This document shows positions 1-64,000 of a stretch of 64,000 bases of DNA, piece by piece. Source of the DNA: Neckera pumila (lineage: Eukaryota; Streptophyta; Bryopsida; Hypnales; Neckeraceae). The notes beneath the pieces were generated by a model. That model had not been told where the DNA came from. It saw only the letters and a list, made by a program, of their open reading frames with translations, and did not search any database. The translations under genes and the position numbers were made by a program. The first letter of the stretch is position 1. Each line of letters opens with the position of its first letter. The stretch covers positions 6,414,711-6,478,710 of the forward strand of contig OZ018413.1 in assembly GCA_963969595.1 (NCBI GenBank), in the 5' to 3' direction.

Positions 1-1892
1 AGAGTGTGATATTACAAAGGATGGAGTGAATCTCTGATTCAATATACAAATGAGATTTTTAGATGTGGTAGGTTACTTACACCCCATAGATGACTGACAC
101 ACAACGAGGCTCTCCAGGGATGAAACTCAACTCAATAGATGCTTAAAACCAACATTTATTCCAATTGCGTCTACTCTGTCTAGATTCGAATTTGGATTTG
201 AACAAACATCAAAGTTAATAGGATCCACTTTGCATTCAAATCTTTGGAATTTTTATATAGACAAATGTAGAGTTCCACAAATGTATTGGTTAGCATACAC
301 CTCCAAAGTCCAACATAATAACTTCACAGTTACCAAGACTTTGATATCAATTGAATTCTCCAAATTTTTAACCTTCAAAGATTGAGCCTATATATAATTG
401 TTTTTTTAAACTTCATTTTGCAAGTATCTATGAATGTGATTTTTTGTGTTTGTATTATAGAGATGTGATTACATGTCTATTGTTGGTTGTAAAGATTTTA
501 TATTATTTGACTAAAATTTGAAATTCCATGAATTTTAAAATAAAAAGTGAAACAAATTGATCATATCAAATCTGAGTAGTGCTCAAAATGTTTCAAAATC
601 TCTCTAGGATTATATTACAATGTTGAATATTATTTATGGTACATTTTTTATTATGTCATTCTAAAATTAGAAAATCAACACTTCCTAGTTACACTTCATT
701 TTTCCAAATTGCTAGTTGATATATTAGAAAATTTTCTATATTTTAAGAAAGTTACAAATGAATAGCCTAAGAATATCAATAAACAATTGAATCCAATAGA
801 AATAAAATGATTTCAGGGCTGCAATACCCGTATAAAACTTCCCATCGTCAAAGTCTCTTGACTCCAAAACTGGGCCATAAACCTTCAATCAGGCATCACC
901 AGAAGTGTGGCAAGCAATAAAGTACTAGTGTCTGGAAATTTGGACTACTTCTACTGTAACATTTTAATTTAATCTTCATATAAAATTTCTAATTCTGGTA
1001 TTTCAAATTACACAAAGAGATGACAAACATTCAAATAGGAAAAGACAAAGAATTGGAAATATTATGATCCATTGCTCACTAATTAATGCCCTTCAATTTT
1101 TCACTGAATTTAATACTAACTACATGTTATAAAGTTTTGAGAGGAAAAAAAAAATTATTTAATTTTTAGGGGTGTCAAACTAAGAGAAGTAGTAGTAAAA
1201 GAATTTTGAGACTGTGAATTACAAGCACAATTAGAAGGCTCTAGTAGTTGCTATAAATCCACCACCAATCTACTGCTAATTTATCATCATTTAATTCATT
1301 CTCAACCTACAAGGTTTTTGCTTGATTTGAGGTTCTTTCAAGTTCTAAAAAGTGGTTTAGAATCAAATAAATGTTGGTGGATGTTGATGAGTATGGCACA
1401 TTCCTCAGGAGTTGTAGGTGTAAAATTTATTTGGTATGGATTAGAGAGAAATAGAGCAATAGTCTACACCTCAAATTTTAATACATTTTGTCCCCCTCCC
1501 TTAGCTTTTAGAAGATGTAGTTAATTTAAATTTGGTGAAGAATTAACTATGCGGGAATGGTCAAAGTGAAAAACAAATTTTTTGTCCTTGACTCTCTCGC
1601 TCTCTCAACTATTTGGATATTAGTTGAACACTTGAAGAATTCTTTTTGTTTTGGATGTTGGTTTATAAATTTACCAAGATTTGGATATGCTTCAAATTTT
1701 GCTAAATTATTTACAAAAGAAAATGGTGATGGTCCCCGGAACTTGTCATGAAAAGGTGTGAACACAATTTGTTTACAATGCAATATTTCTCGAATTTTGG
1801 TTATATGCCAACATTTCAAATAATGCAAATCATGCACAATCATTGACAATACAATTGAAGATTTGAAGTCTCTAATATATGTTCATATTATA
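1..1892. other. AT-rich intergenic DNA, no gene seen
   Basis: This stretch is AT-rich and holds only short chance reading frames (for example 1318-1524, 1547-1849) with no recognisable domain, no codon bias and no convincing splice-site context. I see no terminal inverted repeats or target duplications. Confidence 0.6.
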
Positions 1893-2422
1893 GATACCGA
1901 GTAGCTTACGGCCATGGCGCTCGCCTTTGATGGTGTGTGAAATTCTCTTCCTGCTCGTTCTAAGTTGTTGTCGTTGTTGGTGTTGATCCCATGAAAACCT
2001 GGAGCTGTGCTTTCTCTCCTTTCGAGTTGATCCTGTTCGTGTCACCATAGCTGGTTGAGTTCAAGGTGTCCATCCAGTGATAAGCAGAAGTTTTTCATTT
2101 CAAGGCAGGAAGCATCTAAGTCTCCACTTCTTGCTGGTAAGCATGGTTTCATTCATGAGACTGGTTAAGTTTTGGGTCATTTTTGTATGTAATTGTCGGC
2201 GATTGAAAGAGGATTCCATCGCACCAAGGAATGCGTTATTTGAAACCCGTATGCAAAAGTTATGAGAGGTCAAAGTTAGGTCGGTAGAATGTGTCACTTG
2301 CTTCTTTGACTAGCTGAACCTCTGACGAAGTGTCCCGACCTCATGGGTTCCTTTTTTTTGTGGCCGGAGTAGTACAAGTAGAAACTGACTGTGTACCGTA
2401 GTCTCGACCTTGTTCTCAATAT
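1893..2422 (+). repeat. Direct duplication, copy A (possible duplicated leader/promoter)
   Basis: About 530 bp here is repeated in direct orientation at 3330-3891. Shared landmarks include GCCATGGCGCTC, GTGTCACCATAGCTGGTTGA, TCCATCCAGTGATAAGCA, a block around CCATCGCACCAAGGAATGCG and GACTGTGTACCGTAGTCTC. Each copy starts with an 8-codon ORF opening ATG GCG CTC and ending at the same TGA (1914-1940 here). There is no long ORF. Lying upstream of the kinase-LRR gene on the same strand, it could be a duplicated 5' leader exon or promoter of that gene family, or a dispersed repeat. That role is inference. Confidence 0.75.
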
Positions 2423-2868
2423 CCTCTCCAGCAATACAATGGCACTGAAACTTCATGAATGAAAAGTTCTTCCTTCCGCCCACCGGAAGAAGAGCAAAAG
2501 TTGGAGAAAAATTAGCAGTAGCTGCGGTAATCACCGTCTAAATGTTAGTTTGACTGGCACGCTCCGCTCCGTGAAGGATGAGCGAGAGTTCAAGTGAAGC
2601 TAGGGAGCTGAAAACAGGGTCCTGATTTCACATGGAATCATGGTTTAGAAATCAGAGAGAATTTGTATATTCTGTTGCAAAGGACTATTCTACTTGAAAT
2701 CCGGATTCGATCGTCTTCCTAGTTTTGCTCCTCCCGACTTTTGTCAGTCCTTCTCACTGCGATCGGGCTACTGTTGGTGAACAGGCTGTCCTCGCTAGGG
2801 TTTGTAACGCACATCTTCGAGCGTTTGTTTCTATTGTCTCTTGCTCAGTCTGCTATTAAGTTAATAGC
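2423..2868. other. Spacer between duplication copies
   Basis: No ORF or repeat with support is visible. Sequence composition is like the flanking duplication. Confidence 0.5.
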
Positions 2869-3186
2869 GTTATGGGTAATTTCGTGAAAATGGCGGTATT
2901 CCATGTGCCATTTTCAGAGTGGCCGCACTAAAATGCAAAAGTGTCATAGATTTCAGAAATCTTGAACATTTATAGATGTAAGAAATCTAAACTTGTAGAT
3001 TTCAGACAGCACAATTTGAACTTTGAAAGCAACATCTATGATACTTGTAGCTTTCAGACATCTAGGAAATTTATAGGTTCAGAAATCTAGGACGGTTGGA
3101 CATTTCAAAGTGGCCGCTGTAAACTGTGAAAACTGCCAAAGTTACGGAATTTCGCCATTTTGACGAAACAGAGCAGCCCATCGTAA
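2869..3186. repeat. Imperfect inverted-repeat (fold-back/MITE-like) element
   Basis: The ends are inverted relative to each other. The left arm contains TTTCGTGAAAATGGCGGTAT and the reverse complement of the right arm contains TTTCGTCAAAATGGCGAAAT. Both are followed inward by CCATTTTC/CAGTTTTC and TGGCCGC/GCGGCCAC blocks, giving about 60 bp of imperfect inverted repeat. The interior has several AGAAATCTA/TAGATTTC motifs. No target-site duplication could be defined, so the borders are approximate and the class is unassigned. Confidence 0.5.
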
Positions 3187-3329
3187 CAGAGCAGCTCCGT
3201 TGAGTCCACGGTGTTGTTTGTGGCTCACCTTTCGTTTTGGAATCCGTTATTCCTCAATTGAGCAAATACTCTTCTCAGCAAGCGTCGAGAAGTGTTTTGG
3301 AGTGGAACGATTTGATGTTCTTGTCTTCA

Positions 3330-3891
3330 GCTACCGATCAACGTTTGGCCATGGCGCTCTTCATTGATCGTATGTGACATCCTCTTCATGCTCGTTCTAA
3401 ATTGGTATCGTTGTTGATGTGGATCGGTGATGGTTGACATCATAAAAACCTGGAACAGTGCCTACTCTCCTTTCGGGTTGATTATCATCGTGTCACCATA
3501 GCTGGTTGAGTTCAAGGTGTCCATCCAGTGATAAGCATAAATCTTTCATTTTGAGGCAGGAGCATCTAAGTCTCCACTTCTTGTAAGCGTGGTTCCATAT
3601 ATGAGAGTGGTTAATTTTGGTCCATTTTCTTATGTACTTGTTGGCGAATGGAAGAGGATTCCATCGCACCAAGGAATGCGTTATTAGGACCCATATGCAC
3701 TAGTTATTTGGGTCAAAGTTATGTCCGAAGACACTTGCTTCGTGGACCAGATGTACGTTTAGATTGAGGGATGTATACTAGCTGACCCTCTGATGAAGTG
3801 TCCCGATCTCATGGGTTCCTTTTCTTTGATGCTGTAGTAGTAAGTAGAAACTGACTGTGTACCGTAGTCTCAACCTTGTTCTCAATACTAT
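3330..3891 (+). repeat. Direct duplication, copy B (possible duplicated leader/promoter)
   Basis: Second copy of the 1893-2422 segment, lying 1437 bp downstream in the same orientation with scattered substitutions and small indels. The short ATG GCG CTC ORF (3351-3377, 8 codons then TGA) keeps its length and stop position although several codons differ. It lies about 2.6 kb upstream of the kinase-LRR start. Whether it is transcribed as a leader exon cannot be seen from sequence alone. Confidence 0.75.
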
Positions 3892-6463
3892 TCGGCGGCA
3901 GCATGCCTAGACTCAGGATTTGGAGAATTGCTGTCTTTTTTTTGCACTGAATAGTGACTACTGTACAGTACTGTTACGAGGATTGACACCATTAATGCTT
4001 GGAATATTAGGTTCTTAATGTATCCTTTGATTCATACACCCTCGTGGAAGACTTGATGCCACAAGGGTGATGGAATCGCTTTCCTTTCTTCCATGTCTTG
4101 TTGAAATGATGTGTGAACTGTTAACCAAGTCTTCCTTGTGCAGTAATGGCAGGGCTTTGTGAACGATAGTTGTGCTTCGCTTCTGTACCTGGAATTCCGC
4201 GTTGATTCTTTCACAGCACTATCCTGGACAGGCTATGATTTGCAAGCACTCCCAAAGTGTGTAGCCCAGCAGACACCGGTAATGCTCCTGGTAAGGCGGT
4301 TCGATGACGAAGACTGCGGATAATTTAGGACGTCGGTTGCAATTTGTTCTGATTTTTATAGTTCAAGAATTTTTTATTATTTTGATTAGTGTAATTGATA
4401 TAGTAGTACACAAAGTTAGCAATCTCTGCCTTCATCTTCCACTAGTGTGCCCTGTGCCGTCACAGTATAATAAAATAAAAGTAAAAATAATTTTCTAATT
4501 TTTTAATTTATAAGAATTCAAAATTCAATATCTTTTCTGTCGTGAGTCAGAACACCACAAAACAAAGTTTGTGCTCTCTTGGTTTGTTGCGGTGTGAGAG
4601 GTTGTGTTCTTAATACAAATAGAAAGCTTTATGCATGAAGGTGTGCAAGGACTTTGTTTTGTGCCGTTTGTACATGCATTGTGAAACTTATGGTTTTTTT
4701 GAAATAAAAGATAATGAAATAAAAAAATAATTAAAAAGACCAGAACTTTCACACCATAGGTCCCAATGTCATGAAGCAATGCCCATGCACCCTTCCTAGC
4801 GGAGAGTTTTTTTGACGGTTCCAAGAACGCAACTGGGGACGCACAGCTTAGGAGATCTCTAACTAACTAAGTAATAAAACAAAACAAAACAGCCTAACTC
4901 AAGGTATGGATATTGAAATTTGATGTTTTGGTACAAAATCTAGGACTATGGATTTGTGACTTGTGGTGTAACAAACTTAGCACCATTGAAAGTTTATCGC
5001 ACAGCTTTGTGCTTGCTCTGCTCGGTGCCGTATGGTGAGAATCTGGACTTTGATCTTGAAGTCTGATTTAATCTTACGCAGAATCTATGAACTCTTTGAG
5101 TAGTTTCTCTTCATACATGGATGCCATGATTTTGCACTTGCTTCCTGCCATTCTGTTTGCCCGTCATACGGATGTCAATTCTATTTTGTGTTGACTCCAT
5201 CTTACAGGTGTGAGTTGCTTTCCATTGGATGAAGACCTATTGATAATATATGGATTAACTTGCAAGTCCTTGGAATGGATTGCTTGAGATTTGAAAATAG
5301 TCTAGAAGTGTTGTTGGAGGTTTGGGTTTGAAAGAGGTGGATGTTGAAGTGGTGAATATTCCGGATGTTGGACTTCTCTCCGAACTACATTAAATTCCAT
5401 GTCTGTCTCATTTTGTGGTTAGGTAAACACTCTGAGGTATAAGTCATGTTCTTGAATGCAAACCATTCTTTAAATGAGCTTTGCTTTTTCTACAAGTAAG
5501 TTGCACTTTTTCTTGGTATCTACTGGTATTAGTTTGAATCATTCTTGGACAAAAAAGAAACGATTAGCTCACTCTACATCTGACTATTTCATGCTAATTT
5601 TAAACCTATATCAATGTAGATTGTTATGTATGGGGTATCTTAGCTAAACTTTGTTTGTTTAACTAATGTTTGGCATGGTCTCAACCCAATAGCTTTCAAT
5701 TGACAGAGAAATGTGCTTAGAAATTGAGTAGAAGATGCTTCTTATATTGATGTTTTTCAAAAAGACCTAAAGTTAATGATTTGTCGATAGGTAAAGTTGC
5801 TCCGATACCTAACCAGAGGGATAAGGCAATACCAATTAAAAAAACTATCGTTGCGACTGGATGACGAGTTGCATGCTTATTACTTCTTTCTTCTTTGAGC
5901 AAGTTGGGATATAGTTTGAAGCATGAATTTTAGTCTTGAAATGATTTGAGAGCAAAACAAATGATTAGATTCAGCTTAATGCCTTTGATGCCTTCTACTT
6001 TCCGGACCTTATTAAGTGAGGATGGTCTGTCCAATTTCATCTTTGCATCCTAGATATTGATGTCCAACTTTTGTTGTAGTGTGTAGGTTGATGATGTGCA
6101 CACTCTCGCTTAAGGGACTGTTTTGTGCCTAGATTTTGGAGCTTCTTTACACCATGGAAGAGCAAGAGCCTCTGAATAGTCCTTTTGCTGTACTTTTTGA
6201 GGCAAGAGAGGGTAATGCTCATGCCATTTCAAGTAGCATCCTCTTTGTTCAGTTCTGGTTAATTGAATTGAGCTAGTTGTAACTGTGCATGCTCAGTAAG
6301 ATCAATATACTAGAAGTGCTTCCTTGAATTGGCCAAATAAAGTAAGGATCTATTCCAATTGATGCCTTTAGTTTGCATTTAATACATTTATTGATGTTTA
6401 ATGTGTATGGTGTTTAATCTTGCAAAATGCAATTGAATGTATGCAGTAATTAACGTTGATGCA
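3892..6463. other. Region upstream of the kinase-LRR gene, no ORF
   Basis: AT-rich with only chance frames. A plausible 3' splice site (ATGTATGCAG) ends at 6446, just before the first in-frame ATGs, so a leader intron running through part of this region is possible. No core promoter could be picked with confidence. Confidence 0.45.
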
Positions 6464-7937
6464 ATGGAGAGCCTTGACTTATGCTTGAAGCTTTTGCAAG
6501 ATTGTCTTGAGGCAGTGCAGAAGATGTCTTCTCGAAATTTTAACATAGAGCAATGTGGATATCTTGTTGATAAACTTGATGTGGTAGTTCAAGTTGCAAG
6601 GTCCTTCTTTGAGGTGTCCCGTTCCCAACATTGTGGTCTTGATTCTTCTTGGAATGTTACCAAGTGGGTTGGAATCTTCAAGCTCTTGGTGGCTTTGGGA
6701 AAGCAAATTGAGGACTTCATTGTTGAATGCTCAAAATCTGCTTGGGTGAAAGCTGCAATGACCTTGACAAATGTGGTAGACTTTGTGTCATCTTTGGGAT
6801 TCAATTTGGAGTTGTGCAAGGTTTTGTTATTGGAAGGTGAATGTGCAACAATGCAGAGTGGCCTAACTTGGGTTGAAGTGGATACCCTTAACAAAGCTGA
6901 AGTTGAAATGGTGAAGTTGAAGGCCATTGTAGATAAGGAGTATTTACTCAGGAAAGTGACATTAGAATTGGATACTTCATATTTGGCGAAGTATCTTCTT
7001 CGAAGACTTGTGAATGTTCATCCCAATCCCACTTGTGATGAGGGCAATATTCTTGGCAACTTGTTTGCTTGGGTGGTCTCCGGCGGGCCTGAAGAGCAAT
7101 TGGGGAGGGGTGCCTCAGCTAGTGTATACAAGGAAATGTGGTTAGGAATCCCAGTTGCCAAGAAGACATTCTTTGGTCCAGAAAACCCATTTTTTTTGAA
7201 GGAAGTGGAAATCCTCTCCCAATTGTGCCATCCCAACATCACTTCCATGTTTTGTAGTGTGATGACCAAGAGGAGTTGTTCCATTATCATGGAATTAATG
7301 GATTGTGATTTGTTTGCCTTGATTCAAAGAAGATGTGGAGAACATAGCGATTCTCCTCCGTTCCTCATTTCTGAAGCAGTGGACTTGATGCTTCAAATTA
7401 GTGAAGGTGTGAATTACCTTCACAACAACAGAATCATCCACAGGGATTTGAAGTCTAAGAATATTCTTGTGAAGATGGTGAAAGTTGCAGAATCGGAGAC
7501 TGGGTATGTACAAGCCAAAGTGGTGGACTTTGGTCTCTCTAAGACAAAGGAGAGAAGTGCTACATATTCTTGCATGACTGTCAATGAAGGTACAGATTGA
7601 TGGATGGCTCCTGAATTGGTCAAACTCGGTGTGGATGATCGAGAATGCCTTGCAAAGAATGAAGGGGTTCTCCATTACAAGTTCAAGTGCGACGTGTATA
7701 GTTTTGCGATGGTGTGTTATGAGATTTTGACTGGAGATTTACCTTTCAAAGATGAATGGATGCCAAGGAAAATAAAGGAAATGATGTTAATGGATGAGCG
7801 TCCGGCATTGCCTATTGATTGTCCAGTCATATTGAAGGCTTTGATTGAAAAGTGTTGGATTGGAAATCCCAAAGAGCGTCCCACTTTTGGCAGCATTTGC
7901 TCAACACTCAAATACTTGAAGTATATGTTAATGAGAG
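6464..7937 (+). pseudogene. Helical domain plus TKL-type protein kinase; 5' exon of a kinase-LRR gene, nonsense-mutated
   Basis: ATG 6464 opens a frame starting MESLDLCLKLLQDCLEAV (an earlier in-frame ATG at 6437 is possible). Residues 1 to ~210 form a leucine-rich, probably all-helical region like those preceding plant TKL kinases (DUF1221- or MLKL-like; a weak guess). The kinase follows: glycine loop LGRGASASVY (~7105), ATP lysine in VAKK (~7157), catalytic IIHRDLKSKN (~7433), metal-binding VVDFGLSK (~7523). The frame stops at TGA 7598-7600 and resumes without shift as WMAPEL, the APE motif, then kinase subdomains IX-XI to ~7930. The stop sits where GT-R-WMAPEL is expected, so CGA to TGA is likely. 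The exon ends at a phase-1 GT donor (7938). With the LRR exon it would form a kinase-LRR protein, plausibly an immune-type receptor; no NB-ARC motif is seen. It is either inactive or makes a truncated kinase of 378 residues. Confidence 0.85.
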
Positions 7938-8306
7938 GTACTTTTCGTCTTGTATCCTCAATTATGGATTGTTTTTTATCCAAGATGCGCGTATCCTTTA
8001 TAATTGGGTTTGTAACTACAATTGAATACTAGTGATCCTTAAGAATTTTTTCATGATGAATTTAGATCTTTTAAATAGTATTCTATATGATTATTTAGCA
8101 ATGCCTTAGTTAGTCTAAAAAGTTACTTTGAATTTAGTAGCATGTACGTGACATTGATTTGGAAAGATTCGAAGTTAGGTTAGATTATACACCTTTAGAA
8201 AGATTGAGTTATTTGGTAGAGATTGTAAACATCATGTGCATGTCAACCTTGAAGTTTGATGTTCCATCTTGTTGATTGACCACTGTCAATTTATGCACAT
8301 ATCCAG
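7938..8306 (+). other. Intron joining kinase exon to LRR exon
   Basis: Donor GAGAG|GTACTT at 7938 and acceptor CATATCCAG|GTTTC ending at 8306 give a 369-bp GT-AG intron in phase 1. Joining the exons keeps one frame from the kinase C-terminus (YLKYMLMR) into the first leucine-rich repeat (GFKTLATESGNLSFLSTL). The intron body is AT-rich with stops in all frames. No RNA evidence is available here. Confidence 0.75.
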
Positions 8307-10645
8307 GTTTCAAGACCTTGGCAACAGAATCAGGGAACTTGTCATTTTTGAGCACTCTCAATTTGGAAGAGTGTTTAAGCTTGAAGGCATTGCCAAAGGA
8401 AGTGAAGAAGAACTTGTCCTCTTTGACGACTTCCAATTTGGAAGAGTGTTTAAGTTTGGGGGCATTGCCAAAGGAAGTGGAGAACTTATCTTCGTTGACC
8501 ACTCTCACTTTGGATGTTTTTTCAAGCTCGGAGGTCTTGTTAAGGGAATTGGAGAACTTGCCTTGTTTGACTACTTTATTTTTGACAAAGTGTCAAAACT
8601 TGGAAGCTTTGCCAGAGGAAGTGGGGAACTTGTCTTCCATGACCACTCTTGGCTTGAGTGGGTGTTCAAGCTTGGTCTTTCCAAAGAAAATGGGAAACTT
8701 GTCTTCCTTGACCACTCTAGAGTTGAATTGGTGTTCAAGCTTGGTGGCCTTGCCAAAGGAAGTGGGGAACTTGTCTTCCTTGACCACTCTATGTCTGAGT
8801 GGGTGTGACAGCTTGGTGGCCTTGCCAAAGGAAGTGGGGAACTTGTCTTTGTTGACCACACTACGTTTGAGTGGGTGTTCAAGCTTGACGGCCTTGCCAA
8901 AGGAAGTGGAGAACTTGTCTTCCTTGACCACTCTAGATTTGAGTTGGTGTTCAAGCTTGGTGGCCTTGCCAAAGGAAGTGGGGAACTTGTCTTCATTGAC
9001 CACTCTATTTTTGAGTGGGTGTGACAGCTTGGTGGCCTTGCCAAATGAAGTGGGGAACTTGTCTTCGTTGACCACTCTACGTTTGAGTGGGTGTTCAAGC
9101 TTGGTGGCCTTGCCAAAGGAAGTGGGGAACTTGTCTTCCTTGACCACTCTAGATTTGAGTTGGTGTTCAAGCTTGGTGGCCTTGCCAAATGAAGTGGGGA
9201 ACTTGTCTTCGTTGACCACTCTATTTTTGAGTGGTTGTAATAGCTTGGTGGCCTTGCCAAAGGAAGTGGAGAACTTGTCTTCATTGACCACTCTATTTTT
9301 GAGTGGGTGTGACAGCTTGGTGGCCTTGCCAAAAGAAGTGGGGAACTTGTCTTTGTTGACCACTCTACGTTTGAGTGGGTGTTCAAGCTTGGCGTCCTTG
9401 CCGAAGGAAGTGGGGAACTTGTCTTCCTTGACCACTCTAAGTTTGAGTGGGTGTTCAAACTTGGCAGCCTTGCCGGAGGAAGTGGGGAACTTGTCTTCCT
9501 TGACCACTCTAAATTTGAGTGAGTGTGACAGCTTGGTGGCCTTACCTCAGGAAGTGGGGAACTTATCTTTGTTGACCATTCTAGATTTGAGTCGACATTC
9601 AAGCTTGGCGGCCTTGCCAAAGGAAGTGGGGAACTTGTCTTCCTTGACCACTCTAGACTTGTGTAGATGTTCAAGCTTGGCGTCCTTGCCGAAGGAAGTG
9701 GGGAACTTGCCTTCCTTGACCACTCTAGACTTGAGTAGATGTTCAAGCTTGGCGGCCTTGCCGGAGGAAGTGGGGAACTTGTCTTCCTTGACCACTTTAG
9801 ATTTGAGTGAGTGTGACAACTTGGCGGCCTTACCTCAGGAAGTGGGGAACTTGTCTTCCTTGACCACTCTAGATTTGAGGGAGTGTGAATGCTTGGCGGT
9901 CTTGCCAAAGGAATTGGGGAACTTGTCTTCCTTGACCACTTTAGATTTGAGTGTGTGTTCAAGCTTGGCAGCCTTGCCAAAGGAAGTGGGAAACTTGTCT
10001 TTGTTGACCACTCTACGTTTGAGTGGGTGTAACAGCTTGGTGGCCTTGCCAAAGGAAGTGGGGAACTTGTCTTTGTTGACCACTCTAAGTTTGAGTTGGT
10101 GTTCAAGCTTGGCAGCCTTGCCTCAGGAAGTGGGGAACTTGATTTCCTTGACCACTCTAGATTTGAGTGGACGTTCAACCTTGGAGGTCTTGCCAAAGGA
10201 AGTGGGGAACTTGTCTTTGTTGACCACTCTCTTTTTGAGTGGGTGTGACAGCTTGGTGGCCTTGCCAAAGGAAGTGGGGAACTTGTCTTCATTGACCACT
10301 CTATTTTTGAGTGGGTGTGACAGCTTGGTGGCCTTGCCAAAAGAAGTGGGGAACTTGTCTTCCTTGACCACTCTAGATTTGAGTGGGTGTTCAAGCTTGG
10401 CAGCCTTGCCAAAGGAAGTGGGGAACTTGTCTTCCTTGACCACTCTAGATTTGAGTGAGTGTTGGAGGTTGGCGGCCTTGCCAAAGGAAGTGGAGAACTT
10501 GTCTTCCTTGACCACTCTAGATTTGAGTTGGTGTTCAAGCTTGGCGGCCTTGCTGAAGGAAGTGGGGAACTTGTCTTCCTTGACCACTCTAGACTTGAGT
10601 GAGTGTTCAAGCTTGGCGGCCTTGCCGGAGGAAGTGTCTTTGTTG
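8307..10645 (+). CDS. LRR exon, open part: about 32 near-identical 24-residue LRRs
   Basis: This long open frame is composed of 24-residue leucine-rich repeats with the consensus LPKEVGNLSSLTTLDLSGCS followed by SLAA, the plant/TIR-NBS-LRR-like LxxLxxLxLxxC type. It follows the kinase exon in frame across the 7938-8306 intron. LRR solenoids usually bind ligands or regulate an attached signalling domain. The unit is 72 bp, and successive copies are extremely similar at the DNA level even at synonymous sites, which points to recent unequal exchange or gene conversion. The frame is lost near 10646, where GAAGTG is followed by a duplicated TCTTTGTTGAC block (net +5). With the upstream kinase stop, translation as one protein is unlikely, so this may be the intact remainder of a pseudogene. 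Confidence 0.8.
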
Positions 10646-13600
10646 ACTTGTCTTTGTTGACTACTCTAGATTTGAGTGGATGTTCAAGCCTGGCGCCCTT
10701 GCCAAGGGAAGTGGAGAACTTGTCTTCCTTGACCACTCTAGGTTTGAGTGACTGTGAAAGCTTGGTGGCCTTGCCGAAGGAAGTGGGGGAGATGTTTTCA
10801 TTGACCACTCTAATTTTGTATAAGTGTTCAAGGTTGGCGGTCTTGTCGAAGGAAGTGGGGAACTTGTCTTCCTTGACTACTCTAGATTTGAGTGGGTGTT
10901 CAAGATTGGTGGCCTTGCCAAAGGAAGTGGGGAACTTATCTTCCTTGACCACTCTAGATTTGAGTGGGTGTTGAAGCTTGGTGGCCTTGCCTCAGGAAGT
11001 GGGGAACTTGTCTTTATTGACCACTCTAGATTTGAGTGGATGTTCAAGCTTGGCGGCCTTGCCAAAGGAAGTGGAGAACTTGTCTTCCTCTACCACTTTA
11101 GGCTTGAGTGACTTTGAAAGCTTGGTGGCCTTGTCGAAGGAAGTGGGGGAATTGTCTTCATTGACCACTCTAACTTTGTATAAGTGTTCAAGGTTGGCGG
11201 TCTTGCCAAAGGAAGTGGGGAACTTGTCTTTGTCGACCACTCTGTTTTTGAGTGGGTGATCACGCTTGGCGGCCTTGCCAAAGGAAGTGGGGAACTTCTC
11301 TTCTTTGACTAGTCTAGATTTGAATGGATGTTCACAATTAGAAGTCTTGCTAAAGGAAGTGGGGAACTTATCTTCCTTGTATACACTATATTTGTCAGGT
11401 TGTTTGAGGTTGACATCTTTGCCCAGGGAAATGGGGATTTTGTCTTCGTTGACCACTCTTGATTTGAACTAGTGTAAAAGCTTGATGGCTTTGCCAAGAG
11501 AAGTGGGGAACTTGTCTTTCTTGATCACTCTAGGTTTGAGTGGGTGTTCAAGCTTGGCGGCCTTGCCAAAGGAAGTGGGAAACTTGTCTTCCTTGACCAC
11601 TCTAGATTTGAGTGAGTGTGACAGCTTGGCGGCCTTGCTGAAGGAAGTGGGGAACTTGTCTTCTTTGACTACTCTACGTTTGAAATGGTGTTTGAGGTTG
11701 GCGGCCTTGCCAAAGGAAGTGGAAAACTTGTCTTCCTTGACCACTCTAGATCTGAGTAGGTGTTCAAAATTGGCGGCCTTGCCAAAGGAAGTGGGAAACT
11801 TGTCTTCCTTGACCACTCTAGATTTGAGTAGGTGTTCAAGATTGTTGGCCTTGCCAAAAGAGGTGGGGAACTTGTCTTCGTTGACCACTCTAGATTTGAG
11901 AGAGTGCGACAGCTTGGCAGCCTTGCCGAAGGATGTGGGGAACTTGTCTTCCTTGACCACTTTAGATTTGAGTGGGTGTTCAAGCTTGGCGGCCTTGCCA
12001 AAGGAAGTGGGAAACTTGTCTTTGTTGACCATTCTAAATTTGAGTGGGTGTTCAAGCTTGGCGGCCTTGCCAAAGGAAGTGGGGAACTTGTCTTCGTTGA
12101 CCACTCTGTTTTTGAGTGGGTGTTTAAACTTGGCAGCCGTGCTGAAGGAAGTGGAGAACTTGTCTTTGTTGACCACTCTATTTTGGAGTGGGTGTGACAG
12201 CTTGGCGGCCTTGCCAAAGGAAGTGGGAAACTTGTCTTTCTTGACCACTCTAGATTTGAGTAGGTGTTCAAGATTGGCGGCCTTGCCAAAAGAGGTGGGG
12301 AACTAATCTTCCTTGACCACTCTAGATTTGAGAGAGTGTGATAGCTTGGCGGCCTTGCTGGAGGAAGTGGGGAACTTGTCTTCCTTGACCACTTTAGATT
12401 TGAGTGAATGTGACAGCTTGGCGGCCTTGCCGAAGGAAGTGGGGAACTGGTCTTCCTTGACCACTCTAGATTTGAGTGGGTGTTCAAGCTTGGCAGCCTT
12501 GCCAAAAGAGGTGGGGAACTTGTCTTCCTTGACCATTCTAGATTTGAGAGAGTGTGATAGCTTGGCAGCCTTGCCAAAGGAAGTGGGGAACTTGTCTTCC
12601 TTGACCACTCTAGATTTGAGTAGGTGTTCAAGCTTGGTGGCCTTGCTGGAAGAAGTGGGGAACTTGTCTTTGTTGACCATTCTAGATTTGAGAGAGTGTG
12701 AGAGCTTGGCGGCCTTGGCGAAGGAAGTGGGGAACTTGTCTTCCTTGACCACTCTAGATTTGAGGGAATGTGACAGCTTGGCGGCCTTGCCGAAGGAAGT
12801 GGGGAACTTGTCTTCCTTGACCACTCTAGATTTGAGTGGGTGTTCAAGCTTGGCGGCCTTGCCAAAGGAAGTGGGGAACTTGTCTTCCTTGACCACTTTA
12901 GATTTGAGTAGGTGTTCAAGCTTGGCAGCCTTGCCAAAGGAAGTGGGGAACTTGTCTTCGTTGACCACTCTGTTTTTGAGTGGGTGTTCAAGCTTGGCGG
13001 CCTTGCCAAAGGAAGTGGGGAACTTGTCTTCCTTGACCACTCTAGAGTTGAGTGGATGTTCACAGTTAGAAGCCTTGCCAAAGGAAGTGGGGAACTTATC
13101 TTCCTTGCATATTCTATATCAGAGTGTTTGAGGATTACAGCTATACAAAGGGAATTGGGGATCTTGTCTTCCTTTATCGCTCTTGATTTGAATCGTTGTA
13201 AAATCTTGATAGCTTTTCCAAAGGAAGTAGAGAACTTGTCTTCCTTGACCACTCTAGATTTGAGTTGGTGTTCAAGCTTGGCGGCCTTGCCAAAGGAAGT
13301 GGGGAACTTGTCTTCCTTGACCACTCTAGAGTTGAGTGGATGTTCACAGTTAGAAGCCTTGCCAAAGGAAGTGGGGAACTTATCTTCTTTGTATATTCTA
13401 TATCAGAGTGTTTGAGGGTTACAGCTATACCAAGGGAAATGGGATCTTGTCTTCCTTCATCGTTCTCGTCGCTCTCAATTTGAATCGTTGTAAAAGCTTG
13501 ATGGCTTTGCCAAGAGAAGTGGGGAACTTGTCTTTCTTGATTAGTCTAGGTTTGAGTGGGTGTTCAAGCTTGGTGGCCTTGCCGGAGGAAGTGGAGAACT

Positions 13601-14069
13601 TGTCTTCCTTGACTAGTCTAAATTTGAGTGGGTGTTCAAGCTTGGTGGCCTTGCCGGAGGAAGTGGAGAACTTGTCTTCCGTGACTAGTCTAAATTTGAG
13701 TGGGTGTTCAAGCTTGGTGGCCTTGCTGGAGGAAGTGGGGAACTTGTTTTCATTGACCACTCCAGATTTGAGTTGGTGTTCAAGCTTGGCGGCCTTGCCA
13801 AAGAAAGTGGGGAACTTGACTTCTTTGACCACTCTACGTTTGAAATGGTGTTGGAGGTTGGCGGCCTTGCCAAAGGAAGTGGGAAACTTGTCTTCCTTGA
13901 CCACTCTAGGTTTGAGTGAGTGTGAAAGCTTGGTGGCCTTGCCAAAGGAAGTGGGGGAGTTGTCTTCATTGACCACTCTAGCTTTGTGTAAGTGTTCAAG
14001 GTTGGCGGCCTTGCCAAAGGAAGTGGGGGACTTGTCTTCCTTGACCACTCTAGTTTTGATTGAGTGTGA
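10646..14069 (+). pseudogene. Decayed 3' half of the LRR exon
   Basis: The LRR pattern continues without interruption but the frame is broken repeatedly: a +5 frameshift near 10650, TGA at 10972-10974, TGA at 11257-11259, TAG at 11470-11472, TAA at 12304-12306, and frameshifts near 13120 and 13405-13440. Several stops are single-base changes of repeat-consensus codons, such as TCA to TGA and TGT to TGA. Reading resumes in the same frame after each nonsense change. The array is finally cut at 14069 by a CACTA element. About 47 units lie in this part. Confidence 0.85.
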
Positions 14070-16302
14070 CACTACAAGAAATTGGGGGTATGAATGACTG
14101 CGGAAGAATGACTGCGGAAGAATGACTGGTTGTCCAAGATGACTAGAGAATGACTGGGACTTCTGTAATTGCACCATTCCGGCATTATAAAAATGGGAAA
14201 GTCATTTGGCAGTGGCGACTGCAACTGGAGGATGAAGACGAGACAAAGCCGGGATGACTTTGTGGTTTTCTGTTAAAGGCGCCATCCTACTATTAGCGAT
14301 GAAAGGTGGGAAGCCGACATGCCAACCTCAGCTATTAATGAGTAAGGCTCAGTCATACATTGTGACTTGATTTCACTAAATGGAGATTGAAAAATGACTT
14401 CCAGTGCTGGAAACACGCGTTCTGAAAATTAGCACAATACTGATGTGGAAGGCAATGATTGGCAACCTAGTGGGCAGTGATTGCTCCCACTGCTAAAGTT
14501 GCAGCAAAGTCATACGCAAGGATCACGTATGAATGTAAAAGTAGTGCAGTCCTCGAAAATGACTGGAGAATGACGTACAAGTCAATTGCGCTATATTACC
14601 GAGTCTTTCTTGTAGTATAAATGTAAATGTCCCTGCACGCAGGGGCAGGCCTTGAAATTTTGATCTTAACAATTGTACAAATCAACAGTTGTGTGCCTCA
14701 TGCACAAAACATTGGCACACGTTGATGCAAAACATTGGTCCATAGGAGCTGTTGAAAAATTGCTAAATGTCACTTGCAACAAAGAAGTAAAAAAAAAGTC
14801 AAAGTTAGACAGAAGTGACATTATGAACGGTTTGCGGAAACTTGTGATTTTAAAAGCCAATAACTTTCCTCCTTGAAAAGACACGTTGTTGCCCTTCAGT
14901 AAAGTGTTTTAATGCGGGTCCTTGACACCCGTTTCTTAGCATCTAGTTATTGAAGATACAAACGCATTCAATATGCATTTTCTACCTTGAATTTGCATTT
15001 AAAGTACTCCATCTTGTTGTAGTGCACGGTGAAGGACTGAATTGCGAAAACAACTCAAAAATGACTAACGGATTACTTTTGCACTACCGACAATCGGATA
15101 TACAACTTGGCATTTCCACAAACTGCATATTTGACAATTTTAGAAGACTCTGGACATCATGTACAATCATCATCATACTTTCTTTGCATGAAGTCAAGAG
15201 ACCTAAAACAACTATATACGTCCTTATTTTGAAGAAGCCAAATAGGTGACCCTAGTATTCTTCATGTATCAATCATGTCTAGTCCATTTAGCGAATTTGT
15301 CTATAACTTTTGATTTGAAGCTCAAACGTAAAATGGATTTTTGGAGATGAAAGTAAGGTTGATTTTCTAACTTTTATTAGTTTGAAGCTTTTTGAAAAAA
15401 ATTAATCTACTATGCCTCAATGAGGTTTGAAATTTTACTTGTAACAAAATTCCTGCATTTTTACATATCCCACATGGTTTGTCTTGCCTCCTACTATCCC
15501 ACTTCTATTAAAGGCTTGTCAGTTAATCTCTTTATACTCACACACTAAATGGATTTGGAAGCCATGCAAAAACATAAGCCAAATATAATGTATATCTAGT
15601 GTATGTTGTATGTTGTATTGTATAATGTATATGGCATATTGTGTATTGTATTTGATATATTAGGTACGGTGTATTGCTTTGGAACTTTGAATATATGACT
15701 ACACCTTGTCTATTTGTCATTATATTTCTTTTTGTAAGCAATGCATTGCTGCAAATAAAAAATGACAGCAAAAAATGACTTTTTGTATCTTCGGAGAATA
15801 TCCTAAACTTCAAATCCATATCACTTCAGAACGACTACATGCATCATTCAATAATGATTGGGAAATCTTGAAAATACCCCCTACAAATGACTGCAAAATA
15901 ACTGGACACGTGTCAGAGCATCACTTGCCCGTTGAAGATAAAATCGCAATAATAACTAAAGAATGACTGGACACGTGTCAGCCTCACACTAGTCAACACA
16001 ACTCCCTCATGATTGCAAAATGATTGTAGAATGACTCACGGTCGACCGAATTTTTCAAAAAAAGGGCAACTGCCCGCCTTTTCCAAAAAAAACTATCCCG
16101 AATCCTGAATGCCACGTAGACCATCCCATCTTTTCTTCATCCAAGTCCAAATTTGTTGGTGATAATAAACTTGCAGTCATTAAAATAGTCACTTGTCCTC
16201 AATGACTTCAGGGTCTCAAGTTGTTCTCCAATCATTATTGTCCGGTATGACTTCTAGGCAGTCATACATTGCAGTCATTTATACCTTCAATTTCTTGTAG
16301 TG
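14070..16302. mobile_element. Non-autonomous CACTA element inserted in the LRR array (TSD TGA)
   Basis: The ends are CACTACAAGAAATTGGGGGT and its inverted counterpart (reverse complement CACTACAAGAAATTGAAGGT), with inverted similarity continuing for over 30 bp. The element is flanked by TGA at 14067-14069 and 16303-16305, the 3-bp duplication typical of CACTA (En/Spm) transposons. Removing the element and one TGA restores GTGTGACAGCTTGGCGGCC, a normal array junction. Multiple subterminal AATGACTG motifs occur in opposite orientations at the two ends, as expected for transposase-binding repeats. It is 2233 bp long with no transposase-like ORF, so it depends on another element. Confidence 0.95.
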
Positions 16303-16505
16303 TGACAGCTTGGCGGCCTTGTCGAAGGAAGTGGAGAACTTGTCTTCCTTGACCACTCTAGATTTGAGTGGGTGTTCAAGCTTAGCGGCCTTGCCCCAGG
16401 AAGTGAGGAATTTGTCTTCTTTGACTATTTTCTATAAGTGATGTTCAAGCTTGGCGGCCTTGCCAAAGGATGGAGGGGAGGTTGTCTTTTTTGACTACTC
16501 TCTAT
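16303..16505 (+). pseudogene. Distal tail of the LRR array
   Basis: Nearly three further degenerate 72-bp LRR units continue the array beyond the CACTA insertion, still in the LSSLTTLDLSGCSSLAALP pattern. The frame then meets TGA shortly after (near 16440), and similarity to the repeat fades by about 16505. This is the 3' limit of recognisable LRR sequence. Confidence 0.8.
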
Positions 16506-17190
16506 TTTACATTAAATGTCATTGTTGGCATAATATGAGTGGTTATATTTGGAGGCCTTACCTAAGGAAGTAGAGACTTTGGGGTGGTAGGAAGTAAAAC
16601 AACGCATAGGAAATATGTAAATTTGAATGAGTAGAAGCTTCAACCACTCATAATTAAGTCAAATGTAGGAATTGTGTTTGAAGTAAAAATTTTAGACCTC
16701 ATTTAGGCATAGTAGGATAACTTTTCTCAAAATACTTTGAACTAAAAAAGTTGTTAAATGAAGATGAATTTCATCTCCAAAAAATCATTTGGTATTTTGA
16801 GTCTTCAATCAAAAGTTATGGACAAATTTTAGAGAGGGGTTGGAAGGAACATTTTCTTTAAAATTCTTAAACATCCTCTTTGAATTTTGTTCATAAATTT
16901 TTATTGGAGGCTTGAAATATCAAACAATTTTTTGGAGATGAAACTTATATTAATAGTTCAAAGTTTTTTGAAAAGGTTATTCTACTATGCCTAAATGAGC
17001 TCTAAAATTCTATTTTAAATTCAATTTCTATTATTTTTTGACTGAACTATAAGTAGTTGAGAAACTACAAATTTACTTTATTTATTCCACATGGATTGTT
17101 CTACCTCCTACCACCCCATGTGTATATAAAGAGTTGTCTTCTACCTTGAAAACTCAAGATAAGTTATTGATGGCAAATGGTTAGATTACA
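16506..17190. other. AT-rich spacer, nothing recognised
   Basis: Stops in all frames, no TIR or domain signal. Confidence 0.5.
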
Positions 17191-17590
17191 TTAACCCCTA
17201 AAGTTCCATTATTATGTTTTCATTGAAAATGCTCAAAAACTGCCATTTTTAGTACAAGTATCCAATTTTCAAGAGAAAATCTTTTTTTTGACACATGTAG
17301 CCGTAGGATCTTGTAGTACGTTGACTTGAGAACATGTGGTAAAAATTCCAGAAATTTTTGTGACGTGGATTGCAAGATATAAGCATTCAAATTCCTTGAA
17401 ATTGTTTTTTTGGCCCTGCAAAAAACAAGGCAGCTGCACTTCACAAGCTCACTTTTCAATGAAAAATGTCCAAAATGATGGTGCTTCTTTGGATTTTTTT
17501 TTCTAGACAAGTTGGCTACATGCTTGAAAACTTTCACTTCATTTGGAATTGTCCAACATATAGGAAAAAAATAGTAAATAGATAGTAGTA
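17191..17590. repeat. Diverged copy of the TTAACCCC-end repeat family
   Basis: It begins TTAACCCCTAAAGTTCCA, like both ends of the element at 59927-60852. It shares further landmarks with the reverse complement of 60620-60852: CTCAAAAACTGCCATTTT, ACATGTGGTAAAAATTC and AGCATTCAAA in the same order. Only one end is clear, so this is probably a truncated or partial copy. Confidence 0.55.
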
Positions 17591-17631
17591 GAGAATGATT
17601 CAAAATACTAAATTGTCAAGAATTTAATTAT

Positions 17632-17868
17632 CACTATAAGAAACCCTCATTTTAGGTGACATTAGCATAACTCAAGCATACGCATTTTTGTGGACGCAAA
17701 ATAAAACAACTTGTGATTTTATGTCAATAATAACGTCCAAGGGAATATCTGGATGTTACATTGGACGTTATTATTGATAGAAAAACACAAGTTGTTTTAT
17801 TTTGCACCCACAAAAATGCGTCTGCTTAGATATGCTAACTTCACCTAAAACGCGGATTTTTTATAGTG
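17632..17868. mobile_element. CACTA-ended hairpin MITE (TSD TAT)
   Basis: A 237-bp near-palindrome. The left end starts CACTATAAGAAACCCTCATT and the reverse complement of the right end CACTATAAAAAATCCGCGTT. The arms match over about 100 bp (for example GCAAAATAAAACAACTTGTG in both) around a small loop near 17750. TAT flanks each side (17629-17631, 17869-17871). Terminal CACTA plus a 3-bp TSD place it with CACTA-derived MITEs. A transcript would fold into a long hairpin. Confidence 0.9.
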
Positions 17869-18429
17869 TATAGAATTGAAAAATGCCAATTCCAGTGGTT
17901 GCAACGTTATAATAAACAATCTACATCCTACTATTTTATTTTTTTCAAAAAATATTGAAAATTGAGTAAGATAAAGGACTTCAAAGTTATTTTAGAGTAG
18001 AGAATCCATAACTGCCCACAAACTACAAATCTTCATAACTTTTGAGTCATTGATCAAAATGGGATGATTCAAAGTTTTCCACATATACGTAATTCTAGAA
18101 AACCAATCTCAAATTTTTGTTTTTGAAAAAAGTGATTTTTTTTATTTGCCCAAAGCCCCAAACTGCCCCTTAACGAAAAAAAGTAACACATTAGGCCATA
18201 ATTTTTTACTCACATTTCCAAATGTTATGAAATTTAATGCATATGAAAGATATTCCTTACGCCTACCTTCTATTAAGATTTCAGCCTATAATATGGAAAT
18301 TTCTAGTTACACGTGCCTGCCCAAACTTTCTATATAGCTAAAAAACGCATGCCGGTCTTCTAGGAATTAATGTATTACTCATTGCATTGTTGGATTTTGG
18401 GCAAATCATCTTCCTCTACAAATAAGGTA
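17869..18429. other. AT-rich spacer, nothing recognised
   Basis: No supported gene; a short frame at 18146-18337 has no domain features. Confidence 0.5.
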
Positions 18430-18568
18430 ATAGGCTCTGAAATCGCACAGGCTGTAAAATCGCCTACCCTACTCAAATGTACATTTCTTGTATATGTTGT
18501 TTTTTCATAGCCTTTAGCAATGTACAAACAATGTACATTTTAGGGGGTGGGCGATTTTAGAGCCCTAT
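18430..18568. repeat. Short inverted-repeat element
   Basis: The left end ATAGGCTCTGAAATCGC and the reverse complement of the right end ATAGGGCTCTAAAATCGCCC are inverted copies, followed inward on both sides by a CCTA(C)CCCTA-like stretch and AAATGTACATT. This makes a MITE-like fold-back of about 139 bp. No target duplication was found. Confidence 0.5.
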
Positions 18569-20966
18569 GCCACTTCAACTTCAAATTTTCATAACTAATT
18601 CCAAAAAGCTCTAAAAAAACTGAAACAATTTGGATTAGATTCCAATTCTTCTTGTCTTTCAAGGAAAATTTACTGAAAATTATTTCAAGAAGTTTTGCCT
18701 CCCCAAATTCACTTTCAGCTCTTAAATGAGCAATTTTTGGACCTATAACCTTATTTGTTGATTCATATGTTTGGTCCTAGAATTAATAAAAAAAATGGTG
18801 TACACCATAATGTCCTACCACCACCCCATACCAAAGCTTACGTTAATGCTACGGATGAATTTCATGAATGAGGACTCTAGAGAGGAAAAGGCAACCTCTC
18901 TAAAAGGCTACAGTAGTCTCGGGGTGTGTGTGCCTTAAAAAAATAAGGATATATGAGCGACCAACCACTATTTTATAGGGGGCTATTACTTTTTTTTTTT
19001 TTTTTTTTTCACATGCTACAATTATGTAATTTTCTAATTTGGGTTAATAGAGAAGGGGCTTGCATTACTTACAATTCCAATTTTCTATGAATAAATGATA
19101 TGGTAAATTAGATTGAAAAATTATTCTACTATAATTTTGGCCAAAAATTGAATGGGGTGGTTTGGTTTAGGGAATGTTCTTGACATATATAATGCAGCAT
19201 GGACCCAAAAAATGTTGAGAAAATTTCAGGCCAACGACAATTTAAGTTACAACGAAATTTGACAGAAGAAAGCTTTTACTCCAAAAAAAACTTTGGTGTC
19301 ACCCTTTACTTGATATCTCACAAGATTCATTCTCATGTGGGAGCTGTATTAGGACACACATCAAACATAGTTTTCGTACACAATGATGGAGTAAGAAAAA
19401 TAATGCTCATTGTGTTTACAAACACAGTGAATGGGACCAAAGTTAGCATTGCCAAAGACTATGCGCATGCGCAAATCCGCATAAGTATCGCTGGAGTTGC
19501 AAAAAAATGGACTGAGTAGCTCCGGCCGCCCCACATCATCCTCCACAGAGTACAATCTGATCTTGTAATTGAGCGCCATCATCCATGCCCCTAAACCCTG
19601 CGTTCAACAAATCGAATCTGTCATTACACCACGCAACACATCTGGATCCAGAACGCAAGAGCAACACACCCTAAACCCTGAAAGGTAAACCACAAATTAA
19701 CAAGAGCCTGAAGACCACAAGACAACCGCAATACAAAACCCTACGTTGCCCAATTCAGAGACTAGCAATACCTCAAAGCAGTAGGTGCCAAGATGATCGC
19801 AGCGACCCCAGGCACCATGTGACGCTGTCACGTAAGAAAAAGACACAGAAAAAACAATTCCCCAAACCCTGAAGTCGTAAAGCCTAAAACCAAAACACAG
19901 AATTGCACCAAACCGTGACGGATTTGCAACAAAACGTAACGAGGGCTGCTTGGGGATGCTCCCAACGAACCAACCGTAGCCAAACAACAAAATTGATTGC
20001 ACAAACCCGTAGCCAAACAACAAAATTGATTGCACAAACCGTAAACCCTACACGCACAACACAGATCCAACGAAATTGATTGCACAAACCGTAAACCCTA
20101 CACGCACAACACAGATCCGCCCCAAACCGTAACGAGGGCTGCTGTGGGACATCCGAAACTGAACGGGCGCACAAACCGTAAACCCCGTATCCAGCAAACT
20201 GAGGTCCTTGCACAAACCCTCCACCTCGTCCAAAGCAAATTGATTGCACAAACCCTCCACCTCGTCGACAGCAAACTCAGGTCCTTGCACACGCCACGGC
20301 CGGATTCTTGCACACGTCGGGAGATTGCACCCAGTCCCGACCAATTGAACAAACCCTAAACCTCTTCCTTGCAAACTCAGACGCAACGGTCGGCTTCAAG
20401 TGAACTGACCCCTAAGCCGAGTTGAACCAGATTGCCTTGACCCCTAAGCCGAAAACCCCATCACTGAGCCAGATTGCCCTGACCCCTAAGCGCAGTAAAC
20501 CATCACTGAGTACCCTAAACGAGATCTGCACAATCTTGTATTCTGTAATATTAAATCATACTCCGTATTAACTTACAGTAGTCAGACCCTAAATTATGTA
20601 TCCATGTACAATGTATAACACTTAGTTGTAAGAGTAGTTAAGTCACTGTAGGAATCCGAGAGTCTTACATGAACTAAGATGTATATTTCCTATAGTACAA
20701 TAAGCAATTTCAGACATTTGGCCAAAGAACTTAATATAAAGGGGGCTATTTTAGTACTACTGCATTTTCTAATGGGGCCTATTATTCCATACCCTATAGT
20801 ACTTTAAAGACATCCAATGCCATATTCTATACCCTATAGTACTCTAAACTCTTTTATAATTTTTAGCCCAAATGAATAAAAAATACCCTATCATTTTTTC
20901 GCTCATAGTTTGCTAATCCGCCCGATGACTACACCCCCCGAGACAGTAGTACAGTACACTAAAAAG
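18569..20966. other. Non-genic region with T-tract and CCCTAAA-rich segment
   Basis: It contains a T homopolymer of about 22 bp near 18990-19010. From about 19590 to 20530 there is a less AT-rich segment with repeated AAACCCTA/ACCCTGA-like words and a short local duplication (GCACAAACCGTAAACCCTAC near 20033 and 20083). A frame at 19199-19519 encodes no recognisable protein. The segment could be an eroded transposon or a leader fragment; I cannot assign it. Confidence 0.4.
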
Positions 20967-21214
20967 TATATTTAGTGTTGGATTGTATTTAGTGTAATTA
21001 CCAGCCTACTCCTTCCATCATTTTCCTTGTCTTCAATCTTTTCCTTTGCAAATTCATTTTTATAATATGTTCTAATACTAAATGTAAACATTTTCTGATT
21101 TCAGATTTACCATAGAGTATATTTAGTATTAGAAATTACATTTTAAATTACTTTAGTAGGCTTAATGATATTTAGTATCATGGTTTGTAAATAGTGTCCC
21201 TAACACTAAATATA
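20967..21214. mobile_element. MITE-like element with short TIRs
   Basis: The left end TATATTTAGTGTTGG is matched by the inverted right end (reverse complement TATATTTAGTGTTAGG) 248 bp apart, and TTTAGT(A/G)T motifs recur inside. A TA target would fit a mariner-type MITE, but this is not proven. It abuts the point where recognisable gypsy sequence begins, so it may mark the truncation of that element. Confidence 0.5.
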
Positions 21215-21228
21215 GATGACCCTTAGAG

Positions 21229-21636
21229 GTGGAACTACCAAATAGAGTAGGACAGTCAATTCTTAAAGTAGACACTTGTAGTTCCACCAAGAATCGAAAA
21301 ATAGGAAGAAGTAAAGGTAGACCAAGTCGGAATACTAGGAAAGGTAGACGACAGGAACTGGATTTGAGTGATTCTCATCACTCCAATGAATCCAGTATCT
21401 CTGTACCCGTAGAAAGATTTAGGAATGGGGTAGAGCCAATTAGGATCCCTGAAGACATAAGTGAGGAGGTTAAAAGGAACTTGAGGATTTCGGAATCCAG
21501 TCGGCTGGAGAAAGATTTTTTCTGGTTCCAGTATGCCTGCCTTGACACGAAAAGTCAGATTTGATAACACCCCAGTTATCATTGAACCAGTAAAGAAAGG
21601 GAACGAGTACGACATCTTACAGGATATCAAGGATTA
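21229..21636 (+). pseudogene. gag C-terminal/linker remnant of the gypsy element
   Basis: A basic stretch (RKIGRSKGRPSRNTRKGRR) precedes a region ending in YDILQDIKD and KANVTIGQLL, wording typical of the junction between gag and protease in plant gypsy elements. The frame changes near 21540 and TAG at 21634-21636 interrupts it (probably CAG in the active form). The N-terminal gag is absent. Confidence 0.6.
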
Positions 21637-22360
21637 GAAGGCCAATGTTACCATTGGACAACTTTTGCATGATAATACCACTTATCAAAAGTTGATTCGG
21701 GATGCCTGGACCAAGCGGAGGAAGAGGAGATTCAAGCTTTCACCGGTTATAGTCAACTTCGCCCAAGTTGAAGATTATGGACCACCGGAATTGGTTGTGG
21801 AGATAGAGGGATGTTCCATTCCCAAGGTGATGGTAGATGGAGGATTAGGAGTAAATTTGATGTTGGAAGAGACGGCTTACAACTTAGGATTCACCACCTT
21901 TGAGACCACGGATCAAGTGTTGCGGATGGTTGATCAATCAAGAGTCTTTCCGGTTGGAAGACTTTCTGACGTACCTACCCGGATTGGCATAGTAACTTAC
22001 TTACTGAACTTTGTCATTATCCGGGTGGACAAAGGGAGACCATTTCCCTTGCTGCTTGGAAGACCTTGGCTCTATGCGGCCAGAGTAGTAGTGGATTGGG
22101 GATACAAGGAGTTTATTATTGGAAATCTTGGTGTCTGGATTCCTTGGAAGAAGGAGATTCATCAAGGAGAGACAAGTGAATCTAATGGGTATACTACAAA
22201 TTGGTCGAATCCAAAAGACTCTTCCGCTGCTGCCTATCTTGTAGAGGAGTTTGAAGGAATGACTGAAACGGATTTCCAGTTTCCGGATCCACTTGTGGAG
22301 TTGTACCCACCGGATGAGGGAAGAGCTACAATTCCTTTTCAGAGCTCTGTTTCAGGCTAA
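21637..22360 (+). pseudogene. Retroviral-type aspartic protease domain (gypsy PR)
   Basis: About 240 residues. IPKVMVDGGLGVNLM (nt ~21820-21865) matches the active-site loop of plant gypsy proteases, in which a D-(S/G)-G-(S/A)-like motif is followed by N(I/L)(L/M); here it reads DGGLG. A second hydrophobic segment, LLLGRPWLYAARVVVDW, matches the conserved (I)LGRPWL block downstream. The domain would process the Gag-Pol polyprotein. TAA at 22358-22360 separates it from the RT segment, which continues in the same frame. Confidence 0.75.
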
Positions 22361-23635
22361 TTGGAAGATTGTTCACTTGGAGAGGCAAAGGTTCCACTGG
22401 CAAAGGAATGGATAAAAAGACAAACTGTAGATGGCAACATGACGTCTGTGGGATTGAATAAAGACAAGTTAGATCTTTCGTGGAGTGAGATACAAATCCA
22501 ATCCGAGGAGCAGGAACCGGATCAGGTCAAGAATATTGTCAACCTTGCGGATTATGAGAAAGTAGAGGTGGAGATCAGAAAACCATTTTACATAGGGAAG
22601 CATTTGAGCAGAGCTGAGAAGAGGAATTATGCCAGATTGTTAAAGAAATATGTGGATGTGTTTGCCTGGACATCTTCAAATCTTGGTGGAATCCCACCAA
22701 AATTGGGAGAACATCATATTGATTTGATAGATGGAGCCGTTCCGGTTAGGCAGCGACAGTACTGGCTTAACCCCAAATACTCGTTGATGGTGAAAGAAGA
22801 AATCGATAGGCTGTTGGAAGCCAGATTCATCTATCCGGTTAACAACTTGGAATGGGTTTCACCAATTGTAATTGTTCCAAAGAAGGTTAGAGCAGATGGG
22901 AAGGTGAAGATCCGGGTATGCCAAGATTTCCGGAAGTTGAATGCAGCCACCAAGAAGGATTATTTTCCATTACCCTTCACGAATATGATCCTGGATCATG
23001 TATCCGATCAAGAGTGCTACAGTTTTCTGGATGGGTTTTTCAGATACAATCAAGTCTTTATTAGACTTGCTGATCAGTTGAAGACAACATTTACCACTGA
23101 GTGGGGGACCTTTGCCTTCAACTGGATGCCATTCGGGTTGTGTAATGCACTTGGAACCTTCCAAAGGCTTCTGATGGACATCTTTCGGGATTTCTTCAAG
23201 CATTTTCTGGAAGTATTTATTGATGACTTTGCAGTGTTCAGCAACAAAGACAACCACCTGGAGTTTCTGGAGAAGACATTCATCCGATGCATGGAAACCG
23301 GATTGAAACTACATCCGGGTAAGTGTTTCTTGGGAATGCAATCCGGAATTCTTCTTGGTCATGTTGTGAGCCAAAGAGGATTAGAGGTGGACATTGATAA
23401 AGTCAAGGCTATTCTAGCCTTAGTTGCACCCACTAGTTTAAGAGAAATCCGTGGATTTCTAGGATGTGTGGGTTATTATAGGAGATTCATTGAGGATTAT
23501 GCCAAATTGTCTATTTCCATGATTGAACTCTTGAAGAAGGAAGAGGAGTTCGTATGGACTGAGGAGAGACAGCATGCCTTTGAGGAACTGAAGAGTAGAT
23601 TGGTAAAGGCTCTTGTCTTGTCTCCACCGGATTAG
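22361..23635 (+). pseudogene. Reverse transcriptase domain (gypsy RT)
   Basis: The RT begins after a linker of about 90 residues. Recognisable blocks are VRQRQYWLNP, SPIVIVPKK, RVCQDFRKLN, FNWMPFGLCNA, the catalytic FIDD (23216-23227, equivalent to YxDD), LGHVVSQRGLEVD and IRGFLGCVGYYRRFI. All RT motifs expected for Ty3/gypsy are present in order, including the two aspartates. The frame ends at TAG 23633-23635, where TGG is expected (PD-W in relatives), and continues without shift into RNase H. Apart from this stop the domain looks well preserved, so the element is not very old. Confidence 0.92.
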
Positions 23636-24004
23636 ACCCGGGAATTCCATGTGACCTTGGACGCATCCGGTTGGTGTCCTGGAGCAATTCTCTGGCAGTT
23701 GGACAGAAAGAACAAATGTCCTATTTACTATGCGAGTAGGCAGATGAGTCCAGCTGAAAAGAATTACACCACGACTGAGCGAGAAGCTCTTGCGGTTGTT
23801 TATTCGTGTAAAAAGTTCCGGCATTACTTACTCGGACGCCGGATCATTTTCCACACGGATCATGATTCCTTAAAGTATCTGGTGAATAAACCGGATCTGT
23901 CGGGAAGACTAGCTAGGTGGATACTACTGCTACAAGAGTTCAATTACAAGGTGATGGTCAAACTGGATAAAGCGAATGCATATGCGGATTTCCTTTCCCA
24001 ATAG
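23636..24004 (+). pseudogene. RNase H domain (gypsy RH)
   Basis: It continues the RT frame after the TAG at 23633. Motifs are TLDASGWCPGAIL with the first acidic residue, ASRQMSPAEKNYTTTEREAL with the catalytic glutamate, and FHTDHDSLKYL with the next aspartate, followed by ARWILLLQEFNYKV. The domain would remove the RNA strand during reverse transcription. A TAG at 24002-24004 ends the frame after DFLSQ; reading continues in frame into the integrase linker. Confidence 0.9.
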
Positions 24005-24091
24005 AGAGGACCAAAAGCAGTAGGAAATATATCCGTAAACTTTCCAGATGAGTTCTTTGAAGAAGGTACAAAGGAACCGGATACAGGAACA

Positions 24092-25428
24092 ATGTCTGTA
24101 AAGGAAGCGGCAGTCTTCTACATTGAAGGTGATGTACCTTCTAAGTTCAAGGATATCATTGACTACTTAGTAGATCAGAGATATTCTGATGAATTCTTCC
24201 TTAAAGAGAAGATCGTGTTTCAACACAAAGTGGCCCTTTACACTTTGATTCATGGTATTCTATTCAATCTGGGAGCAGATGACCAGCTGAGGAGATGCTT
24301 GGAGAAAAAGGAACGCAAGCAAGTCATGAGAGCGCTCCACTTTGGACCCTCAAGAGGGCACTTTGCTGCCATCACGACTGTCAACCGGATCCAAACAGCT
24401 AAATATTGGTGGCCGTCCATGATCCGGGATGTAAAGTCTTTTGTGGGAAGCTGTGATCAATGCCAAAGGTCAGCTGCACCCTCATTCCGAAATCACTGGC
24501 CTCTCACCCCAATCATACCCCTTGCTCCTTTTGAGAAGTGGTGTGTTTATTTATTGGTCCCATCAGTCCAGTCAATAGCCGGAGGATGAGATACATAATT
24601 TTGGCCACAAATTATGCAACCAAATGGATAGAAGCAAGGGCAACAAGGAAGAACAATGCTTCAGCAGCAGCTTCCTTTTTATTCGAAGAGATCATGATGC
24701 ATTTTGGTCACCCGCTAGAGTTGGTGAGTGATCAAGGCACCCATTTTTTGAATGATGTTATCCAAAACATCACTTTGATTTACATGATCAAGCACCGGAA
24801 GACAACTCCATACAATCCAAAGGCTAATGGGCTGACGAAGAGAGCCAACAAGATCATTGGATGGATCTTCAACAAAATGATTTCAACCCATAAGACGGAT
24901 TGGGACCGGAAGTTACCTTCCACTGTCCATGCGTACAATACATCAGAGAAATCAACCACAAGGAGAAGTCCTTTCTATTTGGTTTTTTGGCAGACGGCAT
25001 TGCACAAGATCGAAATGGAAATTGAGACGCTGAGAGTTATGGCCTTTAGGAGCGGAGATCAAGATCAAGAACTGGATTTCAAGTTCCGGTTATTAGCGAT
25101 CAAAGACTTGGAAGAAGCTCATGGAGATGCACTGGAGCGGACCATAGCTGTGCAACATAAGAGGAAGAAGGATTTTGATGCAAGCCTACCAAAGAACCAT
25201 GGTGTCAAGGAAGGAGGATTGGTATTGCTCTATGATAACCAGCATGAAGACTTTCCGGGTAAGTTGCTCATTAGATGGATGGGACCATACAAAGTTAGTC
25301 AAATTTTTCCGAATGGTTCCCTCCAATTTGAAGATCTGCAAGGAGATTGGCTTGACACTAGAGTCAATGACTCTAGAGTAAAGCGCTACCAACCGGAATC
25401 ATTTTCAGAAATGGATTCAGATCCGGAA
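24092..25428 (+). pseudogene. Integrase (zinc-binding, core, C-terminal GPY module), inactivated
   Basis: The HHCC zinc finger lies in the first frame: H-x3/4-H in LHFGPSRGHF and C-x2-C in GSCDQCQR. The core then loses one base near 24545, exactly where the first catalytic aspartate is expected; that codon now reads Tyr (VCVY.. context). The frame resumes as IGPISPVNSRRMRYIILAT. The second aspartate is present (LVSDQGTHF), but the position of the catalytic Glu reads Lys (NGLTKRANK). A C-terminal GPY-like module follows (RWMGPYKVSQIFPNG). The protein would have ended at TAA 46573-46575; the CACTA insertion at 25429 lies eight codons before this. Confidence 0.88.
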
Positions 25429-25434
25429 CACTAG

Positions 25435-26516
25435 AAGAAACCCGTGTTTTTCTGGATGTCAAGATTTTGACAGCCCATGTCACGGCTGATGTCCGAGAAC
25501 ATCAACATGGACGTCCAAAAAATTGCGTTGCTACGAACGTGCCAAAAACATAAAAAATTTGGCCTAACATCCGGATGTTTTGCCCCAGACATCCAAAAAA
25601 ATATAGGTCAACGGGGTTCTCAAAGGAGGCCATGTGGCTGCCATATGGGCGCGGGAAGCTAGCTTGGCAAATTTTTCATCCGTTGCCCATCTGTGACGTG
25701 TCAGCTAACTTGGCATTGCTCTGTCAGCTGACGTGGAGACCGAAATAGGCTGACGTGGCAAACTAAAATGATGACGTGGCACTCTCAATGGGCGACCGCC
25801 CGCATTGTCTGAGAATAGTAAGGATGTTTCATATGACATCATCCTAGACTAGTTTATGCTCTCATTTACGTTAGTGAGGATACATTCTGCTTCTTCTGAT
25901 GTTCACTACAACACGTACCCTTCATCGAGTCCGCTCACTTGGTGATATACATTGTCATCGAAGACGTCTACATGGACGTGAATGGAGACGGTGCAGACAT
26001 TATGCGTCCTCATCCGTGGTAGACGATGGTGTCTTTGAGGACATGAAAGTGTCTCTATTGCTAAGTACATCGTGGCATGTATAGCAGTTGCGTGTCTTCA
26101 TGGACATGGCGGGGAACGTGTCAAACATAGCATTTTGACGACTTCATTGTTTCGGAAGACATTACATTGAACAGAACCGCTGATGGGTCTAATGTCCATA
26201 TAGACATGAAGATGTCAACAGGGATTGGAAATTGGTACAGCCGAATGCTCAACGCAGTGAAGTTCAAGGCATGTCAGACAACGACACTTTCCCAATTAAG
26301 GTTCAGGGAAGACATTTCGTATGATGTTCGACTGTCCACAGTGATGTTTGCATGGAGGCGTCAGTACATCTTTTGTTATGACTACAGCAACGCCATGTTG
26401 GACGCCGTGGGCATGGAGTCTCTGGGCATAGCATACATTCCAATTTGCAGAATGACCATAGTGTGCTCTGCATACAATACCTTCTTCAACATTGCATACC
26501 CATGGGGGTGACATGA
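25435..26516. other. CACTA left subterminal region
   Basis: Non-coding, with many copies of short GAYGTC/GACRTC words (for example near 25478, 25509, 25571, 25964, 26208). These are candidate transposase-binding repeats like those of En/Spm. Frames such as 26167-26511 have no recognisable product. Confidence 0.6.
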
Positions 26517-26807
26517 TGTCGCAACCAGAATTTGTGATTTTTCTCCAAGTGTCTGAATAACGGAACGGAAACCGGTAGTTAGCATCCGTATCCGGTTAGA
26601 AGGGTAGAAGAGAACTACGGATAGGCAGTGATAATCCAGTAAGGAGAAAACTGTATCGGTTCCGGTCAGAATGGTAGTATTCAGGAGCGGAATCATACCC
26701 GGAATTCGTCTTGAAACGGATTAGGGATGAACCGGATTAGGGATGGACCGGATCAATGTGGACCGGACCGGAAAAAGGTCATGATGACGTGCCAGGGGTC
26801 CTGAGAG

Positions 26808-26815
26808 TATATAAG
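26808..26815 (+). promoter_or_regulatory. TATA-like box before the LTR ORF
   Basis: TATATAAG followed by GGCTGG, about 275 bp upstream of the ATG at 27089 and about 290 bp into the LTR; a possible promoter for the LTR ORF. Confidence 0.4.
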
Positions 26816-27088
26816 GGCTGGTCGTCCTCATTTTCACTCCTTTACTTCCCTTGAGCTCTGGAGCTGACCTTGAGCGCTTTTTCGCCTCTGTCCATGCCAG
26901 AGCCATTGATGCATGTGCGCTTCCGGTTGGGTGTGTTTGAGAGTGTAGAAAGAGTAAAGAACGTGTGGGTTGCAGGTTTTGTGAGTACCTTCCGGTTGAG
27001 ATCGGACAAGAGAAAGTGAGGAACGGGACGTGCGGCTAGGAGAGTGTGAGGTAGTGACCGGTAAGGGTCCAGTGGTTATTTGGTGTCC

Positions 27089-28741
27089 ATGCCTCAGCTG
27101 CGTAAAGCCAGACCGGGCGCTCCCAGCTCCTCCTCCGATATTAAACTCCGGAAGATAGTTCCGGTCATTCCTATGGAGGAACCGGCCCGGACGGAGTTAG
27201 TGGAGGATTTCAACGCGATGGGATGCCTCGTTCTAATGGATAAACCCTGGGGGTTTCATGAGGAGCGGATGGTGAGGGAGATTAAGTGCAAAGTGTCGAA
27301 CGAGTTCGACAACACTCTCCGTGGCCGCCCGACCGAATGGGAAGAAGAACGGTGGAGGGAAGTTTACAACTTCCAGATGGGAGGTTCCAGTATGGCCGGG
27401 CGGAAGGACGAGTTCATCCATGACAAGTTTCATGGGGAACCAAGTAACAAGGATGGATACGCGGTCGCAGATTGTAAGAACGACCGGCATCGTAACCTCC
27501 TTCAGTTCCTGGTTCCGATCGTCCACCCGGAGAAGCCGACGAGGGTGACGATGACCCTCGGCAACACCATTTTCGGTTCCCTGAGCGGGGAACGGAAGGT
27601 GAATTGGGCCCGGATCTTTTCTGATCTGGTGTCCCAGTTGGTGACAAGGATCGGAAAGAGTAGGGCAACTCCTTTGAGTCCCTACCTTTTCCACCTGTAC
27701 CAGCGGAACCAACTTCTCACTCCTACGGAGGAGAAGACGTGGGGTGTTCAGGAGTTAATCCTGAAGTATGGGGAATCGGGTTCGGATGACGAGCTAGAGG
27801 AGCAGACCGGATCCGAATCCGAGACTGAAGAAGAGGAAGAGGAAGAGCCGTCTCGACAGAGGAAGTGTCAGAAGACGACGCCTCCTCATAAGAGAAGACC
27901 CTCGTCGAACCCCCGGTCCACACCAGAACAGGGACCGGATGTTGAGATGCCGGATCTCGAGGATCCGAACGACCCGTTCAACCAGTTAACGGTTGTCCTG
28001 GCCGGAATCCGGGCGGATTGGGAGGTCAAGCGAAGGACCTTGACCACGATCTCTGAGCTGGTGGGCGCACCGGCCGACAGCGATTTGCCGGGTAAGGTGG
28101 GGCAATTCCTGGCCAATCCGGAAGAGAACCGGAAACAGGAAACGGAGATCCGTCGACTTCAGGAGGAAGTCGATACTTTGAGGGCGGATATGGTCACCCT
28201 CAGGGAAGACAAGGCAGCAGTCCGGGAGATGGCGGAGGCAACCCGGAAGGTGGCTGAGTCGGTGAAGGGCACTCTTAGAGAGTCCGGATCCGCCGCAGTC
28301 AAGGCGGCCTTATTTGACCAAGGGGTGCACGAGGAGAAGAAGGTATCCGGTTCCCGGATAGTTCGGATCCTCAGCGATTTCACCGATCGGGTGGAATCGT
28401 CCTTAGTGGCAGCACGAGAGGCGGCCGACCGGATGGACATCAGCAGTCAGAAGCTAACCGGGTCCTTATTCTCCTGGGAAATCCACCTCTCAAACATTTC
28501 GATGCCGGATTCGTTTCCAGCAGGAGGATCGAATCCGGGTGAGCGCAAGGATCATACACCTGAGTCACGGAAGAGTCACAGGAAACCTGGGACGGGGCAG
28601 CCAATCCAGATAGATTCATCGCTCGGGTCAGATCTTCCGGATCCAGCTGCCGGTGAACGGAGCCGGAACTTGGCGGATGTCTTCAATCAACTGCCCGAGG
28701 AGCCTAAGAGTCCTATGCTGGGCGGGGGAATTGGAGAGTAG
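27089..28741 (+). CDS. LTR-encoded protein, 550 residues, function unknown
   Basis: ATG 27089 (MPQLRKARPG) to TAG 28739-28741, uninterrupted. The first ~220 residues form a domain shared with broken copies at 47259-52795 and 49445-51378. Shared patterns are a DKPW/RRPW/RKPWN block, GYAVADC (GYAMADC, GFAIHDC), LQFLVPIVHPEKPTR, TIFG and PLSPYLFHLY. Next come an acidic run with seven consecutive Glu (~residues 245-255), a predicted coiled coil (~344-395, EIRRLQEEVDTLRADMVTL) and a low-complexity polar tail. No zinc knuckle or catalytic motif is visible. The layout recalls 'putative plant transposon protein' domains near gypsy genes, but that match is uncertain. It may be a Gag-like, structural or regulatory protein of the element. 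An open frame among dead neighbours suggests recent insertion or selection. Confidence 0.8.
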   Translation: MPQLRKARPGAPSSSSDIKLRKIVPVIPMEEPARTELVEDFNAMGCLVLMDKPWGFHEERMVREIKCKVSNEFDNTLRGRPTEWEEERWREVYNFQMGGSSMAGRKDEFIHDKFHGEPSNKDGYAVADCKNDRHRNLLQFLVPIVHPEKPTRVTMTLGNTIFGSLSGERKVNWARIFSDLVSQLVTRIGKSRATPLSPYLFHLYQRNQLLTPTEEKTWGVQELILKYGESGSDDELEEQTGSESETEEEEEEEPSRQRKCQKTTPPHKRRPSSNPRSTPEQGPDVEMPDLEDPNDPFNQLTVVLAGIRADWEVKRRTLTTISELVGAPADSDLPGKVGQFLANPEENRKQETEIRRLQEEVDTLRADMVTLREDKAAVREMAEATRKVAESVKGTLRESGSAAVKAALFDQGVHEEKKVSGSRIVRILSDFTDRVESSLVAAREAADRMDISSQKLTGSLFSWEIHLSNISMPDSFPAGGSNPGERKDHTPESRKSHRKPGTGQPIQIDSSLGSDLPDPAAGERSRNLADVFNQLPEEPKSPMLGGGIGE

Positions 28742-28882
28742 GATAGGATGTTAGTTAGGAATGTAAAATATTTGTAAGTTAGTTAGGACCGGATCGGATG
28801 ACTATCTGGTCTGGTTTGTTAGGATCGGGTCCGGATTTCCAGCGCGGATTTCAAGGTCCCTTTTTGCTTTGTACTCAAGTTG

Positions 28883-28890
28883 TATATAAG
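28883..28890 (+). promoter_or_regulatory. Second TATA-like box, after the ORF
   Basis: TATATAAG followed by TCAGCCCCC, about 140 bp downstream of the ORF stop and 955 bp from the LTR end. If this is the genomic-RNA promoter, the ORF lies in U3 and R-U5 follows. Confidence 0.4.
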
Positions 28891-29845
28891 TCAGCCCCCG
28901 CTTGGGAGCTGGGAGTTCTTTCATCTTATTTTCGCGTACGTCTTCTCTTGGCTGCTTGTTGTGTATCTCTCCCGTGTGCGGCAGGGTCGTGGAGTGAGGA
29001 GTTAGGAAGGCGCGCGCTAATGTAGGTGTGAGTTCTCCCTTTGGCGCGTTTGTTTTTGGTCTTATGTGCAGGTGAGCGGGTTGCATAAGTGTTGGGAGGG
29101 GATTCCAGTTCCTCAGCAGCTCTAGAGTTTAGAATTTTGGGCGAGACAGCCGTTGTTAGGCTAGGCGGATAGGGAGGGATTCCTTAGTCGCGCTAGAACT
29201 CCTGGGTGTGAAATCCGGTTGAGTGTCCGATCTCCTGAGAGATCTCGCCGCCTCATTTGGGCAAACGGAAGAACTTTAGTAGATGTTGGAACGGACGGGT
29301 TCTCTTGTAGCCGCCTAGCTTCACACAGACGGAACGGGACGTCAAGGTCGTTGTAGTATGGAAGGACTGTACGGGGGGTCTTTGTGTGACCGGTAATCTG
29401 GGAAGTTTTTTGGGTTGCTGTGAAGGATCAAACCGGGTCCGGGTTAGCGTAGAGAATTGAAGGAAGAAGAAGTGGGTCTTCAGCCACTATAACTCACGGA
29501 AGGAGCGGCGGGCCCTCAAAAACAAGGGGCGATCCCTCTGATGGTGAAACAGAGGTAAAACCAAACCGGGTAGTAATGTGAGCGGATGAGAGTGATTAGA
29601 CTCAGCCGGAACGTGGACCGGATCGGAGAAGTAAAAAGGGTCTGATTGGAGTTCTGGGTGTTGTTGTGTTTCCGGTTGTGTGTTGGAACCGGAAGAGGAA
29701 ATATAGGTACTGACTTAGCTTAGGGACCAAATAGGGCTATCTACTTCACAGAATCTCGCGGGTTCGATCTTTAGAGTCACTTTGTTATACTTTAAAGTGG
29801 TTTTTGGTAGTATAACGGGGAAATTACTTGCCCTGTGCTGCGACA
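28891..29845 (+). other. Putative R-U5 part of the solo LTR
   Basis: No coding potential recognised. The last ~75 bp (GGAAATTACTT then GTGCTGCGACA) resemble the end of the gypsy 3' LTR at 54066. Confidence 0.5.
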
Positions 29846-30236
29846 CATGACAAGGAGAATACCATACACAACAACTCTTCGATGCATGTGCAATGCAACC
29901 ATGCATGTTCATATAATGGAAACCAAAAGATAGAAACAGAGAGTTCTCCTACAAGAGGCTGTAGTCTCAATATGAATCCTAGTACTGAGAAAGAACATGC
30001 CAACCAAGACTACAGACTAGAATCTTGCACTAGAAGGCCGCCCTGAACACGCTAACGTCTATAAGAACAGAGATGGTGCGACTTGAGACGTCTACAAGTC
30101 CCACGCCACGTCCTGAAGAAGACTGCATGCCCTACAAGAATGCATTGCTTATGAGTGCACCTTTCATCTTACAGATTCTACTGGTGCAAATTGGACAACA
30201 CAAACATTCAGCTTAGCGAAATGTGACCTGACCTGC

Positions 30237-32954
30237 TCATTTCTTTCGTGGTGCCTCTCCTTTCTTTGGCTGCTCTGCTGCCTTAGGAGGGCTTGGCTTC
30301 GACACCTTTGCTGGAGTTCCCTTAGCAGTCTTTGCCGGAGGTGCAAACTTCATTGGTTTTGGAGGAGGGATGCCCCTCGTGACACGGTTGGAACGTGAAG
30401 ACGTGGCTGAAGACGGGGGGTTTGCCACCTACAAGCACGTCATGTGATCCCCACATAGCATCATAACAAATTCTGGTCACCCTGGTAAGAAACATAGAGC
30501 ATGAACGCAAACACAATGACATCAATGCAAACATCATTTTCATTGATGCTGTCTTAGACAGAAGACAATATTCAAAATCCTTACCTCCTGCGAAGTCCGT
30601 GGTTGTGTAGCAGGAACCAGGGACGCTTCTTGACCTGTTACTACATCCTTCACTGGTATGGAATAGGGGTTTGTGGGTTCCTCGATGGACTGAACGACAT
30701 CCTTGTTGACGTCCTGTGCTGCGGCATTCACGACATTCTCGGTGATTATGCTCGGAACTTCCTCCGCAGCTGTCTTCATCAAGTCGTTGTCCACCAAGTA
30801 ATCAACCTCGGCATTAGCATCGTCAACGACGTCAGCAGGGATGGAAACCTGGCCGTCCTCGGTCTGAACATCATGTGTTTCATCGTCGCCGCCGACATCA
30901 GGGGCGACAACTTCCTCACCTGTGTTGTCTTTTGCAGGTGCACCGCGGATGTTGCTCTCGACATTTGCTCGGGCGCTAGGTGCAGAGGACAGTAGCTGAT
31001 GCTATGGAGTATCCTCTCCAAGAGATCGCATCAATTGTTGGATCATGCCTTCCAATCGAGCAAGTTTCTCTCCTATCTCTGAAGTGTTGGCACGCACCTC
31101 TTCAATTTCCGTTGCATAGTCACCCGGTGTCCACTGCGCCTCAGCTTGCTTGCGTGCATACTCGGCCTCTGTTGCATCCTTCACCTCATCTTCGAAAGGT
31201 ATGCGGCCATGCAAGTGGGTCTGTCATAGAAAACCGGTGGTCATACCAATCAATCACACAATGCTTGACGTCTTTTTCTATGCATAAAAAAAGCCCTCTA
31301 AGTACATGACAGCTATATAGTGCATCCAACACGTGACGCACCAGAAAACAACAACATTGACGTTACAGAACAAGAACACTTGGTTACAGTGGACACAGAG
31401 ACGTACATGCCACACTTCAATATGAACCGGACATCCCAGACAACATTGTCATGTTAGGTGCGGAAATCTTTAAGTTTAACGGACATCACAGACGACACTG
31501 AGATGCCTGTGCGAACCTACGCAGTTCTAGCATTCGCTGTTCAACTCACCAATTCACCAATCACTGTCTTCTCAATGGCCCTCATCTGTGCCTCTTTGGA
31601 CCCCTTTCCCTTAGAAATGGCCTGCATCTGGGCTGACTTCTCCTTGAATTTTGCAAAGTTCCTCTTTGCACACAAGTTGTCCCACACATCCGGATCAACC
31701 TCAGCGGGCCTAGGGTGTCCTCCATCAATGAGCTTCATCAGCTGGTGACGGACGTTGATGATTGTCTTTGTCACGTAATGTGGGAACCAGCCTGGATTAA
31801 TCTCCCTTTGCTCACCGCCAACATGCCAGTCTGTAGCAACAACATTGAGTCCAGCACTCAAACAACTGAAGAGAACGCATACATCAGCAATGGCCACTGC
31901 TGTACTATACATTTGACTTTGTGAAAAAATCAAAAGACAATGGAAGGGGTCCAAAAGAACACGAGCATGGTTTAAAAGCATCAGACGTCACGGTAGACAT
32001 GAAGGCGTCTGCTACAACATTAGCAACACAGAAGAACATGCGGCGATACCTTGCAGAATAACAAGGCAATGCCGACCATACCTGCATAGAGACGGTCAAA
32101 GAAGCACTGCTTCTCCTCTAGTGGCTGATCAGCCCATCCATAGTACGGATTTAGTCCTTTTGCAAAGGACTTCACATCTACGATGAGATATGATACTATC
32201 TTCCAGTGGGGATGCCCACGCTTATCCACTTCCACGTACTGCTTCCACAAAATCTCCTTTTTCCCCAAACGCTTTTTACGAGGAGGAGGAGTGGGCATTC
32301 TCTCCATGATGATTGTGTCGCCATCTTCATCCTCGGAGTCCTTATCACTCGACTCAGAGGCACTGCAACAGAAGCACGTGACGTAAGTGTAGGCATGCCG
32401 AAGATGACCTCTCTGTGGACGGAAGAAGGCCTTCGTGGCATCATACAGAATACGATTTGTCTAAGATTGTATTTTGCTAGACGCATGACATCACTGCAGA
32501 CGTTCGTATGCTTGTAATTTTAAACAAACACAAGTATTCAACAATGCTATAGTGGGCAATTACGTCTTGGTGGGGCTCCGACAAGACATTAATGAAAAAC
32601 TTAAGCACGATGGATAAATCAGGATATAATGGGATACCTGAGACTAAAGGATCACCTGTGCTCCGAGTGGTCTGAAGAGTCATCAGTTGGGGCGTCTTCC
32701 TCCTCTTCTACCTCCTCCCGTGGTGCTTGTTTATGACGCTTCCTTGATGGAGGGCTGCTTACAACGGCTTTGCCCTTGCCATTGGAATGCATGTGTACAT
32801 GCCAAGGGTCATTTCCGTATTTGGAACGCAGCTCAATGGCCTGGCGAGTTCTGGCAGCCACATCCCGAGGAGTGTCCTCTTCGTTGCTGCCCCGTCGCCG
32901 TCGAGGCTCCAATGCACGCTTCAGTGGGAGCTTCTTCCGGTTTCCTGGTGCCAT
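30237..32954 (-). pseudogene. TNPA/Ptta-like CACTA protein, five exons, one nonsense codon
   Basis: Minus-strand model: exons 32954-32656, 32362-32082, 31896-31550, 31220-30585, 30428-30237. All introns are GT-AG, phases match at every junction, and the total is 1755 nt (584 codons plus stop). The protein starts MAPGNRKKLPLKRALEPRRR (basic, nuclear-type). Exon 3 carries NPGWFPHYVTKTIINVRHQL and DPDVWDNLCAKRNFAKFKEK, the W..L...FK.KS pattern of plant CACTA ORF1 proteins (Transposase_24/Ptta). Exon 4 has a coiled-coil-like stretch, EIGEKLARLEGMIQQLM, and exon 5 a Lys/Pro-rich tail. TAG at 31004-31002 interrupts exon 4 (CAG to TAG fits). En/Spm TNPA binds subterminal repeats and assists transposition; the same role is inferred here. 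Confidence 0.72.
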
Positions 32955-33559
32955 CTTTGCTTCCGGCTTGGACCAACGCACAAAATCCTCACTTGCTGCC
33001 TGAAAAAGTGAGAACCACAGAAACAGTAGAACCATTAAGCCAAAACTTTGGTGTAAGTGTTGTGACTCATGCCTGGCAGACTTTCATGGTTTCTTGTTCC
33101 AGGGGATTGTGCAGCACAACGTCAACAGAAACATCTAAACGTCTAAGTGAACATCGTAACATCCACATAATCAGTGAAACATCCTCAAAAACATGTCGAC
33201 GTCCGCAGAGATGTGTTTCTTGAGAGGACCGTGTCATTCGGTACAGTGTTGTAACGACCTCGGACGGCAATGTCAAAATGAAAAGATGTCACTTAGCTGT
33301 CCGCTGTGCCTGAAGAGTAGACGTCATTGAGTGCATGACCGTTTGTTCCCTTTGACATGTAGGCTGCAAGTTGAAGACGGAAACATCGCAAATTTCCTCG
33401 GATTCACTGACCAACAACATTATCGACAAGAATCACCAAAAAAAAAGGGACAGTGACATCGGGGAGAGAGGAGACCGCAGACCAATGGAGACCGCCGTCT
33501 GTATTCAGGGAGCGCTTGAGGGACTTACAGCCATGAGGTGCACCTCGGGGGGCTGAAGG
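32955..33559. other. CACTA interior upstream of the TNPA-like gene
   Basis: Non-coding with GACGTC/AACATC-type words and no supported ORF. It should include the TNPA-like promoter, but no core element could be chosen. Confidence 0.4.
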
Positions 33560-34207
33560 TCAGCTTTTCTTCAACTTCAGAACTCTGTATGACACCGTGA
33601 TGCTCACAATGATGTCAATGAAGACATTGACAGGAATCCACAAAAAAGAAAAAAGGAACGACGACAGCGGTTTGGCAGGAGACCCATTATCTGTTTGGAG
33701 ACCATCCTTTGTGTTCATTTGCCGCGCCTCACGACCTTCAAACCACGGCGTGCATCTCGGGGGAGTGACGGTCAGCTTCTCTTTTGTTTCAACAATCTGT
33801 AAAACATCATGATGCTCACAGTGATGTCAACAACGACACCAACATAAATCCTAAAAATGTAAAAAGGGACGATAACAGCAAGGACGCGGGAGACCCCAGG
33901 GCGTTGGAGACCGCCCTCTGTGTTCATTTGACCTGGCTCACGACCTCCAAACCACCGCGTGTACCTCAGGGGCCTTGGGGGAATGATGGTCCCCTTTTCT
34001 TCTGTTTCAGAACTCTGTATAAGACACGGTGATGCTCACAGCGATGTCAGCGAAGACACCGGCAAGAATGTCATAAAAAATTTACAAAACGGGAAGATGA
34101 TAGCGGGGAGGTAGGAGACCCCACGGTGTCGGAAAACGCACTCTATGTTCATTTCGCACGGCTCACAACCCCGAAACCACCGCTTCACCTCGGGGGAGTG
34201 ACGGTCC
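33560..34207 (+). repeat. About 215-bp tandem repeats, left block
   Basis: Three successive units share TTTCAGAACTCTGTAT, GATGCTCACA (33599, 33811, 34031), GATGTCA, GACAGC, GGAGACC, TGTTCATTT and CGGGGGAGTGACGGTC. Spacing is about 212-220 bp. The array resumes after the LTR insertion at 35777-36075. Confidence 0.8.
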
Positions 34208-35776
34208 TGTGAGTGAATTTCACCATGAGGTAAAACCCATCCACAAACTTGGCCGAAAAGGAGTGTGTGGACTCTAATCTAAATGCCTCCAAGCAATGGA
34301 TTTCCCAAATTTTTTCTTTAGTGAATTTTTGATAAATCAAGCCTAAGTGAAAAAAGGGCAGCACCTCAAAATCATCCCATTATGTGCCTTAACACTCCCA
34401 ATTCATCTTCATACATGTTTTGAAAGGACAAGTAAACTTCCTAGGTCAAAATCACCTTAAAATTGCCTAATTTAGGCCCTAAGTGAACTAAATTGCACCC
34501 TAAAAACTAATCACAGCACAATTCACTCACACCAAGTGCTTAATCTAGACTCCCTTTGGGCAATGCTTCCACATGTGCCCTAAAGACCCTAACAAGTAGA
34601 ATTCACTAATGATGCATTCTTCTTAAACATCCAAATCATACAAGCCCATGAGAAATGTACTCCAAACATGCAAGACCCAATCTGAATTGTAATTATCATT
34701 ACATTTTTATTCATTTGGGACCACAAGAACCATAGTAAACACACACAACTCACAGCCGATAGGGTAGCCAACCTCTTCCTACTAATTTGTCCGCCCTATC
34801 TTCATCCTGGCTCCAAATTGAGCGAGCCTTATCTCGTTGGAAAGCTGACTTCTCCATCTTCCTTGCGCCAAAAATTCAGCTCATTCCGCTTGGCCACACT
34901 TCTACAATCGTCCGTCAAGTTGCAGCTCTGAAATTCCTGCGGCAGTAGGCCTTCCGCCACAAAATCGACCACCACTGCCTCATCTGTGCTCCAAATCGGT
35001 CGAGTTGAGTCTTGTTGAAAAGCTAGCTTGAATACGCACCATTCCACCAATTTTCAGCTCCATCCGCTACTCCATGCTCTCGCGATAGCTCGCCAAAGTA
35101 GCTGCTTCCACTTGCAAGGGCAACGGACTTTCTTTCCCAACACTTTTTGCATCTGACCTCCACAATCCTCACTTTTCACCCACTTTCTACCCCACAAGGT
35201 GAAAACCTACTCGACAAATTGACTATCATCCTAACCTACCTCCTTGCAATCATTGTTCTCCTATGTATTGTCCACTTTTCACCTCTTCACACATTCTCCC
35301 CCAAAACAAAACAAGAGAGAGAGTGAGCACCAAACCCTAATTCGACTAATACCCCAACTAACTAACTAACTAACACTCCTAATCACTTTCATCTACACTA
35401 ATTTACTGAAATTCCATTAAATCACTACTTATTGCCTAAATTAGAGTTTCTACCACTATGTTAGTGTTCTCATAGTAATTTTAAGTTTGATCACTTCTTT
35501 TGTGCTTTTCCATATTTCTTCGTTTTTATTGGTTTTCAATTTATGTTTAGATCCATTTTCAACTTCTCACCATTGTTTTGGATTCCTTTTTGTATCTTTT
35601 ATCTTTTATATATTTTAGGGTTGCAATTTTGATCTAGTTTCTCTTCCTATGCACTAAAAGCCTTTTACTAATGGTTATAGTTTAATCTAATGTACTAACA
35701 CTTTTGAACTTAAAAACTCATTCATAGTTTTTATATTTTCAATTATCTGAAGGGTGAACCAATATAGTGGTTCACA
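34208..35776. mobile_element. Solo-LTR-like insertion (TSD GGTCC)
   Basis: The 1569-bp segment starts TGTGAGTGAATTTC and ends GTGGTTCACA, with GGTCC on both sides (34203-34207 and 35777-35781). It splits the 215-bp tandem repeat array. TG...CA ends and a 5-bp duplication fit an LTR. There is no ORF of note, no second LTR and no similarity to the ORF-bearing LTRs, so it belongs to a different family. Confidence 0.75.
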
Positions 35777-36087
35777 GGTCCGCTTCCCTTCTGTTTCAGA
35801 ACTCTGCATAAGGCAGCAGCGCGATGCTCACAATGATGTCAGCGAAGACACTGGTAAGAATGTCATTAAAAAATATAAGAAGGGACAACGACAGCGGGGA
35901 GGCAGGAGACCCCAGAGCGTTGGAGAACGCACTCTGTGTTCATTTGGCACGGCGCACGACATGCAAACCACCGCGTGCACCTTGGGGGAGTGACGGTCAA
36001 CTTCCCTTCTGTGTCAAAACTCTATGTAAGATACCGTGATGCTCACAATGATGTCAACGGAGACACGTTGACATCAGTGCCCAAAAC
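35777..36087 (+). repeat. About 215-bp tandem repeats, right block
   Basis: Continuation of the 33560-34207 array. GATGCTCACA recurs at 35823 and 36038, with GGAGACCCC, TGTTCATTT and GGGGGAGTGACGGTCA in the same order. Confidence 0.8.
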
Positions 36088-37185
36088 GTGACGGCAAAGG
36101 ACGCAAAGGAGTCACTTCGTTCGACAACTACAATTGAAAACCTGCGCTACCCGAATTGCTTGAGCTGCTCAATAGAGCGTACGAGCCCGGATTCCTGTCA
36201 CCGGAAAGAAAGTATCGACTGCAGTGGCTGTTGTGTAAGCAACACTGAGAATCTGACAGCTGCCTCCTTACCAAATATTTCTGCAGAGGAGAGGAGTTTG
36301 TATCTGTGGACAACAGAAGCAGACAAAGAAATGCACAAACAATGCAAAATCATGGATGCAGGAGGTGGAGCATCCTCCTGTCACAGGTGGGGTTTGTGTG
36401 GCACCGTACCTTTCTAAACAGAAGCTGCAGCTGCGGCAATTCGCAAATTCCGCTCCCTCCTGGTACCCCGTGGCCGCGCTCCTTGGTTTTGTAGGTCGAA
36501 GGTGCCTTACTCCTTGTCGATAGCTGCTGCCAGCCTGCAAACTAAATTGTCTCACCAATCACAAACTCACGCTCTTAGAAAATCGTAATGTTCTCGCCAT
36601 CTCTCGCGTTTTCAATTGCAGCTACGGAGCTCTAAAACACAATGTATGCAACACCGCAAACTGCAAAGAGGAAGAGGTGAAGGTAGCGCTGCGGTGTTTG
36701 TAGTGACACCCACGGAGAGGGGCAAATGGAAAACACGGATGAACTTAGATGAAGAGAGAGCACCACGACGATGCCACCACGGCTGCCAATCAATAGTTCA
36801 ATTAAACGCTTGATGTCCGCGCAGCTAAGCGATTGAGGCTTGTGTGTCAGGAATTCAAAGTTTCGGCGGTGAGCTCGTCAGCAGCGCATAAAGGAGTGCG
36901 CGGCGACCACCGATTCCAAGCCTCAAAAATTTCTGCAATTCCAGACATCCATGACTTGCAGCAGTGCCGCGGGCCCAAATCTCCCCTCCCAAGAGACGTG
37001 TAAGCATTGGAAAACCGAACCTGACCTGCGACTCAGGTGTCGCGAGCGCCAATACCAAAGCGGAGCGGGTGCTTTCAATAACCTATTGAGTAGAGCTGAG
37101 CGGGTGCTACCAATTCGAAAACAACAAAGCATGCACAAACAGAAAAGGTACATGACGGAGGCGCGATGCACTGCAATTGTCTTAC
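36088..37185. other. CACTA interior, possible further captured gene sequence
   Basis: Less AT-rich than the flanks. Minus-strand stretches look exon-like (SSYRQGVRHLRPTKPRSAAT at ~36520-36460; GLVRSIEQLKQFG near 36150-36190) but frames are broken and no product is recognisable. It may contain downstream exons of the gene whose first exon is at 37186-37467. Confidence 0.35.
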
Positions 37186-37467
37186 CTTCTCAAATTTTAG
37201 GTCTTTTTGCACAGGAGTGCCAATGTCGCTGACAAAGAGAGCATGGCTTCTGTTCAGGCGGCTACTTTGGCGGAGACTGCTCTCCCCTCCATTCAGTACA
37301 GTAGCTGCGTCCATTGCTGAGGTGAATGACACAGCCATAATCCCCTCCACAAAGTTGTCAAAAACGCTCAAAGCTCCGTGAGTGATCCATGGTTTGCTCT
37401 CAGGTAGTTCCTTGAATTCAGCCACTGAAACACTGTTGACATTAGGAGATGGCGATGGAAGTGGCAT
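37186..37467 (-). pseudogene. Probable captured host-gene first exon inside the CACTA
   Basis: ATG 37467-37465 opens 94 codons (MPLPSPSPNVNSVSVAEFKE ... QKDLKFEK) ending at a strong donor, GAGAAG|GTAAGACAA. Composition is balanced and protein-like (SKPWITHGALSVFDNFVEGI), unlike nearby transposon genes. No family was recognised. The upstream side (37468-37600) resembles a 5' leader. Position inside a CACTA element, separate from its own genes, suggests transduplication of a host gene. It may instead be an extra element-encoded ORF. Confidence 0.45.
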
Positions 37468-38339
37468 GTTGATCACCAAGGAATGAGAGCAATCGCAAAA
37501 ACAAGTAGAAGCGCAGACGTGTAGAAGAAGTGAAAAGAAGGATTAGGGTTTCAGAAGCACGCTACGGAACACTTGCCTTGCACATGGTCCAGGAGCCGCA
37601 CCCGTTTCAAACAAACACAAGTTCTTCCCTTGTGACACACAGATGTTTAGTGCAACATCAAAGAAGACATGATCATATTCTTTCGAACGTCAATACGTCT
37701 TAGAGGACGCAGTGCAGGAGGTAGTCGCAACATATAGAGGCCCCATTCTAGAAACAAAGCCACCATTCTCTCGGTCTGGGTAGAAGAGGGATTAAGAATT
37801 GGATAGGAGAAGATTACACACTGCTCTGAGCCATTCAGATTCTGAAAGAAGCTGCCAATTCTTACTGTAGTAAAAAATTTTCCTTTCATACTTCTAGAAG
37901 ATGAAAGTCATCCTCTAATTACTTTCATCTCTGACCTTCTTCTAAAAAGCGATTCAACGTTCGTGAAGTGCATTTCAGATAGTGAAATGAACCTCACTTG
38001 TCTTATGTTGTAACCATTCATGCTAGTAGGAAAGCACTACTCTTTTGGCGTGACATGTAGGGCTGAGTCCTTCTACAACATCTCACGCAATGTGGGCCAT
38101 TCTTAAATTTTGTCCCAATTAAGATTTGGTGCAGTCACCCTACTTGTTTTGGTTGAATCAAGAAACATATAGAGAATCATACGTAATTCTAGAATTCCTG
38201 TATACCTTTTCTCACCTTCTTTATGTCTTCATATTCCTTCCCATTCCATATCATGCTTTTCATTTTTTTTTTGGCTTCCTATGTGGATAGGAAAGTGAAG
38301 GCCCGTTCAATCCCCATTTTTGCTCTTACTTTGCGGATA
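37468..38339. other. CACTA interior, nothing recognised
   Basis: No ORF with domain features. A minus-strand frame at 37647-37889 is unsupported. Confidence 0.4.
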
Positions 38340-39670
38340 TTCATCAAGGTTCAGTCTCACTGCAATGTTATGGATTTTGAAATTGAGGGAAAGTGAAGCC
38401 AATGTCCGTTTCCTTTTTTCATGTGTGTTTGATGTGTGGAGACTAACATCTCATGCAGTTTTCGAGTTCAAGATTTAGGTGATTTCGAAGTGGATCCCCC
38501 ACTTCCTCCCACTTTTCGGGGGGGCTTGTTAGTGATTTGGAGTAGAATGTGATTCGAAGTTATTTTTTTCATGAAGTGTACATCTTGTAGATCCCGCATG
38601 CCCTCCCACTTTTGGGGGGGCTTTCTCGTCATTTGGAGTAGAATCCCATTCCATTCCATTCATTTCATTAAGTATAAATGTTACAGATTGCCCAATCCTT
38701 CCCATTTTTTTGGTTTTTTTTTTTGACATTTGGAATATAATTACGTTCCATTTACTTTATTTCATTAAGTATAATTTTTATGGATCCCCCATTCCTTCCC
38801 TTTTGGGGGGAAGGCTTATTAGTAATTTGGAGTACAATTCCATTCCATACACTTCATTTAATAAAGTGTGAATCTAATGGATCCCCCATTCTTGCCCAAT
38901 TTTTTCTGTAGGCTTCTTAGACATATAGAATTGATTTCCATTCCATACTCTTTATTTCATAAAGTGCACCTGTAGTAGAGCCCCCATTCATTCCCAATTC
39001 TTTCTTTAGACTTATTAGCCATTCTTAAAAGAATACACTTTATTTCATAAAGTGTACACTTTTAGTGGGGCCCTCATTTTTCTTCCCATTTTTTTTTGGG
39101 CTTTGTATGACACTTAGAGACAATTTCCATTCCATTCACTTGAATTCATGGAAAGTAGACTTTATGGAGCCCTCATTATTTTTCCAAATTTTTTTTGGCC
39201 CTTGTATGATATGTAGAGTACATTTCTATTCCATTCACTTCATTTTATAAAGTATAGACTTTTAGTGGAGTCCTATTCTTTTTCAATTTTTATTTGGCTT
39301 TGTATGAGATGTAGAGTACATTTCCATTTCATATTCTTCATTTCATAAAGTGTAGACTTCTAGTGGAGTCCTATTCTTTTTCAATTTTTATTTGGCTTTG
39401 TATGAGATGTAGAGTACATTTCCATTGCCTACACTTTATTTTATAAAGTGTAGACTTTTTATGGAGCCCTCATTGTTTTTATAATTTCTTCTCGGGCTTT
39501 GTATGACATTTAGAGTAGAATTTTGCTCCATATTTTATATTTCATAAACTTCAGACTTGGTGGAGCCCTCATTCACTTCCCAGTTCTTTCTGGGCTCTGC
39601 ATGTCATTTTGAATACAATTCCATTCTATATTCTTCAGTTCGTAAAGTGTAGACTTTTCGTGGAGACTAA
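38340..39670. repeat. Degenerate tandem repeat of roughly 120-130 bp
   Basis: About ten diverged units share TTCATTTCATAAAGTGTAGA, TTTTAGTGGAGCCCTCATT, a TTTTTTTGGGCTTTGTATGA-like stretch and GACATTTAGAGTACAATTCC then ATTCCAT. Identity falls towards the left, where units carry ATCCCCCATTCCTTCCC. No coding capacity. Confidence 0.7.
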
Positions 39671-40723
39671 CATTTTAGGTGTTTTTTTGGAAATGATCCC
39701 AGAGTGGAGCCCATCTTCATCACTATTTTTTCTTTGCTTCTATGTCTTCTGAAGAGGCAATTACATACTTCATATGTTTGTGGTTTATTACATTGCACAA
39801 CCTATCTTCATAGAATGTTTTCACGGTGTTTTTTTTCTTCAAGCTGAAGCCAATCTGTAGCCCATTGACTTTCCTTTTACTGTTATTTACGTAACAGAAA
39901 TATGAAGAAGTTGTACGTTTCGTACTTAGTTCCCTACAATTCTATTGAGACGCGTCTATATTTCACAAAACATCTAGGAAAAGAAGTTGGTGTTGTCAAA
40001 GACATGTGGGAATCCAAGTGGTTGACATTGAAAAGAGATCCGTGTCTTCAAAGACTTCCCGAAATTACTACCCTCATGTACTATCCTTTTAGTGTATTTC
40101 AAGAATCACCAGTGAGGGTTACATATTGGAATGGCATGGTTAAGTAAACTTGCTCCCTATTCCATATGTAAGTTCATGCAGTGTACCTTCACCCGTACAA
40201 GTACCCCTACGACTCCCTATTTTCTAAGTTGTGGACAAGTGAACCTAGAAATCCTTCTCATTTGTAGGCGCTGTAGGATATTTACTGCAATATTGTTGTA
40301 TGAATCTATTGGCACATGGTTGTAACCACTACACACTCCCTTTTTGAGGACTTTGTATGACATTTAGAGGAGAAAATGTTGACTTCCTTTGATAAATTAC
40401 AATGATTTCATTCTTCATTGCAGATAAAAAAAATTATAACTCATACCCCATTTTGTTGTAAGTGCAATGGCAACCTCTTGATGATATCCATCTCCCCTCC
40501 CCATGTGTCTATTTATCCGATATGTGAAGAACTATAACTCACCATTCTAATTTGTTGTTTGCTATGGCTTCTAGAAATCCCGTCTGTGTACTGCATCAAC
40601 AATTCCATGCAGGCGGTGACGTCTGTTTTGGACATGGTGGGCAGGGTCTGACATCGGGGGGCCCGAATCCGCATCAACACCAGTGCCCGAGTCCTCTGTC
40701 ACATTCCACTGGGTGACCTCATT
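39671..40723. other. Region upstream of the TNP2-like gene
   Basis: AT-rich with a few frames lacking domain features. The N-terminal exon of the transposase (start of the transposase-associated domain) may lie here but could not be identified. Confidence 0.35.
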
Positions 40724-43700
40724 TTGCAAACGAAATTAAGGGTGGCAACAGAGTTGAATTTGAAGAGGTATCCATGCCCTTGTAGGAATTGTCATGGAGG
40801 GCGACGCAAGGCAATTCATATGATCCGGAAGCATCACGCTGCAATCGGTCAGGATGCTTTTCTTACAAAGTCCATGATTGGAGGGGATCCTCCAGACGGT
40901 TATCCTCCTCATGGCATATGGGTGGAAGATTTTGCCTTTGATGACGACATCGTTGATGGTGACGCTGACGTACAAGTGGACGATGCTGCTGCTGAGAATG
41001 ACGTCCCCGCTTCACACTTTCCAGATGTTGACTCCAGCAAAGCCCTCGAAGCCGACGACCCTACTTTGGATGTACAACATGATGTTCAAAGGCAAGTCAT
41101 GGAGGCCTTCGATCGTGGCGATGCCTTGCACGAAGAGACCATGGCTTCTGAAACGCAGTCTGACAATGACCAGAATGACAATCTCCCAAACACTATTGAT
41201 GACATGTAGCGTTTATACGAGCACGCAACAACATCAGTGTATGAGGGGGCGTCGTCTAGTATTTTGTCAGCAACTATCATTGTCATGAATATGTGCGTGG
41301 TCTTCCGTGTCAGCAATAAATTCACCGATGAGCTGTTGCAATATCTGTCATCGGATTTGCTCCCAAAAAACAACAACATGCCTAGTAGCCATTATGAAGC
41401 AAGGAAGATGATCACAAAGCTAGGCTTGGAATACAACAACATCCACGCGTGTCCCAATGGATGTGTGCTATATGAAGAGGAGCACTCAGATTTGGTAACT
41501 TGCCCCAAGTGCTTGAAGTCTCGATGGATGCAAGGCTTGAACTCTGTCCCAGCAAAGGTCATCTGGCATTTCCCTCTGATTCCAAGACTGAGACGCATGT
41601 TTCGATCATCACAACTAGCAAAGATGCTCGTAGGGTAGAGAAAGCATGTCAGTGACGATGGCGTGATGCGGTCTGTGGTGGATAGCCCCGCCTAGAAACA
41701 CGTTGATTCAGATGCTGTATTTGACAACTTTGGTGCTGATGATAGGAACTTACGTTTGGCCCTAGCATTGGATGGTGTAAATTCATTCAAATTGAGCAAT
41801 ACCAATTGGTCGACATGGCCGGTGCTGATATTGATTTATAACTTTGAGCCATGGCTTGTGACGAAGAAGTTCTTTGTGTCATTATGCATCTTCATATCTG
41901 GGAAGCATTCGCCATGTTCAAAGAACATTGACGTGTTCTTGCGACCACTGCTAAGAGAGCTTCATGCACTCTGGGAAGGTGTGGTAGCCATAGATTTCTC
42001 CCAAGCAGAAGGTGCTCGACGCTTCATCATGCGTGGCTTACTCATGTGGACCATTTCAGATTTCCCGGCCTTTGGTCTCATCTCTGGATTGTGCTGCAAG
42101 GGATACAAGGGGTGTCCATGTTGTGGACCTCAGACAGAGTCTAGAATGGCTAAAACGGGTGATGTTTGTGCAGATCAAAGCACGAGGGGCTCAAAAATTG
42201 TTTACGGTGGCATACGCAGGTATCTCAATCGACACCACCCCTATCGCCGCAATCGTCGTTTCAATGGGAGAACGAAGAATCGCTTCAGATCGAAGACCAT
42301 GACTGGTGAAGACGTCATTCGGTACGCAGCGTGGCGGCAAGCATACCTAGACCTCGACGGAAAGGAAGATGCAAAGGATGACCCAGTGCATTTCACAGGA
42401 GTGAAACGACTAAGTTCTCTATATGAACTACCATATTGGCAAGTAAGACAGGCTGCAACAGAATCTCTACCTTCATGTATTCTCCAACTGCCTTGTTGTA
42501 GTAGCTGCAGATGTTGTCCGGCACTGCATAGCGATGGAGTGATCATGTTGGCATTGTTGGCATAATAGACATTATAGTATCCAGAATGCAGGAGAAGAGG
42601 ACGTCTGCTGCATATAGTGTTGTTGTCAATGAACATGAAGAGCCCTGTAGCATGTCTTGGAAGATGTACCCGGTAGACGTCAGGTTGGGCTAGAATGTCT
42701 ACATGACTGCTCCACTCACAGTGGCAATGAAAGGACCCTAGACAAGGGATGTTACCTTGTAACAATTGAGAGATCATGTATTGCAGTATCTGCTGGAGCG
42801 CCACATCCTGGACGTCATGCACTGTGAAAAGAATTTATCTGAGAACATGGTGAAGACACTGCTTTCCATGAACGACAGCCCGGGCAGCCGAGTGGATGCG
42901 CAAGAGCTTGGAATTTGCAAAGAAACATGGCTGCAAGATCCACAAAGACGGCAAGATGATTACTACATGTCGCATGCGCCGTACATTAAGACAACAGAGG
43001 AGTGGAAAGAGTTTGTGGATATAGTCTCAAACACCCGCACTCCAACAAACTACGTCAGTGCAATTCACAAACGCTTGCAAGATGGTAAACTACAGTACAT
43101 GAAGACTCACGACTATCACATTCTGATGCAACAGGTAAGTCATGCAAGGCAATGATGGTCTCAATGCTGCCAAAGTTTTGGTGTTAGTATAGAGTGAAAT
43201 TAGTCAACCTCAATTGCATGGTCTTAGTAAGCATGATAGCTACAGGAAGACGTCATTCCCCACATGATTATGCTCACTGTACTAGGGAAGATGTTGCATC
43301 AGAGATATAATTGTTCTCTGTGGCATTGGTGCTGTCAAATTTTGTCCCCTTCAAGTCACCAACTTCTGGCTACAACATCTTCTAGAAAATAGGAAGACCT
43401 TATCCACTCTCTTCCTTGAGTATTTGAGATATGTATCGCATATGTGTTTTACTTGCTTGCTCATGATTCAAGTTCCTTGTTGCTGTATAGATTCTACCGG
43501 TGGCAGTTCGGAATATCTTAGATGAAAATGTGCACTTGGCTATTATAAAAATGAGCAGAGTCTTCCAAAGACTCTGTGAGAAAGAGATTCGAGAGGATGG
43601 CCACAATGACCTCATGCAGAATGTTATAATGGCAACTTGTTTGATTGAGAAGGAGTTCCTGACGACATTTTTGAATATCATGACACATCTACCAGTGCAC

Positions 43701-45196
43701 TTGGTAGAGCAATTATTTCGGTGCGGCCCTATGCATTGTAGGTGGATGTATCTTATTGAAAGGTATATGAAGACACTAAAGGACTACGTCCGCACACTTG
43801 CACATCCGGAAGGCAGCATAGCGGAGGGATATCGAACCAAAGACACACTTAGCTTTTGCACGGAATACATGAGAGAATATGGCGGAACAGCGCAGCGGGT
43901 TTGGAATGTACAAGAAGATCCAATTATGAACGACGAGGTCATCCGTGGCAGTGTACCACAACAACGTGCATTGTCTGACGAAGTGCGTTCATATGCGCAC
44001 GCCTTTGTCATTGACAATGCTCCATGCTTGGAAGCTTGGCACGAGTGAGTGTCCTGAACACCTCATCTAATGTTCTCTTGGACGTCACATTGTGCTTCAT
44101 ATATATAGGTCTAATATTAAACTAAACGCGTAGCCCCTGAATGACGTCCCGGTCTTCAGTGCATGAACATGTCTCTATACATGTCCTGCTAGACACATTG
44201 TGTATTTGTAGACGTTGTGAAGCCTTCAGCTTTGTAGATAAGCGAAACACTTTCCCAAAGCCCCCCTAGACATAGCTTGAATCCACTATGTGCATGCCAC
44301 ATACTGCAACCGCTTTTGCTGTCCAGTCCTCTAACAAATGTCAAATGCATTCTACATGTAGGGAGTACACTATGGCAAAGTCCCAACGGTGGCAGGAGCG
44401 TGAAGTATTTCGAGTAACATGAAGACGTTCACACCTGGGAAGAGCTGTTCGTTATCCACACGAACTCCGTGAATTTCCAATTTTTTTACAGTGGTTCACA
44501 TCGGCAGTAAAGAAAGCTGAACGTTCAGGACGTCTATTGAAAGATGATGTCAAACAATATGCACAGCCCCCAAAGCGGAATGCGACATTGCATTGGGTCA
44601 TGTATTGTCACGGTATGCACTTGCACGTCCGAAGTTCAGAAGGTGGACTTGTCACCTGTGACTCAGGTGTGGTGGCTTGTTTCACCCGCCAATTGCGTTG
44701 GGGTCTAGTGAACGGGAGGCCAGTAGAAACCACACAAGAATATGTGGGGTATATAGAGGAAATTTTGGTTTGGGATTATTGAAACCACTGTGTGACTGTG
44801 TTGCTTTGTGATTGGGTGAAGGGAACACGGGACGCACGCAGTCCAAGCATTCAACGAGATCGGTACGACTTTAGCTTGGCAAACTTCAATCACATGGATG
44901 GGAAGGTACACACTGACTCGTTTGCCTTTCCGTTGCACTACCAATAAGTATTTTTTTCCGACGACCCACATCGACACGGATGGAAAGTGGTATGCTGAAT
45001 AGAGGTTAGGGGCAGACACAGGACATTACCTTGTATCCAACCGACCCCCAACATGGTTGAATTGCGAAACGATAGTGACTTTGATGGACTCCAACTTGTT
45101 GAACGTGCTATGGATCCAGTGCGTCATCCCATACCCGATGGAGGGGACTACATTGTTGTAGTAGGCAATGGCACAATCTTGGAGGATGAAGCATAG
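40724..45196 (+). pseudogene. TNP2-like CACTA transposase gene, four exon blocks, seven in-frame stops
   Basis: Exon blocks are 40724-42442, 42787-43134, 43491-44044 and 44362-45196, with GT-AG introns and matching phases. In order: transposase-associated zinc region (RYPCPCRNCHGGRRKAI), CPNGC...CPKC, FPLIPRLRRMF, the TNP2/Transposase_21 core (STWPVLILIYNFEPW, GKHSPCSKNIDVFLRPL, WTISDFPAFG, KGCPCCG), ELPYWQ spliced to YLLERHILDVMHCEKN, the DUF4218 block (PVHLVEQLFRCGPMHCRWMY, HPEGSIAEGY), then DUF4216-like sequence (CDSGVVACF, DDPHRHGWKVV) to TAG 45194. Stops are at 41207, 41636, 41693, 44420, 44780, 44945 and 44996, with no frameshift seen. The first exon's start is unresolved (no ATG). TNP2 is the catalytic transposase of CACTA elements; this copy should be inactive. 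Confidence 0.92.
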
Positions 45197-46551
45197 CGCA
45201 CCATTCATATCGGTTCGCTAGAACCTCCAGACTTCACCAAAGACGTGGAGTATATAGGAAGTTGTCCCCCTCTATGTCTTCTGGGACGTCTTTGTGCATG
45301 CAACGCAGTCAGGGGCTGACAGAAGTACTAGTTGTCAACATTGGCTTTGGCACGCAGCAAACAATATGCCAATGCACAGGAGCGTGCATATGAAATCCTT
45401 CAGCATCTTTTCCTCACTTGTCCTATGTGTGCTCCATACTACACCTTGTCATTAGGATGCTGAGTGCAATGAAATGAATTGTTTGTTCTGAAGGAAAGAG
45501 CAATACGTTGTCTTTTGATCTTCTAAACCACCATGTTCTTTTTCTGTTGCATATATACATCTGTAGTCAAAGATGGAGCAGGGAATATGAAACCACCTTG
45601 TAACCTTTGCATTGAATATGTATTTTTCTAATAATTGTAGAACCAATTGGCACACATGGCAACACTCAATAGTGGATGCTGTTACCATATACAATATGCC
45701 ATTTAAAATACATCATAATTCACAAATACGTCAAGTGGCTTCAAAAGCCACTTGTGTGAGTTTCTGGAGGGGAAAAGGCAGGCTCTGTATACAACTAGAG
45801 TGGTAGAGGAAAGACAAACTATATGGGACATTGAAAATTTTGGAGAAGTTTATGTGGACCAGCATAGAGATGTCCAACAGGATGTTTTTTGCATCTTCCG
45901 GAGTCCACTCTGATGACGTCTCCATAGACGCTATATCGACAGTGACTACGTTTCCTAAAGCATCTCTAGTCTACAGAAACATCCAACAAAACATCTCAAC
46001 GTTCTACAAGATGTCTTTATTGACGTCTCAACATCTACATAGAAACCTTCAATATAAGTGTAGAAACCGCAAAAATACAGCACTGATATGTTGACGTGGC
46101 ATGCCACATCAGCATAATTTTATGCCACGTCAGCTATTTTACACATGGCATGCCATGTGTAATGCCATGTCATCTTTTTTTCCCCCAAAGCTGCCCGGAG
46201 GCTGCCCGACCCCTTTCTTTTTAACCTCGGTCAGATTTTTACCCCCAAAAAAAGTAATTTTTATAAATTTATCCTCCGTGAATTTTTTTCCCCAGAGCTG
46301 ACGTGGCAGTCCATGTTTTTGCAGACGGTTCAATGAGTCTTTAAAAATGTCATCGAAAGTCCACATGTCCATGGCAACACCAACTTGTTTTCATTCAAAT
46401 TTGTTGCAGTCATCTGGAACATCCTCGGAAATCTCCTGAAATCGCAATTCCTCTCTATAACATCTTGATGTCTCCGCGGACATAGTATGTTCGGCCTTGG
46501 ACATGGCATGTTTTACCTGTGACATCCAAAAAATACGGGTTTCTTCTAGTG
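45197..46551. other. CACTA right subterminal region
   Basis: Non-coding. From ~45890 to the end it is rich in GACGTC/AACATC/GATGTC words mirroring the left end. ORFs such as 45831-46094 are not supported. Confidence 0.55.
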
Positions 46552-46615
46552 GAAGAAGGTGATCTCCAGTACTAATGGGATCGGTTACTACTGATCCGGT
46601 TAGGTATTCACATAT

Positions 46616-46628
46616 AAGAATGGGGTGA
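46616..46628 (+). promoter_or_regulatory. Polypurine tract before the gypsy 3' LTR
   Basis: AAGAATGGGGTGA immediately precedes TGTGGGAGC, the LTR start, 41 bp after the integrase stop. This is the usual plus-strand primer position. Confidence 0.6.
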
Positions 46629-48337
46629 TGTGGGAGCCCGAAATGCCAAATTATTACTTTGTAATAGAATTAGGTTAAAGACATTTTCTTTCCATATTTT
46701 TTTTGTTGTTTTATAGGTTAATGTACATAGTTTAGTCGATTTTTAGATTAGCAGCCATTGGATCTCTTAAAAGAGATAAAATGGTTAAGACGGATTTTAA
46801 TTGTTCCTGTCTTGAACCAGAAACCAAAAACCTATGTGGGATCACAACCAAGATTCCAGGGATTTGGGAAGAGTCAAGCCGGTATCGGAAATGGAAACCA
46901 GGAGCCAACAGTCACTAATGGGAAAACTAGAGAGCCGTTGAACGAAAATCATTTCCCGGTGTTGACAAAAACGGCCAGTTCCAACAGTGGGGAAACCGGA
47001 TGGTCAGAAGAGAGGAAGGGGTCAAGTAGAAGCATCCGCATTCTATCTTCACATTCTGGTGTTTCCTGATTGTGAGTGAATGTTTGCAAGACAGTGTGGC
47101 GCTGAGAGCTTGGAGGAGTGCAAGTTTTGAGATTCCGGTCCCGGTTAAGCGGTTGTAAGACTGATTGGCTTTGTGAGAAAGAACAACAATAGAGCTCAAG
47201 TGGTTAGGGCAGGAAGAATTGAGAGGTTGTTAGTCAGTCCAAGTAGTTGCTCAGAGCCATGGTGAAGGCAGAGGCGAGTAAAGAGTCGCCTTCACCCAAA
47301 CTCCGGTCAGTGGTACCCGAACTGCCGAAGAATGTCAAGGAGAAGGCGCTCTTGCGGGAGGACCTGAAAGGGCTGGGATGCGATGGTTTCATGCGGAGGC
47401 CGTGGAACCTGAAGTACGAGTTAATGGTTGGGGAGCTGCTCACGAAGTAGTCAAGCAAGTGGCATCACACGATCCGGGCGTAGCCAATCAGATGGACTCC
47501 GGAGATGTGGAGTGAGGTGTACAATTTTTTCAAGGAAGGGGAAGGAGTAGTTGGACAGCAGCACGAGTTTGAGAGTAGTAAGTTTTGCAACCCTGTCCAC
47601 CCCAAGGATGGATATGCTATGGCAGATTGCACAAACTTAGAAGAATGTTGGAGTTCTTAGTTCCAATTTTGAATCCGGAGCGTCCTATCAGGGCCACCAT
47701 TACAATAGCAAAGACGATTTTTGGAGCGCTGACCAAAAGGAAGAAAGTGAGTTGGGGTTTATTATTGAAGGAAGTTGTGGGCAAAATGGTCTCAGCTGTA
47801 GGCAAGTCCAGACCTTCTGGTTTATCTCCCTTTCTCTTCCACCTCTATGAGCACAATGAGTTATTGAGAGGGAAGGAAGTAACCAAGTACAAGTCTGCGG
47901 ATGTGATGTTACAGCATGACATTAGTCCAAAATCGAAAGAGCAGAAAGAGGCATCAATAGAGGAGTCAGAATCAGAAGAGGAACCGGAGGAACTCCAAAA
48001 GAAAGGCAAGGAAGTAGCTGGAGAGGGGACTAGTAAGGATCCGATTTGGGCAAAGTCAACTGACCCTCTTCGGGTGATTATAAGTGAACTGAAGGGCATC
48101 TGAGAAAAAATGATGAGTGATAAGGAGGTGACCCAGAAGCCAAAAAATCGGATAGCTAGCCTAACCGGTCAAGTAAAGGATCTAAAGAAAGAGATAGGGA
48201 AAAAGTCTGAGAGTGAGGTTAAACAGTTCTTGGCTAAAACCTTAGACACCCTTAACCGGATCTGGAAGTTTGTTGGGATTTCGGGCAATGTAGTTAACAA
48301 AGCCAAACTTTTTGAGGCTGGAGTTCTCAAGGAGGGA

Positions 48338-51300
48338 TGTCGTACGCGCAATCTAGGCGTAAGTATCTTTAGCCACAATGTTGTGCTAAAATGACACGAG
48401 TTATCGTCCCAGGGAATTCCAAGATGATGCTGCACGTTTCAAGTTTTTCCGGATTCTCTTTTGTCTTCAATCCAATCACCTATTCACTCATTTCCAGAAC
48501 TTTTAACTATCCGGAATTCAATCCGAATCCGGTTCTACCCGGAATCCGGTTTCCACTTCCAAATCAAGATGGTTTCTTTCACCTCTATTTTACCCTCAAA
48601 GGGTCCGCTTTGATCTTTCAAGGGGTAGGGACTTCACCACTCTGGTTCTCACACTCACTAAACTTGACAAACACAAACAAACACCCAAGTATTTAAAGGA
48701 ATTGTAACAAAGAAAGAAGATCTAGATCCTCACAACTTCCTAGACACCCGATCCGGAAAGTAGGTCACTCAGGACTCAATCCACTCCTTACTACAACGAC
48801 TAATCACAGGGTTCCGGAACCTATCGAGGGTTGTTTGTTAAGTGCTAGACCGTTCCGAGGTTGGCAGACCTTTCGGGAGAGTGGCGACTTCCTCTGGGCG
48901 GGCGCTTACCTCGGCAAGGGTTGACAGCCAAACTCGCTTCCACTACTCAATCAACTGGATCACCGTTACAATAGTTTAAAGATACTATGCACTTCCACTC
49001 AGTCAAGAATCTAACACTGTCTCAAATGTACCTTTTAAATGGAACCGACTACCCGAGATCCGGATTCCTCCTCACCCGTCTTCCCTCACACTCTAGTACA
49101 ATCACAAGCATTTAGACCAACACTTGAACACAAAGATGGAAATCCGAAAGCTCACTCAGCACTTAGATTAAAGGAAAGTAATGGAATACAAATGAAAATC
49201 TACTAGGAGGGAATCCCAGCACAACAAGCTTGCCAGCCCTTAAAAACCCACAAAAAGTCAACATCTAAAAGCCAAAAAGCACCCCGGAAATCCAGGCAGC
49301 CAATCAAAGAACACCCCGAGACACCCGGAAAATCCACTGCCGGCTCATTCTAAAAATAAATCCGAAACCAGGGTCCCAAGCGCGGAAAACCCGTTTCAGA
49401 ACTAGAGTTCAAAACTTAATCAAAAATCAAAACATCCTAACTAACTACTTCTTCCGCGGCTTCTTCATACTGCTGCCGCTTTGCGTTGCTCCTGTCGTCT
49501 TCGTGGGGGTGTTCCGGACACTTGCCCGGGTCTGGATTGGGCGTCGAATCAACGGAGTTGTCATGACTTCAGTTTCTTTGTCATCGAACTAGAGGAACTC
49601 CCTATCCGACTCCATCTCAATGGGTTGCCCTAATAAAGCTCCAACTGGATCCTTGTCATCGCCTTCTTCCTCTTCCTTGGATGCTCCTTCCATGTGGGTG
49701 AAACCTTTCGGATGTGTCCGGGCCGGATTCTCAATCACAGGCATCCGGTCCATCAAATCCGTCCGAACTGGAGGAGCCATGACTTTGGGTAATACGGTCC
49801 CCTCTGGTGCCCTTGCCATGCGCGTGGGGAACGTGATAAGGACCGTCTGCACCAAAGCAGTAGGAACAACCGGAACATCCGGACCTTCCTTAGCAACCTC
49901 CGCGGTTAACCTCTCCCTTCTTCGTGACGGCCCTGCCTGACTTGCAACTTGAGCCATAATGTCCTTCAGCAAGGCTTGAAGACCTTGCTCCGATATGGGA
50001 GTCCTTCCGGCGGGGATTGGTTTGGTCGGAGTCTTCTACAACTGCACACTCAGAACTTCCGGAAATCGGGTGAAGTCCATGGCTGCTGGATCGAGAAACT
50101 CCAACAGCTTCCTCATCTCTGCCAACACATTCTCCATCTTGATCTCATAATCCACCAAGATCTTGAGGATCATGCTTCCGGTCACTACGCCCTCTTGAAC
50201 TAACTTATCATTGAAGAGCCGGGCGCGTGTGATTTGATCCGTGGGCTGTTCCACCAACTCCGTCAGTGCCTCACTACATTCATTGCATCCGACTCCCTCT
50301 TGGATGCAAACTTCAGGGCTTCCTCCGCAACACCCAAACTGGTCTTGAGTTGGATCTTCTCCTCCTCCAGTTTTTGGATCTGCTCATCCTTCCTAATGAG
50401 CAGGGTTGGATCCGGATGTTTTCTAATCTTGCCCATAATCTCGTCCGGTTCCACCTTCAATTTGTCCAATACCGAGCATACGAAGTCAGCCAAGTCCTCG
50501 TACCATTTCCGGGCCTCCTGGAACCACTCTACTCCGGAATTGAACAACTCGTTCCCCCCTAGATCTGCAAAGGTCCGGCCCAATTCCTCCGTTTCCAGAA
50601 CTTGCTGCTTCCCACTTGAGTTTGGATCGGTCGACTTCCGCCGCGAACTTTCCGGCCTCTCTGTCCTTGGCGACATCACTTTTGAAACTGCTTCCTTGGC
50701 TTGCTTCTCCAAATCCGGAGACAGGCCGTCCTTTAGCATCTCCTCGGCGACCTTGTAGTCCTTGATTTCTTGCTCACTCACGATCCCATTGTGGTAGTAA
50801 AGGTGGAAGAGGTAGGTGCTGATCGGGTTGGATTTGGCCTTCTGCATGCCGTTCGCTAGTTTCTACACCACGGCCTTCAATATTCTCCCTCAGTGTATTG
50901 GCCTGTCCTCCATCACTCCAAAAATCGTGTTGCCCAATGTGCTGGTGAGCCGGGTCGGCTTCTCCGGATACAGGATCAAAACTAGGAACTCCAGCACTTG
51001 TCTCTGCCTCAGGTCAATGCAATCATGAATCGCAAAACCTTCCTTCGGATGGGGTAGATTACGGAACTTCTCTTGAATATAACGGTCATTCCTTGAGGCA
51101 TAACCGGAACCCGCCTTCCGGAATGAGTAGGCTTCCATCCACATCTGCTCAGTCCACTTTGCCGACTTCCCTCTCTCCGTCAACTCAAACTAATTTGGAG
51201 CTCCAGTCACGACTTCGTGGATCATCGCCTCGTCCTTCAGATTCCACGGCTTGCGTAACAACCTTGCACATCCCATACTGTCCAGATCGCCCTCCAAAAG

Positions 51301-52109
51301 CATCCGTGCCTTCAGATCCGCAGGTACGACCGGATTGAGCAACTTGGCTGTAACTGCCGGTCTCTGAGGTTCCTCCATCCACACCGACAGAATCCTACTA
51401 ATTTGGTGCAATCGGCACCCTCCTCTCCTTCTCTCCCTATCCGATCCTAACTCACCACTTTCACTCAACTAACGCGCGCTCCAAACCTGCAAGAACACAC
51501 GCATCCTCGAGCGGAAGAAAGAGGGAGAAGAAATGAAGAAGAACGGGCTTAAGTAGCTGGCCAGTGATTGACACTCGTTGGGACGGCCCATAAATGCGCC
51601 ACCTTTTGCAAACAAAACCCTAGTTCCTAGGTCGGAACCTAGGTCGTAGGTTTCCAGAATCCGGATTACTTTTCGGATTACGGATCCCGTTAAGATCCGT
51701 TCCTTACCCATTTTACAGTTTTTGCTAGGCTGGAACTTTCCTACTTTCCTGATTCGGCTAACTGTTCCGGATTGCTACTTCAGTATACGAAAATTTTGAA
51801 AAATCTCACTAAATGCCATATTTAACTACTTTTGGACTTTAGAAAGTCCAGAATTCATAATGATCATCGGGAGATCTTGGGTTGGGGCATCGGGGGATCT
51901 ATCCAAAACATTGGAAGATCTAAATTTTCATGGAGGAATCAATTCAAAACATCAATAGATCTATACAAACATCGGAAGATCTCTTGATGTTTTGGATAGA
52001 GATGCTTAGTCCAGAATTCATTGAATAGTCCAGAAGTAGTTAAATACATCATCTAATCTACTCCTAAATCAATCTGGAATTCCGGGTTTTGACATTTTGT
52101 GCTCCCACA
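48338..52109 (-). mobile_element. Solo LTR with ORF, inserted in the gypsy 3' LTR (TSD AGGGA)
   Basis: On the minus strand it runs from TGTGGGAGC (52109) to GCGTACGACA (48338). AGGGA flanks both sides (48333-48337 and 52110-52114). The 3772-bp unit has no pol genes and no paired LTR. Its start is closely related to the start of the LTR it landed in, so this is a self-insertion within one family. Removing it restores the host LTR ORF in frame. Confidence 0.85.
49445..51378 (-). pseudogene. LTR-encoded protein in the nested solo LTR, broken
   Basis: ATG 51378 (MEEPQRPAVTAKL) to TAG 49447-49445 (tail SMKKPRKK). Blocks shared with the intact copy are MGCARLLRKPWN, GFAIHDC, LEFLVLILYPEKPTR, NTIFG and STYLFHLY. 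A coiled-coil-like segment, RKDEQIQKLEEEKIQLKTSL, follows, then a proline/basic C-terminus. Interruptions are TAG at 51192-51190, TAG at 50865-50863, a frameshift near 50260, another interruption near 50040 and TAG at 49591-49589. It is the third member of this ORF family in the window. Confidence 0.75.
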
Positions 52110-54066
52110 AGGGATCTCAAATGGGATCCAAGGTTGTTTTTGTCTTGGTGTCCTATCATGAGGAGGTGGAGCGTACATTATTTGAGTTGAGAGAAGTCAT
52201 AGAGAATGCAGGCTTCCACTCGGAACCGGAACCGGTGAAGGCAAAAGAAAAGGTGAAGGAAGAAACTTTGAGCAAGGCAATGCCATCAAAGGGTTTAGCT
52301 GACCGGAAGTCAAAGGGAGAACCGAAAGAGAAGACCACACCAATCAACCGCTCCAAATTGAAGATTGACACGGCAACCGGAAAAGGGTTTTCACCTAGAT
52401 CCCAGACTTGCAGTCAGAGTAAGTTTGCAAAACCGGATCAGGGCACTCCACAGAGCACCCTTTTTGGTTGGTCAGACAAGCCAGCAGCAAAACGATGGAA
52501 ATCAACATCAAAGAGGGGTAGGAAGGCATCACCCACAATTGAGATTGAACCTGAAGAGGGTGAGTCGCCAAAGACTACGGAGAAGGAGGAGAGCCAGTCC
52601 GAATCAAGAGAAGAATCCAAGGAAGGAGAAGAAGAATCTGAACTAGAAACGAAACCTACGCGTGAAAGGGGGAAAGGTAAGCCTCCAACTCTCCTAAAGG
52701 GGAAAGCTTCTAAGTCTACTGGTGGTAGACAGCAGCCAACAAGGAAGGGAATGATCAAGACTACACCAATGCCATCCAAGCAGCAAAAGAAGTAGGTAGA
52801 AAGTTTTTAGAAGTTGAGTTAGGGAGTTAGTGGAACTCCAATTTTTGGTAGGTGGAAAGTAAAATTAGAGTCCAATTAAATTTACTTTAGGAAAGTAAAA
52901 GATAGGTGGAGTTCAATTAAGTAGAAGAAAGTTAAAGTTTTAGAAAGTAGCTTCTAGTTGCTTTCCGGTTGCATGCAACTGGACCGCTGGATCCAGTTTT
53001 CTTGGATCTGAGATCCACTTTTGTGGAAAGGGCCGACTGTTAGGAAGCCAACACTACTAGTTAGGATTCTGAGATTGGGGGAATGACGCGTGTCATTCTC
53101 TGGTCTATAGTTAGGATTCTCATGGGGCCTTTTTGGGTTTCCCTTGGTTTGGTATTTAGGGGGTTGAAGTTAGTTTCAATCCCAGGCTTGATAGGATAGT
53201 TTTATCTTACACTTGTGTTCTTTTTCATTTTCCATTGCAAAGTATTCTGATTTCCACATTCTAAGTGTTGGTCTGAAAAGTCTTGATGCTAGGTTGGTAT
53301 GCCGGTAATGCTAGAACCATTACTTTATGCGGATAGCTATGTTTGTAGATTTTGGAAGAAGATGAGTGCCCCCAGATGTTTCTTGTATCCAATTTTCAAG
53401 AATAGCGTCTTTGTCTGAGAGCTTGGGTCGGGAGAATCTGTCATTGTAGTATTTTGAGGATGGTAGGGGTTTCCTGAGTGACCTTCTGATCCAGATTAAG
53501 CTTCTGGGTCAGTTGAGAGGAGAAACTGAAGTCCTATTTCTTTTTGTCTTTTGTTATTTTTCTTCTTTTTAGTGAAACTTCTGTCATTCTAAACATTGAA
53601 GGGTAGGAATTCACGCAGCCTTCTTTAATTGCAATATGCAGAACCCTCTAATATACAGGCTAAACTTCTAACCGGTTACTAAAATTAAAGATCCAGAAGC
53701 GAAAATAAGAAGAGGCACAAGGTAACGACACTCCTTCCGGTCCTGATTTTGAGTCCTAGGATCAGAGTTGTACTAGAGAGAGAGAGAGGGCGGTACATTG
53801 TTGAGACACTACCTTGTTGTTGTTGAGCAGATTCGGACTAGAGTGGGATAGTCCAACCGGATGGAAAGCAATCACTTAGGAATATTAAGCTTTCTGTTGT
53901 AGAATCCGATTTGCTTGTGGTTGTTGTGACTTCTGCATCCGGTTCCGGTCATCACTAGAGAAGTCCAAACTAGATATCTGAGGAAATAATACCCGAGTCA
54001 TCCTAAAGATGTTTTTCACACGTTAGAACGTCTATTGGAGGAAAATTACTTTCTTGTGCTACAACA

Positions 54067-54735
54067 CTCCTACAATTACAAATGCATTTCGAGCTATTGA
54101 TACATGGCCAGATCCACTGGAGGCGCTCAGCGCAGATGCACAGGCAATTGCTATACTTCAAAGTTTGGAGAGCCACGAGGAGTGGGAGGTAGAGATTTGC
54201 ACATTTTGCTTGCTTTGTTTGAGTGTTAATACTTGTTGTGCATATTTGTTCTCGAGCCCTTTGAGGTTCAATGATTTTGCAGCTATTACTATTCAACAAC
54301 TTTGATGTTCCAAAAGCACTTGGCAATACTTTTGGAGTGGACATACCATCAAAAAAGATAGAGATTCAGAGGGGACTCCAACCAACTTCAATGATGTCAT
54401 TTGAAAGACGGTTTATCTCGGATCGTGAGCCACATTCAATTGCCAAACATAGAGAGGACAAGGACCTAACAAACGTTGATTTTCATAACATCCTGCAGGA
54501 CGAGCTAACTGCGCTACCTGCACTTGTGGATACCCCCGTCTCAATAGCACTAATGAGATGCCCCCCTTGGACATGGAGTGAGACACAGGTACCAAGACCA
54601 TGGCCAGCTACAAAGCACAACAATGACGCCCATATTCTTCTCCAACATCAATGTTGCAAGAAGCGAGCATACAATCCAAAGAGCGGAGCGTCCTCTATGC
54701 CGTCTGCGGAAAGAAAGGACAACCAATCTCTGTAG
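54067..54735 (+). CDS. Unassigned spliced-looking ORF upstream of the piggyBac relic
   Basis: A first coding stretch (ITNAFRAIDTWPDPLEALSA...SHEEWE) ends at donor GTAGAG (54189) in phase 0. The next block starts after TTGCAG at 54283 in phase 0 (LLLFNNFDVPKALGNTFGVD, then FERRFISDREPHSIAKHRED, TPVSIALMRCPPWTWSETQ) with a possible donor GTACCA at 54589; otherwise the frame stays open to TAG 54735. Composition is protein-like. No family was recognised. It lies on the same strand as the piggyBac transposase 1.5 kb downstream and could be its N-terminal exons, or a host gene cut by the gypsy LTR that ends at 54066. Confidence 0.4.
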
Positions 54736-56238
54736 GCCCTGGACTTTGAATTAAGGAGCAGGGAGTGTCCATTGCGATTGACGCTGCACAGCCAAAGGGG
54801 AAGCGGAAATATCAAAAAAAGACGCACGCACAAGCAGGTGAGACCTCAACCTCCTAGTAGAGGATGTGGCCGAGGGTGTCCAGGGACTCATCGTGGTGTT
54901 GTTGAATTGGCTGTGCAAGGTTTGGAAGCAAATGACTTTAATAACTGCACTGAAAGGGCAGTGCCCAAACTTGTTGTGTTCTTTACACCACTCAACATCA
55001 GATCCACAGGTATTGCCAGGAGTCATGGCAATCAATAAAGAATCATACAAAATCATTTTTCCAACCAGATCCAAAGGTATTGCCATGAGTCATGGACAAC
55101 CAGCTACCGCTGGTATTTGAAGTTCAGTGCTAGAATTCTAGTAGAGTCATACATATGCAAATGACGAGTTCAAGGTCGTGCTAGCGCCTTGTAGGTGCCT
55201 TGTGAAAGTTGCTCTAATTAACATGCGTTGGAGTGGAAAAGTCTTCAAAAATCCATGTGGTTTTGTATTCGGGCAAGTACGTACTGCAGAGTCTTGAGGG
55301 GTATTGACACTGATTGAAGACCTCCGATTGGGCTGTGACTTTGGCGAGGATTTTGGCATTTAGACCATTGCGCAAAGACACAATGAACTTATGTCGAAGG
55401 GGAGTTGCGGTGGGGACGGCGGCAATATAGCCGGATGTGGTGGAAATGGCATCAAGATAGCCCATGCTGGTGACAACATCAAAGCCAAGGCAAAGAACGT
55501 AAGGGATTTTGTGCTGACATCGGGTGAGCCCTCTTCCCCTTCATTGTCTTTGTCTTGTTTGAGTGCACTTTTTCTTTCTCTTTGTTTGAGTGCAATTTCA
55601 AAACTGCACACAAATCTTCTAACATAGGATCAAACATGCAAAACTTATTGAGGTAGTGGTCGGATAGGCCCAATTTGTGGTAATTAAACAATAGTCTCTT
55701 GCCCTACAGAAGCAACAGAGAATCAATCCCACATAAGTGCAATCAACATAAATTAATATGCTAATAAACATAGGATGAGATTGAATAGACAATGAATAAG
55801 GTTTACAATTGCCTACTTTAGGCATACTTAGGCCTAACTTAGATTATTGTTGAATACAATGACCAATTCCAGAGATTCATCAAGAGTTCTTAGATAGGGA
55901 TTTCTTGAAAATTTCTGTTTAGAAGAAATATCCAAAAGCTAATAATCAAATGTTATTGTCCCTACTCCAGTTTTCAACGCTAAAGATGTCTAGGCTAAGC
56001 TAGAAGTGACTTGTTCAATTCATTCACGGAAGAAATGTAAACATTCCTCTCAACATTTCAAGCATCGGTAGATGTACAAGATTGTCAAATTTTAAGTCCA
56101 ACATTGACCTCAACAATAGCTCTGCAGAGTAGGACCAAGCAAGTCAACACTTTTGAAATTGGCAGCTTTTGTTGAAACTTGCAGGTACTTACAAGAACAG
56201 AATTTGTATAGTGATGTAGGGGTCATCCTCTTTGCAGG
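54736..56238. other. Spacer or intron before the piggyBac-like block
   Basis: Mostly AT-rich. A short basic coding-like patch occurs near 54760-54840 ending at GTGAGACC. The 3' end is a good acceptor (CTCTTTGCAG, 56229-56238). Nothing else supported. Confidence 0.4.
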
Positions 56239-58020
56239 TCAAAGAAGATGACCTTTTGTCAAAGGACAAATGGCAGCCAAACATTGATGACATGCGCTCA
56301 ACGGGAGATGGTTATTTGGATGGAGATTATATCAATGGTATTTTCCCATTTGACAATCCCACAACATTACTTGGAGAGCTTAGATTGTACGGTGATAGAC
56401 CTCAAGAAGAAGATGAAGAGTTTCTCTCTAAGTACATTGAGGTTAACTGGCATACAAAGACATGGTCTCTGCTACCATGCCATGCCTTCACAAGACCAAC
56501 TCTTGGTCCGATGGAAGAGCTTGGTTTGCATCCTCTAGACCCTACTAAGTGTTTTCTTCAGATTTGGAATGCATAGATCCAGCAACGGATTGTGTATCAC
56601 AACAAGACTTACATTGATTATGTCAATCCAAATTCCGATAAGCAGAAAGGATTATTGTGCATCCATCAGCGCCAATCACATTGCAAGGGTACTGGCAATT
56701 TTGTGGTATTGTCGTCCTCATGGGCATTAGAAAGCAACCTGCCATCACAAACAATTGGCAAAGAGTTGGCAGTTTTCTTTATTGTGCCTCTATTGCTTCT
56801 ACAATTAGTCATTTCTGGTTTGAGTATATTCTTTGTTATTTGTATATGGTGCTAAAGAGGTCCTTTGTTACTGACAAAGAAGACCTTGCTTATGATCCTC
56901 TAGAGAAGTGCAGGTGGATCTTAGATGTTGTCACAGCTACTTTCAAAGGGCTATGGAACCCAGGCCCTTACGTGAATATTGACAAGTGCATGATTGGGTA
57001 TAATGGCAAGTACTATTCCTTCAAGCAATACATGCCATTGAAGCCTATCACACACGAATGGGTCCTATCACACACATATGGGTCCTTGTTGATAGCAGGA
57101 CCAAATTTGTATAGAATAGGGAAGTGTATGTTGGAGCTAGGAATGAGCGCAAAGTGCCTAAAGTTCACCCAAAATCCATGGGCACGGGAGCTGTAGTTGT
57201 CACTTGACTAACTGCTAGCATGGATGGGATGTTCTATCACGTGGCAATGGACAACTTTTTTTCCTCCATGAAGCTATTTGACAACTTGCTCCAACGTGGC
57301 TTTTATGCAATTGGCACAACACGGCAGCAAATTCAAGGTTTTTCAAGCTTGTTGAACATCATTGGGCAAGATACTCATGGATTGCTTTAAATATGCGTCC
57401 ATCGCAATTGTCAAATGGTGGCCATTTATTGGCAAGACACAAAAGGTGTTCATTTCCTGTCCACGTCCTAAGATCCCATGGTGTCTAGAAATGTGTCTCT
57501 ATTGCACAATAAGGGTGCGCAATGGTGGTTGATTCCTACTTCTCCAATCTAACTTTCATATTCCAAGCTCAGTTCCAGCTTGCATATTATGAGGTGTTGA
57601 TGTTAGCAACCAGCTGTGGGGCTCATACTTTGTGCGAACTGCCACCAAAGAAGGGTGGCATTGTGTCTCTTTCTTTGCCATGGACACGACATTGACAAAC
57701 ATGCCTATATAATGTACCGGGAAGGTTGTGGTATTTGTGGCGTTTGTCCAAAAACTCACCGGAACTTCAACCTCAAAGTGGCGTATTATCTTACGGGCTT
57801 GCTAATCCTAGAAGTTGGTAATGGCTCCACTAGGGTGTAGGCACAATATCCGGACAGTTTGAATTGCCTAATTGTGGCTACTGGGGCAGCACATATGCCC
57901 CTTCTGACAACGAAGCGTTGCAAGTGTTTTGTGTACCAAAAGTAAACCTCATATGTCTGCCAAAAGTGTCTTGGAACGTGTCTGTGCAAGGTGAATTGCT
58001 TTGACTATTATCATGAGGGC
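56239..58020 (+). pseudogene. piggyBac-family (DDE_Tnp_1_7) transposase relic with C-terminal cysteine-rich domain
   Basis: The reading is split over frames, but family landmarks are in order: an entry block (FTRPTLGPMEEL, 56490s), LQGYWQFCGIVVLMGI (56685), PGPYVNIDKCMIGYNGKYY with FKQYMPLKP (56960-57040, first catalytic Asp; the following Glu is Lys), YHVAMDNFFSS (57235, second Asp), IYWQDTKGVHFLST (57420s, third Asp), GVDVSNQL (57595), CPKTHRNFNLKVAYYLT (57740s) and a cysteine-rich end (CKCFVYQK...YVCQKCLGTCLC...CFDYYHEG, 57917-58017). TAG at 56574, TAG near 57196, several later stops and at least three frameshifts inactivate it. piggyBac transposases cut at TTAA; no element ends were identified. 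Confidence 0.9.
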
Positions 58021-58256
58021 CTACCTACTCTGTAAGTGACATATGGGCATTTTTTTTCTATTGCGACAGTTGGAGGTAGGTCCTTTAATTCAAAGCCTTG
58101 TTTTCTTGAATCAAAATGGTTTGTTGTAGATATGGCTTCTTCCAATATGAGCCATTGATGGATTGTGTTATTTGTATTGTGCTTTCTTTTTGATAACTTG
58201 TCTATCTTGCTCAGGTAGAGACTCGAAATTGGGGAGAGGAGGTTACAAAAGTAAGA

Positions 58257-59388
58257 CACTAGAAGAAAATGAGAGATTTTGCAACTACACTATGCAAATG
58301 ATTTTTTAGTTCCATAGGACATTTATGACTAGTTTGTGACACTATAATTTGGAGATTTGTAGTTGCAATGGACACCTCTACTCTAAGAAAAAGGTGCAGC
58401 GATTGCAAAAATCATGCCTCATGTATGACTCATTTGTAATTTGTTTGCAACTTGTGGGTTTGTAGATTTCAAAATATTAATCTTGATGATTTGTAAATTT
58501 CAAAATTTCATAATTTCCTTTATTCTAGATTTCGAATTCCAGACCTAACCTTTCTTCTAGATTTTAGAATTTCAAATCTACCTTTTTTAAGATTTCAAAA
58601 TTCCATATCTACCTTATTCCTAGATTTCCAAAATTCAAATATTAATATTTAATAGATTTCATTAGTTTAGAAAACCTTACAATTTCATAGATTTTAAGAT
58701 TTTGTAGATTTAAATATTTTATTATTTCTATAGATTGTAAAATTCTACAAATTATAGAAATCTATACTCTATGGAAGTCTACAAACTGTAGAAATCTTAG
58801 AATTTAATCAAAAAAATTTATTGCATAAGATAACAACCTACAAGTCTTATATGTCCAACCTATTGGTATTCTTTACAATTGATATGGGGACATTTGATAT
58901 AAGACAAATGGGAATGAACTTTGGAAGCAACTAGGAAACAACTAGAAACGACTAAAATACAAATGTGTACGACTTAAAAGTGACAAGGAAATGACTAGCT
59001 TCATTATTAGAAAATTTAGTATTTTTGTTTGATTTGGTCATATTCATTTGGTTCACTTTTCTATTGATTTCTATTTAAATCAACAAATTGCTCTCCAAAT
59101 CAATAGAAAAGCTGAATTTTCTAGTAGTATAGAAAATGATTAAAAAACAACTAGTGTACGACTAGAAAGCGACTAGGAAACAACTATGGTAATTTTACAA
59201 TTGCAATCTTTTCTAAGTTGTTTCCTAGTCATTTTTTGCAATTATAAATTGACTACTTTGTGACTAAAACAAAGTATCAATGTTGTAAAACATTTGGTGC
59301 TGATAGAGAGGATTACAATTGCAAGATAGTTGTATAGGACATTAGTTGCATAGTAGCCAATTGTGCCAGACACGTTTTTCTTCTAGTG
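58257..59388. mobile_element. 1.1-kb non-autonomous CACTA element (TSD AGA)
   Basis: The left end CACTAGAAGAAAATGAGAG and the reverse complement of the right end CACTAGAAGAAAAACGTGTC share the first 14 bp. They match the 21-kb CACTA over the first 12 bp. AGA flanks both sides (58254-58256, 59389-59391). The interior is AT-rich, without coding capacity, and carries repeated GACTAG(A/G)AA and GCAACTA motifs near the ends. Confidence 0.9.
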
Positions 59389-59926
59389 AGACAAGTGAAG
59401 ATGCTTAGTAGTAATTGTTGTGTACCTTATACAATGACATTGTTGCATAGATTTTGAGATTTGATTGCAGTTAGTGCTTAGACCATTGTGAGGTATGCTC
59501 CAATTTTTGTTATATAGCCTTGGAGTGGCAATTATGGTTGCACTTTGCAATCCAAAAAAATATAAAAACAATTTTGAAACAACACCTCTCCTTAGACCTC
59601 TTGGCTTGTCCATTTGCCTGTTGTTTTGTTTCTTGGTTGTCCTGTCCTTTAGTGCTTGTACTTGAAGCATGGGAGTCACAATGTTGATCGCTTTTGTGGT
59701 GGACTGGCAATGAGGAGTGGAGTGACCTATTGAAGTAGTCGGCCCAACGCCTGCTAGGTGATTCCATCTCCATTTGAAGGTGATGTCCCTCCTGACCAAC
59801 AATTTTGAGTGTCATGGAACTTTGTGCGCAGTCAGTGAGAGCTTGGTGGATAGGGTAGGAGCATAGAAGAGTGCCAAGGTGGACATGGTGGGAACACAAG
59901 CAAGGCAGCTGGCAAAAAGTCGGAGA
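59389..59926. other. Spacer, no supported gene
   Basis: Minus-strand frames at 59383-59802 and 59510-59899 overlap in different frames and show no domain features, so I do not call them. Confidence 0.4.
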
Positions 59927-60852
59927 TTAACCCCTAAAGTCCCATTGTCCCTTTGGGGGACAAATCAGATTTCGGGCAGATACCTACAGGCTCAATTTTT
60001 AGTGAAACTTTTTTAAACTTTTCCATAAGATAGAAAAATTGATTAGCTTTGTGGGAATATAATTTTTATTTCAACTGGTGCTTGAGAGCAAAAGTTATAC
60101 CACAAAAAGCCTCTAGTAGAACTTTGCGGGCAACACAAAAAAATTTGTAAAATGTCAAAATAAATTTTTAATTTTTTTTTCTCTGAAACTTTATATTTTT
60201 GTCTACATGTGAAGCTTTGATTCATTTTATTTGGACTAATAATGAGCAAGTTATGGAAAATCTTGTTTTTTGGACAATCTAAGCATCTTTATGAAAAAAT
60301 AACTTGTAGGATTCATTTTTGAATGCAATTTTCACAATTTCTTACAATTTTTTTTTAGAATGTTGTGTTTGCTTGCTAAAACAATTTCACCATTGGGATT
60401 ATTGTATTTCAATCCCATCTAAGAGCTATTAACGATTTAGTTTTTCTTTCAATCTTAGACTTATTTCTACTTAACAATTTTTTAAAGAATGAAAATCAAG
60501 TGTGTTTTTAAAAAAAAATTTGTAGACTTTCAACTTACATCTTCAACATAAAAAAATTTAAATTCAAAGTCTGCAGTGCAATAAATTTCCACAAATGGCA
60601 GTCAAAGTCATTTGAAATTGCAGGTCAGTGTTCAAAAAAACTTTCTTTTTCAACTTTGAATGCTAATATCTTCCAATCTATACGGTCAAACTTCATGAAT
60701 TTTTTACCACATGATCTTTGACAAGTGAAGTACAAAATCCTATGGTTAGATTCTAAAAAATGTTTTTTTCTGTGTTCTTGGGTGAACGAAGCCAAAATAG
60801 CAGTTTTGAGTGGTTTTTGATAGAAAAATGACCTTGGGATTTTAGGGGTTAA
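59927..60852. mobile_element. TIR element with TTAACCCC ends
   Basis: The left end TTAACCCCTAAAGTCCCA and the reverse complement of the right end TTAACCCCTAAAATCCCA match at 17 of 18 positions. The ~926-bp interior is AT-rich and non-coding. A related end with about 400 bp of similar sequence lies at 17191-17590. No secure target duplication was found, so the superfamily is open. Confidence 0.6.
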
Positions 60853-62898
60853 AAAGACGAAGAACAACAATTGATTTTTTGTAGAAGATGCTGCTGATAC
60901 GCAGCAATCCTCTTTCGCCCATATCGGAGGTGCACCTTGTCGTATTTGCCCAAATCTGTGTTTTGGAGTGATCCATCTGGTAAGAGAAAAAGCGGTAATG
61001 ATTATTGTGCTCTCCATTCCGCAGAACAAACCGTGCCGATTGTGCTACGTTGTTGTCCAGCTCCTTGTACTTGTCCGTATTTGTTTCTTGCACCGTGTAT
61101 TTCTTTATACGAGCTATCAGTGAATGACGCTCTTATTTGCATGCACTTTGTTGAATTTCAAAACTGAACCCAGTCAACTGATGCCTGAAAAAGCCAAATC
61201 AGTAGCCTACACTCCGCAATCCTGCGTCCTGCGACTACAAATTTAGCATGTCTTTTTCTCGGTTTTGGCAGACCGTATCTCTTGTCAGTGGCGAAGCCTT
61301 CTTGGACACATCAGTCTTCCAAGATTACTCACAACAATGTGCACTGGCAGATCACTACCATTGTTGGGTTGTTTCTTTAAAAGACCCTTTTGCATCACTC
61401 TCCCACGGTCTGATCTGTGATTACGTTGTCGAAGTGGTCGTGAGACAGTTGTGTTTCAATTCCGTATGCTCAAAAAATGTTCTTTAGATCAACCACGGTC
61501 ACTAAAGGGTTAATACTCGCTTAAGATTACCCGCCTGATGATGCACCCATCACACAGAATATATAAGCCAACATCTCAACTGCTACTAATTCATTGTCGA
61601 AGCTGCATAACAAAGGTCCAGTGGTGCAAAATTAGGGTTTCAGTCACATGCATGAGATTATAGCTCCAATACCTTGGCCTTCTTGTATTCTTGAACATAC
61701 CAGTATTCATATGAGTTCTGATACTGCTCGGTGAAACAAAGAGAGTCTTTGAATGTTTGCAACATCCCTTGCACTGACTGCAGACGTTTTCTTTGATCCT
61801 GTCTCTAAGAAAAGAATCAGCTAGTCTCCTTTTCACATCAGAACTTTCTAATACTGCTGAACAACAGTGAACCTAAACTGCCGAAATCAAATGATGCTCA
61901 AGGACCATGTAATTCAAAAATCTTGACAATACAGAATACGTATTGGTATTAGAGTGAAGTATTTTTATTTTTTTACTACAGCTCTTGTGTTTTTGGCAGC
62001 GTGCCATTGAATTAAATTTGGAGGGACATCAGGGTATTTGCTTGTTTTTGTCCGAACTAGAGAAATTTGGCCCAAATAAGAAAGCATTGGTGTGAAGATT
62101 GGAATGCCCAAGGTATCATAAAACTAGAAAGTTCACAATGGTAGAATTGGTACAATCGGTGAGAAAGATGAAAGGAGCAGTTAGTCTCAACACAATGATT
62201 TTCATTCATCTGTTTGTTGGGGTTGTTCAAGTGTAGACAACGTTTTCAAGGTACAATAGTTTCTTGTTGCACACGGAGGAGAAACACTTAAGAGGAATAC
62301 ATTTCTTGGACCACTAATTTCAATGGTTGAATGACAAAAAAAATTTGATGAGATTATGAGTGAACTAAGAAAAATGCAATCCAAGTGGCTTTGTAATTTT
62401 TTGACACTTTAGTCTTGAACCCTAATGCCTCAACCTTCATTGGTTGCTTTAAAAAAATCCTTGTTTCTCATTGGTTGCTTTCAAAATGTTGATTGTGTGG
62501 TTTGGAGTCTTAAAGGTGGTCATTCAAGGCCATTTTTTATGCATTGGAGAATGGAAAATGATTCTTTTCAGTGTTCTACCTTATGTAAATTCCAATAGAA
62601 TTGTTGTCCTCTATGTTTCCCAAATGACAATTGAATATGGAACCAAATCCCTATCCTACACTATAATATATAGCAATGTTGAAATTTTTAGATCTTTAAA
62701 CATATTGTGTGTATGATATGATTTTATTTTACTTACTTACAATAATTTTAACTATTTTGAAGGTTTTTGAACATATAAAAGGTATTTAATTTAACCTCTG
62801 AAAAATAAAACGAAATAATTTTCACTCATATTTAGTGATTAGATTTAGAACTTATAGAAAACTATATTGAGCATATGGTCTTAGTATGCACCTTAAAG
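60853..62898. other. AT-rich region, no confident gene
   Basis: Two stretches look slightly protein-like: minus strand 61093-60880 (ELDNNVAQSARFVLRNGEHN) and plus strand 61248-61487 (SGEAFLDTSVFQDYSQQCAL). Neither has a recognisable domain, and splice context is weak. Either could be a gene fragment. Confidence 0.35.
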
Positions 62899-63259
62899 CA
62901 GGGTTGTCTTCTTGAACATTGCGACGAGCGCGACAACTAGACGTCACATGCCGTCTTACACAGCCCTTGCGACATCTAATAGAATAAATGTCCAGTTAAC
63001 TTTAAAATAAATCATCAAAAATACACAATTTTGACATATTAAAGTTTCATTTTAATATTGTGCATCAATTTCATGAATACATATTATATCCTAAATTTAA
63101 ATTCATAATTATAGTGAGATTTAAAAAAAAAGTAGATGTGAAGATGCAATTAAACGATGGGATGCAAGGCCCGTTCAACACTTTGTTTTATACAACATGC
63201 GACATCAGACGTCCTACATGATACCAAATTCCACTAGCATATCAGACAAGACAACCCTG
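62899..63259. mobile_element. hAT-type MITE, 361 bp (TSD CCTTAAAG)
   Basis: The left end CAGGGTTGTCTT is an exact inverted match to the right end (reverse complement CAGGGTTGTCTTG). The element is flanked by a perfect 8-bp direct repeat, CCTTAAAG, at 62891-62898 and 63260-63267. CAGGG-type ends and 8-bp TSDs are hallmarks of hAT transposons. It has no ORF. Confidence 0.92.
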
Positions 63260-63267
63260 CCTTAAAG

Positions 63268-64000
63268 TGAGCATTTCCAAACCTATGCAACAAATTATGA
63301 AAATTGATAACAAGATGCTTCAAGAACACCAAATAAGACACTCTTGCACTTAGCCAAGTACATTGACTATACACTCAATTGGTTGCTAAACTGCGTGTTT
63401 CAAAACTATAATATCTCTAATTTTTCTAAGTGTATACGTAGATGATGGATTGTATCAAGCATTAATGCAAGCTTATTTCTAAATGCAGTTTCAGACATTA
63501 ATTATCCTTCATTCCAAACTTCTACACACATTATTTATACCATTGTGATCTCAAATACTCTTATTGCTTGTATGGTTTAGTCTTTTCTCATTATAAAATG
63601 CAATTACTTTAATATCACACTATTCACTTGCCAAATTTGAGTATACACCATCAACTACTACAATCACTCCGTGTTCAAAAAAACAAAATGTAGTGTATTT
63701 TCAATAGCTTGTCGTTTTTGGTTTATCTTTAATACAGTGCATTGAAAATACACTCCAAGCAAACACATACAAAATATCTACATGGTGCCAACAGTCCAAC
63801 ACTACTACATTTCCTACATTACATTGACATGTACTACTCTTTTATTGCGGCATTGCATCCTTTGGTCTCTATTAAAATCTGTATATCTATATCCTATATT
63901 GTGAAATCCTATTTACAATATTATATTTATTTACAAATTACATATAGAAAATATTATTACCAAAATGACATGTATGTACAAAAAAGGGAAATTTTCAAAT
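63268..64000. other. AT-rich intergenic DNA, no gene seen
   Basis: Stops in all frames; no TIRs or RNA genes recognised up to the window edge. Confidence 0.55.

Follow-up and report, generated by a model that had tools for sequence, protein, structure and literature searches.

A conserved protein-coding gene inside 3.3-3.8-kb long terminal repeats in the Neckera pumila genome

The window analyzed here, a stretch of 64,000 nucleotides from the genome of Neckera pumila (C6:6414711-6478710), contains three related units, denoted LTR1, LTR2 and LTR3, together with the remnant of a gypsy pol gene (Table 1). A previous reading of the same DNA made from the letters alone (hereinafter, the sequence-only reading) interpreted these units as long terminal repeats (LTRs) of 3.3-3.8 kb that share a conserved protein-coding gene. 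The window also encompasses a kinase, leucine-rich repeats and CACTA genes, a content that by itself points to a green plant or a streptophyte alga. Upstream of LTR3, Pfam searches detected a CACTA tnp2 domain (~41.66-42.32 kb) and DUF4218 (~43.57-43.88 kb), and downstream of it a PiggyBac-like DDE_Tnp_1_7 domain (~56.70-57.47 kb). Nothing else was detected by Pfam at E <= 0.01 on either strand of 29846-39000 or, for 39001-46628 and 54067-64000, on the minus strand. A search of the window for tRNAs found none, and the consensus 12-base primer site occurs there at chance level (5 found vs 4.4 expected).

Gene-bearing units at the locus

Comparison of the termini bears out the relatedness of the start and end sequences among the three units. 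LTR1 has TG...CA ends and is flanked on both sides by CATGA (26512-26516 and 29846-29850); LTR2, with the termini TGTGGGAG...GTACGACA, lies between two copies of AGGGA (48333-48337 and 52110-52114). The exact 5-bp duplications and TG...CA ends reported in the sequence-only reading hold for these two units, but LTR3, with the termini TGTGGGAG...GCTACAACA, is flanked by GGTGA and CTCCT, that is, lacks a target duplication. The proposal that LTR3 is the 3' LTR of a gypsy element, directly preceded by a polypurine tract, is unsupported: the tract in question, AAGAATGGGGTGA, is weak, and in addition to the missing duplication, there are no gypsy genes beside LTR3.

LTR2 is nested in the gene of LTR3, between ISGNVVNKAKLFEAGVLKEG (before) and GSQMGSKVVFVLVSYHEEVE (after). 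Because these flanks are in step with KAELFDEKVGIGSKPSGTRIAMILTDYSEKLE of the relatives (P0017), LTR2 must have come in as a single piece with a 5-bp duplication. Judging by CpG decay, LTR3 is the oldest of the three units, and the CpG o/e values (Table 1) agree with the nesting of LTR2 in LTR3 and with the intact gene of LTR1. No direct repeats of at least 60 nt were found within or between the units (26-55 kb), and among the matches listed in a self-blastn comparison of the whole window (E <= 1e-5; rows inside the leucine-rich repeat array and a 98-bp array excluded), none fell within or between units. Hence the units do not hold two short LTRs, the arrangement named in the sequence-only reading as one that would speak against it. 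The two candidate promoters of LTR1 are listed in Table 1; the motif TATAWA is absent from LTR2 and LTR3, and AATAAA is absent from all three units.

Table 1. Coordinates of the features in the window
Feature	Positions	Strand	Remarks
gypsy pol remnant	21500..25434	+	protease-like region, RT, RNase H, integrase (Pfam); CCGG-enriched
LTR1	26517..29845	+	solo LTR, 3329 bp, TGTCGCA...TGCGACA; CpG o/e 0.93
16-bp tandem repeat TGAACCGGATTAGGGA	26712..26753	+	2.6 copies (TRF), in LTR1; contains CCGG word
TATATAAG	26808..26815	+	281 bp upstream of ATG; candidate promoter of LTR1 gene
LTR1 gene	27089..28741	+	intact, 550 aa; ATG and stop checked; ATG 27089 aligns with starts of relatives
Conserved N-terminal domain	27122..27781	+	~residues 13-232; modelled alone, pLDDT 88, pTM 0.85
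TATATAAG	28883..28890	+	142 bp past stop codon; candidate promoter of genomic RNA
LTR3 part 1	46629..48337	+	starts with TGTGGGAG; CpG o/e of LTR3 0.51
LTR3 gene part 1	47261..48337	+	broken: two stops, one frameshift
LTR2	48338..52109	-	solo unit, 3772 bp, within gene of LTR3; CpG o/e 0.79
LTR2 gene	49443..51394	-	broken (stops, frameshift); tblastn match 51333-50605
LTR3 part 2	52110..54066	+	3' of nested LTR2; ends with GCTACAACA; no duplication
LTR3 gene part 2	52112..52795	+	past nested LTR2, same frame as part before insertion

A full-length element and its solo relatives

The 339.5-Mb assembly (18 contigs) was searched with the LTR1 protein, yielding 79 scored matches out of 2794 first-look candidates, with 90-100% identity; 16 of the 79 are free of stop codons. 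Most of the 30 best genome copies that were fetched align with LTR1 over its full length (bases 1-3329). An exact 5-bp duplication surrounds 24 of these copies, each of which is a solo LTR, and in two others (L015 and L030), four of the five bases match. One copy, L019, is counted neither as a solo LTR nor as a full-length element.

Two of the copies, L014 and L027, share an 894-bp left flank (94.6% identity) that ends, directly before TG, in the purine tract GATGAGGG(A/G)GGGG...TAA. Fetching the surroundings of L014 revealed a full-length element of the LTR1 family at C2:40270913-40283455, the kind of copy that the sequence-only reading proposed to look for. It consists of the duplication GCACT, a 3321-bp 5' LTR, TACAAAAATC, the primer-site-like sequence TGGCGCCGCTGCCGG, which resembles the tRNA-Asp type, the internal sequence (the internal part spans 5901 bp), the purine tract, a 3321-bp 3' LTR, and GCACT again. 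The two LTRs are 98.2% identical, with 59 mismatches and no gap, and each contains one match to the gene (C2:40271466-40273118 and C2:40280688-40282340), with a single stop in either gene. The internal part matches, in one frame that also contains stops, Retrotrans_gag, a zinc knuckle, RT, RNase H, and the zinc-binding and core domains of integrase. This domain order assigns the element to the Ty3/gypsy type; its pol shows 64-67% protein identity to the pol remnant of the window (tblastn). In L027, pol lies directly upstream of the unit, and on the 5' side only a 248-bp LTR-like piece is present. Two same-strand pairs on C1 (~17.7 and ~20.6 kb apart) showed no pol match between the LTRs in the fetched stretches and are not counted as full-length elements. 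L013, in which TGG occurs 3 nt past the end, was considered as a candidate 5' LTR; the pol downstream of it (38-47% identity) is on the opposite strand, and L013, like L019, is placed in neither class.

With both LTRs that flank the gypsy gag-pol containing the gene between TG and CA, the central claim of the sequence-only reading is borne out, and the presence of the gene inside both LTRs of a Ty3/gypsy family is, in our assessment, close to certain. This arrangement was observed for the LTR1 family; by homology to it, LTR2 and LTR3 probably are gene-carrying LTRs of gypsy elements as well. The fact that 24 of the 30 fetched copies occur singly, each with its own duplication, could be taken to mean that the units are independent mobile pieces with fortuitous TG...CA ends. 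However, independent pieces would not account for the direct repeats around gag-pol, the primer-site-like sequence, the purine tract and the duplication of the full-length copy, or for the L027 unit immediately following pol and the flank common to L027 and L014 that ends in a purine tract. For the LTR1 family, the full-length copy refutes this interpretation, which we consider extremely improbable overall.

A similarly negligible probability attaches to the possibility that LTR1 belongs, as its 3' LTR, to the gypsy remnant located 1.1 kb upstream, with the CATGA duplication arising by chance. The two are on the same strand, and ATGGGGGTGA before LTR1 resembles ATGGGGTGA before LTR3, but the window contains no second copy of LTR1 (self-blastn, E <= 1e-5), the left flank of LTR1 is unlike the purine tract of the LTR1 family, and CCGG, which occurs about 4 times per 500 bp in pol, is missing altogether from 25572-26516, its density beginning at the LTR1 edge. 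On these three grounds this possibility was rejected; LTR1 is a solo LTR.

A protein-coding gene within an LTR has a counterpart in mouse mammary tumor virus (MMTV), where sag, a superantigen gene, resides within the LTR of a vertebrate betaretrovirus. As in MMTV, the element has the gene at either end, and in the copy on C2, the conserved ORF is wholly inside both LTRs; unlike MMTV, the carrier is a gypsy family of the plant type in which solo copies are very numerous, and the two proteins are not known to be related. The additional ORFs of plant LTR retrotransposons have been described in the internal region (PMC7264820, PMC11963269, PMC11728184, PMC12844716 and PMC12859917). Among them, the ORFs of Retand and Grande elements resemble the LTR gene in being extra ORFs of plant gypsy elements with predicted DNA binding, but are antisense and lie between pol and the 3' LTR (PMC7264820; PMC11963269); the corresponding domain, TRP28 (PF04195), was not matched by the LTR proteins in the hmmscan searches detailed below. 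A search of the open PMC subset, judged by titles and the beginnings of abstracts, turned up no plant retrotransposon whose LTR contains a gene. This result is compatible with the suggestion of the sequence-only reading that the layout may be undescribed.

The LTR gene and its product

The LTR1 gene occupies most of an open frame of 558 codons (27065-28741). When LTR1 was base-shuffled 500 times, the longest open frame reached 263 codons. Translated comparison (tblastn) with the LTR1 protein shows 38% identity for LTR2 (E = 6e-51) and 32% and 40% identity in two pieces for LTR3 (E = 3e-49), in accord with the proposal that the same family of ~550-codon ORFs is present in all three units; the genes of LTR2 and LTR3, however, are no longer open, being broken by stops and frameshifts, and that of LTR3 is additionally split by LTR2. 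Identity at codon positions 1, 2 and 3 is 0.56, 0.66 and 0.35 between LTR1 and LTR2 (205 codons), and 0.55, 0.60 and 0.39 (121 codons) and 0.51, 0.59 and 0.29 (200 codons) between LTR1 and LTR3; the C-terminal piece of LTR2 (0.28, 0.48 and 0.30; 69 codons) has no clear codon-position pattern. Among the 30 genome copies, pairwise differences amount to 0.030, 0.026 and 0.076 at the three codon positions and to 0.048 outside the gene. For the 28 copies with a 1653-nt match (the other two of the 30 were excluded on account of their length), pN averages 0.022 and pS 0.109, and pN is the smaller value in each of the 378 pairs. Picking the copies by similarity of the protein lowers pN, and the ratio of 0.20 is therefore a lower bound. 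Subject to this feature of the sampling, selection on the LTR protein is well supported.

Searches of 5.8 billion proteins scored 7993 candidates, of which 218 are relatives at E <= 0.01; when the conserved part alone served as the query, 151 of 368 reached E <= 10, and a profile gave 374 relatives among 7992 scored candidates. Among the matches listed (120 per search), the relatives contain no Pfam domain and are unnamed or annotated as hypothetical proteins. Scans of two further collections, viral_contigs (2 of 8 scans) and genome_contigs (1 scan), detected no relatives. Pfam, PDB sequence and viral fold searches with the LTR protein returned weak matches only, mostly to coiled coils or acidic stretches. 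For one domain of the protein, there is a suggestive fold match to PDB 9lnj, which is VANC21 according to the PDB title. DUF1985 and DUF287 were not matched by hmmscan with 10 proteins at E <= 10 or with 24 members at E <= 1, where the best 25 of 40 families were inspected. In the literature from 2023 on (open PMC subset), no paper was found that combines VANC21 with a crystal structure.

The proteins VANC21 and VANC6 counter DNA methylation in Arabidopsis (PMC5735166; PMC10398659). The similarity to the LTR gene extends to a transposon-encoded protein and a dense short word that differs between related elements and often forms tandem repeats. The carriers differ, VANDAL (MULE) DNA transposons in one case and Ty3/gypsy LTRs in the other; the VANC21 word, YAGTATTAY, is mainly noncoding and lacks CG (PMC5735166), whereas the words discussed below also occur in coding parts; and anti-silencing has been demonstrated for VANC and is here proposed. 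Another comparison is provided by the additional 5' ORF of Tekay elements from sunflower and cereals, likewise a conserved extra gypsy protein with high copy number and a suspected anti-silencing role, but encoded in the internal region 5' of gag-pol and mostly disordered, in contrast to the location inside the LTR and the predicted folded domain of the protein described here (PMC11728184). More generally, additional ORFs of plant LTR retrotransposons have been suggested to modulate methylation (PMC12844716).

CCGG words and the possible role of the protein

A CCGG context accounts for 53 of the 208 CG dinucleotides in LTR1, 38 of 167 in LTR2, 24 of 85 in LTR3 and 31 of 94 in the pol remnant. 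Elsewhere in the window the figure is 47 of 1100, and against it the four pieces give p = 2e-19, 8e-14, 5e-12 and 1e-16, respectively (Fisher test, one-sided); in each of the four, CCGG ranks first or second among the 4-mers over-represented against first-order expectation. The respective counts are 50 of 211 and 46 of 213 in the LTRs of the full-length copy, 66 of 350 in its internal part, 4 of 64 in 4.4 kb of its flank, and 51 of 799 in the genome background (ten 3-kb samples from nine contig positions on at least 7 contigs). When parts of each unit were compared with dinucleotide shuffles (observed vs expected), enrichment was found in the 5' part (11 vs 2.4), gene (31 vs 13.7) and 3' part of LTR1 (11 vs 4.4, with at least 1 of 100 shuffles reaching 12), in the gene (24 vs 8.5) and 3' part (11 vs 3.3) of LTR2 but not in its 5' part (3 vs 2.0), in the four parts of LTR3 (5 vs 1.0, 7 vs 2.5, 5 vs 1.3 and 7 vs 1.3) and in the pol remnant (31 vs 6.7). 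The CCGG array is real. The leading 7-mers differ among the units: GACCGGA (10) in LTR1, ATCCGGA (13) and TCCGGAA (12) in LTR2, and AACCGGA (9) in LTR3.

The enrichment could be a habit of the gypsy lineage that is unrelated to the LTR gene and reflects mutation history, codon habits or the sites of another host factor. The enrichment of gag-pol would fit such a habit, as would the uneven distribution of CCGG over codon phases (12, 7 and 12 in the LTR1 gene; 12, 3 and 9 in the RT frame of pol; 3, 0 and 4 in the integrase frame). Against it stand the CCGG words in noncoding LTR parts, the use of all three phases in the LTR1 gene, and the lack of enrichment in the CACTA (8 vs 5.2) and kinase-leucine-rich repeat (8 vs 6.3) regions of the window. 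The noncoding parts and the use of three phases rule out a codon effect alone; a lineage habit in the broader sense seems unlikely.

The ratio of other CG to TG+CA is 0.14 in LTR3 and 0.12 in pol, similar to 0.14 in the rest of the window (p = 1.0 and 0.22), whereas the ratio of CCGG to CTGG+CCAG is 0.96 and 0.94, respectively, vs 0.29 (p = 3e-4 and 7e-5). This better retention of CCGG in LTR3 and pol may be due to denser words at insertion, to later protection, or both; in ordinary sequence, too, CCGG is kept about twofold better than other CG, as a lineage habit would allow. Within the LTR1 family, a paired test revealed a small effect: 92.8% of the CCGG cells and 89.5% of the other CG cells are kept (medians 0.931 and 0.929; site-level p = 0.006; CCGG higher in 22 of 29 copies).

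These observations are compatible with a scheme in which the LTR protein would bind CCGG-centered words (ACCGGA, TCCGGA) in LTRs and gag-pol regions of the family to which it belongs and, in a VANC-like manner, oppose host DNA methylation at these words. The gene follows the initial portion of the LTR and precedes the probable promoter of genomic RNA, which would place it in U3. If the gene transcript starts from TATATAAG at 26808 and genomic RNA from TATATAAG at 28883, any LTR, a solo one included, could make the protein. Because the gene is inside the LTR, each insertion carries two gene copies, and a solo LTR retains the gene, the start region and the target words together, an arrangement that is observed and the use of which we infer. 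As a whole, this explanation, a gypsy LTR gene under selection whose product binds CCGG words against methylation, is tentative and falls somewhat short of an even chance. The anti-silencing component, acting through the CCGG words, is a shade more doubtful.

A role without anti-silencing is equally conceivable and, likewise, not what we would bet on: the gene product could be a Tat-like activator of its own LTR promoter or a helper of packaging, nuclear entry or integration. The acidic stretch and the long predicted coiled coil of the protein would suit an activator or an assembly factor, and the accessory proteins of other plant retrotransposons, which have no known role, are nuclear or predicted to bind DNA (PMC7264820; PMC11963269). 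However, an accessory function by itself does not explain why the enrichment of a CG-centered word extends beyond the LTR to the coding DNA of gag-pol.

The strongest form of the anti-silencing scheme, in which the LTR is a self-contained anti-silencing cassette that unites the gene, its promoter and a dense array of CG-containing words bound by the gene product, solo LTRs by the hundreds could defend the family in trans, and the better survival of CCGG in decayed copies is the footprint of this defense, appears rather improbable at present. Should it be true, every insertion and every solo LTR would supply the protector and at the same time a site under its protection. Independently of this scheme, the gene described here is located in the LTR of a high-copy family, whereas accessory genes of plant LTR retrotransposons have been reported from the internal region (PMC7264820), and a solo LTR is accordingly a possible gene copy rather than a dead scar. 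If the LTR protein does counter methylation at CCGG words, anti-silencing encoded by transposons would no longer be confined to MULE DNA transposons but would include retrotransposons, and the survival of a CG-containing word in decaying copies would be a readable footprint.

Other genes and repeats in the window

Besides the LTR elements, the window contains genes of DNA transposons, a protein kinase ORF that is followed downstream by an array coding for leucine-rich repeats (LRR), and several other repeats. Together, the kinase ORF and the array span positions 6437-14067.

Additional features of the window
Feature	Position	Details
Protein kinase ORF	6437-7600	Pkinase, E 5e-27
72-bp tandem array	8333-14067	~80 copies; LRR_14, E 2e-96
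Isolated LRR fragment	16299-16507	
Self-complementary stretch	16580-17118	inverted match to itself, 71%
Self-complementary stretch	17632-17868	inverted match to itself, 85%
200-bp-scale repeat	33422-36066	four copies, direct orientation
Tandem array, 97/98-bp unit	38493-39665	copies diverged
CACTA transposon genes	41657-43880	tnp2 and DUF4218
DDE_Tnp_1_7 (PiggyBac-like transposase)	56696-57474	spread over two frames

A string shared upstream of two LTRs

Near-identical strings precede the solo LTR1 (ATGGGGGTGA, 26502-26511) and LTR3, the copy split by a nested element (ATGGGGTGA, 46620-46628); the former lies 5' of the target duplication of LTR1, and the latter directly abuts LTR3. This similarity may be due to chance, may reflect an insertion preference, or may be a relic of a purine tract.

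Related copies elsewhere in the genome

Further gypsy pol copies, with 38-78% identity to the pol remnant in the window, are present at loci L038 (C9:2937487-2947486) and L042. At four other loci (L002, L012, L019 and L029), younger copies of the LTR family are directly adjoined by diverged pieces of the same family (~82-96% identity), and thus copies of this family cluster or nest.
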